Origin: Candidatus Kaiserbacteria bacterium
Lineage (GTDB): Bacteria > Patescibacteriota > Minisyncoccia > Phycocordibacterales > UBA2100
Direction: 5' to 3'
NCBI GenBank assembly: GCA_016217975.1
Contig: JACRFH010000051.1
Span: forward strand, 1 to 54,592
Length of the DNA stretch: 54,592 nucleotides
Every line of letters begins with the position of its first letter. The first letter of the stretch is position 1. The position numbers and the translations under genes are program-made. This document shows positions 1 through 54,592 of the stretch, piece after piece. Below the pieces are notes generated by a model. It saw nothing but the letters and a program-made list of their open reading frames with translations, did no database searches and was not told the DNA's origin.

Positions 1-2
1 AT

Positions 3-194
3 TTATCGGAAAGCGAAATTGACGCCTATATCGCTACCGGCGAAGCGCAGAGTGTGGCAGGCGCATACGCCATCCAAGGCGGCGCATCAAGTTTTGTCAA
101 GCGCATCGAAGGCGATTTCTACAGCATCGTCGGCCTCCCGCTTGCGCGAATCGTTGAGGAGTTGGTAAAGTTCGGAGTCCACAGTGTTCGGTAG
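3..194 (+). CDS. maf: Maf-like nucleotide pyrophosphatase, C-terminal fragment (5' truncated by window edge)
   Basis: Frame-3 translation [54 protein letters not shown] matches the Maf C-terminal pattern (Y..tGE...AGaYaIQG....f...I.GdyynvvGLPl). Confidence 0.85.
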
Positions 195-226
195 ACATTA
201 TTCATGAATCACAGATACTATTAAAT

Positions 227-970
227 ATGGGTCCAGAAAATCCAGAAAAACGGAGTCAGGATATTGTTCCGACTACACCGCCAATACCACGACGAAAAGT
301 GGTGCGCTCTCGAAAAGATGGTCCCATGTTTAGACAAGAAACCATCGCTCGTGCTCAAGAAATCGTGCAAAAAGAACTAGAAGCACGATCAGAGCCAAAA
401 CCTATCGCGTTACGAATCCGAAAGTCTGCTCCGGAACAAACTCCAAGACTGAAGGAATTTTCGAGAGAATTTACATCCTATATTCCTAATCTTCGAGCGT
501 TTGCGATAAGTCTCACCGCTAATCCCGACACAGCCGATGATTTGGTACAAGACACACTCCTGAAGGCATGGGCTGCTTCTGAATCGTTCGATATGGGCAC
601 AAATATGCGCGCTTGGCTTTTTACGATTCTTCGCAACACTCATGTTTCTAATATGCGGAGAAATCGGCGAGAAGTTAATCCGGGCGACACAGCATATCAG
701 CAGATGGCAGAAAGCCTTGCAGTGCCTGGGGGTCAGCAATCAAATATCGATATGATGGAGTTCAAGCGGGCGCTAGAGATCTTGCCGCAAGATCAACTAG
801 AGGCACTTCTTCTTGTCGGAGGTGCCGGGTTCTCATACGAACAAGCATCAAAGATTGCCGAAGTTCCTGTCGGTACCATAAAGTCGCGCGTGAATCGCGC
901 ACGAGGAACACTAACGCGGGAACTTAAGATAAGCGGTCCCGGTGACTTTAGAAATCGTGAGACGCTCTAG
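227..970 (+). CDS. ECF-type RNA polymerase sigma factor, EcfG-like
   Basis: IPNLRAFAISLTANPDTADDLVQDTLLKAWA (region 2) and LPQDQLEALLLVGGAGFSYEQASKIAEVPVGTIKSRVNRAR (region 4). Confidence 0.9.
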   Translation: MGPENPEKRSQDIVPTTPPIPRRKVVRSRKDGPMFRQETIARAQEIVQKELEARSEPKPIALRIRKSAPEQTPRLKEFSREFTSYIPNLRAFAISLTANPDTADDLVQDTLLKAWAASESFDMGTNMRAWLFTILRNTHVSNMRRNRREVNPGDTAYQQMAESLAVPGGQQSNIDMMEFKRALEILPQDQLEALLLVGGAGFSYEQASKIAEVPVGTIKSRVNRARGTLTRELKISGPGDFRNRETL

Positions 971-1977
971 CGCTTCGGTTTGATGTTCAAGATCTTGGCG
1001 ACCGTTGCGGCGAGGCGGGCGGAATCGTGGCGGACGAGGGAAGATTCTACCGCGGGAGTACCGATTTTGGAGGCCATCCGCACCATCCGCTTTGCCACGA
1101 GATCAGCGCCCACGAGTTTGCGGCCTTTTGGCAGATCTTTCCATGAAGTAAGCGTATCGCCTTCGCGAGCGTAGCGTTTTAATACTGAAGCGTCGGGAGT
1201 CGTGTTGTTGTATATCACGGTGTCCACCGGCCCACCGAGATATTTTTCGATAGCGGCAGTATAGTCGGCAACCGTGTAGTCTTTGGTGTGCTCGACCTTG
1301 GTCATGAGATTGCAGACGAATATTTTCTCCGCTTTGCTCTTGAGGATTGTTTCCGGAATCTTGCGCACCAATAGATTGGGGACAAGACTAGCATAGAAAT
1401 TTCCCGGGCCGATTATGATCGCATCTGCATCACGGAGTGCCTTGAGCGCCTTCGGGTTTGCGCGGCCCACTGGTTCAAGCCAAATGTGTTTGAGTGATCC
1501 ATTGAGTTTGGCCATTTGTATCTGCTCTTCGCCGCGGATAATGTCTGTGCCTACCTGCGCCATGAGATTTACTTTGTCCAAGGTGACGGGAATAACGCGG
1601 CCGTCGAGGCGGAGTATCTCGCTCGCTTTTTCAACTGCTTCGTCGAAGGACCCCGCAGTTTTTTCAAGCGCGGAGAGAAGGAGATTCCCAAATCGGTGTC
1701 CCTTGAGATTGCCGCTATCAAAGCGGTAATCCATAAGCTTGCGCATCAATGTGTCAGATTCTGAAAGTGCGACGAGGCAGCGCACGACGTCCCCGGGGGG
1801 AAGTACGCCGAGCTCATCGCGGAGCATCCCGGTGGAGCCGCCTGAATCCGACATCGCCACAATTGCGGTGAGATCCACGGGGTATCTTTTGAGTCCGGAG
1901 AGTATGGTAAACGTACCCGTTCCGCCGCCGATAACGACGATATTTTTCCGAGGTTTCTTCGACATTCGTGGCATAGT
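967..1977 (-). CDS. YvcK/CofD-like protein (gluconeogenesis factor family); ORF extends to 2004 but the probable start is MSKKPRKN
   Basis: IVVIGGGTGTFTILSGLKRYPVDLTAIVAMSDSGGSTGMLRDELGVLPPGDVVRCLVAL. Confidence 0.9.
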   Translation of the reverse strand, partial: TMPRMSKKPRKNIVVIGGGTGTFTILSGLKRYPVDLTAIVAMSDSGGSTGMLRDELGVLPPGDVVRCLVALSESDTLMRKLMDYRFDSGNLKGHRFGNLLLSALEKTAGSFDEAVEKASEILRLDGRVIPVTLDKVNLMAQVGTDIIRGEEQIQMAKLNGSLKHIWLEPVGRANPKALKALRDADAIIIGPGNFYASLVPNLLVRKIPETILKSKAEKIFVCNLMTKVEHTKDYTVADYTAAIEKYLGGPVDTVIYNNTTPDASVLKRYAREGDTLTSWKDLPKGRKLVGADLVAKRMVRMASKIGTPAVESSLVRHDSARLAATVAKILNIKPKR

Positions 1978-2101
1978 ACCCGCATTCACTCCCCATGTAA
2001 ACAAGCGTCCTTATATGGTCCTATAGGATGGGATAAGTACATAAAGTCTGCATAACTTTGCGAAAAAAGCCAAAACTGCTACTATTAAAAGTATCAAGGA
2101 T

Positions 2102-3073
2102 ATGGGCAAGACAGATTTAATCAAAAAGCTTGAAACAGAGCGCAATTCGCGTGTTATTACCTACGTTACCAGCGATAGGGCTCCTTTTGCTACCAAAATT
2201 GCAAGCGACATTATTCCGCTCTTGGGTAATCAGCTTGATGCAATCGGTAAAGTAAAAAAAATCAGTCTATTTCTCTACACCAGCGGAGGAGATATGCTCG
2301 CGCCCATTCGCATCGTCAAATTGATTCGCAATCACTGCGATGAATTTGAGGTGCTTGTTCCTTACAAAGCACATAGTGCCGGTACCCTTATTTGTATGGG
2401 AGCAGGCACAATTGTGATGGGAAAACTTGGTGAATTAACTCCTGTCGATCCGACCACAGATCATCCATTTAACCCGCAGAATCCATCAACCCCACAGCAG
2501 AGACTTCCCGTGAGTGTTGAAGACTTGAATTCGTACCTTCTGTTTGCAAAAGAAAAGGCAGATGTGAAAGCGGACCAAATGATTGATTCATATAAGTTGC
2601 TGGTAGAGAAACTTCACCCGTTGTCCATTGGCAACGCGTATCGTGCGTACAGGATGGCAAAAATGGTTTCTGAACGCTTGCTTTGGTTGCATATGGACAA
2701 AAAAGACGAGAAGATCAAGAAAATTGTTAAAGAAATGACGGGCGATATAACCATTCATGCTTATCCGATCGATAGAGACGAAGCGGCAGAATTAGGTCTT
2801 AAAATTGAGAAAGCTAACGATGTAGTCGATAAAGTAATGCGTGAGCTTTACGACGATTACTCTAACGAGATGAAGTTTGGCCAGCCCTTTCATCCAAACG
2901 AATTGCTTGCCGGAAAAGATTCTGCGGACGTTGAACGTTCGGGCGCATATGTAGAGACACTAGATACCTCCTATCAGTTTATCTTCTCTGGAAAAGTACA
3001 GAAAATTATCAGGAATAATCAGCCTTCGATTGATCTCAATTTTGAGTCTCAGTCTTGGGTAAAAAGGAGTTGA
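2102..3073 (+). CDS. SDH-type serine protease / Clp-fold (SppA-ClpP superfamily) protein
   Basis: LYTSGGDMLAPIRIVKLIRNHCDEFEVLVPYKAHSAGTLICMGAGTIVMGKLGELTPVDPT; AAGGA upstream of the ATG. Confidence 0.85.
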   Translation: MGKTDLIKKLETERNSRVITYVTSDRAPFATKIASDIIPLLGNQLDAIGKVKKISLFLYTSGGDMLAPIRIVKLIRNHCDEFEVLVPYKAHSAGTLICMGAGTIVMGKLGELTPVDPTTDHPFNPQNPSTPQQRLPVSVEDLNSYLLFAKEKADVKADQMIDSYKLLVEKLHPLSIGNAYRAYRMAKMVSERLLWLHMDKKDEKIKKIVKEMTGDITIHAYPIDRDEAAELGLKIEKANDVVDKVMRELYDDYSNEMKFGQPFHPNELLAGKDSADVERSGAYVETLDTSYQFIFSGKVQKIIRNNQPSIDLNFESQSWVKRS

Positions 3074-3077
3074 TTTT

Positions 3078-3389
3078 ATGATTTCATATCTTGATTCATA
3101 CACAACAAAAGAAGTTGGGAAGATGGTGGAAGTCAGTCCCCTTTCTTTGATGACAGTTGAACCGTTCATTGAGGAAACTACAAATTCCGGGGTCTCTTTG
3201 ATGTTCCCTAATTCTTGGCTTTTTAGAATGGAACTCCCGCCAGTAGTCTTGGGTGGAAATCACGGCAATGGGTTTATTGGGATTTTGACCGATGAAGAGG
3301 CGCGGGAAGCGAGAGCAAGCATTAACCAGTTTAGAAAACGCTTTGACGATGATCTCGCAAGACGGAATCAGATACTGTTTGGAGAGTAA
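3078..3389 (+). CDS. Hypothetical protein, candidate antitoxin partner of the downstream PIN protein
   Basis: Starts 5 nt after the protease stop; overlaps the PIN-domain ORF; charged helical C-terminus LTDEEAREARASINQFRKRFDDDLARRNQ. Confidence 0.6.
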   Translation: MISYLDSYTTKEVGKMVEVSPLSLMTVEPFIEETTNSGVSLMFPNSWLFRMELPPVVLGGNHGNGFIGILTDEEAREARASINQFRKRFDDDLARRNQILFGE

Positions 3390-3756
3390 TTTCATCATTG
3401 ACCTCTTGAATGGCAAGGAAAATGCCGTTGCGGTCTACGAAGAAATAAAAGACGCTCCTCTCGCGATAACCGCAATCGCCTCGGTTGCGTTATTTGAGAT
3501 TCTCAGAGGTAAGGAGCAAAATCAGTCAAAAATAAAGAAATTCGAAGAGTTGCGCCAGAGATTAGAAGTTCTATCGTTTGGTGAACGAGAAGCGGAAGAG
3601 GCAAGCTGGATAGAAAAAAGGATACACCAAAATGGATTTACGATCTCGCCACTAGACTTACTCATTGGAGCCACGGCGAAAATTAACGGGGCCGTTCTCG
3701 TTTCAAACGATTCTGATTACGACAGAATCGAAGGCTTGCAGTTGAGAAATTATTAA
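3349..3756 (+). CDS. PIN-domain protein (VapC-like toxin); ORF extends to 3292, probable start at 3349
   Basis: LESNFIIDLLNGKENAVAVYEEI...ITAIASVALFEILRG...SPLDLLIGATAKINGAVLVSNDSDYDRIEGL: conserved PIN acidic residues. Confidence 0.8.
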   Translation: MISQDGIRYCLESNFIIDLLNGKENAVAVYEEIKDAPLAITAIASVALFEILRGKEQNQSKIKKFEELRQRLEVLSFGEREAEEASWIEKRIHQNGFTISPLDLLIGATAKINGAVLVSNDSDYDRIEGLQLRNY

Positions 3757-3840
3757 GCTCAGGTAATCTATCTCCGAAAAGATGCGGGATAAGTACATGC
3801 CTAGACAAGAATGAGCAGCGCGTCTATCATTCATTACATC

Positions 3841-4320
3841 ATGATAAAAAATCTCATTATCGCGCTTCTTGTTATTGTGATCGGTGTGTTTGTTTTTATG
3901 CTAATGCAAAAGTCGGTACCTGCGGAACCGATTCCGGTGCCGCTCGCGACGAGTACGGCTACCACGACTCCCGCTCCCGTGCCGCTCTCAGTCAAGGTGA
4001 GCGTAACGTTTCCCAAAAAGGATCAGCTCGTGCAGAAGAAATTTACGGTGATCGGAAAGGCTCCGGGGAATTGGTTTTTTGAAGCATCTGCGCCGGTAAT
4101 GGTAAAAGATAAGGATGGCAGCAAAATCGCTCAGACCACGGCGCAAGTCAGTCCGCCAGCTGGCGGAGATTGGATGACGACCGATCTTGTTGATTTTACT
4201 GCCGCTGTCAACATCTCATCGGGCTACAGCGGCCCGGCCACGCTCGTGCTTCTTAAAGACAATCCGTCAGGTCTTCCCGAAAACGACGATTCGGTCGAGA
4301 TTCCGATAATTGTGCAGTAA
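3841..4320 (+). CDS. Membrane-anchored protein with Gmad2-like immunoglobulin-like domain (ORF extends to 3811)
   Basis: N-terminal TM segment MIKNLIIALLVIVIGVFVFML then VTFPKKDQLVQKKFTVIGKAPGNWFFEASAPVMVKDKDG...SSGYSGPATLVLLKDNPSGLPENDDSVEIPI. Confidence 0.7.
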   Translation: MIKNLIIALLVIVIGVFVFMLMQKSVPAEPIPVPLATSTATTTPAPVPLSVKVSVTFPKKDQLVQKKFTVIGKAPGNWFFEASAPVMVKDKDGSKIAQTTAQVSPPAGGDWMTTDLVDFTAAVNISSGYSGPATLVLLKDNPSGLPENDDSVEIPIIVQ

Positions 4321-4321
4321 T

Positions 4322-4684
4322 ATGGGCAATTTTGAACTTTCCCCGTCGATCGATGAGTACAAGTCTCGTCTCGGAGATAAGATAGCGGATGCGGACGCAT
4401 TCCGAACTCTTCTTGCGTCTTACATTGGCGGACTCGCGGGCGCTCCGGGCAAAGAATCTGAACTTGAAGAGATCAAGAAAGCATTTATTGAATTCGAAGA
4501 ATCAATAGCCATTTGCAGACAAGTTTTCGATTCGACAACTGTCTCCCGCGCAGATATCTTGGAGGCGACACGGCTGATAATTAATATGACAGCGAGTCTG
4601 AGCGACTGGAAAAAGTTGAAAGGGTGGAGCAAGATTCAAGGACAAGCTAAGATTCTTACGTTCAGAAAGAAAGAGCAGGCGTGA
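4322..4684 (+). CDS. Hypothetical protein
   Basis: Intact ORF (MGNFELSPSIDEYK...) fitting between upstream and downstream genes. Confidence 0.6.
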   Translation: MGNFELSPSIDEYKSRLGDKIADADAFRTLLASYIGGLAGAPGKESELEEIKKAFIEFEESIAICRQVFDSTTVSRADILEATRLIINMTASLSDWKKLKGWSKIQGQAKILTFRKKEQA

Positions 4685-4696
4685 TAGCATGGCCCG

Positions 4697-5365
4697 ATGA
4701 TTGAGTTGTTTCCGAGCGAACGAGAGAAGCGGGCCGAGAAAATCGTTGCGTATCTGAAGAAAGAATATCCAGTTCCCAAGAGCGAGCTCAAGCACCATAC
4801 GGCCTTCCAGTTTTTGGTGGCGGTGGTGCTTTCGGCGCAATGCACGGACAAGCTTGTGAATAAAGTCACCGAGACTCTTTTCAAGAAATACAAGACTGCA
4901 GCAGATTTTGCTCATGCCAAACCTGCGGAATTTGAACACGAGATATCGAGTGTCACTTTTTTTCGCAACAAGGCCAAGCATGTGATAGCTGCTGCCAAAG
5001 TGGTCGTCAAAGATCATGATGGTAAAGTCCCGAAAACCGAGAGCGAACTTGTCGCCCTCCCCGGTGTCGGCTACAAGACCGCGCACGTCGTCGCGGGTGA
5101 GCTGCACGATATATGGGAAGGCATTCCCACCGATACGCATGTGAAGCGATTTGCAAAACGTTTTGATCTCACGGATCACGACGATCTCAAGAAAATCTCC
5201 AAAGATCTTGAGAGCCTCATCCCCAAAAAGGATTGGAAATACGTCAATAACGGCCTCGTCTTATACGGCCGCTACCTCTGCCCGGCCAGGCCCCACGATT
5301 GCGCCGATCATCCTCTCACCAAACTCTGGCCACCGGCAACTCAAAGGTGGCCGAAGGTAAAATAA
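4697..5365 (+). CDS. nth: Endonuclease III-like HhH-GPD DNA glycosylase with degenerate 4Fe-4S motif
   Basis: LSAQCTDKLVNKVTETLF; LVALPGVGYKTAHVVAGE (HhH); PTDTHVKRFAKR (catalytic Asp); C-terminus CPARPHDCADHPLTKLWPP. Confidence 0.9.
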   Translation: MIELFPSEREKRAEKIVAYLKKEYPVPKSELKHHTAFQFLVAVVLSAQCTDKLVNKVTETLFKKYKTAADFAHAKPAEFEHEISSVTFFRNKAKHVIAAAKVVVKDHDGKVPKTESELVALPGVGYKTAHVVAGELHDIWEGIPTDTHVKRFAKRFDLTDHDDLKKISKDLESLIPKKDWKYVNNGLVLYGRYLCPARPHDCADHPLTKLWPPATQRWPKVK

Positions 5366-6439
5366 TTAACGATTTGTTTTAAGTTTCTTTTGTTTCTCGT
5401 GCCGCTCGATCGCAAGCTCGATGAGTTTGTCGATAAGCTTCGCATACGGAAGACCAGAAGCTTCCCACATCTTTGGATACATTGAAATATTGGTAAATCC
5501 GGGAATCGTGTTGATCTCATTTATATAGAGCTTGCCGTCGTCTGCGAGAAAGAAATCCACGCGGCCCATACCTTCGCAGGCTAAAGTCTTAAATGCTTTT
5601 ACCGCGAGTTCTTGCACTTGTTTCGTCTCGACCTTTGAAAGTTTGGCGGGTATCTGTGGCGTCATGCCATTTTGGTCCAAGTATTTGGCTTCATAAGAAT
5701 AGAAATCGTGGTGCACCAAAAGCTCGCCCGGGAGCGATGCAATAGGTTTGTCGTTCCCTAAGACTGCGCACTCGAGTTCGCGTCCCTTTATAAATTCTTC
5801 GATCACGACTTTAGTATCAAATTTCTGAGCGAGTGTGATAGCTTTCTTGAATTCTCCTGCATCACGCACTTTGGATATGCCGACCGATGAGCCAAGATTT
5901 GCCGGTTTTATGAAAAGGGGGAGTCCCAGTTCTTTTTTTGCTTTCGCAAAAGTAATCGGGTCCGCGAGAGTTGATACGAGGAACTTGGCTATCGGAATCC
6001 CGGCATCCCGCAAGAGTCTCTTCATGACGTCTTTGTCCATGCCTATTGCCGAGCCCAAGACATCAGCTCCTACAAAGGCAACATCAGCGAGTTTGAGGAG
6101 GCCTTGTACTGTTCCATCCTCGCCATACGGACCATGAAGGATTGGAAAGACTACATCAATACGTTCATTGCTGTCACCAGAAAGTTTTCCTTCACTTGCG
6201 GGAATGAGCGCAACGCTTGTGTTGTGCTTTTCTTTTGCGCTCTGGTTGCTCGAAAGCGCGAGATAACGCTCGGAAACCGCGGGCGGAAGCCATGCTCCAG
6301 ATTTGTCGATACCGATGAGTACAGCATCGTACTTGTTCTTATCCAATGCCGCCGCGACGTTTCTTGCGGATTGAATTGATACCTCATGCTCGGCGGATTT
6401 ACCCCCGAAAAGTATGCCAACACGGATTTTCTTACCCAT
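5366..6439 (-). CDS. ddl: D-alanine--D-alanine ligase
   Basis: VGILFGGKSAEHEVSIQSARNV; VFPILHGPYGEDGTVQGLLKLADVAFVGADVLGSAIGMDK; INEINTIPGFTNISMYPKMW. Confidence 0.95.
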   Translation of the reverse strand: MGKKIRVGILFGGKSAEHEVSIQSARNVAAALDKNKYDAVLIGIDKSGAWLPPAVSERYLALSSNQSAKEKHNTSVALIPASEGKLSGDSNERIDVVFPILHGPYGEDGTVQGLLKLADVAFVGADVLGSAIGMDKDVMKRLLRDAGIPIAKFLVSTLADPITFAKAKKELGLPLFIKPANLGSSVGISKVRDAGEFKKAITLAQKFDTKVVIEEFIKGRELECAVLGNDKPIASLPGELLVHHDFYSYEAKYLDQNGMTPQIPAKLSKVETKQVQELAVKAFKTLACEGMGRVDFFLADDGKLYINEINTIPGFTNISMYPKMWEASGLPYAKLIDKLIELAIERHEKQKKLKTNR

Positions 6440-6474
6440 AAGGGCACTTTAACATGTATGCTACGATGGCAAGA

Positions 6475-7395
6475 ATGGCCAAGATATGGGAAAAGGCGTA
6501 TTTCAAAGATAAGCTCGTCCCCATTGGCGAAGCGCAGGTGAGTGTTGCGAGCTCGGCGGTTTTGTACGGATTGAGCGTTTATACGGTGTTTCCGATATGT
6601 GTCACAGCAAAAGGCATCGCAGCATTTAGGCTCAAGGATCATTTTAGACGTCTTGTACTATCGGCGCGCATTATTGGCATCGATACCTTCGAGAAAGAGT
6701 GGGACTACGTGCGATTTGAAAAAGCCACAGTGGAGCTCATAAAGGCAAACAAGATAAAAGAGGATGTTTTCGTGCGAGCGACGGTACACGTAGATGAGCT
6801 TGTGCCGGGAACGCGCTCGCGCGGGATGCATACGTCGCTAAGCATATTTATCTACGAAGCCAAGCCGATAGTGCCGCAAGATGGCGCTCGACTCAAGACG
6901 AGCGTCTGGCGGCGCATTCCGGATTATGCAATTCCTTCGCGCGCCAAGGTGAACGGCGCGTATGTAAACTCTGTTCTTGCCAAACAGGACGCGATCGATA
7001 GCGGCTATGATGATTGCATTTTCCTAGACGTGGCGGGCCACGTGTGCGAACTCTCGGCCGCAAACATCTTTCTCGTTCGCGACGGAGTGCTTATTACGCC
7101 GGGTTTGGAGAGTGATATTTTGGAAGGCATTAATCGGCGCACGGTCTTGGAGATTGCGCGCGACGCAAATATTCCTTCGATCGAACGTGTTGTCGACATG
7201 ACGGAGCTCTACGTAGCCGATGAGATATTTGCTTGCGGCACATCAGCCTTTATTGCGCCAGTGAAAGAAGTTGACGGCCGCATGATTGGAGGCGGGATAA
7301 TGGGGCCGTTGACCTCGAAGATTCGCAAGTTCCACGACGATGTGATGCACGGCCGAAATGAGGCATATCAGAATCTCCTGACCCCGGTGGTATGA
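6475..7395 (+). CDS. Class IV (branched-chain-type) aminotransferase (ORF extends to 6454)
   Basis: AVLYGLSVYTVFP...LKDHFRRLVLSARIIGI...AKVNGAYVNSVLAKQDAIDSGYDDCIFLD...ELSAANIFLVRDG...ITPGLESDILEGINRRTVLEIA. Confidence 0.85.
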   Translation: MAKIWEKAYFKDKLVPIGEAQVSVASSAVLYGLSVYTVFPICVTAKGIAAFRLKDHFRRLVLSARIIGIDTFEKEWDYVRFEKATVELIKANKIKEDVFVRATVHVDELVPGTRSRGMHTSLSIFIYEAKPIVPQDGARLKTSVWRRIPDYAIPSRAKVNGAYVNSVLAKQDAIDSGYDDCIFLDVAGHVCELSAANIFLVRDGVLITPGLESDILEGINRRTVLEIARDANIPSIERVVDMTELYVADEIFACGTSAFIAPVKEVDGRMIGGGIMGPLTSKIRKFHDDVMHGRNEAYQNLLTPVV

Positions 7396-8114
7396 GTCGC
7401 GCCATGGTCAAGAAGAAGAGAATCGGCAGGCCGAAAAAGGTCGCCGTATTTGACGTCGACGGGACAATATTCCGTTCATCGCTTTTGATTCAAGTCGTGG
7501 AGCAGCTCATCCGCGACGGTGTGTTTCCCGAAGAGGCGCAGAATTCGTATGCCAAGGAATACGAGCGATGGCTCGATCGCGAGGGTAGCTACGAGGACTA
7601 TATTGATGGCGTGATCCGCGCGTTCCGTAAACACTTGCGCGGCGTTCACTACGGCGCGCTTGCCGACGCGGCCGAGCGTGTCGTGGCCGCACAATGGAAA
7701 CACACGTATCGATTCACACGGGATCTAATCAAGGAGCTTAAGGATAAGGGTTACTTCCTTTTGGCTGTTTCGCATTCGCCAAAAACGGTCTTGGACAAAT
7801 TCTGCCCAAGGCTTGGTTTTGATAAATCCTACGGGCTAGTGTATGAGATTGGGCCGACCGATAAATTCACGGGCGCAATTGTCGACGAGCATTTGATCTA
7901 CAACAAGGCAAATATATTGAAACGCGCGATGGAAAAGGAAAACTTGCGTCTCGCTCATTCCATTGGCGTAGGAGATACCGAGACCGACATCCCCATTCTT
8001 GAGATGGTGGCGAAGCCCGTGTGCTTTAATCCAAATCAGAGTCTCTACAAATATGCCAAACGCATGGGATGGAAGGTAGTGGTTGAACGAAAAGATGTGA
8101 TTTATGTACTCTAA
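7392..8114 (+). CDS. HAD-IB family hydrolase (SerB-like phosphatase)
   Basis: VAVFDVDGTIFRSSLL (motif I), AVSHSPKTVLD, GVGDTETDIPILEMVAKPVCFNP. Confidence 0.85.
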   Translation: MSRAMVKKKRIGRPKKVAVFDVDGTIFRSSLLIQVVEQLIRDGVFPEEAQNSYAKEYERWLDREGSYEDYIDGVIRAFRKHLRGVHYGALADAAERVVAAQWKHTYRFTRDLIKELKDKGYFLLAVSHSPKTVLDKFCPRLGFDKSYGLVYEIGPTDKFTGAIVDEHLIYNKANILKRAMEKENLRLAHSIGVGDTETDIPILEMVAKPVCFNPNQSLYKYAKRMGWKVVVERKDVIYVL

Positions 8115-8118
8115 TTTT

Positions 8119-8222
8119 TAATTATCAATTTTGCAATTTTCAATCAAGCATCAATGAATTAATTCTCAAACATTGGAACATTGGAAATTCATTGAAAATT
8201 GAGAATTGTAAATTGAAAATTC
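8119..8222. repeat. AT-rich imperfect inverted repeat in intergenic space
   Basis: Left arm AATTATCAATTTTGCAATTTTCAATCAAGCATCAATGAATT; right arm AATTCATTGAAAATTGAGAATTGTAAATTGAAAATT is its approximate reverse complement; ACATTGGA direct repeat in between. Confidence 0.75.
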
Positions 8223-8229
8223 CGTACTC

Positions 8230-9138
8230 ATGAAAGGTATCAAGAATTTTAAAAAGACAGTCATTGCATATTGGGAGAAATCTGGTCGTCACGATCTTCC
8301 GTGGCGCCATACTCACGACCCCTATCGTATTCTCGTCTCGGAAATAATGCTCCAACAGACGCCAGTGGATAGAGTAATTCCGTATTACAGGAGATTCTTG
8401 AGGCAGTTTCCGACCGTTCAAAAATTGGCAAAGTCGGATCTCACCGATGTTCTCGAGATTTGGAGCGGACTCGGATACAATCGCCGGGCCAAGATGCTTC
8501 GTGATTGCGCACGTGTAATCGTCGAAAAGTATGGCGAGAAGATTCCTCGCGAAAGGCAATCACTCGAATCTCTTCCAGGTATCGGCCCCTACACTGCCGG
8601 AGCCATCCGCGCGTTTGCATATAACGAACCCGACGTATTCATAGAAACCAATATCCGCACCGCATTTCTCTATCATTTTTATGGATATGACGCTCCTTCA
8701 CGCGGCCGCGAAAGGAGCGCTATAGTCTCGGATATGGAGATATTGGAAATTGCGAAGAAAGCGGCGGAAGGGCAGGATCCGAGGGAGTGGCACTCCGCCC
8801 TAATGGACTATGGCGCGCATCTAAAGCGTGGCGGTATCAAGCTTAATCACAAAAGCGCGCACTACATCAAGCAATCTAAATTCGAAGGCTCGCTTCGCCA
8901 AGTTCGCGGCAAGCTCTTGCGCCGGCTGATACAAAATCCGATCACAAAAGTTTCCTTCAAAAAGGTCGACGCCAAAAACGCATATCGTATTTCGATGGCT
9001 CTCCAGGCGATGGAGCGAGAAGGATTGATCGTGAAAGAAAAAGATGTATGGCGCATTGTTGTTGATGAAGGGGGAGAATGCGGAGATATGGGGAAAAAAG
9101 GGGAAAATAGGAAAAGTACTTGCGGGGCTCTATCGTGA
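8230..9138 (+). CDS. MutY-like A/G-specific adenine glycosylase lacking a 4Fe-4S motif
   Basis: LPWRHTHDPYRILVSEIMLQQTPVDRVIPYYRRFL; WSGLGYNRRAKML; LESLPGIGPYTAGAI; FIETNIRTAF. Confidence 0.85.
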   Translation: MKGIKNFKKTVIAYWEKSGRHDLPWRHTHDPYRILVSEIMLQQTPVDRVIPYYRRFLRQFPTVQKLAKSDLTDVLEIWSGLGYNRRAKMLRDCARVIVEKYGEKIPRERQSLESLPGIGPYTAGAIRAFAYNEPDVFIETNIRTAFLYHFYGYDAPSRGRERSAIVSDMEILEIAKKAAEGQDPREWHSALMDYGAHLKRGGIKLNHKSAHYIKQSKFEGSLRQVRGKLLRRLIQNPITKVSFKKVDAKNAYRISMALQAMEREGLIVKEKDVWRIVVDEGGECGDMGKKGENRKSTCGALS

Positions 9139-9243
9139 TGCGCTTATCGTCAGGCGGAACGGAAATTGGCAGATCTCTTGAGACGACATGGTATCGTAAG
9201 AGGCATGGATACAGGAGAGTTGAAGCACGCAAAGGAGGAGGGC

Positions 9244-9888
9244 ATGCCACAGGTCGAGCGCATCTATCACCGATACGGAAAGTGGTATATGCGCATCGAC
9301 GACAAATGCAGAGGTGTTGAACTTCCGGAGGATATTGCGCGCAAGATGCATGAGTCGCTCGTCATGACGTCGCAATTCGCAAAAGCGCGTTACAGAGACG
9401 CATACTTTGACTCGTTGTATTCTCGGCAATGTCACGGCACCGTGCTTTTTGCTCTCGGACTTGCGACGAAAGAGGATCTCGACCGTGCTCACCACACATT
9501 CGATATGGGGATTATCCCGCAGAACGAACTTCGCAATTATACAAACGAAACGGATCTTGTCGCTCATATGCGCGCAACTCTCGGCAACAAACTCGGGTAC
9601 GGTTATCAGCAGATAGGATCAATGCGCTTGTCCGGACGCAATGTACGCGCTGGCAGCCATTCGTTCATAGTGGGTGTTGATGAGCTCGGACGAGTTATTT
9701 GCTACGACAAATTCGCAGTAGAATCTGCCGGCGTCAATGAACTCTCGAACTTTTGGAAGTATGAAGAAGCTCGTGCGGGGACTTGGGCGTGCGTCCCCAT
9801 AGAGAAGATCCTCGGAGATGAGAAACTGCGCGCCCGCATACAGAAAGAGTTGCGAGCTTCCTACGATTTGCCTCCGCGCGCTTCGTGA
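9244..9888 (+). CDS. Hypothetical protein (ORF extends to 9166)
   Basis: AAAGGAGGAGGGC Shine-Dalgarno immediately upstream of ATG 9244; intact ORF. Confidence 0.65.
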   Translation: MPQVERIYHRYGKWYMRIDDKCRGVELPEDIARKMHESLVMTSQFAKARYRDAYFDSLYSRQCHGTVLFALGLATKEDLDRAHHTFDMGIIPQNELRNYTNETDLVAHMRATLGNKLGYGYQQIGSMRLSGRNVRAGSHSFIVGVDELGRVICYDKFAVESAGVNELSNFWKYEEARAGTWACVPIEKILGDEKLRARIQKELRASYDLPPRAS

Positions 9889-9900
9889 AAAGGATCGAAC

Positions 9901-11808
9901 TTATACCGACACGATCACGGGTATCACAATCGGACGCTTCATGGTGCGGCTTAGGAGGAATTTGGCGACAGAATCAGCAAGGTCGTCGCGGGCACGGTCG
10001 ATGTCGGCCACTCTAGGGTTGCGTAGAGATGTTTCCACGGATTTCCTGATGATGAGGCGTGTTTGGTCCATTAGGTCCTTGTTGTCTCGAAGATATACAA
10101 AACCGCGAGAGATGATGTCGGGTGATTTGTGCAATCTCCCGGTGCGACGGTCTACCGTGGCAACGACCACACAGAATCCTTCTTGTCCGAGGGCTTTTCG
10201 ATCGCGCATCAAGACATCGGAGAGTTCGGTCACGGTCTGCCCTTCGACAACGCGTAGCTGATCAGGAGCTTTTACAGAGAGCTTTACGATCTTCTCGCCG
10301 TTTTTAATCTCAATGATCGAACTATTGTCTGGGATCATTATATTTGCAGGCGCAACTCCCATTTCCACCGCAAGATCGGCATGCACGCGCAGCATATAGT
10401 GATAGCCATGAACGGGGATGAAGAATGCTGGTTTGATTTGGCGGTGGATCCATGCCGCTTCTTCACGGTTGCCATGGCCTGAAGCATGCACATCGCTTGC
10501 GTGATACGTGATGATGTGCGCGCCCTGGCGTGAGAGATTGTCTTTGAGTTTTTGCACGGCGCGTTCGTTGCCGGGAATAACCGAGCTTGAGAGTACTATC
10601 GTGTCTGTAGGCTTTAGGCGAATGTATTTATGCGTCTTGTTACCGATACGCGCAAGCGACGCGAATTCGTCGCCTTGCGCACCCGTCGCGAGGATGATTA
10701 TTTTCTCCGGTGGATAGCGATCGATATCTTCCACCTGAATCACGGTGTCGTCTTTGTATTTGATGAGACCGATCTCGCGCGCGATCTCGATATTGGTGCG
10801 CATCGAGCGGCCGTCGATCACCACCTTCTTGCCGTTTTCCTCTGCAAAACGCACGACGCGAATGAGTCGCTCGAGGTGCGAGGCAAACATTGCGATAATG
10901 AGTCGGCCTTTTGCTTCCTTTATTATCTTTTCGAGGGTAGTGTAGACAACCGATTCCGGAATGGAGAAACCTGGTTGCCACACGTTGGTGGAGTCCATAA
11001 GAAGCGCCAAAACTTTTCGGTGATGGAAAATCGAGAATGCTTCATGCTCTTCTTCGCTGGGTTCACCGTCGAGATGATTGAGCTTGATGTCGCCGGTAAA
11101 TACCACGTCGCCGTATTGCGTCTCGATAATTATACCCATGCTATCGGGCACCGTGTGCGTGACGCCAAAGAAGCGCACGGTATGTGAACCGAGCACGAGC
11201 TTCTCATCCTTCTCGACTTCGCGGATGGTGACCGGCTGTGCCATGGCAAATTCTTCCTGACGCTTCTTTATCATCATACCGGTGAGTTTGCGCGTGTAAA
11301 TCGTCGGGTTGCCGATACGGTCGAGGATGTACGGGATTCCGCCGATGTGATCAAGGTGGCCGTGTGAGATCAAGAGCCCGCGAATTCGGTCGCGGCGCTC
11401 TTCGAGATAGCCGGTGTTGGGCAAAATGTAATCAATGCCCGGAGTATCGTCTTCGCGGAATTGAAAGCCGCAATCGAGCACGTAAATATCCTGGCCGACT
11501 TCTATCGCGGTCATGTTGCGGCCGATTTCTTCAACGCCACCGAGAGGAATGATGCGGACGACGCCCTCTTCGGGTGGCGCAATCGCCGCGGCCCGCCAGC
11601 TCATGGAGCGATCACTTGCGGTGTGATGCTCGACACGCTGCTTGCCACGCCGTGGTGGGCGCGCAAAACGGGGGCCTCCGGGCCTGCGCGGGCGCCGCTG
11701 TGGAGTGCCATGATCGGGGCGTCGCGGATGAGTATGCGGAGTCGGGCGGTGTGCTGGCGTAAATCCTGGAGGACTTGACGTCTGATTATGTTGATTATTG
11801 TTTGGCAT
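9901..11808 (-). CDS. rnj: Ribonuclease J with Pro/Arg-rich N-terminal extension (ORF extends to 11874)
   Basis: VRIIPLGGVEEIGRNMTAIEV; LLISHGHLDHIGGIPYIL; VVFTGDIKLNHLDGEP; VHASGHGNREE. Confidence 0.92.
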   Translation of the reverse strand: MPNNNQHNQTSSPPGFTPAHRPTPHTHPRRPDHGTPQRRPRRPGGPRFARPPRRGKQRVEHHTASDRSMSWRAAAIAPPEEGVVRIIPLGGVEEIGRNMTAIEVGQDIYVLDCGFQFREDDTPGIDYILPNTGYLEERRDRIRGLLISHGHLDHIGGIPYILDRIGNPTIYTRKLTGMMIKKRQEEFAMAQPVTIREVEKDEKLVLGSHTVRFFGVTHTVPDSMGIIIETQYGDVVFTGDIKLNHLDGEPSEEEHEAFSIFHHRKVLALLMDSTNVWQPGFSIPESVVYTTLEKIIKEAKGRLIIAMFASHLERLIRVVRFAEENGKKVVIDGRSMRTNIEIAREIGLIKYKDDTVIQVEDIDRYPPEKIIILATGAQGDEFASLARIGNKTHKYIRLKPTDTIVLSSSVIPGNERAVQKLKDNLSRQGAHIITYHASDVHASGHGNREEAAWIHRQIKPAFFIPVHGYHYMLRVHADLAVEMGVAPANIMIPDNSSIIEIKNGEKIVKLSVKAPDQLRVVEGQTVTELSDVLMRDRKALGQEGFCVVVATVDRRTGRLHKSPDIISRGFVYLRDNKDLMDQTRLIIRKSVETSLRNPRVADIDRARDDLADSVAKFLLSRTMKRPIVIPVIVSV

Positions 11809-11809
11809 A

Positions 11810-13726
11810 TTATTCTGATTTATTTGAAAAGAAACTCCACACGCGCTCGGTGTCTGAATACCATGTATAGGCATTCAGGAATCTTTCAGAGGGAGTTGTG
11901 AGAGCGCCAAGTTCTATTCCTTGGACATTGGCTGGCACGAGGTACACGAATTGTGGCGCATACAAGAAGACTGCGGGCACGTCCTCTTTCACGAGGTCGT
12001 TGAAGCGTGCGTAGAGCGAGTCGCGCTCACTCTTATTTGTTGTGGCTCGTGCCTGCGAAAGAAGAGCGTCGGCTTTTGAATTGGCATAGAGCGCGAGATT
12101 AAGGCCCGGATCATTCCTTTGGCTCGAATGCCAGAAGGCGAACAAGTCAGCCGAACGCCCCACGACCTCGCCGAACAATATCGCATCGTAATCACGCGGG
12201 CGCAAGGCAGTCGCATTGAATTCAGAAAGTGGGTAGATTTGAAGCGATACCTGGATGCCAGCCGCTCTCCAATCTTGCACAATGCGCTCCGCGGTTGCGA
12301 CGAGCTCTGGTTCATCCGCGGTTGCGAGTTTTAGAGAAAGTGTCGTGTTTCCACCGGAAATGGACTTTCCTTTTCCGGACTTTTTTGTCCAGGCATTGGT
12401 CGAAGTCGAAAACGACCAACCACTCTTGAAGAGAATCGCACGCGCATTGTCGACGTACGCACCTGAATCGGGAGTAGATGTCCCAACCCGTGCTGCAATG
12501 AGGAGAGATGAGGCGGGTTTTTTCGACACAAGCGGCCCAAGAATCCCCGGAGGCACCGGTCCATCGAGCGTAGAGGCAAATCCGCCGAGCACGCTTTCAA
12601 CGAGCGCGTGTTTGTCGATGCTCGCGTCGAGTGCTTTGCGCACCGAAGAGTCCGTAAGCGCTGAAAGGTGGTTTTGGTTGAAGAAAATGCCGAAAACGCG
12701 CGGGAGCGCTGATGTCACGACATTCTCATTTTTGCGCGCGAGGGATAGCAAATCGGAAGGCATAACGCCCGCGAGCGCATCGATTTGCCCGTTTGAAAAT
12801 GCCTTGAGCACGGTGTCCTGATTGGGAAAGAAAAGGAGCGAGATGCGGGAGAGATACGGCTCACCGAGCGTGAATTGATCAAAAGGCGCAAGATCATAGC
12901 GCGTCGCAGCGCCGGTAGAGTCAGTTGTGACTTTCGCGACCTCGAAGGGGCCGCTCCCGACCGGGTGCGTATTCAATGACGCAAACGGAAATTCCTGCGG
13001 AGAAACTTTTTCCCATAGCGCTTTCGGGAGAATGCCGAGTGTTGTGTTGTCGATGAAGGGCGCATAAGCGTGCGGAAGCGTAAAGACAATCGTATGCGCA
13101 TCGGGGGCCGCAACCGAGACGCCTTCCCAATCCGCCCGGTGCGTGCTTTTGATGTCCGGATTTTGTGCGAGCGCGATTGTGAAAAGCACATCAGCCGATG
13201 TCACGGGAGAGCCATTGTGGAAGCGCGCGCCGCTGCGCAGCGTAAAGGTATAGACCGTTCCATCTGCTGAAATATCGAAATGGTCTGCAAGATCGGGCAC
13301 GTAGCTACCGTCGGGGCGCGCGCGCGTAAGTCCCGAATACACAAGCTCCGATAAATCCTGGTCCGCGCGTGAGAGCGCAATCAGCGGATTTACAAAACGT
13401 GCCGGACCCGTCTCGCCTTCGGTGATACTCCCGCCGCGCGTCGGTACCTGCACCGAGACAGTTTTATTGAGACCCGCGAGGATCATGAGTGTGGAAAGTG
13501 CGAGCAGCAATGTCAATATATAGAGAAGCATGCGTTCGCCCTCCGAGAATCGCTCCCACAGACTCTCGATGTGGGCAAGTAATTTCGCTTTGCGAAATCG
13601 AAGAAACGTGTTGCGCATCTCGGCTGCCCCCACGGGCAGCCGAGATGCTTCCGAGCGCTCACGTTGTCTCGCGATTTCCGAAGAGGGTTGTGTGTGTTCT
13701 ATATCCGAATACTGATCCATTTCCAT
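11810..13726 (-). CDS. Peptide ABC transporter substrate-binding protein (SBP_bac_5 type)
   Basis: GLTRARPDGSYVPDLADHFDISADGTVYTFTLRSGARFHNGSPVTSADVLFTI; SSVRKALDASIDKHALVESVLGG. Confidence 0.85.
   Translation of the reverse strand: MEMDQYSDIEHTQPSSEIARQRERSEASRLPVGAAEMRNTFLRFRKAKLLAHIESLWERFSEGERMLLYILTLLLALSTLMILAGLNKTVSVQVPTRGGSITEGETGPARFVNPLIALSRADQDLSELVYSGLTRARPDGSYVPDLADHFDISADGTVYTFTLRSGARFHNGSPVTSADVLFTIALAQNPDIKSTHRADWEGVSVAAPDAHTIVFTLPHAYAPFIDNTTLGILPKALWEKVSPQEFPFASLNTHPVGSGPFEVAKVTTDSTGAATRYDLAPFDQFTLGEPYLSRISLLFFPNQDTVLKAFSNGQIDALAGVMPSDLLSLARKNENVVTSALPRVFGIFFNQNHLSALTDSSVRKALDASIDKHALVESVLGGFASTLDGPVPPGILGPLVSKKPASSLLIAARVGTSTPDSGAYVDNARAILFKSGWSFSTSTNAWTKKSGKGKSISGGNTTLSLKLATADEPELVATAERIVQDWRAAGIQVSLQIYPLSEFNATALRPRDYDAILFGEVVGRSADLFAFWHSSQRNDPGLNLALYANSKADALLSQARATTNKSERDSLYARFNDLVKEDVPAVFLYAPQFVYLVPANVQGIELGALTTPSERFLNAYTWYSDTERVWSFFSNKSE
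13615..13648. repeat. Perfect hairpin palindrome embedded in a CDS
   Basis: GCATCTCGGCTGCCC-CCAC-GGGCAGCCGAGATGC: 15-bp perfect stem, 4-nt loop. Confidence 0.95.
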
Positions 13727-13783
13727 AGAAGGATCCCGCGCGCGGCTTAGACTAAAAGCGCGAAGAACCGAGACGCAGATGTA

Positions 13784-14014
13784 CTAGCTTGCAAGCAGAT
13801 TAATCAGTGCCGACAGGGCAAAGAGGACCGCGAGCGTTATTGTCGCATAGAAGAGCGTCTTCTCCAAGCCGCGCCTCGTGTGGAAACCGGAGCTGAAATT
13901 GTCAGCACCGAATGCGCCTCCCAAGCTCGCTCCTGTTCGCTGCAAGAGTATGCAGACCACAAGAAGAGCAGAGAGGACGATCTGCACGATCGGCAGAACG
14001 CCCAAGAGTTCCAT
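13784..14014 (-). CDS. secG: Preprotein translocase subunit SecG
   Basis: VQIVLSALLVVCILLQRTGASLGGAFG...FHTRRGLEKTLFYATITLAVLFALSALINLL. Confidence 0.9.
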   Translation of the reverse strand: MELLGVLPIVQIVLSALLVVCILLQRTGASLGGAFGADNFSSGFHTRRGLEKTLFYATITLAVLFALSALINLLAS

Positions 14015-14020
14015 GGCTGG

Positions 14021-14049
14021 ATGGTATCAAAGGATACACGGAGAGTCAA
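14021..14049 (-). promoter_or_regulatory. secG promoter, apparently leaderless
   Basis: TTGACT-N17-TACCAT, then CCAGCC and ATG at 14014. Confidence 0.75.
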
Positions 14050-14057
14050 ATTGAAAA

Positions 14058-14318
14058 TCAGTCATAGATGGAATGGTCGCCGACGGTATGGAGCCGGGCT
14101 TCTTGATCGGAAATCCATTCGAACATGATACGGTTCTTCCGATCGATCGAGAACGCGAAGAAACCGATATATTTTCCTTTTAGCTTATGCACCTTGAGCC
14201 TCTGATGATTATTTCTATTCCTGAAAAGCTCGATTCGTTTAAAGGCGGATTCTTGAAGTTTTGGAGAGAGTCTCTTCAGGTTTCGAAAGAATTCCGGCGT
14301 AAACCCCACTGTAATCAT
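14058..14318 (-). CDS. RelE/ParE-family toxin
   Basis: FTPEFFRNLKRLSPKLQESAFKRIELFRN...KVHKLKGKYIGFFAFSIDRKNRIMFEWISDQEARLHTVGDHSIY. Confidence 0.8.
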   Translation of the reverse strand: MITVGFTPEFFRNLKRLSPKLQESAFKRIELFRNRNNHQRLKVHKLKGKYIGFFAFSIDRKNRIMFEWISDQEARLHTVGDHSIYD

Positions 14319-14322
14319 GGTG

Positions 14323-14541
14323 TTAGAACTTCTTAATCAATTCTCGTGGATTGCCATACAGGACTTTGCCTTCTCGGGCTTCTTGTAGGGAACGCTGGAG
14401 CGAAGCGTATACCTGATCTTCGGCGAGCGCGTCAATTCCGAGCCTGACCGCATGGGCCTTGTTAGCCGCTTTACCGCTTTTGACCAAGTCTTTGAGGAAG
14501 CGCTCTTGCTTAGGGGATATAGGGACAGATATAGTGACCAT
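14323..14541 (-). CDS. Antitoxin, ParD/RHH-like
   Basis: 72-aa ORF 4 nt upstream of the RelE-like toxin: MVTISVPISPKQERFLKDLVKSGKAANKAHAVRLGIDAL. Confidence 0.7.
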   Translation of the reverse strand: MVTISVPISPKQERFLKDLVKSGKAANKAHAVRLGIDALAEDQVYASLQRSLQEAREGKVLYGNPRELIKKF

Positions 14542-14603
14542 ATTACTTTGTATTACCCGATATAATTAAATCATACACCTATTTCCCTGGAATGCAAGGG
14601 GAA

Positions 14604-14632
14604 TTGAAGTAATGCGAGTTTTGACGCATAAT
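14604..14632 (+). promoter_or_regulatory. Candidate promoter for the structured element at 14652-14825
   Basis: TTGAAG-N17-CATAAT. Confidence 0.45.
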
Positions 14633-14651
14633 GTTATCGGTCATTGAGTTT

Positions 14652-14825
14652 TTGAATGTGGCAACCAGAAAGGCAGGCAACAGATGCTTCCTCCTCGGAA
14701 TCTAGTCGAGCTGGTCGGAAGCCTCTTAGGCATCTGTATCGTGGCAGGTGTACTCTGGGGCTTAGGCCTCATCGGTTAGAGCCACTGGCAGTGGAGCACT
14801 CGAACGTGCTCGCTGCCACATTCAA
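14652..14825 (+). ncRNA. Candidate structured RNA (or IR-bounded cassette) with 12-bp closing helix
   Basis: TTGAATGTGGCA (14652-14663) pairs perfectly with TGCCACATTCAA (14814-14825); internal ACAGATGC (14680-14687)/GCATCTGT (14730-14737); GAGCAC/GTGCTC hairpin 14794-14811. Confidence 0.5.
14684..14779 (+). CDS. Candidate 31-aa small hydrophobic protein
   Basis: ATG...TAG encoding MLPPRNLVELVGSLLGICIVAGVLWGLGLIG (one predicted TM helix); purine-rich AAAGGCAGG upstream. Confidence 0.4.
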   Translation: MLPPRNLVELVGSLLGICIVAGVLWGLGLIG

Positions 14826-14851
14826 GGACTTATGCCAAGAGGGCTCAGTCT

Positions 14852-14881
14852 TTGACATTGCGCCTCCACTATATGTATAAT
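14852..14881 (+). promoter_or_regulatory. groESL promoter
   Basis: TTGACA-N18-TATAAT. Confidence 0.75.
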
Positions 14882-14939
14882 CGCCTCTCTAAAGGAGGGA
14901 ATAGGTCGCGCGCATTAGTAGTTAGCTGGAAAAAGTCAT

Positions 14940-15263
14940 ATGGCAAAAAATGTTAAAAGTGCGAAGAAAATGAAAGTCACGCCGCTTGCGGATCGGGTCC
15001 TGGTGAAGCCCTTTGAGGTGGCAGATGAGAAAACTCCGTCTGGCATCATCATTCCGGATACTGCAAAACAGGAAAAACCAGAACGAGGGCGTGTGGTCGC
15101 GGTGGGCGAAGGAAAGAGGAATGATCGTGGCGACGTCATGCCGCTTCGGGTCAAGATTGGCGACACGGTGATCTTTTCAAAATATGGATACGACGAAGTA
15201 AAGATCGACGATGAGAATTATTACATCATCGCCGAATCCGGCATTCTCGCCGTTATCAAATGA
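14940..15263 (+). CDS. groES: Co-chaperonin GroES
   Basis: VTPLADRVLVKPFEVADEKTPSGIIIPDTAKQEKPERGRVVAVGEG. Confidence 0.97.
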   Translation: MAKNVKSAKKMKVTPLADRVLVKPFEVADEKTPSGIIIPDTAKQEKPERGRVVAVGEGKRNDRGDVMPLRVKIGDTVIFSKYGYDEVKIDDENYYIIAESGILAVIK

Positions 15264-15304
15264 GTTTCCTAGTGGCTATTGGCTAATCCCTAACAACTAT
15301 TCAT

Positions 15305-16951
15305 ATGGCAAAACAAGTACTTTTTGATGCAGACATCCGCTCCGCGCTCAAGCGCGGCGTCGACGTCGTTGCAAATGCGGTGAAAGTCACCATAGGTCCG
15401 CGAGGTCGCAATGTCGCGCTCGGGAAATCCTGGGGGGGTCCTACGATTACAAACGACGGCGTTTCTATTGCGAAGGAAATTGAGCTCGCTGACAAATTCG
15501 AGAATATGGGCGCGGCAATAGTGAAAGAAGTTGCGACTAAGACCAACGACAAGGCAGGAGATGGCACCACAACCGCAGTCGTTCTTACGCAGGCAATAGT
15601 GCATGAAGGCTTGAAGCGCACTGCGCTCGGGGCAAACGCGATGATGGTGCGACGGGGTATCGAAGCAGCCGCCAAAGACGCCGTCGAGGAATTGAAAAAG
15701 ATCGCTCGCGAAATCAAAGGCAAGAACGACATCCGGCAGGTCGCATCGATTGCGGCGGAGTCCGAGGAACTTGGCACTACCATTGCGGAGACTGTTGAAA
15801 AGGTTGGCAAGGACGGCGTTGTCACCGTCGAGGAATCGCAGTCGCTCGGTATCGAGGCGGATTTTGTCGAAGGCATGGAGTTCGACAAAGGGTACGTCTC
15901 GGCATACATGATAACGAACGCCGATCGCATGGAAGCGGAAGTCAAAGACGCGACGATATTCGTCACCGACAAGAAAATCTCGACGGTCAAAGATATCTTG
16001 CCGATACTCGAGAAAGTCGCGCAAAGCGGCAAGCGCGATCTGGTCATCATCGCAGACGATGTCGATGGCGAGGCGCTCACGACATTTGTGGTCAATAAAT
16101 TGAAGGGAGTATTTAACGTGCTCGCTGTGAAGGCCCCGGGCTATGGTGATAGAAAGAAGGAGATGCTCGCAGATATTGCAACGACGGTGGGAGGTCAGCT
16201 CGTCTCCGATGATCTCGGTATCAAGATAGAGAATGTGGAATCGAATATGCTCGGCCGCGCGAATCGCGTGGTTGCCACCAAGGACTCGACCGTGATCGTG
16301 GGTGGTAAGGGCAAGAAGGCAGACATTGCCGAGCGCGTGGCAAGCCTGCGCAAACAACTCGAGAACACGGATTCAAAATTCGACAAGGAGAAACTCGAGG
16401 AGCGCATCGCAAAGCTCTCCGGGGGTGTTGCCATTATTCGCGTCGGTGCTGCGACGGAGACCGAAATGAAATATTTGAAAGATAAAATTGAAGACGCGGT
16501 CAATGCCACCAAAGCTGCTATTGCCGAAGGAATAGTCCCGGGCGGAGGCGCAGCACTCGCAAAAGTTGCCGAGAAGCTCGGCAAAAGGCTGGATGCAAAA
16601 GCGCACGATGAGTACACCATAGGCTACCGGATTCTTCTCGCGTCCTTGAATGCGCCGCTTCTGCAGATCGCGAAAAATGCTGGGCGCGAAGACGGAGCGG
16701 TCATTTTGAAGGAAGTTGTTTCCAAAGGGGGCTCATGGGGCTTTGATGCTTCGAGCGAAACTCCAGAAGACTCGATGGTGGATATGTATGACGCGGGCAT
16801 CATTGATCCGGTGAAAGTGACGCGATCCGGTGTCGAGAATGCGGCATCAGCGGCGGCGGTCTTGCTCACCACTGAAGCAGCGGTCGCGGATATTCCTGAA
16901 GACAAGAATCCGCCAGCTGGCGGACGAGGTGGAATGCCCGACATGGAATAA
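15305..16951 (+). CDS. groEL: Chaperonin GroEL
   Basis: VTIGPRGRNVALGKSWGGPTITNDGVSIAKEIEL; NDKAGDGTTTAVVLTQAIV. Confidence 0.98.
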   Translation: MAKQVLFDADIRSALKRGVDVVANAVKVTIGPRGRNVALGKSWGGPTITNDGVSIAKEIELADKFENMGAAIVKEVATKTNDKAGDGTTTAVVLTQAIVHEGLKRTALGANAMMVRRGIEAAAKDAVEELKKIAREIKGKNDIRQVASIAAESEELGTTIAETVEKVGKDGVVTVEESQSLGIEADFVEGMEFDKGYVSAYMITNADRMEAEVKDATIFVTDKKISTVKDILPILEKVAQSGKRDLVIIADDVDGEALTTFVVNKLKGVFNVLAVKAPGYGDRKKEMLADIATTVGGQLVSDDLGIKIENVESNMLGRANRVVATKDSTVIVGGKGKKADIAERVASLRKQLENTDSKFDKEKLEERIAKLSGGVAIIRVGAATETEMKYLKDKIEDAVNATKAAIAEGIVPGGGAALAKVAEKLGKRLDAKAHDEYTIGYRILLASLNAPLLQIAKNAGREDGAVILKEVVSKGGSWGFDASSETPEDSMVDMYDAGIIDPVKVTRSGVENAASAAAVLLTTEAAVADIPEDKNPPAGGRGGMPDME

Positions 16952-16966
16952 TGGTACGATAGAGGA

Positions 16967-17953
16967 ATGCCGAAGTTCGGTCTTCTTATCGTTTTCGTTC
17001 TTTTTATTTTTCCTGCCGTTGTTTTTGCGGAGAATACCGAAGCCGATCAGCAGTGTCCGCCGGGCGGCACTGTCGGGCAGCCGTGCAAGGATACGACCAA
17101 TGGCTATGTGACGAGCGGCCATTGCACGCACATCAATATATGTAAGGCTGATAGTTGGAACAAGAATCCGCCAAAAGGTTGCGGCAGCTCCGGCAACATT
17201 TACGCGCCGACTGCCGACTGCCCGAAGGGCCCCGTGATCCCAAATGGCACAAAGCCTCCGCCGTCGGTGGGCATGACACCTACTTCCACTCCCTCAAGTG
17301 GCGCGACAATCTCTTCTGATCTCTTTGGTCAGGCGTTCTCGACAACGACCGGAAATTTTTATATGCCATCCAATACGGTCTCAACGACGAGTGAAAACGG
17401 CATCGAATTTTTCATAAGCGGCAATGAAAAGCTGCCCGGGGGAACGGCGCTCACGCCGGAGCCTCCTCCACCTCCTCCGAGAAGCGCTCTTGGCTCTCCC
17501 GTAGGGCTCGCGCCCGGGGGGAATCCCAAAGCCGCGGAAGGCTATGCGCCAACCTACGGCGGGTTTGCGCCGAGCCCGGTATCATTTGCACTTCCGCCGG
17601 GACAGAGTGCTTCGCAAGGATCCGACTTCAGGCAATTTGTGCAAAATGCAGTAAATGCGCTCACTGTGCATCTTGTCGACAGTTTAATGCGGCTTACGGG
17701 CGCGGGAAATGTCGAACTTGTTCCAGCTGGAATATCCGCGCTCGCGGTGATCACGCCAGCGCAAAGTCTGTACGAGCAAGCGAATGGCGCAGATCTTTCA
17801 CCGTATGTCGTACCCAATTGGAACGCGCGGGTCGCAACTACGTTTCCCGGTATTGAGGCAACTCCGAGGCAGCGTTTCCAAGATGCGTTTTCGGCCCTCA
17901 AAGCAGATATATATGCGTTCGTCCAGAAATTATTTTTGTCATTCGGGCTATGA
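16967..17953 (+). CDS. Predicted secreted protein, Cys-rich N-terminus
   Basis: Signal peptide MPKFGLLIVFVLFIFPAVVFAENTEA; QQCPPGGTVGQPC...GHCTHINICK; Pro-rich middle. Confidence 0.75.
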   Translation: MPKFGLLIVFVLFIFPAVVFAENTEADQQCPPGGTVGQPCKDTTNGYVTSGHCTHINICKADSWNKNPPKGCGSSGNIYAPTADCPKGPVIPNGTKPPPSVGMTPTSTPSSGATISSDLFGQAFSTTTGNFYMPSNTVSTTSENGIEFFISGNEKLPGGTALTPEPPPPPPRSALGSPVGLAPGGNPKAAEGYAPTYGGFAPSPVSFALPPGQSASQGSDFRQFVQNAVNALTVHLVDSLMRLTGAGNVELVPAGISALAVITPAQSLYEQANGADLSPYVVPNWNARVATTFPGIEATPRQRFQDAFSALKADIYAFVQKLFLSFGL

Positions 17954-19548
17954 ATCGTTTTCTCATTGTTGCGGCACTCCTTCTGCTTTCGCCTTTGTTC
18001 ACGCATGCGGCAGAATCTCCAATAAAGGATTGTCGGGTGAAAGCAAATGACGACTCGTATATGTATGAAGGCAAGCTGTGTGCGGGCGCTCTCTCCACGC
18101 AGGGCACCTGCAAAAGCGGCGCATGCGTGCTCGATTCCAAAGACGTTGTTCCGATTGATTCGAGCGGAGCGATGATTCCGCAACCACAGGTGCCACTCGC
18201 GCAGCCGGTAGATATGCCGACACCTGGGCTTGGCGTATCAATTCTCGATGCGGCGCTTCAGCAGCCATTTGAACAAGCGTTTGGTCCAGGCTCGCACTCG
18301 GTCGACCAAGCGCGTATTGATTCAGCTGCACAGCGCCTGCAAGAAGCGTTCGATCGCTTGCAAAATGACCCCGCGAATTACTCGACGCATTTTGACGAAG
18401 TACGTGCCGCGCAAGAAGACCTCGCGCGCGCGAAACGTCTTATGGATAATCCCGCGCCCGCGCTCAAAGACTATATCCGTGAATTCATCGCGCCGAGGAT
18501 CACGCCGACGGAACTTGTGCCTGGCGGGGAGAAAGCGCCCGTCCGTCTCTACGAATGGATCAACAATTTCGGATCTACCTTTGGTGCGACGCAGGTGGCC
18601 GAGAATCCTTCTGGGGCGACGCTCACAGATGTCTCTCCTGCCGCGCCTACCTTTGAAGAGAGGTACAATGATTTTCTAGCAAGATTAGATCAACTCGACA
18701 AAAGTGCGGCGGAGACGGAGAAGACTTTGTTAGAATATCAAAAACGACTCGAAGCAGAAATACGCGGACTCGACAAGATGATCGCATTATTCCCGCGAAG
18801 TGGCGGGACACCTCCGACTCCCGCGTGGCTCGATACTCTCGACAAGCTTCTGGGGATTGGTCCTAGCGCGCCACTTCCTACGATTCCGCTTCTCGACCAA
18901 CTTACGCGCAATCTCTCCCTTGTGCCGGGCGCCAGTGCGCCCAGCGCGCCGCCACAATTGCCTACGCCATTTGAACTCGGGCCGGCATTTTCCGTCGAAG
19001 GCCTAACGTTTTCGCCGCCGCTTCTCGTTCAGTCATTGTTTTCTTCGAGTCCTCCCGCATCTGTGCCAGATACGGTTGTATTGCAACAGCTACCATGGAC
19101 AGGCGAGACCAATCTCACGGAAGCCGATCTGCAGGCAATGCTTGATGCGGAGAAAAAGAATCTCCCCCTTCCACCAATCGCCAATTCAAAATTCTCATCG
19201 AGTCCTCCGCAGATGCTTCCTCCTACGGTCGCATTTACGCCTCTTCCAAATCCCGCACCGATCCCGACGATCGTGGCGGTACCTCTCCCGAGTCCAATTG
19301 AGACAGCAAGTCCTGCCCCTTCATACTCAACATCTCTTCCGAGTCCTTCCGCAATCGGCACCTCGCTGGGCGGTACAATGAATTGGATTCCGTTTCTCAC
19401 GGCACTGCTTAATTTCTACAATGCGCTTAACGGATGGTTTGCAACCCTTGTCTCACAGCCAAGCCGATCCATGCCCCCGGCACCAATCACCCCGAAACCC
19501 ATCTCGACCTCGACTCCCGCCACTTCGACTCCATCGCAAGCGCGCTAG
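17950..19548 (+). CDS. Predicted secreted protein with coiled-coil and Pro-rich regions
   Basis: Signal peptide MNRFLIVAALLLLSPLFTHAAES; ATGA overlap with the preceding gene; CKSGACVLDSKDVVPIDSSG resembles the N-terminus of the giant protein. Confidence 0.75.
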   Translation: MNRFLIVAALLLLSPLFTHAAESPIKDCRVKANDDSYMYEGKLCAGALSTQGTCKSGACVLDSKDVVPIDSSGAMIPQPQVPLAQPVDMPTPGLGVSILDAALQQPFEQAFGPGSHSVDQARIDSAAQRLQEAFDRLQNDPANYSTHFDEVRAAQEDLARAKRLMDNPAPALKDYIREFIAPRITPTELVPGGEKAPVRLYEWINNFGSTFGATQVAENPSGATLTDVSPAAPTFEERYNDFLARLDQLDKSAAETEKTLLEYQKRLEAEIRGLDKMIALFPRSGGTPPTPAWLDTLDKLLGIGPSAPLPTIPLLDQLTRNLSLVPGASAPSAPPQLPTPFELGPAFSVEGLTFSPPLLVQSLFSSSPPASVPDTVVLQQLPWTGETNLTEADLQAMLDAEKKNLPLPPIANSKFSSSPPQMLPPTVAFTPLPNPAPIPTIVAVPLPSPIETASPAPSYSTSLPSPSAIGTSLGGTMNWIPFLTALLNFYNALNGWFATLVSQPSRSMPPAPITPKPISTSTPATSTPSQAR

Positions 19549-19572
19549 CAGTAGCCGGAATAAATCTGTGAA

Positions 19573-19657
19573 TTGCAGACGTCACCGGGCGCGATATAAT
19601 TCAAAATAGAAGTTTTTGGAGGCTCAAAAGCGCCGCGCGTGGCGTTGCCAAAAAACT
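19573..19657 (+). promoter_or_regulatory. Strong promoter followed by a hairpin-forming leader with no obvious ORF
   Basis: TTGCAG-N16-TATAAT (19573-19600), then AGTTTTTGG (19611-19619)/CCAAAAAACT (19648-19657) with inner AGCGCC/GGCGTT. Confidence 0.45.
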
Positions 19658-19672
19658 GATTGGTTCCAGCCG

Positions 19673-19701
19673 AAATGTAGGACACCCGATGTCCTACATT
19701 T
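19673..19701. repeat. REP hairpin copy 1 (RAYT-associated)
   Basis: AAATGTAGGACA-CCCGA-TGTCCTACATTT. Confidence 0.95.
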
Positions 19702-20356
19702 CTATGGTTCTGCTTTTGCCTGCGATAATGGGAGACGAAATGATCCGTGCGATCTCTTTCTCTTGACGCTTTGGAGCGCCGAGTACGCTCGAGAGCAGCG
19801 ATGTTTCGATCACGGATGGAAAATTCTTCATACCCATATAATCTTGAAAACTGCTCCAGCGATACGCGTGAAGTTGCGTAATCGCTTTTTTAATGTCTTT
19901 TACTATGCCTTGGCGCCATGCTGGCATTGAGAGATCGAGGGGATTGAGGTGGATATAGAAGGGCATATAGAGGAAATGCGCGTCGCGCTCGATTCTTTTC
20001 TTGCGATACGTTCCTTGCCAGAGATACCCCGTTCGGCTGTATTTCTCATTGAAGAATCTGGCGTATCCCATCCCGAGTTTTTGTGCGAACAAGGATATAT
20101 TTGCAGCGTCATCGTCTGTGGCCGATATGAGCAGGTGGTAGTGATTGGGCATAAGGCACCAAGCGTGGATTTTCACAAGAGGCTCCCGAATATGTCCGGC
20201 AGGATATGTATTCCCCCTTGAATGTAGCAAATAATTCGGCGCGGTTTTACGATCATTAAAGACATACAATCCATGCACGAAGCGTGCCCGATCTCCATCG
20301 TCCAAGAAAACAGTACGCTTTTCAACACCGCGATTGTAGATGTGATAGAGCGTCAT
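19694..20356 (-). mobile_element. REP-associated tyrosine transposase (RAYT, IS200-like Y1_Tnp) CDS; ORF extends to 20449
   Basis: YHIYNRGVEKRTVFLDDGDRARFV...IHAWCLMPNHYHLLISATDD...LGMGYARFFNEKYSRTGYLWQGTYRKKRIERDAHFLYMPFYIHLNPL; flanked by REP hairpins. Confidence 0.9.
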
Positions 20357-20368
20357 CAGAGCATTGTA

Positions 20369-20393
20369 ATGTAGGACACCCGATGTCCTACAT
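20369..20393. repeat. REP hairpin copy 2
   Basis: ATGTAGGACA-CCCGA-TGTCCTACAT. Confidence 0.95.
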
Positions 20394-20436
20394 GGAGATG
20401 GGGATAATGAGAAATTTCGAGACAGCAGAACGGGTA

Positions 20437-20465
20437 AAATGTAGGACATCGGGTGTCCTACATTT
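20437..20465. repeat. REP hairpin copy 3, inverted loop
   Basis: AAATGTAGGACA-TCGGG-TGTCCTACATTT; loop is the reverse complement of copies 1 and 2. Confidence 0.95.
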
Positions 20466-20589
20466 GAGTGGCTATGTGGTTATGTGGAGCGTGAGGCGGG
20501 GCAAAAGATACGTCGGCGACAGTTTCCCACAATTCTTCCCGATTTGTGCGATTTTTGCCTCAAAACCGAGGTAAAATTACACCACCGCT

Positions 20590-20724
20590 ATGTCCGCATT
20601 CAGGGGCTTCTTTGTACGCGTATTTTTTGTCCCACTTCTTACGTTTTCGTTTGTCGGCGCACCAGTCTTACAACCGATTTCTCTGGGGGCGCAACTAATA
20701 CTGAAGCCTTCGGTCGCGCACGCG
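20590..20724 (+). other. Signal peptide of the giant protein
   Basis: MSAFRGFFVRVFFVPLLTFSFVGAPVLQPISLGAQLILKPSVAHA|QA. Confidence 0.75.
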
Positions 20725-23700
20725 CAAGCAGTGGGCGCGGGCTGTGAACCTATTAAAGACAAAGACGGTAAGGTTACCGGTGCCAAGAACGTATCATGCA
20801 AAGGGAAATGCATTGTCGATAAGGAGAAGGCGATATGTAAGCTCGACGACAAGAATATTGTGCCAACGACCAAAGACGGCCAGCCAATCGAGGTCAAGAA
20901 ACTTCAGAGCGATTATGACGCGGCCAAGAAACAAGCTGATGAATTGAACACCAAGTGGAATGATTCGACAGATCCTACGAATCCAGATTTTAAAGATCCC
21001 ACTCTTGGTAAAGAAGCCGAAGCAGCCGGCGCAAAAGCACTTGAGGCGAAGATGAAACTTGAATCTGCGCTCTCGCAGATAGAGGCAATTGCTAATCCTC
21101 CCGATCCAACAATAACAAAACCAACAAGGCCAAATCTTCGTTTCGGACCTGGTACACCACTACCTGGAAGTAATGGGGCGGTAATTCTCACCCCTCCAAA
21201 TCCTGGTGACTTGCCAGCTTCGGGCGGTAACCCGAATGACAATGGCGCTCCGCTTGGGACTTCTCCATTGACCGGATTCGGCGCGGATACACCGGCACCG
21301 AATAGAAGTGTTCTTGATTCGATGGAAATTCAAGATTATTGGCAAAAGGCAGAGGAAGGACTGAAAGCAGCCGCCGACAAAGTATCTAACGCGCTCACTA
21401 ATCTTTCAGACAAAGCTCTCGCTGCGTATGACAGCTTCTATTCGCCTAAAGATGCGCCGCGATATCCGTATCTTGCAGACGACGGGATTTTCTATAAAGA
21501 CAGCATGAAGACCGAGATTGCGACGAAAGAGCAGATGGACATGCTCAAGTGGTCTCCGACGGGCAAAAGTGAATCATTCGCGTCAAAGGAACTTACCGAA
21601 GAAGATGTAGCAAAGAGTAAATTAAAAGGATTGCAATACGGACGCCAGGAGGCGTACGGCGGTTTGCAGAGTGCGAGAGAGGATCTAGAAGGTGGGTACG
21701 ACAAAAGCGCTGATGGAAAATATACGTGTACGTTCAAAGCACAATGCGAACAGCTCAACGCAGATATCGCCGCGTACAACGATGCGCTCAAGAAAGCGCT
21801 CGAGGCTGACAGTTCGTACATGGATTATTACAGTTCGCTTCCGCCTGCGCTCGCGAGCGACCTATCACAGCAAGGCGGCACGGGACAAAGCGGTCCGCCT
21901 GCACCGATTGATCCAAATGCCGTCGATCCGCAGTTGAAACCACTGGTCGAGGCATTGAATAGCGGCGATATTGCGAAGGCCCAGGAAGTAATGAAGCAGT
22001 TGGGACCTCTCTCGCAAGACGTGCAGGAATATCTCGGCCGCACACTTGCGGCCAACGGCATCAATATAGATCCCAATACAAAGGAACTCGTTGCGCCAAT
22101 ATACGCAAATCCCGATTGGGCCAAGCAGCTCGCCATTGGCCAAGAATTTCAGAACGAGCTCGGACAAATATCTCGCGTCGCTAGTGACCAACTCATCGGT
22201 GCCGCGTATGCGCAAGCGCAAGAACAGGCGCGGCTTGCGGAGGCGCAGGCAAAAGCAGCAGCGTTGACAGAGGCAGACGTGGCTCTCACCGATCGCGCAT
22301 CATTACAAGCTGATCAAGAAAAAGAATTTCTGCAGGCAAGGATAGATAAGAACAATGAAATCATAAAAACACTTGCACAAAACAGACTTGTACCGGACCC
22401 GAATAATCCGGGGAAGACAATAACAGCGAAAGCGCTCGAAAATAGGCTCACGGCGCAAAATAATGCGGCGCAAGCTCGGATCGAGGCGCTTGATGCAATG
22501 TCTGCGATCATCAATTCAAACGATCCGCTTTCGGATTATGTTGCAGAGAAATATCTTCAGGCGGACAATCTGCCCGTCCAGGAAGATCCCCAGGGACTAT
22601 ATGCAACGCAGACGAAATTCGGGAAGGATCAGATGTTAAAACAAATACAGGCGATCGAAGAAGAAGAACGCCGGCTTGAAGTCCTCCAGAGTCGGACGGG
22701 CGATGTATTTTCAGGACCTTCAAGAGCGGCGCTCGCAGATCAACAAGCGCGCATTGATGCGGCGCGTCAGATTCTTTCGGAAGTCGTAGATGCAACACCA
22801 TACAGTGCGGAGACTCAACATGCACTAGATAGATTTTCTGGAAATGGAAATTGGTATGAACGCGCTCTTGATTCAATGAGCGCCAAGATACAGGACCTCA
22901 TGGCCTTCAATCGTGATTTGTCAGGCGGTACAAGTGCTGTATTGGGATTTGGCGCAAATTTGGCCGAAACCGCAGTTCGTGATTTGGGAATTGTGACGTT
23001 CAATCCCACAGCACAAGATGTCGTAGGAGCTCTTGGATCCATCAGCACCGATCAGAGCTTGACGTACGGCATCGCATTTGGAAATACCGTACTCAACGGA
23101 GTAATCGTCGGTCAAGTCGGACTCGGTATAGCTCGAGGCATCGGGACGGCCATCGAAGCCACGAGTATTCTGCGATTTGGAAACGACAGTCTTGGGGCAC
23201 TGCCCGGAGTTTCTCGTTTGGCCGATGGAAGCTATGTATTGGCGACGGACTATGTTCGCGTTGAATCTTCGTTGTCGCGCAGCCTTCTCGCAGCGAAATT
23301 CGATGAAGTTAAATTGACAGCGCAAGAAGCGTTGGTAGAAGCGGGATATACCCCCGAGAGAGCACAAGCGCTTGTGCGCGACGGAGCAGAAGGTCGCCCC
23401 CTTCCGAGCGCCGCAGACCGGGTTGGACTACTCGAGGCAGGTGTACCTCCAGAACAGGCGGCTCGGATGATAGCGGATGATGCGGGAGCCCTGCGCCAAG
23501 CGCTACTAGAAACCGGAGTTCCACCGGAAGGTCTAGTGTCACTGAACAACAGTCTCAAAGGCGTTGCTCCGGTAAATGAAGCGCGACTCGCTGCGATAGC
23601 TAAAGAGGCGGAAGCGGTAAGCCCCAAACTTAAATTCGATCCAGATACAGGCAAGGTTTTGAATCCACAAACAGAGGCGGAGACCCTCAAACAGCTTGAA

Positions 23701-26700
23701 AAAGCGACGGGGATGAAATTCGCAGACCCAGAACTTACACGACTGGAAATAGCGCAGCGTGCCGCGGAGCGTCTCGAAGGTACCGGAATCAATTTCAAAA
23801 CAGGGCAGGAGATGGCGCTCACGCAGACCACGCGAGGAGGAGGTGTCACTCTTGCGCTCGGTGAAGGGAAAACGGTGGTCACGTTAGCTGATCGTATATA
23901 TACCTACTTAACGGATCCAAAAGCAAACTGGATGCTCATGGCACCGGTTAACGACTTAAAGAAATTCGGCGGGCTCTACGGAGACCAACTTGCAGGACTT
24001 GGCTCTAAGACTCTTCTCGTGACGAACGACGAGAAATTACTCGGCTCGACTGCACCAGGATTCAAAGCCGTATCGTTCGAGAATTTTCCTGCAGAGCTAA
24101 AAAGCAATCCTGGTGCCACAGTGCTTTTGTCGGCAGAAGAATTCGGACATCTGAAAAGTTTGATCACGCTTGAAGGCGGAGCAGGCGACCTCACGAAATT
24201 GCTGCGAACCATCAGGAATGTTGTCATTGATGAGGCGCACAGGCTTGCAGGAAGCAATGTCGCGTCTGTTATCGGCAATGAGGCGCGAGTCGTCACATAT
24301 GCAGAGCGTTCGGCATTACGTGCGGATGAATTTCTCGGCGCTATCGGAGCCAAAGCCGAACCTGGAACTGTTCTTGCTGAGGACAGATTAGTCGCGAATC
24401 CGGATATCGTGCGGAGACTTGAGGGAGATCTGCCGTCAGGAAGGGTCTCGACGGATTTAAAAGCGGCGCTCGCTGATGATCCTGCGGCGTTTCAGCAGAA
24501 CCCAAATAGGATGTATCTCGTTCCTGAAACGGGAGATGGAATCATTGGCACTCCGATCATGAATGATGCATTCAAGCAGTGGATTCGGGATAGTCTCAAG
24601 ATGGATCCGACGGATCCGATGATAGCCAACGTATTGAAAACGATGGAGTGGACTGCAGGCAAAGACTACGCGATCATAGACGGTTCCGGTAAGGCAATAA
24701 CGACACGAACAGCTTCAAATCTGGGAGAAGCGAAGGTCGTAACGATGGATCCAACTCGCGGACCGCAGGCCAATATGCGATTCAGCGAGCCAGAGATCTC
24801 CATCACTGCACAACTGAAACACGGATTAACAGATTCTGCCGTGGAAGTAACGCAGATTGCTGCGGAAACTCCTCTTACGCAACTATTCCGCGTTATGCAG
24901 GGTGAATCGGGGCCACCGCGCGTGGGGGCGCTTTCGGCAACACTCGACGGTCTCGAAAAATTGGTCGAAGCGGGCGTACCGATCGATGGCATCCTGCATG
25001 TAAGTCCGTCTCGTCTAAACGTCGCCTCTTTCAAGACTCTCGATTCTGCGGCAGAAGGCAGAGCATTGTTGTTCGATAACTTGGCAAAACAACCGAATGC
25101 TTCACCGTTATTGCCGAAAGATGTGTCCTTCTCTGAAGCTCAAAGACTTTCGAATACTCATTCATTCGGGTACGCGACTGATCCTGTCGAATTTGCGCGT
25201 CTGGAAAAGGCTTTCAACGAAGCGTCAGCCGCTGGCGGACCACTTGAAGGATATCAATTCGTGAAATATCAGAACGGTGTTGTTTACAAGAACGGGTTTG
25301 AGGTTGGGACCGACCCGAATGCCGTCGTTAAGAATTTATATAAAGAATCCCCGACGTTCGTTCTTTCTGATGCGGCGGGCACGAATGGCATCAATAATCA
25401 GGCCAAAGGACTTGGCGTACGATTCGGGATCGGGAGCGGAGAAGACCTGGCCCAGAACGTCGGACGGTTATCGCGCACGAGTTCACTTCCAGGCGGTGGG
25501 AGATGGGAAAGCGAATTTTTCGTCGTGAGAGATGAATCCGCCCTAACAAAGCAACTTACAGGCTCGCTGCGTGCGGAAAATGCAGATTCGATGCTGATCG
25601 CGCTCAAAGCGAGCGGGGGCGATGATATGCTCGGCGCGAGTCTTTTTGAAAAAGCACAGACAAAGGGTCTCGGAGCGCTTAGCGGAGAAGAACAAGTTGC
25701 ACTCCTCGCGAAAATCACTGATGCGGAACGCTTGAGCAATATCACCAATAACGCAATATCACAGGGAGCGATTGCGACGAGAATCACGAATCCCGTTAAA
25801 GGAATGTTGGAGAGTGCGGCAATAACGGGAGAGGCACAAAGTTTTGCCGAAAGGATGTATCTCGACGCTATTGCGCGCAAGCCCGCACCGGTAGACTTAT
25901 CTTTGAATCCCAGTGGCGGACGTTTAACAAACGATTCCTATTTCAACGCCGGATTCAAGGCATGGGACGCACAAGCTGCACAGTTCGTTGAAAAATGGGA
26001 AGGATTGCTTGCAAAAGAAAGTGGCGCAACGCAAACCGCCTTAAAACCTGCATTTGATGCATGGAAAGAACGGTTGGCCGAAGCTGCAGCGAAGCCGTAT
26101 GCCGAGGCCGTGCCGCTTAGGGGAACATTTGCAGCCGCCTCACCTCTTGAATCGATGGGAATTGCTAAGACGCTTTCTGAAGCAGTAATTCCGCCGACGC
26201 TTTCAATACAGCCAACTGCCGTTGCGACACTCGGTAAAGATTTTGCTGCGCTTTTAGCTGATGCGCGCGCAGGAGCCTTGACGTCTGGCCGCATTGAGGC
26301 CGAACTTGCTGCGGCGCGTAGAACACTTAGTACCGACCCCACTCTCACTGCAGCCGCAAAGGCAGCTGCAGGCGTCGCCGACGCGCCATTTGCTCTCAAG
26401 TTTGCAGGAGCGGGTGATCTTGCTGCGGCAATGGGGATGGTAAATGCGGCAGTCGCTGCATACGAGCAAAATCTTACTGCTGCTCAACAAGCGGTAACCG
26501 CACTCCAGGGCGCGTCAAGTTTCGACACCGAGCTTCAGCAGCAGCAGCTTCAAAATCTCCAACAAGCGTTGAATGGTCTTGCACAAGCAGGCTCTACTCC
26601 ATCCGAATTCAAAGGTCTTTCTCTGACTCCAACAACGGATCTTTCGAAAGCTGATATTCCTGTACTCACGAACGATGTTCTTGCGCAAGTTGGTGAAAAT

Positions 26701-29700
26701 AAGACCCGACTTGCCACCAGCAAGTTGCCACTCCCCGGGATAGTGCGATTGGGAATGCGAGGGGATGCTGACACAAGTGCGCGACAAGCGAGCCCCGTTA
26801 CTGCAGTATCCGGTCCGGCAAAGCTTGCGGCTGCGCAACGCAAGCCACCAGCGGGTACGCTGGCGCCGGCATCAGCTCCGGCGCCACTCGCGAATACCTA
26901 TTTTGTGCCGACTGCGGCGCAGGCGGCAATTCCGACGGCGGTTAATCCAGGGACGTGGAATCCGGTAAGCGCGAGCAAATGGAGTGCGGCTGATTGGAGT
27001 TCGCGTATTGCGGCGGTGAAGCAGGTTGCGCAGACAACGCCGGGGCCGGTGGGTGCTGCTTATGCTTCGGCGCAAGCGAATCTTGAAAGCGCAAGGAGAT
27101 GGTCTCCGTCGGGAAATATTTTCGCAAAGGTGTTTGCCACAGTAATGAGTCCAATCGCCGATATCAGAATCACTCAAGCGGCGCAAGACATCAGGACCGC
27201 GCAATCGCTCTCAACTCCCGTATCCGAGCAGCTTGATCCAAGCACCTGGAGCGACAACGCGCGCGATTGGTCGCCTGCGCAATTTGCGGTCCGCATCGCA
27301 GAAATGACGCAGCTCGCCGCCACCTATAACGACAAAAAATCTACCGCATACAATTCAAAACTCGGGCCTGCATTTGCGGCTGCAAATGATGCACTCAAGG
27401 CCGCGCAAGCGAAGAGAGGCAGTATTCTCGCCAAGACCCTTGATCTTGCCAAACGTCTGATTCCTGTTCTTGGTAATTCGGCAGACAATGACATTACAAA
27501 AGCTGGCGACGCAATGCGCACGGCGGAAAATATCGCCTTTGTTCAAAATATTGCTTTCGCCCCAACGCCGGCAACCTCTCCAAAAGATACGGGCGCGATC
27601 GCAAAAGACACGCCGCTTGCGTCAAGGACGCCAGCTACGAAGGTTACGACGGATAAGATTAAAATCGTACAAAACTATGTAGATGCGGTGCAGGCGCTTG
27701 CCGATGCCAATAAGCGAGAGACGGCATCCAACGCGCCGTCCTTCTCCAATCTCTTCAATCTGACTGCAGCGCAGCGCAAAGCAACCGCAGCTAAAATAGA
27801 AAAAGGTGTCGAGAAGGAGCGCATACTGCTCGCGGCCGCACGAGCTGATCTTGCACAATTTGGATATGAACCATTTGAAGATATAAAAGGAGCAAAGGGT
27901 ATCATCAATTCAAAGGGCGAAGTACTTGCGAGGTCAACAACTCCCAGTGGAATCATGGTGGTCGTCGCGACGTTCGACACTCTCGTAGCCAATCCGCTAG
28001 GCAACACGACGTTCACCTTCGAGTCTGATGCGATTCAGGCATATCGCGATGCCGTGCAGAAACAGATAGATGCAGGTGATGATGAAGCTGCGAGCTTGAC
28101 TGCTGAAGCGGATCAGAATGTCGCACTTAATTATCTAGAGAAAAAAGGATCATCACTGACGGATGCAAGAGCAAGAGCATGGGTGGATGCAAAGCAAGCG
28201 TCAGCGCGCGCAGACAAAGCAGCAATTGATGCGCTCAATACCTACGGTGCGGGATCGTTGCAACTTAAGGCGGCGGACGACGCTGCCGACGCCGCGAAGC
28301 AGGCGCAAAAAGATGCGCTCTCAAATCTTGCGTACAACGAACCGAAGGGATGGGCTCAATACTTCCGCCGAGCCGCTGCATTTTCGGTACCGCTAGGCGG
28401 ACTTCTGCTCGGCGCACTCGCGTTTGATCCTACCGGCGTCGGCGGCGCGACGCTTGCAGTCGCAAGTTTCTTCGGTTTTGGAGCGAGACTTTCCGATGGA
28501 ACAGAAGTTGTACAGCCATCAGTTGGTCGTCCATATCGGGTTGCTGCAGACCTGACGCAGTCCCAACAAGCACAATTAAAATCTCGGCTTGAAGAACATC
28601 GCAATGTTGCGCGGTCTGCCCAACCGTCGGAACTCAAGCAGAAACTGGCCGGTCTCGTAAATACGATTCTCGGCAAAGAATTTAATAGGCTTGGTTTACG
28701 TGATGCAGAAGGTAATTCGCTTTTCCTGCCGCTGCAGGCAAACGAAATAGGCGGCATATCGATCAATAGTTCTGCGAGCTATGATCCGCTTCCAGATAAG
28801 ATCGCGATACGAGATTTCGAATCAATCGCGCAAGCTCCGCGGCGATTCAAGACCCTCCTGCATGAAGCGATCCATCAAACAGGTGCCACGACGCTTACGT
28901 GGGGAAGTTTGATGGGTATTGGTGAGCCCGGACCGAAAGATATACGGAGTGGATATGACCCGACGTACAGTCGCAGCTTCAACGAAGGGCTCGTTGATAG
29001 CACCGCCGAGAGACTTATCCGCGAGAACGCAGCATTGCTTGCCAGTGCGTTTCCAGGGACCACTGTAGAACAATGGCAACAATTCAACTCTTCCACTTAT
29101 GACGACGAACGTGCGTTCAATGCGAAATTCAATCAGGCAATTGGTGCGGCGCAAGGGAAAAGTGCAGCAGAAGCGCGAGACGACATATTCCGTGGGTATG
29201 TGAAAGGCGACGATGCGCCCATACGGCAAGCCGAGACCGTATTTGGGAAGGGGACTCTCGCAATACTGCGCGATATGCGTCTCAATACATCGGACCAAGT
29301 CAGCAATATCAATGCATATTTCTTTTCGAATAATGCTGCAGAACGTCAACTTGCAGCGCAAAATCTTGCCAATGCTCGTACGTCTCTCTTTGCCGGGCTG
29401 ACTTCTGCGCAAACCGATCAGGCTCTCCAGAATATAGATGTCGCTATCGATGCCACAGATCGCGAAGTGCAATCTGAAATGACGAATTTGAAGGACCAAC
29501 TTAGCCGAGCTGTGAGCGGCGCATCCGCGAATGATCCGCAGGTCAACGATCTGCTAAAGAAGGTAAGTCTCCTCAATGCATACGTTGCCGCAGAAGCACA
29601 AGCGCAAGAACTTGCAGCGAATACCAAGGTTCAACCTCCCCAACCTCCACAGCCTTCGCAAAATGCTACGGCGGGCACAGCGCCCGCGGCTACGGCGGGC

Positions 29701-32700
29701 ACAGCGCAAACGGCGCCAGCTGCGCAAGGAATCGCACAGGGGAATCCATTTCCGCTCCCGAGCTTTATCAGCAATAGAATTCAAAACACGAATTGGGTGA
29801 AGCGACTTCCACAAGCAATTGTCGTAGGAGCAACTGTTGCGGTCGGTGCTGTGGCCTACTTTGCGGCGGCACAACTCGGTGTGCCACTTCCAGGTCATTG
29901 GGGGACTCAAGCGTATCTCGACACCGTCTGGCACGGCATCGGCACCGGCATTATCGCCGGCACTACGGCTCTTGGTGTAACCGCTGTGTTGTCGGCCGGC
30001 ACATACTTCTGGAATGGGCTAAAGGGCACGCCCAATGCTCCGCCGGCGACAGTTGCCGAGACAGAGCAGCAGCTTCCTTCCAACCGCACCAATTTGATAA
30101 CGCAGCTAGGTGTCGGCGCTGTGACAATCGGCCTTGCGCTTTGGGGCGCCCCCCTTCTCGCAGTTCTGCCAGTCGCAGTGGGCGGGTCCATTGCGGTCTC
30201 GTATATGAGCGGGAATGCCGTGCGCAGTGTCCCCAACCCTCAAGACAATACGACGATCACGGAGAATCGTGGAACGCTGTTCGGAACCGTTGCTGCAAAA
30301 TTCCCCGGATCGCTCGCGCAGTTTTTCGCAAGGTTTCCTTTCATTGGCCAAGCAGCCGTAGCATCGTCTGCCGCTGTCACGGGCGTTTTGGGACTTAATC
30401 CAATCCTTGGCCCCGCGACGATTTATGCGAGCATATATTTCTTCCGACCTGTCGTCTTGGCCATACTTTCCACATATACGGGGCAGAAACTTGCGCTAGG
30501 GGTTGAGACATTCGGGTTGCGAACGGTGCAATTCCTGACCGGCTCAAGGGATCTCACGTTCTTCGGATATTCTTTCCCGAAAATTTCTTTCGGTCTGCGC
30601 ACTGCCGGGCAAATTGCGCTCGCTCGCGCGCTTTCAATACCGCTCTTCTCTCTCCCAATCGGCGCGCTCTCCAACGTCACCGGCACGACTGCATACATCA
30701 ATACTATTCGCGGCGGCGTCTCGGTGGTACCACCAAACGTAGCGACCCTTGCGCTTGATATAGCGAAGGGGAAAGTCACCAACTTGGACGCGCTCACGTC
30801 GCGCGTCGCAAGTCTCGGGACAAGAAGCCCGGCATCTCCGCAGCCTGCGCCGGGTCAGCAAGAAATTCCGATAGCATCTGGCGCAGCACCACTTCCTGGA
30901 ATTGTAGTAGTTGAAACTCCGGCTCCAGTTCCAACGACTGGCGCTGGCGGTCCGCCTCCGCCAGACGCAACGGCTCCAAAGGTAACGCCGGTTGTGGCCG
31001 CAGGAGCGGTTCTCACCGCCGCACTCGACCAGTTAAAGGCTGCCGAAAAAGCAATTGATGATTTCAGGCAAGACCAAGAAATGCAAGATCTGCTTAGGAG
31101 TAATCCCACGGAAGGTCAGCGCAGGTTTGACGCATTACTAGCTGGGAAAGATAAGGCAAGAACAGATCTCGCGACAGCAGTGCCGCTATCTCAAATTCTC
31201 GCGGCAACAAAAGCATCAGATCTACCCGTTGGAAACGAGGGAATCATGCAGTATCCGATCAATCAAGATCTGCGAGTCAATGTAATGTCTGATTTGAGGA
31301 TCGTTGATGTTTCTGATCCGAGTCATCCTATCGTAAAACAAGTACTCGGTGGGAAGACCGTTGCAGATGTTGTGAAAGAATTCGGATCGTCTCCCGCGAC
31401 TAAAGGTACACCGATTGCCGTAAACACGCCTCCGGCGGCTTTGCCGACGCCCCAAAAAACGTCACCCGAGGCCCAGTGTGTGACGGCCGACACGAAGTTG
31501 CGCCGCCGCAAATTGAAAAAAGGAGAAAAAGGCGCGGACAAAGATGGCTACATCTACGACGACGTGATGATCAAAGACATCGTCCCGGGCGACGAGATTG
31601 CCTCTATGGATCCGATCTCGGGAGTACTTGTGTACTCGCGCGTGAATGCGCTCATCAACAAGGGTGTACAAACGATCTATCAGCTCACTACCCAGTCGAA
31701 TCGACGCATCCGCACGACCGATGCACACCCGTACTTCGTGCGGACGAAATATGACACCGGTGCGAAGGCTCGGGAAATTCAGAAACTGTACCGGTTTGAG
31801 GTGGATATGTCGATGAAGATCGAAAATTATAGTGCTGATTCGATCATTGCGATTGCGAACACCGAACAGTCATTTACGATTGAAGTATCGCGCAAGGTCA
31901 AACAGACACTTCGTGATCGTACGCGCCATTTAAACAAATCGAAGCGATTTCTCCCTGCAGTGTTCGCGCTTGGAATAGTCGAAGCGTTAAGAAATATGGA
32001 AACGCGCGTTCACGAACTCGTGATCGACACAGATTACCTTACGTACGACGCCCTTATTACACGCATTATCCACGAATTCTTCCCGACGATCCATCTCTCA
32101 TTCGATCAGGTCGGCAAGCACTCTACTGCGCACCTCGCGGCATACAAAGTACATAAGAACAAAAAAGCCGCGGACATGGTCGCGGCTATCGAAAGCTTCT
32201 CCATCAAAACAGAAAACGCCCTTAGAGCTACCTTCAGTTCAAACCTTTCGGCAGAACCTCCCGTTGGCCCACAGGCGTCATCTGATATGGCAAAGGTACA
32301 CGAACAAGATGAAATTGTCAAGAAGGGGGAGTGGACAATCGTTAAGGAGATTCGTGAAGGACAGATGATCGCGGTCACGTATGGCAATCGCGTGGTGTGG
32401 GAAAAAATCGTGAAGATCGACAAGCAAGCCCCCGAGCGTGTCTACGACATCGAAATCGAAGGCACGCATAATTTCATAGGGAACGACATCGTCGCGCACA
32501 ATACGCAGGTGGGAAGCACCCCGGCAGTTTCCCTCAATCAGCCCCAACCCGGAGAATTCGATTCCATCGCCGCGAATCCTCCGATCGTTAAAGCTGGTCC
32601 TGTCGCGAGCGCGATTCTCGATCAGTCGCAAGTTCAGTCGGACGAACAGAAAGCTCTCGCGATTTTCAACGCTAACTTCAAATCATGGAGTAATTTCTTT

Positions 32701-35700
32701 ATATCGCATAAAGACCAATTACAGGATATTGCAAGTCAACTCGATGCGCAGAATCTCAATAACACAATCATCGCCTCATCGATTAATTACGCGATAAAGT
32801 CAGGCAGTCTCTTGCAGGACACGCTACAGCGGGGCATTGTCGCGTCGAATGATTTTTCGACTCGAAAAGTTACTGCAGAACAGATGCAAGAACTTAAAGC
32901 GCTTGCGTTGTATGTCATAGGAGCGGAGCCGCGGCCTGAATTCGTAAATCTCCGATGGTATCAGCCGCAAACGGTTGCGAGGCAACTCGAACCAACACTT
33001 GCGGATCTCGACAGACAAGGACTAGGAAATACCCTGACAGCAAGGGCCATTGCCGATGCTATACAAGCGTCACTTTTGGGTCGGGAGACGAGACCTGATC
33101 TCGCTGACGCAAAAGCACTAGGGCTAGAAGGGAAGATACCGCAGCCACAGGCAGTCTCTACGGTGCCCCCGCCTCAATCATCTCTCGCAACACTCGCGAA
33201 GCCAACCAGCGGAGACTATCAGAAACTCTTCGCCGTATTGCTTCTCGGCGATAAGTACAAACAGAACTCGGCGAAATACGAGGCGATGGTTCCATTCATG
33301 ATCAATTCTGTAGCATTACCTGCTGGAACAGTCGAGTCACCGTCGATCGATTCATTCAAAACAGATGACTCGGCGAAAGCAGAAATACGGAAAGGGTGGG
33401 ATCAGATGATGGCATATCTTACGAAAGAATACGCAGCGCAGGGAAGGCAATTTATCGCACCAAAGCTCAATCTCGAAGCGACGCCGGAGGGATACGCATG
33501 GAGTCTGCCAGGCTATAACCCTAATACCAAGACCGTCACGATCGATATTGCGTATTACCGCAATGGTCTCGCATCCAAATATTCGTCCGACGGGACACCT
33601 ATAAAGAGAGTTGAATCAACCAACTTGATGAACGTCTTTGCCGATGCGGCACATGAAATTGGCCACCACGTGCAGTATTCCGTCGCACGTGCACCCAATG
33701 GGCCAATCAACGGAGATGCGTTTGAGCAAAATGCCGATCAGATAGGAGCGCGGCTGCTCGCTGGTGCAGGAATACTCACGCAGAAGAATGCGTTTCAGTT
33801 CTTCACGGCGGTGGTTGCTGATGCAGACGACATAATAAAAGCGCAGTCAACTAATGCGAATGCTGCATACACCGATCCCCACGGAGGCGCAAGAGAAAGA
33901 GTCCAAGCCTCGGCACAAGGCGTAGGAGACAAAGACTTGACTGCGTCGCTCGATACGCTCGTGAAAGCCGGTCTCACCATCGATTGGAACAAAGCGCCGG
34001 CTCTTGCAAGTGGACCGCAGAAGACCGGTGCTATCCAGATTCCGACGCAACAAGTTCCCGCCGGATTAAGCGGGCAAGCTCTCGCGCAGATTGGGACCAA
34101 TATTAAAAATGGCATCGATTCTCTGGTGACTCTTGTCCAATCCAGGTCTGGGCAGTCCACACAAGCGCAACTCGCGCAGCAGCAAACGGTCGCCAAAATG
34201 ACAACGACTCAAGTCGGGTCATTTGCGAATGATACTGTTAATACGCTCAATACTTTTTGGACAGATTACTTTGCTGTGCGTGGTGCCACATTTAAACCGA
34301 TCACAGCGGTTCCCGATGCGAACAACATAACCTATGACCTCCCGTCATCTCGTGTGTTATTTGATGCGGGACTTTTACAAAATCTCGCCGTTACAAGAGC
34401 GCCAAATGTAGGAAAGGAATTGATTGATGAAATTCTTGCGCACGAGATTGGACACGCATTTCAGCAGCAGGCCTATGGTATTGGAAGGGGTATTGGCATG
34501 CAGACGATGCCCGCGACTTCACAGCGATCTGCTGAATTAAACGCCGACTGGATCGCGGGTTTTAGTCTTGCAAAGACAGGAATAGTTGCACCCAATAACG
34601 CAGCGAAAGTCGCAAAACTAATCGCAAATTTACAATCTCCAGGGGTTCCTGGATATCCCACCAGTGCAGAGCGAGAACGTGCCTTTACTAGCGGGTTTCA
34701 GACAGCTTTAAACGGTGGAGAGGTTGATAAGGTGTTTGCGGAATATCCCATTACCGGCTTGTCGCCGAGAATCACATTTGCAATTCCGCAAAAGGGAGGC
34801 GGGATTGCACCCCAGCTAGCGGATCCGACAAATCTGATACGTGCGGCGGGGGTGATTGGGGGATGGATCTCGACTGCGTGGGATGGAACAAAGTTTGTCT
34901 TGAGTGAAGCGCGAAGAGAAATTCTTCCATTACCCGCAACGGGCAATACTGCGGAGCTCCCGAAGGCAACTCTAACTCCTGATCAGCAGGCCGCGATTGC
35001 TCGCTATGACGCTGCAAAGGCAGCATTTGCTCTCTCGCTTGTGAAAAATGCGACACTTCCGATGGAAGCATTTAATGCGGCTGCGCGACCACTTAAAGCG
35101 GAACTCGACGCGGCAACGCTTAATCTTTCTGATTCCGGAATCGTGATCACGACGGATGCTACGGGTCCGACCGCCATGGCGCTTGCATCAACAGGCCAAA
35201 TAATCCGTGCGACACCGAGTACTCCGGCGCCGTCGATTACGAAGCCGGACAAATTCGCTGTGCCATTCATCCAACAACCGACACTGGCTCGCAGTACTGT
35301 GGGAGCGCCGAAAGTACCCTTCGACTCCATTCTCTCCCAGGTTCAGGCGATGATTGGCAACAATGGCACGATAACGCAGGTCAAGAACAACGGTGGCCCG
35401 GTAATCATCGCGATACCGCAGATTCACGATGTGGGATATCTGCCCGGAGCGACAGGAGGTGTTGATGACAAGACGATCCAGCGCATCCAGGACCAGATCA
35501 TGACCATCAGAGCGGGCATCATTGTTGCCGGAATCTCTACGTCGCTTATCCCCGAGGGTTCACTGATGGGAAACGAAGAGACAATAGCAGGGGACGCGAA
35601 GTTCTACGGGATAGAAAGTAGGCAGATTGCCACGCTCATGATGAGCCAATTCACGGATTTCATCGGCAAACAGTATGTAAAAGATAACAAAGCGTCGCTT

Positions 35701-38700
35701 ATGTCGATTTTAGATACAGGGGGCATCCAAAGCCTGCAGGATAAGCTTATCGCCGATTACTACAAGTCTCCCCAATTCCAGAAGCTTCTCACGAATTACA
35801 CGGATGGCGAGCCAGGCGCCGACGCTCTTACCTCTGAAGAAGTTGACACATCTAAGGCAACGTTTGTTATCGCGGTGCACGACGCGCTGTTCAAGGCGCT
35901 TCCCGATGATCCCGATTTGGAAAGTGCCCTCCTCTCGGCGCGATTATTCATTTACCAGAGCCACGGTCGTATAGCGGTCGAACAGCGCAATGTAAATGTC
36001 ACGAATAATCTTGATGATCTCCTTAAGAAAATCGGATCGCAACCGGTCGTGCATGTCTTTGGTGCAGCGCATTTTGAGGACCATTACGACACCTTCTATC
36101 AGCAAGCGACGCACAAGATCCAAGATGCCTGGGATCAGAAAGGCTTTTCATATATCGTAATAACTCCTGCGGCGATGCTTGAATCGGGCAATGCTGTTGC
36201 GATCTCCTTGGCTGGCGAGTATCCGCCGACTCCCGCGGATGTGGCTGCGGATGACCAAGCAGCCAGAGATGCTCTCGCGAATGCAAAGAAGGTTGCAGTT
36301 GCCCCACAGACTCCTGCCGCTCCAGCGGTGCCGACGGCACTTCCGCCACAGCCGATAGAGCAGGCGCAATTGCCTAAGCCCGGTGCAGGTCCTAGTGCGC
36401 TGCCGCCCCAGCAAGCTAGCCAGCAGGGAATCCAAGACTCGGGCAAATATGTGTCGCTTGCTCAAGCCCGAGCACCAATTGTGCTCGAGATACAACAGGA
36501 TTCCGACTTGCGCCGCCTTATTATGGCCTCGACCCAAGCGGAGGTTGGCGGCCAAGGACCGGTGTCGGAGCAAGCGTACATCGAGTCTGCAATCAACCGG
36601 AACTTGAGTGAAAAGTCCGTGAATCCAAGTGTGACATTACGACAGACATTATCATCACTATATAATCCGGTCACCCAAGAAGGATATTACCCAGCTACAA
36701 CCATAAATAAACTCGGTGCTAGATTCTCATCTGCGGAGCAGGCACGCATGAATGTCATCATTGATGCGGTACTCGCCGGCTCCAACATCTCGAATCTCGC
36801 GACGGGCAATGAGTCGGGCCCAAATATATGTTTCGGTAACTGTGTTCCCGTGGTCGACCTTGCAACAGGAAAAACCATGCAGTGGACCTTTAATCCCGGC
36901 AGAGGTGAGCGCTTCGTCCTTGAGAGTCCGACCGTGGCTTGGAGGAATGACATGCTAAGCAAGCTCGGGCGGCCGGGAACTACACTTCCCGGTGCGACTT
37001 CGCAGTCGACGACGCTCGCGCAAGCGCTTGTGAATCAGGGTCGTATACAACTGAAGCAAGGAGAACAAATGATTCAGACAGGAATTGATCAAACCGCAGC
37101 AAGCCCTACGTATACTTTCTTTGTCTATGATCCTGCCGTCGAGTCATCAGGCCACACGGTTCAGATGCAGCAAGTTCCATCGGGAGTACAGACAGTGACG
37201 CTGCCTGCGGGGAAGATTACGATTGACCGTGTAGCGGTACTCGCACCCGATGTTGGAGAATTATATAAGCAGGCGATTCGAAATGGAGGATCGAAAGTAC
37301 GGCTCGGCGCTTTTGATTCGGAATTTGCCGCGGACGTTGGCCGAGCATTCGTTCGATTCTATGACATACGTAAGTATGTGCCGGGCATGACCGATGCACT
37401 TCGTCCGCAGAATGCGAAATACGGCGCAAAAAACAGCGGACACAAACTTGGCGAGGCGTTCGATTTCGGGTATAGGAGATTTAAACGAAGCAGTGATATC
37501 GCACTGTTCACACAGCTCTTGCGAGAGGAGGGCGTTGCCGTGAATCCAGAGCCGAACGCTCCAGGAGGGCCACATACCCACGCCGAGAAGAATCTGCGGC
37601 CATACAAAGGCATGCTCCCAGCGCTCGGAAATTCATCAAGAAATCTTACAAGCAAGAGCGTAAAGCAATTCGCACTCTTCACGCCAGATGCCAAGGGCGA
37701 ATTTACCCAGCAGATAGGGCAAGCATTTGTGCTTGCACCTGCTTCGCAGCAGTCTCCACAGGTAGCGACCACCCCCGCAGGCGGTGGGGCCAAGGATTTC
37801 TCGGATGGTATCAACAAGGCCGCTCTTCAACTCTTGCATAATGGTGACAAGATTCGTCCGGTCAAAAACAATCCTGATGCCGCAATCGTGACGCGCGGCA
37901 AGACGCAGTTCAACCTTGTGCCTGACCCGGCAAAGCCAGGTGTCTACAATCTCGTAAATAGGTCCACCAAAGCACTTGTCGCCTCCGCCGACATCGCGCA
38001 ACAACCAGCGGCGGCGCCTTCGCAATCGCTCGCCGATGCTCTCGCTGCGATAAATGTGCTGAACGCAAAGGGCCAGGTGGTTACGGTGATTAAAACACCG
38101 TATGCGCCAAATGGATATACCAATTGCACCAAAGTCGAGGGATGCGATGAGGCGCAATCTCCCAATCTCGAAGGAGAACTAAATAAGTCTAGAAAAACGC
38201 CCATGGTGCGCACCCTTGTTGATGTAGTGGAGGGCAAGAGTTGGTACATTACACTCGCGGGCGGCAAAGACCAGGCCAAGCGCGGGGATTTTTATTTCAT
38301 CCCCACAATTGAGTTTATAAGTCCCAAGGATCACCTGATCTACGTGCTCTCGACCAATGCAGCTCTTTTTCAAGGCAAAGGATCGAGATTTACCGACCCA
38401 GTGAGCAAAAAGACGTATGTGTATTGGTCGGGCATAGGTTATGTGCACGATATCGGCGGCGCTTTTCCAAACGGCACGGCCAAAAAAGATATTCCCGTTG
38501 CGCATTTCACAGGAATAATGAGTGATGCACAGGGCGCTCGCTTTGTAAACGCACAGGGGACACTGAACGGACCAAGCAAATGGATCTACCTGGGTACTTC
38601 AAGAGCGACAGCAATTGCGCTCTCCAATTCCGCGAAAAACGTCGCGCTTGCCCTTGCGCCTCCGCAACCCGGTACTTCGGTAGTAGCTAATCGGGATGTA

Positions 38701-41700
38701 ATTTCACCTCCTGCGTCGGCGGTCCCGACCGGAAAGCCAATTGTGATCACAGAAACTACACCGCCGGATACATATCTGCCGACGCTTATGCAACTCGCGA
38801 AACCAGCGACGCCGCCGATTACCGTCCCGGCTTCGGCATCCAATGAGGTTCCGTCGGTAATTCCAATAGGCAATACGCCGGTCACGCTCGCTACAGTACA
38901 AGGCATGATGGAGCAGGGTGCTGCCCCGCCAAACGGAAAAGCAGAGCCGAAATCTGACGGCACCTATTGGCTCTTTGCGGCCGACAAAACAACGCGTGTC
39001 TACCTTGTGCAGACTGCGCCGGGCCTGTATGTGCTTATCGCCAACGGCCAGCGCGTCGGAAACGAATTTGCGCTCGCGCTTGAAGGCGGCGCTACCGCAA
39101 AGCCTGAACCCGCCGCTCCGCCAAAATCAGAAACTACACCGCCGGCAACACCGCCGCAGGATGTTGCCTTTGCTCAAACAGATCTTGCTGCTGCGACGCA
39201 AAAAGCGGCTAGTGTAAAAACTGCGCTAGAAGACGCGCAGAAACAGCAGCAAAATGTTGATAAGTTGGCCAAGAATATTACTACCAATATTAAAGCTCTT
39301 CGCGATGCAGGCACGCAGATGGAAACCTCTTCGACTGGTGCCGAACTCAAAGCGAGATTTGTGAATGCCAGCAAAAAGGGCATCGCTCTTATCGCGTCGC
39401 TTACGCAGCTGCAATCAGCTCCGAATATTTCTGATGCAACTCGAGTGCAAATAACTGCGGCGTTATCGGTCGCGGGCGTACAAGCGCAGATGAAATTGGA
39501 AATATATGCTTTTGCGGCACGACCTACCGTTAATCCATTTGGGAAAGCGCCGAGCCAGAATTCCACAAAACGTGATCTCATGCAGAAACTTGCACCGATG
39601 AAGCTGCAGCTTGCGATGGGACTCAAGAATGCTGAAGCCGCTATAGCGAATGCAAAAACGGAATCCGCTGCTTCGGTGCAAACTGCGCAAAGCGGACTCA
39701 ACGACGCAAATGTCGCGCTCGCGACGGCACAGCAGGCTCTTGCCAATGCGCAGAAAAAATCGGCCGAATCTCCTGCACCGGTGGTTGTAGTACCTCCCAC
39801 GCCAAATCCCCCGGTGCCAGCGGCGAGGCCGGACGCGGGCCCGCAGCCAGCGGTCGTGCAGTTCCCGGAGAAGATAACTAAATTCGGCGCATTCGCAGAA
39901 AAGCCTGTTACTGCAAAGACGAGCAGCATCTCGCAAGATGCCGCCGCCGTGGAGCAAGCCCAAAAGAACGCGCAAGTCCAAGCCGCAGCTGATGCGGAGG
40001 CACGTGCGCAACGTAAAACGACCCGTGATCAGGAAAATGCGCTCGCGGAGCGCCTCAAGACGGCAGCAGAATTCCAGATACGAAGGACCCTGAAACTAGA
40101 CCCGAACGATCTTCCGCCGCGTGAGAAATATAACGAGGGAGGTGCGGTGTTTGATCTACGTAATCAACTTTATGATTCCACGGAAGTGCTCCTCTCTAAT
40201 AGAGTCGCACAGATTGAAGACGACATCAGTGCGCTGCCGGTGGGACGATTGAGAAGTGAAACCGATACTACAAAGCTCGCAATGCTCGAACCGCAGCTCG
40301 AAGCCGCGCAAAAGGCGTTGCATGAATTCAAAACCGCGCGCGATAAAGAAGACAACGATGCTTTTGATGTGTTCGTGGCAAAGCAGCAAAAGAACCATTT
40401 GTCACAGAAGGGACTCACATATTGGACCGGAGACTTCAAAGCGAAAGTAAAAGACAAGATAGCTAAGATCCTCACGGATGATATGAATTCGCTCGTGTAT
40501 TACTACGACCTCATCCCTCATGCAACTCGGGCAGAAGATGCCCCGGAATTTCTAGCGCTTTATGCGCGTCTACAACTTGTTCTTGCACCCACGCAGCCGG
40601 GCGAAACAGAAGCGTGGCGGGGCGAGATAGCGAAGATGAGAACTCGCCTCGATATTAATGGCAAGATGGATCTTCTGACCCTGAATCAGCTCGAGAAATT
40701 ACAGCAACGCGTGATAAACAAGCTTATCGTTCTCGAAAGTCCCGCAGAAGAACCTGCCGTTCCTTCAGCCGACCAAAAGCCGACAACAACCGACGCGCCA
40801 ACGGTGATTGCCGAGGCGCCGCCTATCGAAATCCCGCTAGCAGAACAGGGCGTCGAATTGCGAAAGGCGTCGAATGTTGCTTCAGAAGCAGAGAAAAACC
40901 TTCTCGATAGGGTCGAAGAACTTAGATTGGTCGCCGATGCCGCAGAGAAGGCTGCCGCAAAAGCGAAGAAGACGCTGGCCGATGCGGATGCAGCTATTAA
41001 AACGGCCCAGGAAGATTCAAATACCGCAAAGACAACGTACAATAAACTTCTTGCTCAGATTCAACCGGCAAAAACGACACTTGCGAATGCGACCGCCCTT
41101 GACGCCAACATGAAAGTCGTTCAAGAGGCATATGATCGTGCCGATAAAGACGCCAATAGCTTGACGCGAGCCAAAACAATTGCTTCCGCGAAACTCGCGT
41201 ATGCAACAGCCCATGACCAATACAATATATTCAACGACAAGGGCAAGGTCATCGCGAAGAAGGACGGTATCTTAAGGACACTGCCGCTGATAATGGATAA
41301 TCCTCTTTTGTCGACTGCCGACAAGGCTGCCAACAATCTTGACTTAGCAACCGTAGAGAGAAGACTTGGTCATTTTAACTATGATATTCAGAACGCCGAA
41401 GTACTCCTTGAACAACACGGCCGCGACGCACTGATCGCTGCTGGGACGACTGCAGCGAACGATGCAGTGAAAGCAGCACAGCGCATCATCAATAGAGCAA
41501 AAGCTTCACTAGTCACGCTTGCAGAGCTGAAGAAAGGTCAGAAATACGACGCGGCTTCGATGTTGGTCCTTCTTGAAACGAAACAGAAGACGCTCGCAGA
41601 TGCAGCAGAGAATGCGAACAAGGATTGGGCCACATGGCAGGCCAAATTGGTAAACGCGCAAAAAGCATATGTAGACGCGACAAAGGCGAACGAGAAAGCG

Positions 41701-43674
41701 CAGAATGAGAACAATCTGGCGCAGGCGCTTTTGGAGCAAGCGCCGGATTTGATCGCCCAGGCAGACAAGCTTGCTCAAGAGCGCATCGCCAAGAACGAGG
41801 CCGATGCAGCTGTCGCCGCCGCCGAAGCGGCTGCTGCGAAGTCGAAACCCGACCCGCGGCCAGCGATTGTGCAATCCGCTCCTTCCGTACCGACTGCTGT
41901 GCCTGTTGTAAGTAAGCCCACAATTGTCGTGCTCGGCGAAACACCCGATGCGTATCTTCCGCCGAATGTGCGCACTCCAGAGTCTCGTGAAAGGACGCCC
42001 GCGCCGGCGCAGATTCCGTTGCCAATCCCTGTTGCAATTCTTCCCTCACCGCTCTTACCAGTGAGGGCACCTTCAAATCAATCCCCGTTTGGAGGAAACT
42101 CGGCCTTCACTCTCGCGCCAATATCTCCAGAACAAGAGAAGCCGAAACCGAAGACGCCTTCGACGGGTTCGGACCAATCGCAAGCAGGAAGCGGGACGAG
42201 TATCGCCGGCATCAATCCTCCGACACTTCTGGTCGTCATACCTCCTCCGCCTCCGCCAAGCTCTCTGTGGACGCGCTTCTTACTCGTGCTCGGCCTTGCC
42301 ACAATTTCGCAGCAGAACAACAATGCAAACACGAATTCAAATACCATTCCGAGTGTCAATCCAGAGTCATCGCAAGTGACACAAGTGACAACTGCAAATC
42401 TTCCGGTACCGATTCCGGCGATTGTGATCTTGCCCACGTCGCCAAATACTGGTGTCGTTGCGCCAAATGCGCCAGGTACAGAAGTGCCTGTCTCCGAAGC
42501 ATCACCCGGCGAGCCCGCCGCACCGGCTTCTCCTGTCGCTCCGGCGACACCGACGGCCGCGCCCGGGACGATAGAATTTGATAAAGACGGCAAGGAAGCT
42601 CCCAAGGCGTCTCCGGCGTCGCAGCCTCCCGCGTCGCCGGGCACGACCCCGCCTGCACCGAGCTCTCCGGCTTCCACTCCTGCGCCAAGCGCACCTTCAG
42701 CTCCGTCTCCAGAGAGTCCGACGCCCGATCCGGATAAGAATGATTCGTGTTTTGTCGACGGCAAAGTAGTTCCGACCTGCAATACTCCTGAGAAAGATTG
42801 CACCATCGCGAATCTCACTGGCACACCTTGCCAAACGCCGGATACGACGAAGACCGGACCAGATACAACTTCTACTGGTGGAGGCGTAACGCCAAGTGGT
42901 ACGACTCCACCGGGCGGCGGCGGATTTAATCCAACCTCGATAATTGGACTTATCGGTGGACTTGCCAAACTTCTCATTCCTTTTACGAATCCAACGACAC
43001 CAATCGCGCCACCTTCTCCCTACGGTATTGGTACCGATGGTCAGTCATGCACGCAACCTCCAGCGCAGCCCACTAGTGCGTGCGCAAATGGCACATGGCG
43101 CGCGACATCAGGAATCAATGGATGTACGACTGGCTGGCAGTGCGTACCGAATGCTCCGGCGACCCCGGGTTCGACAGGCTCACCGCAAGCAACACCCACG
43201 ACACCGTTCACGAACATCCCGCCACAAAATCCTTCGCCAACATCTCAACCTTCAACAGTGCCAGCCCAGCAACCCAGTCAGACCAATAACCCAACCGGCT
43301 CGGGCATGACGGGAGAAGCGTTCTTTATAAAGCTCGGGATGTCGGGAGCAGTCCCGATTCCTGCTTCCGGTCCTGTCTCACTTGTGGTCTCACAGATACA
43401 ACTCATCGCGGGCGCGCCTCCGGAAGCGCCGCAGCTTCTACAAGAAGCACCGACGGCGCCCACGCTTGCGTCCGTGTTGCAGGGAGTGAGTGATTTCTTG
43501 CGCGGTATCATGGCATCCTTGAGCAGCAATCTTTCGGGCTCATCGACGTTTAGGTCAAACGATCTTAGCGGCGTCACTGCGGAACCAACTTTTGGAGCTT
43601 TCACCATCAGCTCGGTGCTCTCCGGCATCGTGAATTTTCTGCGCGCCTTCCTCACCCCCTTCAGCGGGCAATGA
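20590..43674 (+). CDS. Giant predicted secreted/surface multidomain protein (7694 aa)
   Basis: Single uninterrupted ORF; signal peptide ending ...KPSVAHA; SecA-like ATPase motifs, TM segments, Hint/intein, HExxH motifs, peptidoglycan-active-like domains, coiled coils, Pro-rich and Cys-containing C-terminus. Confidence 0.9.
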   Translation: MSAFRGFFVRVFFVPLLTFSFVGAPVLQPISLGAQLILKPSVAHAQAVGAGCEPIKDKDGKVTGAKNVSCKGKCIVDKEKAICKLDDKNIVPTTKDGQPIEVKKLQSDYDAAKKQADELNTKWNDSTDPTNPDFKDPTLGKEAEAAGAKALEAKMKLESALSQIEAIANPPDPTITKPTRPNLRFGPGTPLPGSNGAVILTPPNPGDLPASGGNPNDNGAPLGTSPLTGFGADTPAPNRSVLDSMEIQDYWQKAEEGLKAAADKVSNALTNLSDKALAAYDSFYSPKDAPRYPYLADDGIFYKDSMKTEIATKEQMDMLKWSPTGKSESFASKELTEEDVAKSKLKGLQYGRQEAYGGLQSAREDLEGGYDKSADGKYTCTFKAQCEQLNADIAAYNDALKKALEADSSYMDYYSSLPPALASDLSQQGGTGQSGPPAPIDPNAVDPQLKPLVEALNSGDIAKAQEVMKQLGPLSQDVQEYLGRTLAANGINIDPNTKELVAPIYANPDWAKQLAIGQEFQNELGQISRVASDQLIGAAYAQAQEQARLAEAQAKAAALTEADVALTDRASLQADQEKEFLQARIDKNNEIIKTLAQNRLVPDPNNPGKTITAKALENRLTAQNNAAQARIEALDAMSAIINSNDPLSDYVAEKYLQADNLPVQEDPQGLYATQTKFGKDQMLKQIQAIEEEERRLEVLQSRTGDVFSGPSRAALADQQARIDAARQILSEVVDATPYSAETQHALDRFSGNGNWYERALDSMSAKIQDLMAFNRDLSGGTSAVLGFGANLAETAVRDLGIVTFNPTAQDVVGALGSISTDQSLTYGIAFGNTVLNGVIVGQVGLGIARGIGTAIEATSILRFGNDSLGALPGVSRLADGSYVLATDYVRVESSLSRSLLAAKFDEVKLTAQEALVEAGYTPERAQALVRDGAEGRPLPSAADRVGLLEAGVPPEQAARMIADDAGALRQALLETGVPPEGLVSLNNSLKGVAPVNEARLAAIAKEAEAVSPKLKFDPDTGKVLNPQTEAETLKQLEKATGMKFADPELTRLEIAQRAAERLEGTGINFKTGQEMALTQTTRGGGVTLALGEGKTVVTLADRIYTYLTDPKANWMLMAPVNDLKKFGGLYGDQLAGLGSKTLLVTNDEKLLGSTAPGFKAVSFENFPAELKSNPGATVLLSAEEFGHLKSLITLEGGAGDLTKLLRTIRNVVIDEAHRLAGSNVASVIGNEARVVTYAERSALRADEFLGAIGAKAEPGTVLAEDRLVANPDIVRRLEGDLPSGRVSTDLKAALADDPAAFQQNPNRMYLVPETGDGIIGTPIMNDAFKQWIRDSLKMDPTDPMIANVLKTMEWTAGKDYAIIDGSGKAITTRTASNLGEAKVVTMDPTRGPQANMRFSEPEISITAQLKHGLTDSAVEVTQIAAETPLTQLFRVMQGESGPPRVGALSATLDGLEKLVEAGVPIDGILHVSPSRLNVASFKTLDSAAEGRALLFDNLAKQPNASPLLPKDVSFSEAQRLSNTHSFGYATDPVEFARLEKAFNEASAAGGPLEGYQFVKYQNGVVYKNGFEVGTDPNAVVKNLYKESPTFVLSDAAGTNGINNQAKGLGVRFGIGSGEDLAQNVGRLSRTSSLPGGGRWESEFFVVRDESALTKQLTGSLRAENADSMLIALKASGGDDMLGASLFEKAQTKGLGALSGEEQVALLAKITDAERLSNITNNAISQGAIATRITNPVKGMLESAAITGEAQSFAERMYLDAIARKPAPVDLSLNPSGGRLTNDSYFNAGFKAWDAQAAQFVEKWEGLLAKESGATQTALKPAFDAWKERLAEAAAKPYAEAVPLRGTFAAASPLESMGIAKTLSEAVIPPTLSIQPTAVATLGKDFAALLADARAGALTSGRIEAELAAARRTLSTDPTLTAAAKAAAGVADAPFALKFAGAGDLAAAMGMVNAAVAAYEQNLTAAQQAVTALQGASSFDTELQQQQLQNLQQALNGLAQAGSTPSEFKGLSLTPTTDLSKADIPVLTNDVLAQVGENKTRLATSKLPLPGIVRLGMRGDADTSARQASPVTAVSGPAKLAAAQRKPPAGTLAPASAPAPLANTYFVPTAAQAAIPTAVNPGTWNPVSASKWSAADWSSRIAAVKQVAQTTPGPVGAAYASAQANLESARRWSPSGNIFAKVFATVMSPIADIRITQAAQDIRTAQSLSTPVSEQLDPSTWSDNARDWSPAQFAVRIAEMTQLAATYNDKKSTAYNSKLGPAFAAANDALKAAQAKRGSILAKTLDLAKRLIPVLGNSADNDITKAGDAMRTAENIAFVQNIAFAPTPATSPKDTGAIAKDTPLASRTPATKVTTDKIKIVQNYVDAVQALADANKRETASNAPSFSNLFNLTAAQRKATAAKIEKGVEKERILLAAARADLAQFGYEPFEDIKGAKGIINSKGEVLARSTTPSGIMVVVATFDTLVANPLGNTTFTFESDAIQAYRDAVQKQIDAGDDEAASLTAEADQNVALNYLEKKGSSLTDARARAWVDAKQASARADKAAIDALNTYGAGSLQLKAADDAADAAKQAQKDALSNLAYNEPKGWAQYFRRAAAFSVPLGGLLLGALAFDPTGVGGATLAVASFFGFGARLSDGTEVVQPSVGRPYRVAADLTQSQQAQLKSRLEEHRNVARSAQPSELKQKLAGLVNTILGKEFNRLGLRDAEGNSLFLPLQANEIGGISINSSASYDPLPDKIAIRDFESIAQAPRRFKTLLHEAIHQTGATTLTWGSLMGIGEPGPKDIRSGYDPTYSRSFNEGLVDSTAERLIRENAALLASAFPGTTVEQWQQFNSSTYDDERAFNAKFNQAIGAAQGKSAAEARDDIFRGYVKGDDAPIRQAETVFGKGTLAILRDMRLNTSDQVSNINAYFFSNNAAERQLAAQNLANARTSLFAGLTSAQTDQALQNIDVAIDATDREVQSEMTNLKDQLSRAVSGASANDPQVNDLLKKVSLLNAYVAAEAQAQELAANTKVQPPQPPQPSQNATAGTAPAATAGTAQTAPAAQGIAQGNPFPLPSFISNRIQNTNWVKRLPQAIVVGATVAVGAVAYFAAAQLGVPLPGHWGTQAYLDTVWHGIGTGIIAGTTALGVTAVLSAGTYFWNGLKGTPNAPPATVAETEQQLPSNRTNLITQLGVGAVTIGLALWGAPLLAVLPVAVGGSIAVSYMSGNAVRSVPNPQDNTTITENRGTLFGTVAAKFPGSLAQFFARFPFIGQAAVASSAAVTGVLGLNPILGPATIYASIYFFRPVVLAILSTYTGQKLALGVETFGLRTVQFLTGSRDLTFFGYSFPKISFGLRTAGQIALARALSIPLFSLPIGALSNVTGTTAYINTIRGGVSVVPPNVATLALDIAKGKVTNLDALTSRVASLGTRSPASPQPAPGQQEIPIASGAAPLPGIVVVETPAPVPTTGAGGPPPPDATAPKVTPVVAAGAVLTAALDQLKAAEKAIDDFRQDQEMQDLLRSNPTEGQRRFDALLAGKDKARTDLATAVPLSQILAATKASDLPVGNEGIMQYPINQDLRVNVMSDLRIVDVSDPSHPIVKQVLGGKTVADVVKEFGSSPATKGTPIAVNTPPAALPTPQKTSPEAQCVTADTKLRRRKLKKGEKGADKDGYIYDDVMIKDIVPGDEIASMDPISGVLVYSRVNALINKGVQTIYQLTTQSNRRIRTTDAHPYFVRTKYDTGAKAREIQKLYRFEVDMSMKIENYSADSIIAIANTEQSFTIEVSRKVKQTLRDRTRHLNKSKRFLPAVFALGIVEALRNMETRVHELVIDTDYLTYDALITRIIHEFFPTIHLSFDQVGKHSTAHLAAYKVHKNKKAADMVAAIESFSIKTENALRATFSSNLSAEPPVGPQASSDMAKVHEQDEIVKKGEWTIVKEIREGQMIAVTYGNRVVWEKIVKIDKQAPERVYDIEIEGTHNFIGNDIVAHNTQVGSTPAVSLNQPQPGEFDSIAANPPIVKAGPVASAILDQSQVQSDEQKALAIFNANFKSWSNFFISHKDQLQDIASQLDAQNLNNTIIASSINYAIKSGSLLQDTLQRGIVASNDFSTRKVTAEQMQELKALALYVIGAEPRPEFVNLRWYQPQTVARQLEPTLADLDRQGLGNTLTARAIADAIQASLLGRETRPDLADAKALGLEGKIPQPQAVSTVPPPQSSLATLAKPTSGDYQKLFAVLLLGDKYKQNSAKYEAMVPFMINSVALPAGTVESPSIDSFKTDDSAKAEIRKGWDQMMAYLTKEYAAQGRQFIAPKLNLEATPEGYAWSLPGYNPNTKTVTIDIAYYRNGLASKYSSDGTPIKRVESTNLMNVFADAAHEIGHHVQYSVARAPNGPINGDAFEQNADQIGARLLAGAGILTQKNAFQFFTAVVADADDIIKAQSTNANAAYTDPHGGARERVQASAQGVGDKDLTASLDTLVKAGLTIDWNKAPALASGPQKTGAIQIPTQQVPAGLSGQALAQIGTNIKNGIDSLVTLVQSRSGQSTQAQLAQQQTVAKMTTTQVGSFANDTVNTLNTFWTDYFAVRGATFKPITAVPDANNITYDLPSSRVLFDAGLLQNLAVTRAPNVGKELIDEILAHEIGHAFQQQAYGIGRGIGMQTMPATSQRSAELNADWIAGFSLAKTGIVAPNNAAKVAKLIANLQSPGVPGYPTSAERERAFTSGFQTALNGGEVDKVFAEYPITGLSPRITFAIPQKGGGIAPQLADPTNLIRAAGVIGGWISTAWDGTKFVLSEARREILPLPATGNTAELPKATLTPDQQAAIARYDAAKAAFALSLVKNATLPMEAFNAAARPLKAELDAATLNLSDSGIVITTDATGPTAMALASTGQIIRATPSTPAPSITKPDKFAVPFIQQPTLARSTVGAPKVPFDSILSQVQAMIGNNGTITQVKNNGGPVIIAIPQIHDVGYLPGATGGVDDKTIQRIQDQIMTIRAGIIVAGISTSLIPEGSLMGNEETIAGDAKFYGIESRQIATLMMSQFTDFIGKQYVKDNKASLMSILDTGGIQSLQDKLIADYYKSPQFQKLLTNYTDGEPGADALTSEEVDTSKATFVIAVHDALFKALPDDPDLESALLSARLFIYQSHGRIAVEQRNVNVTNNLDDLLKKIGSQPVVHVFGAAHFEDHYDTFYQQATHKIQDAWDQKGFSYIVITPAAMLESGNAVAISLAGEYPPTPADVAADDQAARDALANAKKVAVAPQTPAAPAVPTALPPQPIEQAQLPKPGAGPSALPPQQASQQGIQDSGKYVSLAQARAPIVLEIQQDSDLRRLIMASTQAEVGGQGPVSEQAYIESAINRNLSEKSVNPSVTLRQTLSSLYNPVTQEGYYPATTINKLGARFSSAEQARMNVIIDAVLAGSNISNLATGNESGPNICFGNCVPVVDLATGKTMQWTFNPGRGERFVLESPTVAWRNDMLSKLGRPGTTLPGATSQSTTLAQALVNQGRIQLKQGEQMIQTGIDQTAASPTYTFFVYDPAVESSGHTVQMQQVPSGVQTVTLPAGKITIDRVAVLAPDVGELYKQAIRNGGSKVRLGAFDSEFAADVGRAFVRFYDIRKYVPGMTDALRPQNAKYGAKNSGHKLGEAFDFGYRRFKRSSDIALFTQLLREEGVAVNPEPNAPGGPHTHAEKNLRPYKGMLPALGNSSRNLTSKSVKQFALFTPDAKGEFTQQIGQAFVLAPASQQSPQVATTPAGGGAKDFSDGINKAALQLLHNGDKIRPVKNNPDAAIVTRGKTQFNLVPDPAKPGVYNLVNRSTKALVASADIAQQPAAAPSQSLADALAAINVLNAKGQVVTVIKTPYAPNGYTNCTKVEGCDEAQSPNLEGELNKSRKTPMVRTLVDVVEGKSWYITLAGGKDQAKRGDFYFIPTIEFISPKDHLIYVLSTNAALFQGKGSRFTDPVSKKTYVYWSGIGYVHDIGGAFPNGTAKKDIPVAHFTGIMSDAQGARFVNAQGTLNGPSKWIYLGTSRATAIALSNSAKNVALALAPPQPGTSVVANRDVISPPASAVPTGKPIVITETTPPDTYLPTLMQLAKPATPPITVPASASNEVPSVIPIGNTPVTLATVQGMMEQGAAPPNGKAEPKSDGTYWLFAADKTTRVYLVQTAPGLYVLIANGQRVGNEFALALEGGATAKPEPAAPPKSETTPPATPPQDVAFAQTDLAAATQKAASVKTALEDAQKQQQNVDKLAKNITTNIKALRDAGTQMETSSTGAELKARFVNASKKGIALIASLTQLQSAPNISDATRVQITAALSVAGVQAQMKLEIYAFAARPTVNPFGKAPSQNSTKRDLMQKLAPMKLQLAMGLKNAEAAIANAKTESAASVQTAQSGLNDANVALATAQQALANAQKKSAESPAPVVVVPPTPNPPVPAARPDAGPQPAVVQFPEKITKFGAFAEKPVTAKTSSISQDAAAVEQAQKNAQVQAAADAEARAQRKTTRDQENALAERLKTAAEFQIRRTLKLDPNDLPPREKYNEGGAVFDLRNQLYDSTEVLLSNRVAQIEDDISALPVGRLRSETDTTKLAMLEPQLEAAQKALHEFKTARDKEDNDAFDVFVAKQQKNHLSQKGLTYWTGDFKAKVKDKIAKILTDDMNSLVYYYDLIPHATRAEDAPEFLALYARLQLVLAPTQPGETEAWRGEIAKMRTRLDINGKMDLLTLNQLEKLQQRVINKLIVLESPAEEPAVPSADQKPTTTDAPTVIAEAPPIEIPLAEQGVELRKASNVASEAEKNLLDRVEELRLVADAAEKAAAKAKKTLADADAAIKTAQEDSNTAKTTYNKLLAQIQPAKTTLANATALDANMKVVQEAYDRADKDANSLTRAKTIASAKLAYATAHDQYNIFNDKGKVIAKKDGILRTLPLIMDNPLLSTADKAANNLDLATVERRLGHFNYDIQNAEVLLEQHGRDALIAAGTTAANDAVKAAQRIINRAKASLVTLAELKKGQKYDAASMLVLLETKQKTLADAAENANKDWATWQAKLVNAQKAYVDATKANEKAQNENNLAQALLEQAPDLIAQADKLAQERIAKNEADAAVAAAEAAAAKSKPDPRPAIVQSAPSVPTAVPVVSKPTIVVLGETPDAYLPPNVRTPESRERTPAPAQIPLPIPVAILPSPLLPVRAPSNQSPFGGNSAFTLAPISPEQEKPKPKTPSTGSDQSQAGSGTSIAGINPPTLLVVIPPPPPPSSLWTRFLLVLGLATISQQNNNANTNSNTIPSVNPESSQVTQVTTANLPVPIPAIVILPTSPNTGVVAPNAPGTEVPVSEASPGEPAAPASPVAPATPTAAPGTIEFDKDGKEAPKASPASQPPASPGTTPPAPSSPASTPAPSAPSAPSPESPTPDPDKNDSCFVDGKVVPTCNTPEKDCTIANLTGTPCQTPDTTKTGPDTTSTGGGVTPSGTTPPGGGGFNPTSIIGLIGGLAKLLIPFTNPTTPIAPPSPYGIGTDGQSCTQPPAQPTSACANGTWRATSGINGCTTGWQCVPNAPATPGSTGSPQATPTTPFTNIPPQNPSPTSQPSTVPAQQPSQTNNPTGSGMTGEAFFIKLGMSGAVPIPASGPVSLVVSQIQLIAGAPPEAPQLLQEAPTAPTLASVLQGVSDFLRGIMASLSSNLSGSSTFRSNDLSGVTAEPTFGAFTISSVLSGIVNFLRAFLTPFSGQ
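23655..25540 (+). other. SecA-like SF2 (DEAD/DEAH) ATPase domain inside the giant protein
   Basis: Walker A LALGEGKTVVTLADRIY (GEGKT at 23860), Walker B NVVIDEAHRLAG (DEAH at 24229), motif VI-like AQNVGRLSRTSS (25450-25476). Confidence 0.75.
26944..27550 (+). repeat. Two-copy protein repeat of about 95 aa in the giant protein
   Basis: NPGTWNPVSASKWSAADWSSRIAAVKQ...ITQAAQDIRTAQS versus DPSTWSDNARDWSPAQFAVRIAEMTQ...ITKAGDAMRTAEN. Confidence 0.75.
28640..29040 (+). other. Zincin-like domain 1 of the giant protein
   Basis: LLHEAIHQTG (HExxH at 28861) followed by FNEGLVDSTAERL. Confidence 0.65.
29790..30710 (+). other. Multi-TM segment cluster within the giant protein
   Basis: AIVVGATVAVGAVAYFAAA; GIGTGIIAGTTALGVTAVLSAGTYF; LGVGAVTIGLALWGAPLLAVLPVAVGG; AAVASSAAVTGVLGLNPILGPATIYASIYFF. 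Confidence 0.7.
31477..32502 (+). other. In-frame intein / BIL-type Hint domain (342 aa) in the giant protein
   Basis: Cys1 CVTADTKLR (block A), RTTDAHPYF (block B, about 31711), VYDIEIEGTHNFIGNDIVAHN|T (blocks F/G). Confidence 0.88.
33190..33910 (+). other. Zincin-like metallopeptidase domain 2 of the giant protein
   Basis: FADAAHEIGHHVQYS (33652) ... FEQNADQIGARLLAGAGI ... DPHGGARERV. Confidence 0.7.
34200..34720 (+). other. Zincin-like metallopeptidase domain 3 of the giant protein
   Basis: EILAHEIGHAFQQQAYG (34441) ... RSAELNADWIAGFSLAKTG ... YPTSAERERAF. Confidence 0.7.
35330..36175 (+). other. Tiki/TraB (EreA/ChaN-like) hydrolase-like region of the giant protein
   Basis: VIIAIPQIHDVGY ... 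STSLIPEGSLMG ... VVHVFGAAHFEDHYDTF. Confidence 0.45.
36440..36960 (+). other. SleB/lysozyme-like region of the giant protein
   Basis: RLIMASTQAEVGGQGPVSEQAYIESAINRNL ... TGNESGPNICFGN (candidate catalytic Glu codon at 36541). Confidence 0.5.
37250..37620 (+). other. LAS/M15 (VanY/D-Ala-D-Ala peptidase-like) domain of the giant protein
   Basis: SGHKLGEAFDFGYRRF (SxHxxGxAxD-type; His codon at 37441) ... GGPHTHAE. Confidence 0.65.
38080..38600 (+). other. 3D/double-psi beta-barrel-like region of the giant protein
   Basis: GYVHDIGGAFPNGTAKKDIPVAHF resembles the aeDtGgaIkG..iDvyf motif; preceded by TPYAPNGYTNCTKVEGC. Confidence 0.4.
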
Positions 43675-43700
43675 CATCGTGTGGTAGGCTGTAGTCACGT

Positions 43701-44756
43701 ATGCGAGAAGGACCACGAAATTGGGGCAAGAAAATAACGAATACGCTTGGCGCGGGCGTCGTACTTGGCAAGGTTCTCACCGGCATACCTGCAGAAGCAG
43801 GTCCAAGCAAAGTTGCGGGCGCAGAGACTCAGATCCCACCGCGAGCCGAAGCACAGAAAATATCGCAGGATATTTTAAATCCGGCGCTCATACCAGACGC
43901 AGAGCTGCAAGACAAGATGGACAACATGAAACGTACGTACGAATCCCCCAATTTCACCAACGAGCAGTTCTTTCAATTTCTTGGTGACGGGCAGGAGATC
44001 GCCGATTCTTTCTGGAGGGGGAAGAGGGCGGGAATGAAAGTATTCGAATTCAGCGCCGTCGGAAAGAAGAGTCGCGAGCATGATCACAAGAATCTACGCG
44101 AGCCAGCGGGACTCTCCAGAAATTCCGCAGATACGAGCAACATGTTTACGATGTTATTTGCGCCTGATCTCAATGGGAAGGATGCGCGCGTACTCTCGAT
44201 GGCCTCGGGTCACGATCAGCCGGGCTGGTCGCGTGAATATAAAATCTCCGGCGATGTCGCGGCGAAATCGCTTGGTCGCGCGGAGCCTGGTTCCGAATAT
44301 CCTGATTTTGTGGCGATTGCCATGCAAGAGGGTATGCACCAACTCGGCATCACCGTTGGGCCTTCTTCTGCTGGTAATGATCAGTTTGTCGGATACGTAT
44401 TTGATCCAAAGAAAGCGCTCGATCGCGGTTTCTTCCACTTCGATTTCTCGCAAGTTGATTCAAAACTGAAGCATATTGATTTTGATGACATCATGAAAAA
44501 CGGCGAAGTATTCTGCAAAGTTCTCCCTTCTGGCGTGAGCACGGAGACTAATCCTCTCGCGTATAGGTCCGGGACCATGGAGCTTATAATCAAGGAAGGC
44601 AAACCTCGAATCTTCGGGAGCCAGATGATTCAAGCAACCATTACGGAGGGGAAAAAGCCGGATGGTGCCGCGCCGAAGTCCTTTAAGATTCTTTGCTTCG
44701 GGGGACCAGGAATTATTCAGAAGGCGGGCGAGTTGGCAATAGCTGCAGGAAATTGA
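43701..44756 (+). CDS. Hypothetical protein
   Basis: 351-aa intact ORF directly downstream of the giant gene. Confidence 0.7.
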   Translation: MREGPRNWGKKITNTLGAGVVLGKVLTGIPAEAGPSKVAGAETQIPPRAEAQKISQDILNPALIPDAELQDKMDNMKRTYESPNFTNEQFFQFLGDGQEIADSFWRGKRAGMKVFEFSAVGKKSREHDHKNLREPAGLSRNSADTSNMFTMLFAPDLNGKDARVLSMASGHDQPGWSREYKISGDVAAKSLGRAEPGSEYPDFVAIAMQEGMHQLGITVGPSSAGNDQFVGYVFDPKKALDRGFFHFDFSQVDSKLKHIDFDDIMKNGEVFCKVLPSGVSTETNPLAYRSGTMELIIKEGKPRIFGSQMIQATITEGKKPDGAAPKSFKILCFGGPGIIQKAGELAIAAGN

Positions 44757-44816
44757 AAGTGATGATTTCCGGACAAGTCGATGGACTCATGAGAACCATG
44801 TGATAGAATATTGCTT

Positions 44817-45182
44817 ATGGAAAAGGCGATCAAACAACTTGCAAGTGCTGTGAAAAAGGTGGCGGAGAATCTTAAGGACGTGATGGAGACCGTCAATTTT
44901 ATGAAAGACCGCATGGTGACTAAAAGCGAGTTAAAGGAATCAGAAGATCGAGTGAAGACCGAATTGAAGAAGACGGAGGATCGTCTGCGGAGCGAATTCC
45001 ACCAAGAAATCAGCGAGGCCAAAGATGACTTGAGACGAGTAACGAAAGATACGGTGCAAATGGCTAAAGACGAGGTTCTTGAAGCGATTCATCCCACCGA
45101 GAAAGCGGTGGATAAAGATTCAGTTACTCTTGTCGATCATGGAAGACGGCTAGTTCGGATCGAGAAGCATCTTGCTTTATAA
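44817..45182 (+). CDS. Coiled-coil hypothetical protein (ORF extends to 44811)
   Basis: MEKAIKQLASAVKKVAENLKDVMETVNFMKDRMVTKSELKESEDRVKTELKKTEDRLRSEF. Confidence 0.7.
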   Translation: MEKAIKQLASAVKKVAENLKDVMETVNFMKDRMVTKSELKESEDRVKTELKKTEDRLRSEFHQEISEAKDDLRRVTKDTVQMAKDEVLEAIHPTEKAVDKDSVTLVDHGRRLVRIEKHLAL

Positions 45183-45196
45183 ACTAAAGGTACCTT

Positions 45197-45757
45197 ATGA
45201 CCATAGCCTATATCATTCTCGGCATCGTAGTTCTTATCATCCTCTGGGCAATATATGCCTACAACAAATTCGTGACGCTTACCACAAGGGTGAAGGAGGC
45301 TTCGTCGGACATCGATGTGCAATCGAAGCGGCGATTCGATCTCATCCCAAATCTCGTCGAGACGGTGAAAGGCTATGCGAGCCACGAAGCCGGTACCTTG
45401 ACCCGCGTGACGGAAATGCGCACGCGTGCCATGAATGCCACTGCTCCTGCAGAAAAAGCCGAGGCGGAGAACATGCTCTCTGGAGCGCTCAAATCACTTT
45501 TTGCCGTATCAGAGAATTATCCCAACCTGAAAGCCAACGAGAACTTCGTCGAGCTCCAAAAGCAGCTTGAAGACACCGAAAACAAAATGCAAGCAGCGCG
45601 TCGTTTCTACAACTCGGTCGTCCAAGATCTCAACGTCGCCGCGCAAAGCTTCCCCGGCAATATCATAGCCGGCATGGCGGGTTTCAAGCAGTCGGATTTC
45701 TTTGTTCTTTCCGAAGGCGATGCAGCAGCAAAAGAGCCCGTGAAAGTGAAGTTCTAG
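45197..45757 (+). CDS. lemA: LemA family protein
   Basis: YNKFVTLTTRVKEASSDIDVQSKRRFDLIPNLVETVKGYASHE...ARRFYNSVVQDLNVAAQSFPGNIIAG; AAAGG SD. Confidence 0.95.
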   Translation: MTIAYIILGIVVLIILWAIYAYNKFVTLTTRVKEASSDIDVQSKRRFDLIPNLVETVKGYASHEAGTLTRVTEMRTRAMNATAPAEKAEAENMLSGALKSLFAVSENYPNLKANENFVELQKQLEDTENKMQAARRFYNSVVQDLNVAAQSFPGNIIAGMAGFKQSDFFVLSEGDAAAKEPVKVKF

Positions 45758-45780
45758 CCGCCGTTTGTTATAGTGCTGCA

Positions 45781-46674
45781 ATGGCATCGCTTTACACGCA
45801 AGAAGGAAAGAACATCTTTCGCACATGGGTGTTGATGGGAGTGTTCCTCATTATCGTTATTCTCATTGGATGGGGCGTTTCGGTGTATTTGGGCGATAAC
45901 AGTATTCTCTACGTGGCGCTCGGATTTGCACTCGTCTCCAATGTCGGGGCCTACTGGTTTTCAGACAAAGTGGCAATTGCATCGGTGGGAGCCAAGCCCG
46001 CGGACGAGACGCAGTACAAAGAGCTGCATCGTCTCGTCGAAAATCTCGCGATTACCGCAGGGCTCCCCAAGCCGCGCGTCTATATAATAGAAGATTCTGC
46101 GCCCAACGCTTTCGCCACGGGGCGCGACAAGAATCATGCGGTGATAGCAGTGACGACCGGATTGCTCTCCGTGATGAACAGAAGCGAACTCGAAGGAGTG
46201 ATTGCGCATGAACTCTCACACGTGGGTAATCGGGATATTTTGGTGATGACGGTCGCCGTCGTCTTGGTAGGGTTCATATCGGTACTTGCAAATATCTTTC
46301 TGCGGATGAGCTATTTAGGAGGAGATAGGCGAGACAAAAATGCAGGGCCACTCATTGCGGTCGCCGTAATTCTCGCGATGATCTTGGCACCGATCGCGGC
46401 GCAGCTTATCCAGCTCGCGATCTCGCGCAAGAGAGAGTTCTTGGCTGACGCCGATGGCGCGCTTCTCACGCGCTATCCAGAAGGCCTCGCCTCGGCACTG
46501 CAGAAGCTTGGCTCGTATGAGGCTCCGATGCTTCGGGCATCCACGACGACAGCACATTTGTTCATCTCAAACCCCTTCGGGGCCCATCCCGCTGGGGAGT
46601 GGTTGGCAAATCTATTTAGTACACATCCCCCGATTCCAGATCGAGTTGCGGCACTTACCGAGATGAACGTTTGA
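45781..46674 (+). CDS. htpX: HtpX-like M48 family metalloprotease
   Basis: APNAFATGRDKNHAVIAVTTGLL; LEGVIAHELSHVGNRDI (HExxH); SRKREFLADADGA; LFSTHPPIPDRVAAL. Confidence 0.95.
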   Translation: MASLYTQEGKNIFRTWVLMGVFLIIVILIGWGVSVYLGDNSILYVALGFALVSNVGAYWFSDKVAIASVGAKPADETQYKELHRLVENLAITAGLPKPRVYIIEDSAPNAFATGRDKNHAVIAVTTGLLSVMNRSELEGVIAHELSHVGNRDILVMTVAVVLVGFISVLANIFLRMSYLGGDRRDKNAGPLIAVAVILAMILAPIAAQLIQLAISRKREFLADADGALLTRYPEGLASALQKLGSYEAPMLRASTTTAHLFISNPFGAHPAGEWLANLFSTHPPIPDRVAALTEMNV

Positions 46675-46683
46675 CCTGATAGC

Positions 46684-46707
46684 AATATACCGATATATCG
46701 GTATATT
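46684..46707. promoter_or_regulatory. Perfect 24-nt palindrome, copy 1 (putative operator)
   Basis: AATATACCGATATATCGGTATATT. Confidence 0.85.
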
Positions 46708-46727
46708 ATCGGGACCGGATAAACTGT

Positions 46728-47135
46728 TTATTTTCTTCTTTCGTCAAGGAATTTCCAGCGACCAGGGCCCGCGATGGGTGGCATGCGGAATTCCAGTATC
46801 TTCTCAAGAAAGCGAATTATCGCGTCCGCTCGGTTACCCGTAAGACTCGTCAGTATCTGACGGTATGAGCCAGCAAGAATGTGGCGATGTAAACGTTTGA
46901 GGGTCGAAGTACTTACTTTAAGTGTCTTTGATATCCGATAATATGAGAAATCATTCTCAAGCATTACGATCATTGCCAACCGTTTGGCGAGCATGATCTT
47001 TTCTGTCTGTGTGAGAAGCTCGCCGAGGATCGCTTGTCGACGGGCTGAGCCACCGGAGAGAATAGATCTCAGAAAATTGTCCTTGATGCGCTTCTCGACG
47101 CGCGACTTCATGCGATATTTTGAGATATGGGTCAT
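46728..47135 (-). CDS. TrpR/YerC-like DNA-binding regulator
   Basis: LGELLTQTEKIMLAKRLAMIVMLENDFSYYRISKTLKVSTSTLKRLHRHI. Confidence 0.75.
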   Translation of the reverse strand: MTHISKYRMKSRVEKRIKDNFLRSILSGGSARRQAILGELLTQTEKIMLAKRLAMIVMLENDFSYYRISKTLKVSTSTLKRLHRHILAGSYRQILTSLTGNRADAIIRFLEKILEFRMPPIAGPGRWKFLDERRK

Positions 47136-47150
47136 GATTGAGCGAGGTAC

Positions 47151-47174
47151 AATATACCGATATATCGGTATAAT
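47151..47174. promoter_or_regulatory. Near-identical palindrome, copy 2, upstream of the regulator gene (putative autoregulatory operator)
   Basis: AATATACCGATATATCGGTATAAT (perfect over 47153-47172). Confidence 0.85.
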
Positions 47175-47200
47175 AGCATGGGAACTTCAACAACTGTCGA

Positions 47201-47229
47201 TTGAGTTGGTTGTCCAATTGCACTATACT
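47201..47229 (+). promoter_or_regulatory. tRNA-Ser promoter
   Basis: TTGAGT-N17-TATACT, 12 nt before the mature tRNA 5' end. Confidence 0.7.
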
Positions 47230-47240
47230 ATCGCTCACAC

Positions 47241-47325
47241 GGAGGGTTCGCATAGCGGTCTAGTGCGCGCGCTTGGAAAGCGCGTATACCGCAAGGTATC
47301 GAGGGTTCGAATCCCTCACCCTCCG
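47241..47325 (+). tRNA. tRNA-Ser (anticodon GGA), CCA not encoded
   Basis: GGAGGGT...ACCCTCC acceptor stem; CGCGCGCTTGGAAAGCGCG anticodon arm; variable arm; GAGGGTTCGAATCCCTC T arm. Confidence 0.95.
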
Positions 47326-47328
47326 CCC

Positions 47329-47667
47329 ATGCATAGAGTCGCAGCGGACTTCGTTTTTTTTATACACGCCCTTGTAGTCGTGATCGTGCTATTCGGCTGG
47401 CTTTTTCAGAGTCTTTGGTATGTCTACATCGCGGTACTTCTCGGCACACTTTTTTCGGAGCTGTTCTTTTCATACTGCCTCTTGAGCAAGTGGGAATTCG
47501 TCTTGCGCAAGAAAATAGACCCATTTCTCGACTACGAATACGAGTTCGCGAGCTACTATACCTACCGCATCACGCGAGGGCATCTGTCTGGGCCGTTTCT
47601 GCACACCGCCGGTACGATATTCGTCTCGCTTTCGCTCGTGATAAACCTCTCATTTCGCTTCTTCTAA
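47329..47667 (+). CDS. DUF2784-like membrane protein (ORF track extends to 46984 through the tRNA)
   Basis: FFIHALVVVIVLFGWLFQSLWYVYIAVLLGTLFSELFFSYCLLSKWEFVLRKKIDP; starts 3 nt after the tRNA. Confidence 0.75.
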   Translation: MHRVAADFVFFIHALVVVIVLFGWLFQSLWYVYIAVLLGTLFSELFFSYCLLSKWEFVLRKKIDPFLDYEYEFASYYTYRITRGHLSGPFLHTAGTIFVSLSLVINLSFRFF

Positions 47668-47741
47668 GATATACAGGGGGGCCTATGGACATCTGCGAAG
47701 TACTGGTATAGTTATCGCACTTAGCAATTAAGCGAATCTAT

Positions 47742-47996
47742 ATGGCGAAATCGAATACCGCATTTATGAAGCCGATGAATATAAGCGATGAGCTTGCCGA
47801 AGTGGTCGGCCCAGGCCCGATGCCGCGCTCGGAGGTGGTGAAGAAGCTCTGGATCTATATCAAGAAGAATAATCTGCAAGATCCGAGCAACAAGCGCAAT
47901 ATCAATGCGGATGCCGCCCTCAAGAAGGTATTTGGCGGCAAGGCGGTCGTCAACATGTTTGAGATGACGAAGCTTGTCTCAAAGCATCTCTCATAG
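47742..47996 (+). CDS. SWIB/MDM2 domain protein
   Basis: FMKPMNISDELAEVVGPGPMPRSEVVKKLWIYIKKNNLQDPSNKRNINADAALKKVFGG. Confidence 0.93.
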   Translation: MAKSNTAFMKPMNISDELAEVVGPGPMPRSEVVKKLWIYIKKNNLQDPSNKRNINADAALKKVFGGKAVVNMFEMTKLVSKHLS

Positions 47997-48020
47997 CCCT
48001 TTTTGAGGGTCGTCTGCGGC

Positions 48021-48893
48021 CTACTTCGCAAAGTCGAAGGCTATGAGTGCGCTCCAGGCCAGAATCACTACAAGTGAAAAAAGAAAGACTTTTCGTGCTG
48101 CACGCGAGTTCTCGTCTGTGCGAAATAGGGCAAGTGCAAGCGAAAGCCACGCGACACACAAAAGTGTCATGACAATGAAGTATGCGCGGCCGACATATCC
48201 GTATGCAAAAAGCGAGAGCGCAGCGATGCCAAAGGCGATAATGTAGAGCACGATCTGCGTCTTGGCCTGACAAATACTTTTGACGGGAAGAATCGGGATT
48301 GATGCAGCTGCGTAATCCTGCAAGCGATATATTCCTATTGCAAAGAAGTGCGGCATCTGCCAGAGAATAAGTATTGCAAAAAGCAGTATCGCGCCACGGT
48401 CGACAGTGTTTGCGACTGCAGCGTACCCCAAAACCGGCGGCACAGCTCCCGCAAGCGCGCCCACGAGCGTTGCGTGCACACTCACGCGCTTGAGCGGCGT
48501 ATAAAATCCGAGATACACGGCGAATCCAAAAAACGAAACGCATGCGGCGAGGAGATTTACATGAAATATCAGTAGTATGAATCCTGAAATTCCAAGAATG
48601 CTTCCATAGGCAATTGCGTTAAACGTGGGAATGGTGCCCACGACGAGCGCGCGATCCTTGGTCCTCTCCATTTGCGCATCGATGTCACGATCAAGGAGAT
48701 TGTTGAAGACGCATGCGGATGCGACGACGAGCGATAGTCCGGCAATCGTGGCAATGAAGAGGGGAAGACTAATCGTGCCATGCGATGCCAGCAAAAATCC
48801 TGCAGCCGCTGTTATCCCGTTTCCATATATGATGCCGGGCTTTGCCAATCGGTAGTACGCGTCAATCATCATAGTTGTATGGTTATTGATCAA
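48021..48893 (-). CDS. cyoE: Protoheme IX farnesyltransferase (heme O synthase)
   Basis: YYRLAKPGIIYGNGITAAAGFLLAS; CVFNNLLDRDIDAQMERTKDRALVVG; LGAL-type UbiA fold; adjacent to cyoD. Confidence 0.93.
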   Translation of the reverse strand: MINNHTTMMIDAYYRLAKPGIIYGNGITAAAGFLLASHGTISLPLFIATIAGLSLVVASACVFNNLLDRDIDAQMERTKDRALVVGTIPTFNAIAYGSILGISGFILLIFHVNLLAACVSFFGFAVYLGFYTPLKRVSVHATLVGALAGAVPPVLGYAAVANTVDRGAILLFAILILWQMPHFFAIGIYRLQDYAAASIPILPVKSICQAKTQIVLYIIAFGIAALSLFAYGYVGRAYFIVMTLLCVAWLSLALALFRTDENSRAARKVFLFSLVVILAWSALIAFDFAK

Positions 48894-49242
48894 TCATATA
48901 TGCATCCTTCTCCTCGCTGCTCATCTGCATCATGTTGTAATTGAGATTCTGCATGATCCAGAGCGATCCGGCGGCCAAAATGATGACAATGAGAAGTGCG
49001 AAATAGAGCACAGAGAGATCCCAGTATGGCTTCGTGCCCTTACCAAGACGCAAGAAGAAAAGAAGCTGCACAAAAAGTTGCGCGACGGCGAGTCCTACGA
49101 GTGCAAAGACGAGTGTCCCTCCCGCAAGTATATGTCCTGCAACGAGTGCGAAAGCGGCGAGCGTGAGCGCGATCGAGATAACGAATCCGAGCGTGTATGA
49201 CGCGAATGTTCCGTGAGCTTGATGAAGCGTTGAGTGCTCCAT
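48883..49242 (-). CDS. cyoD: Cytochrome bo3 quinol oxidase subunit IV
   Basis: TFASYTLGFVISIALTLAAFALVAGHIL...VGLAVAQLFVQLLFFLRLG. Confidence 0.88.
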   Translation of the reverse strand: MEHSTLHQAHGTFASYTLGFVISIALTLAAFALVAGHILAGGTLVFALVGLAVAQLFVQLLFFLRLGKGTKPYWDLSVLYFALLIVIILAAGSLWIMQNLNYNMMQMSSEEKDAYMIDQ

Positions 49243-49243
49243 A

Positions 49244-49822
49244 TTAAATAGTTCCCATCAAATACACGATGGTGAAAATGAATATCCAGACAATATCGAG
49301 AAAGTGCCAGAACAATGTGAGGCACAAGAGTCTCCGCAGCACTACTTCCGTAAGACCGTCAAAGAAAGTCTGTGCAATCAGAAACATCATCCACAGGGAG
49401 CCGAGCGTGACATGCAATCCATGCGTGCCCACAAGAGTAAAGAACGACGAGAGAAATGCGCTTCTCGTCCAGCTGTTGCCATCATGAACTAATTTCACAA
49501 ATTCGTTTAATTCGAGTCCGATAAATGTCAGACCGAGAACGAGCGTAATCGCGAGAAAGATAATTACCTGATTGCGCCGTCCTTTGTACGCCGAAAGCAT
49601 CGCGAGTCCTACAGTAAAACTGCTGGTAAGAAGGATAAGAGTCTCGGCAAGGACAAAAGTAAGACTAAAGAGTTCGCGCCCCGAGGGCCCTCCATAGGTG
49701 TTTCCGTGCAGTACTGCATACGTCGCAAAGAGGCTCGCGAAAAGCACGCAATCGCTCATGAGGTATATCCAGAATCCAAGGGTAACCCTTGGAGTGATGT
49801 CATGCGGGTGATCAATGGTCAT
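49244..49822 (-). CDS. cyoC: Cytochrome bo3 quinol oxidase subunit III
   Basis: [24 protein letters not shown]...[21 protein letters not shown]...[20 protein letters not shown]. Confidence 0.93.
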
Positions 49823-51744
49823 ATAGTGATCGTGTATTCCGTGTGCTCATCAAGCATGCGAAACAATATGCAAACAATTCCTCCAACGAGAGCGACCGGG
49901 ATGAGCCATATGATGTGCCAGATGATTGCGAATCCCGCGACAAAACTAAAACCCGCAATATATAAACCAAGGCCGGTATCTTTTTGCATCACAATATCAT
50001 CATGTTCGGCGGGGTGAATGACAGACGAATGTTTTGCTGCCCAAAAAGCATCATGGCCGTATACGTGAGGGATATGCGTGAAGTTGTATGCGGGTGGAGG
50101 CGACGGAGTGAACCACTCCAAGTTTCTCCCATTCCACGGGTCGCCGGTAGTATCGCGGTACTTATGACGACGTCGGTAACTCACGATAAGTTGGAGTACC
50201 TGGAGTGCCGCACCGCACGCAATGATGACGACTCCAATTCCTGCGATTATAAATAGCGGTCGCCAGCCAGTGGAGAGGTCATAGTGGTCAAGTCGGCGCG
50301 TTGCGCCCATGAAGCCCAATATATAGAGCGGTACAAAAGCGACGACGAAGCCGACGATCCATAGCCACGCAGCAATCTTTCCAAGAGTTTCATCCAAGCG
50401 GTATCCGAATATTTTGGGGAACCAGTAGGTGAGTCCTGCAAAATATCCGAAGAGCACGCCGCCGACGATCATCGTGTGGAAATGCGCGACCAGAAATAGA
50501 CTGTTGTGCAACTGGAAATCTGCAGCAGGAATCGACATCAACACTCCCGCAGCGCCGCCGAGTGTAAATGTGACGACAAACCCGAAAAACCATATCATCG
50601 GCGAGGTAAAGAGAATACGCCCGCGGAACATCGTAAAGAGCCAGTTGAAGATCTTCACGCCTGTCGGGATTGCGATCACCATCGTCATGATACCGAAAAA
50701 TGCATTTACATTTGCGCCTGCGCCCATCGTAAAGAAATGATGCAGCCATACGAGGAAGGAGAGTACGGTGATCGAGATAGTGGCGATGACCATCGAGGTG
50801 TATCCAAAAAGTCTCTTTTGAGAAAAGACCGGTACGATTTCTGAAAAGACGCCAAATGCCGGCAGTATCAAAATATAGACCTCGGGGTGTCCCCACGACC
50901 AAATGAGATTGATGTACATCATCGGATTTCCGCCAAAGTCGGAAGTGAAGAAATGCATGCCGGCAAACCTATCAAGAAAGAGCATGCCAAGCGTCCCGGT
51001 GAGGATAGGGAAGGCGAAGATAACAAGCACCATGCTGGCGGCTGCGGTCCAGACAAAAATTGGCATGCGCATCAGAGTCATCCCAGGAGAGCGCATCGTG
51101 AGGATGGTCGTCAGGAAATTGATGCCGGAGAAAAGCGACCCCAATCCCGCGATCTGCAGCGCCCAGATGTAATAATCAACGCCGACCCCGGGGCTGTATG
51201 CGATTTCGGATAGCGGCGGATATGCGAGCCAGCCCGTTGCGGCAAACTCGCCGATCACGAGCGAACAATTGACGAGAAGTGCGCCCGCGACGAAAAGCCA
51301 GAAGGAAAGGGAATTGAGAAATGGAAATGCAACATCACGCGCTCCGATCTGCAATGGCACGATGAGATTCAAGAGGCCAAACATAAATGGCATTGCGACG
51401 AAAAAGATCATGATGACACCGTGTGCCGTAAATATTTGATCGAAGTGCGCGGGGGCGAGAAATCCTTGGTCCGATCCGACGGAGACCGCCTGTTGCGCGC
51501 GCATCATGCCCGCATCAATCATGCCGCGCGCGAGCATCACCACTGCCGCGATGAGGTACATCACGCCGATCTTTTTGGGATCAAGCGACGTGAGCCACTC
51601 GCTCCAAAGCCATTTCCAGAGTCTGAAATACGTCAGTAGAGATATGACTACGAGGCCACCAATAACGACAACGCTTGCTCCCGCGATTGCGATAGGATCG
51701 GACGGGATTGCAGCAAGGGTGAGTCTTCCAAGCATATTATTCAT
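49819..51744 (-). CDS. cyoB: Cytochrome bo3 quinol oxidase subunit I
   Basis: [56 protein letters not shown]: heme-copper oxidase ligands and proton-channel residues. Confidence 0.96.
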
Positions 51745-52534
51745 TCGTGTTCAGTGATTTGGGACGTGTAAATTTTTGCACAATAGAATTATACAGACTC
51801 TCATCGGTCCACGCATAGTAGGATACTGGCGAATTCTCGCTCGGCATTGCAAGCGTATTGTAATGTCGTAGGTCAAGAACATCGGGGGATTTACGGACCT
51901 CCGTAATCCATTTCTGATACTCTTCTTCTGCTACAGCGACCGCATTGAATTTCATTCCAGCAAAACCGCGCCCACTGAAATTAGCCGACGCTCCAGAATA
52001 GATGCCTGGCGCATCCGCCATGAGATGCAGCTGTGTCGACATCCCAGCCATCGCATATATCTGCCCGCCAAGTTGCGGGATCCAAAAAGAATTCATCGGT
52101 GCATCGGAGGTGATTTGGAAATTGATCGGACGTAAAGCAGGAAATTCCACGAGATTCACGCTCGCGATACGTTCTTCTGGATAGATGAAAAGCCATTTCC
52201 AATCGAGTGCTACTACTTGTATCGTCAGTGGCGGTTGTGACGAATCCAGTGGTTTGAAAGGATCAAGATCATGACTCGATGTCCATGCAATTCCTGCGAG
52301 CGCGGCAATAATGAGCGAGGGAATCGCCCACCACACAAACTCTTCCAATCTATTGTGTTCCCAATTCGGGGTGTATTTTGCTTTGCTGTTTCCCGCGCGG
52401 TAGCGCCAGGCAATCGCAAAGGTGAGAATAAACACGGGAATTACGACAAGCGCCATAAGGACGGCAGCGGTGACGATCAGATCTTTTTCTGCCAGGCCGA
52501 CGACACCTTTGGGATCCAAGATGGGGATATTCAT
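51737..52534 (-). CDS. cyoA: Cytochrome bo3 quinol oxidase subunit II (no CuA cysteines seen)
   Basis: [71 protein letters not shown]. Confidence 0.93.
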
Positions 52535-53442
52535 GGGGTTGAGAGCGTGCGTGCGAGTCCCATCAGAATATCACGCTCACGCGCGCGAAGCTTCGTTTTT
52601 TTGATCGCGTCGCATGCACGATCTACATTTCGTTCGATCGCTTTGAGCGAAGCTTGCCGCGCGCCGCTTTCATTAAAAATGCGGAGCGCGGATGATATCT
52701 CGCCTTTAGTAAGTGGACGCTTCTTGGCGTAGAGTTTTTCGAGACGCTTGTCGTCGGCCAGGAAAAAAGGGAGCGTGCGTTTATGCTCCCGAATATCGCT
52801 CTGCGCATCCTTACCCGTTTCCTTTTTTGTACTCCATATCGATCGGTAATCGTCGGCAAGCTGGAACGCAGTACCAAGCGATCTGCCAAAGAGGCGCAGC
52901 TTCGCACACTCTTTTTTCGTCTGTCTGGTGCATATTCCTGCCGCCTCGGCTGCGGCACCAAAAAGCGCGCCCGTTTTTTTCTCGGTCATTTCCATGCACG
53001 TCTCAATTGTGCCCTTGCCTTCTGCAAGCTCAAAATCCAAATGTTGTCCCTCGATCACTTCTGCAAAAGCCGCAAATAGAATCTTAGCGACAGCCGCGTT
53101 TGACGCGGCCGCCTCGCACGCCATGATGTTCAGAGCATCTCCCGCATTGATCGCCATCGGAATTCCATACTTTTTCCAAAGCGTCGGCTTGTTGCGCCGC
53201 GTCTCGTCGCCATCTTCGATATCATCATGTATCAATGTAAAATTATGAAAAAGCTCGATCGCAATCGCCGCATCCATCGCTACTTTCTTCTTTCCATATC
53301 CTGCAGCAACCGTCAGGCACAGCAACGGCCGCAGTCTTTTGCCGCTTCCTTGGAGCGCATAAGCAAGCATTTTGCTCATCGGACTCTTTGTCTTTGCCAA
53401 TACTTTTCGTAGCTGCTTGTCAATTTCTTTTGCCTTGAGCAT
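52531..53442 (-). CDS. Polyprenyl (farnesyl/geranylgeranyl-type) diphosphate synthase
   Basis: LFHNFTLIHDDIEDGDETRRNKPTLWKKYG (first DDxxD) and AFQLADDYRSIW; ATGA overlap with cyoA. Confidence 0.88.
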   Translation of the reverse strand: MLKAKEIDKQLRKVLAKTKSPMSKMLAYALQGSGKRLRPLLCLTVAAGYGKKKVAMDAAIAIELFHNFTLIHDDIEDGDETRRNKPTLWKKYGIPMAINAGDALNIMACEAAASNAAVAKILFAAFAEVIEGQHLDFELAEGKGTIETCMEMTEKKTGALFGAAAEAAGICTRQTKKECAKLRLFGRSLGTAFQLADDYRSIWSTKKETGKDAQSDIREHKRTLPFFLADDKRLEKLYAKKRPLTKGEISSALRIFNESGARQASLKAIERNVDRACDAIKKTKLRARERDILMGLARTLSTP

Positions 53443-53537
53443 GCGTCAATTGTACTCGCGGCACACAAGATGAAGAAATGACCCACACCCCCGTCCGGGT
53501 CGTTTTTGAGCTTGCATTTGCTTGATATAATGCGGGC

Positions 53538-53927
53538 ATGCCAAAAGGGATAATTGAGACGTCGCTCGTCATCCTTGCGCTTCTTGCCTACGTGTTTGAC
53601 ATGCGCGGCACGCTTTTGGCGTCGCTTGCAATGCTTCTGTTTCTTGCGCTCTATCATTACATTCACAAAGAAGACAATGCCATCAATCATGATCGTGCGG
53701 CCGAAAAAGCAGAACACCTTGGATGGGTATTGAAAGCCGCAAAAGCGCATGGAAATATTTCCAATCACGAGGTGCAGGCGCTTCTCAAGGTCTCGCACAC
53801 GACTGCAGAGCGATATCTGGAAGAGCTCGAACGAGAAGGCGATCTTGAGCAAATGGGAACGAGCGGTCGGAGTGTGGTATATCACCTCAAGGAGGAACCC
53901 AGGAATCCTTTTCTCGATTACCTCTAA
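53538..53927 (+). CDS. Membrane-anchored winged-helix DNA-binding protein
   Basis: N-terminal hydrophobic segments; LGWVLKAAKAHGNISNHEVQALLKVSHTTAERYLEELEREGDLEQMGTSGRSVVYHL. Confidence 0.7.
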   Translation: MPKGIIETSLVILALLAYVFDMRGTLLASLAMLLFLALYHYIHKEDNAINHDRAAEKAEHLGWVLKAAKAHGNISNHEVQALLKVSHTTAERYLEELEREGDLEQMGTSGRSVVYHLKEEPRNPFLDYL

Positions 53928-53944
53928 TAGGGTAGTATGCTTGT

Positions 53945-54376
53945 ATGATGGATATAAGAAAAAACGCGTCAGATACATTCAGCGGGTTTAAACAATTCAT
54001 CTTGCGCGGCAATGTCGTCGACTTGGCAGTAGGCGTCGTCTTCGGCGCGGCATTCAGCGGGCTCATCAATGCGCTCGTAAAGGATCTAGTGACGCCGCTT
54101 ATCGCGGCGATATTTACCCAGCCTGATTTCTCCCTCATTCAATTCACGATCCGCGGGAGCCATTTTGCGATAGGAGATTTTCTCAATGTATTTCTTTCGT
54201 TTCTCATCCTTGCCGCGGTCGTGTATTTCCTTATCGTGCTTCCCATGAATGCGCTCGTCGCACGCTCGCGCCGGCAGCCGCCGGTGGATCCCACCGAGAA
54301 AAAGTGCCCGCAGTGCAAAGGGGATATTCCAATCGACGCCACGCGCTGCAAATTCTGCACGCAGCTTATTGCGTAA
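53945..54376 (+). CDS. mscL: Large-conductance mechanosensitive channel with C-terminal zinc ribbon
   Basis: FKQFILRGNVVDLAVGVVFGAAFSGLINALVKDLVTPLIAAI; tail KKCPQCKGDIPIDATRCKFCTQLIA. Confidence 0.93.
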   Translation: MMDIRKNASDTFSGFKQFILRGNVVDLAVGVVFGAAFSGLINALVKDLVTPLIAAIFTQPDFSLIQFTIRGSHFAIGDFLNVFLSFLILAAVVYFLIVLPMNALVARSRRQPPVDPTEKKCPQCKGDIPIDATRCKFCTQLIA

Positions 54377-54476
54377 GAAGACTGTGCCCGGTACGACCCT
54401 TTGGCATCGCTCTGGTTTTGCCGTCGTTTATTTCTTGCAGAATACTTCTTGTTTAACTTCAACCCCATCAAAAGGT

Positions 54477-54555
54477 AAGCCACCGGTTCGACCGGTGTGA
54501 CTCGAAGAGGCTTGGCCGTTCCCCAAAGAAAGGGAATACTGATATCCGGTGGCTT
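54477..54555 (+). ncRNA. Candidate structured RNA / cis-regulatory element near the window edge
   Basis: AAGCCACCGG (54477-54486) pairs with CCGGTGGCTT (54546-54555); competing local hairpin CACCGG-TTCGA-CCGGTG (54481-54497); inner TTCCC...GGGAA. Confidence 0.4.
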
Positions 54556-54592
54556 GATGAGCGCTTGCCGTCAATACCACATATGTCAGATC

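Follow-up and report, generated by a model that had tools for sequence, protein, structure and literature searches.

A central question about ultrasmall Patescibacteria, and one still open, is by what means they recognise other cells and open them. The locus described here raises it through a single gene: what might a predicted exported protein of 7,694 amino acids do for a bacterium that is itself very small and probably host-dependent? The window, meaning the whole stretch of DNA analysed, is the complete 54,592-bp contig C39 of a 943,729-bp Candidatus Kaiserbacteria genome (65 contigs, 90.6% complete), and about 2.5% of this assembled genome is taken up by the one gene. The genes around it run in the order groES–groEL, secreted proteins of 328 and 532 aa, a RAYT-type transposase gene, the giant, a 351-aa protein, lemA and htpX (Table 1). 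The RAYT/IS200-type transposase gene occupies positions 19697–20449 of the reverse strand (Pfam PF01797, 1e-6). The reverse strand of the window also carries a cytochrome oxidase operon at 48021–52534 (COX1 at E = 9e-145, plus other genes resembling oxidase subunits); genes for aerobic respiration are unusual in Patescibacteria.

Table 1. Coordinates of the giant gene, its regions and its neighbours in the 54,592-bp window.
Feature	Position	Strand	Evidence
groES–groEL, left edge of the variable locus	14940..16951	+	groEL synteny in the genus
Secreted 328-aa family member	16967..17953	+	46% over 76 aa to the N-half of the G023 861-aa protein; four-Cys profile 9.4e-9
Secreted 532-aa family member	17950..19548	+	42% over 184 aa, E = 1e-30, to the other half of the G023 861-aa protein
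Giant secreted protein, 7,694 aa	20590..43674	+	One frame; codon-position GC pattern over the full length
Signal peptide, aa 1–46, ending ...SVAHAQA	20590..20727	+	Sequence; hydrophobic peak aa 9–27
N-terminal four-Cys module, Cys 52, 70, 74, 83	20737..20847	+	By eye, C..C.GxC..C as in alignment A2
SF2-type ATPase-like region	23815..25479	+	ResIII E = 0.001, DEAD E = 0.008 (aa 1040–1280); motif chain
Zincin-like region 1, HEAIH aa 2758, NEG..D.TAE downstream	28687..29169	+	MPTase-PolyVal 0.006, weak
Hydrophobic, membrane-like segment cluster, aa 3076–3360	29797..30669	+	Kyte-Doolittle scan
Intein, 342 aa, Cys3630–Asn3971, +1 Thr	31477..32502	+	Pfam Intein_splicing 1.2e-17; NCBIfam intein_Cterm 9e-8
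Zinc metallopeptidase A, HEIGHH aa 4355, E..ADQIGA	33388..33789	+	Zn_peptidase PF04228 5.3e-7 (tile); YpfJ-type 1.8e-9
Zinc metallopeptidase B, HEIGH aa 4618, ELNADWIAG	34177..34794	+	M48 1.3e-4 (tile); homology to the G051 giant
TraB/PrgY/gumN-like stretch, GAAH motif, aa ~5121–5162	35950..36075	+	E = 0.0054, weak
M15-type peptidase core, H5618-x6-D5625 + H5662-T-H5664	37387..37629	+	Homology to G023 Peptidase_M15_3
Pro-rich C-terminal region, two 4-Cys clusters, aa 7387–7518	42748..43143	+	Sequence
351-aa protein, directly downstream of the giant	43701..44756	+	No Pfam or PHROG match
lemA–htpX, right edge of the variable locus	45197..46674	+	LemA 1.6e-58, M48 2.6e-36

One coding frame with an export signal

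The sequence-only reading described the gene as one uninterrupted reading frame of 23,085 nt, and this description holds: the frame is free of stops throughout and has coding-type composition all along. The GC content of codon position 1 (0.56–0.67) exceeds that of position 2 and equals or exceeds that of position 3 in 15 of 15 steps of 1.5 kb, which identifies the gene as one coding frame from end to end. A stop-free frame of this length is not a product of chance, and its length is not explained by repeat inflation, since the window contains almost no tandem repeats. It is exceedingly improbable that the gene represents an assembly artefact or a chance open reading frame. It is known from a single MAG contig and lies just downstream of the transposase gene; against an artefact stand the coding composition, the synteny of both flanks with other genomes, and the independent assemblies that carry open reading frames of 2–5 kaa at the same place.

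The signal peptide seen from the letters is matched by a signal-peptide-like N-terminus, and no other strong hydrophobic segment precedes aa 2595. The membrane segments seen at the same time correspond to internal hydrophobic segments at aa 2595 and in the cluster beginning at aa 3076, and the Ala-rich stretches and the Pro-rich, Cys-containing C-terminus are likewise present. The intein-like element can be named an intein: the Intein_splicing model scores 64.5 bits against a cut-off of 35.8, and the terminal Cys3630, the His-Asn3971 pair and the +1 Thr are in place. No homing-endonuclease family was matched in the centre of the intein, where PHROG matches were weak only.

Peptidase and wall-active regions

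All three of the HExxH motifs claimed for the giant are found. The second and third belong to tandem zinc metallopeptidase copies, and the tile holding both scores 29.8 bits with Zn_peptidase (cut-off 23.2); copy A alone scores 22.5 bits, just under that cut-off, and the equivalog-level cut-off of the NCBIfam YpfJ model is not reached by the giant's metallopeptidase. Copy B is homologous to a domain of a giant protein from a sister genome (G051; Z = 18, 0 of 500 shuffles). The comparison of the first zincin motif, HEAIH, with the HHELQH of the same G051 protein was not significant. No viral contigs carrying the giant's protease region were found.

Further downstream, a stretch whose direct Pfam search returned only DUF5715 (0.003, weak and far from the Pfam cut-off) is classed as M15-type because the ligands are present (S-G-H5618-x6-D5625 and GPHTH5664) and because it aligns with the Peptidase_M15_3 domain of the giant of genome G023, itself a Pfam match at 1.7e-11 (SW Z = 9.8, 0 of 500 shuffles). 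AlphaFold2 modelling of the region from two sequences gave a pLDDT of 37.5. The alignment of the M15 site with the VanY domain of the G051 giant was not significant. The matches of sub-regions to MPTase-PolyVal, TraB/gumN, DUF5715 and ResIII/DEAD are weak when taken singly. Several peptidoglycan-active-like regions had been proposed; the M15-type one passed a test and none of the others did. A SleB-like reading of aa ~5370–5490, made by eye, was dropped after no Pfam match appeared at E ≤ 5. A DPBB profile built from the sister proteins found no RlpA/DPBB match in the window giant.

At the level of sequence, the reading frame, the predicted export signal, the intein, the zinc peptidase domains and the M15-type site can be regarded as established, and the broader prediction, a Patescibacteria/CPR genome encoding an exported protein that combines proteases with one or more wall-peptidase-type sites, is borne out. 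It could be argued instead that the giant is a long surface attachment fibre whose enzyme-like regions have degenerated or do no more than bind. Its large Ala-, Pro- and Gln-rich regions, the Ig-like C-termini of sister proteins and the interpretation of giant Vampirococcus surface proteins as fibrous attachment proteins (PMC8080830) would suit a fibre; the HExxH motifs keep their downstream Glu/Asp and the M15 site keeps its H-x6-D...HxH ligands, which argues against decay, and a simple fibre is considered decidedly unlikely.

An SF2-type ATPase-like region

The motifs GEGKT, DEAH and QNVGRLSR had been taken as signs of a SecA-like ATPase, and they do occur in the order given: motif I (GEGKT, aa 1091), motif Ia (VND), motif II (DEAH, aa 1214), SATL and motif VI (QNVGRLSR, aa ~1622–1629). 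The chain I-II-VI (G.GKT - DE[AV][DH] - [QHR]..GR..R) and the SecA-like spacing of motif I to Ia, GEGKT-x(20-32)-VND, were each found in 0 of 5000 shuffles of the giant, figures that are indicative only, the patterns having been picked after the protein was seen. The region shares with SecA and other SF2 helicases a GEGKT Walker A motif, VND and DEAH at SecA-like spacing, a long insert before SATL and an arginine-finger-type motif; this insert spans about 220 aa from DEAH to SATL, and its position is reminiscent of the SecA PPXD. Unlike SecA, the region has no match to the SecA profiles PF07517 and PF01043 (giant's tiles, E ≤ 0.5; sub-regions, E ≤ 5), and its best HMM matches, to ResIII and DEAD, are weak and fall under the curated cut-offs.

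A profile of 31 SecA proteins did not match the giant by hmmsearch with filters off, hhalign of a SecA profile against the region gave scores inside the range of shuffled controls, SecA sub-motif HMMs gave no credible match to it, and phmmer with the region against the PDB found nothing at E ≤ 10. With all profile tests negative (Pfam, PDB, the 31-SecA profile, hhalign and sub-motif profiles), the SecA-like claim does not hold beyond generic SF2 motifs; homology to SecA was rejected as unproven, and the region is named SF2-ATPase-like from its motifs. No homologues of the region turned up among 98 relatives, in 397 genomes from the order or 380 from the phylum, or in one scan of a contig database. 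The sole weak match (L003) is a subtilase-like protein, regarded as a chance hit. AlphaFold2 modelling from the single sequence gave a mean pLDDT of 36.5. The region is predicted to be exported because the signal peptide precedes it without an intervening strong hydrophobic segment. An ATPase-like region that is presumably exported has no ATP supply, a point that counts against the preferred reading given below.

A hypervariable locus between groEL and lemA–htpX

A search for homologues in related genomes, which had been suggested as a check, returned counterparts of the giant from the corresponding locus of sister species. A genus of Patescibacteria whose relatives are named Ca. Kaiserbacteria retains the order GroEL-[variable]-LemA-HtpX. 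GroEL and HtpX were mapped over 52 genomes of the genus; HtpX is present in 46, and both genes lie on one contig and strand in 36. The interval between them is 741 bp at its shortest and, in the window, 28,833 bp at its longest; it exceeds 5 kb in half of these genomes (18/36) and falls below 2 kb in 13. Secreted proteins of about 330–7,694 aa were found inside the 22 intervals examined. The locus of G023, reached through the window's 532-aa protein, has the same flanks around an 861-aa protein and a 5,021-aa open reading frame; the window's 328- and 532-aa proteins match the two halves of this 861-aa protein. The window's 351-aa protein has no relative among the proteins of the sister loci.

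The larger intervals hold single open reading frames of 4,137, 3,292 (start uncertain), 3,287, 2,657, 2,389, 2,274, 2,241, 1,997, 1,976, 1,918, 1,904, 1,711, 1,663, 1,572, 1,568 and 1,380 aa, plus smaller ones. Other long members include one of 2,156 aa in G038, one of 2,389 aa reaching the contig edge in G012, and an open one of 3,383 aa in G044, where no flanks are visible on the contig. In G051 the locus encodes a 651-aa member, and another giant, of at least 3,872 aa, lies elsewhere. This off-locus frame (L006, contig C23) is open at both contig ends and carries a zinc peptidase, a PP2C phosphatase and VanY (2e-7), and possibly SGNH/alpha-beta hydrolase domains. RAYT/IS200-type genes lie inside the GroEL–LemA interval of three genomes (those at L016 1820–2527 and L021 1763–2458 were assigned by eye), and such a transposase is a possible agent of the variability of the locus.

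Proximity of GroEL, LemA and HtpX is widespread among 80 HtpX loci from a contig database, the titles of which name Kaiserbacteria, Adlerbacteria, Nomurabacteria, Vogelbacteria, Taylorbacteria and others; among those with GroEL and LemA, a large open reading frame lies between them only where the contig matches known members of the genus. On an Adlerbacteria contig (L058, 2936–12331), an open reading frame of at least 3,131 aa starts 0.6 kb past htpX and runs off the end of the stretch without a stop. In other groups, giants may also lie on that other side of the locus. No description of the groEL to lemA–htpX giant locus was found in the open-licence literature, and its novelty is provisional.

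Constant ends and an exchanged middle

At the N-terminus of the locus proteins, a signal peptide is followed by a small four-Cys module, for which alignment A2 has four near-invariant Cys and a GxC. The four-Cys profile matches in 44 of the 52 genus genomes (E ≤ 0.01), and in 297 genomes of the order (E ≤ 0.001) all matches fall within the genus and none in the roughly 290 others. The window giant's own copy is not among the family-profile matches, since its Cys spacing is too short, though the Cys order is the same; its placement in the family rests on the locus, the signal peptide and the architecture, with the Cys order judged by eye. The module also occurs in relatives of 400–600 aa elsewhere in the genomes. 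On contig C31 of the window genome (L155, 9483–12029), tandem proteins of 405 and 438 aa with a four-Cys N-terminus and an Ig-like C-terminus follow polA/holA-like genes, and single relatives occupy the same context in G025 and G041.

Practically all sister proteins have one N-terminal hydrophobic segment and few internal ones. DPBB domains of the RlpA type are found in G001, G002, G003, G007, G023, G025, G030 and G049 (best Pfam E 8e-21, others 5.8e-8 and 1.7e-5), Amidase_2 in G025 and G049 (1.8e-10 and 3.6e-8), PG_binding_1 in G002 and G049 (1.8e-8 and 1e-14) and OmpA in G001 (9e-6). Many of the sister proteins end in an Ig-like C-terminus. The syntenic hypervariable locus and the recurrence of predicted murein-binding and murein-cleaving domains in its products are well established, as is the strong bias of the family as a whole to domains predicted to process peptidoglycan and protein.

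In pairs of genomes with 91–95% identical GroEL, the giants often align at their ends only, the middle having been replaced. The products of G033 and G035 (GroEL 95.1%) measure 1,976 and 4,137 aa and align only over the first ~300 aa (34%). Those of G005 and G006 (GroEL 91.5%) align over the N-terminal ~190 aa and a C-terminal stretch of 64 aa, and those of G003 and G018 (GroEL 92.2%) over 270 N-terminal aa (37.5%) and 79 C-terminal aa (78%). G003 and G038 (GroEL 93.8%) have most of the length in common at 44–62%, with internal blocks rearranged. By these alignments, the giants have constant ends and a middle that appears to change by exchange plus fast divergence.

One way to account for the family is maturation of the cell's own envelope, in which the giant and its relatives would reshape the peptidoglycan and S-layer of the bacterium itself, or serve as a scaffold for them, and the variability would reflect a relaxed or lineage-specific wall architecture. 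RlpA-type DPBB, OmpA and PG_binding_1 domains are common in self-wall proteins, the neighbours LemA and HtpX are envelope-quality factors, and the genomes with an interval below 2 kb apparently do without a giant at this site. Proteins with self-wall functions normally keep their sequence, whereas here the middle is replaced between close relatives, and three peptidase-like regions together with an intein and SF2 motifs would be odd for a wall-maturation factor; this account is rather unlikely.

Relation to known systems

Intein/Hint domains are known from secreted polymorphic proteins. Like polymorphic toxin systems, the genus giants have a constant export end and a rapidly exchanged payload; unlike them, the payload lies in the middle and the C-terminus is constant. 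An effector of this sort, the constant ends of which would carry the variable middle with its enzymes into another cell, a setting in which the ATPase-like region could be active, would accommodate both the architecture and the presence of cytoplasm-type SF2 motifs, as well as the intein, in an exported protein. Polymorphic toxins vary at the C-terminal tip and not in the middle, and no toxin domain, immunity-like gene or dedicated secretion system was seen in the locus; the pairing of a C-terminal toxin with an adjacent immunity gene was not found, as no toxin family was detected and the 351-aa neighbour has no matches. Such delivery is very improbable.

Giant surface proteins have been described in predatory CPR bacteria, with 1,392–4,163 aa in Vampirococcus lugosii (PMC8080830) and more than 1,500 aa (surface or membrane proteins) in S. 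methylophilicida (PMC13059738). They resemble the genus giants in belonging to Patescibacteria, in being very large and exported or surface-located, and in their inferred role in host contact, but they are described as membrane-localised, with WD40, PKD, FN3 and similar adhesion domains (PMC8080830, PMC13059738). The genus giants mostly have a signal peptide and no or few membrane segments, with murein- and protein-cleaving domains, an intein and a fixed hypervariable locus, and the two groups belong to different classes. In PMC12057145, which cites the West-Roberts et al. preprint, giant genes from Omnitrophota and other PVC lineages are interpreted as cell-wall-degrading surface weapons. The likeness lies in giant reading frames read as wall attack; as described there, those proteins are set apart by lengths of up to 85,800 aa, many membrane segments and carbohydrate-active domains. 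Omnitrophota giants have also been reported to carry divergent SecA DEAD domains and to be linked to predation; the SecA link was not found in the open-licence literature.

Discussion

The reading preferred here, to which a probability of about 0.55 is given, is that the window gene belongs, as the largest member known so far, to a family of modular giants that is specific to the genus and encoded between groEL and lemA–htpX; these proteins would be exported by Sec, act on envelopes, be diversified by internal domain exchange and probably be used at cell contact. After export, the giant would stay at the cell surface or in the wall, and the intein would splice itself out. The metallopeptidases and the murein peptidase may then act locally on protein and peptidoglycan layers, opening or trimming them. 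Export, folding (through disulphides) and anchoring would fall to the constant ends, and the middle would be a payload that can be swapped to suit the envelope encountered. Since the middle is diversified between species with nearly identical GroEL, selection at a host or prey envelope interface is suggested over housekeeping. The family would thus function at an envelope, and its speed of change favours contact with other cells; targeting of hosts is a presumed role.

Several points weigh on the other side. In the window protein only one murein-peptidase-type core passed a test, homologous murein enzymes serve the cell's own wall too, and the neighbours GroEL, LemA and HtpX are housekeeping or envelope-quality genes. 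It can be proposed, as a tentative extension held with less confidence than the preferred reading, that the groEL to lemA–htpX hotspot is a diversity generator for giant secreted envelope-attack proteins, in which export and anchoring ends are kept and swaps of protease, murein-hydrolase and even ATPase-like domains rebuild the middle, so that each species is tuned to its host.

The domain content and the pattern of change suggest a fast-changing tool for handling cell envelopes. The locus can be found by synteny, from groEL to lemA–htpX, and its products differ almost entirely between close relatives, which makes it a concrete candidate for host-interface machinery. The near-complete change of these products also explains why homology searches miss such proteins, and host specificity becomes testable by comparing species with known hosts.
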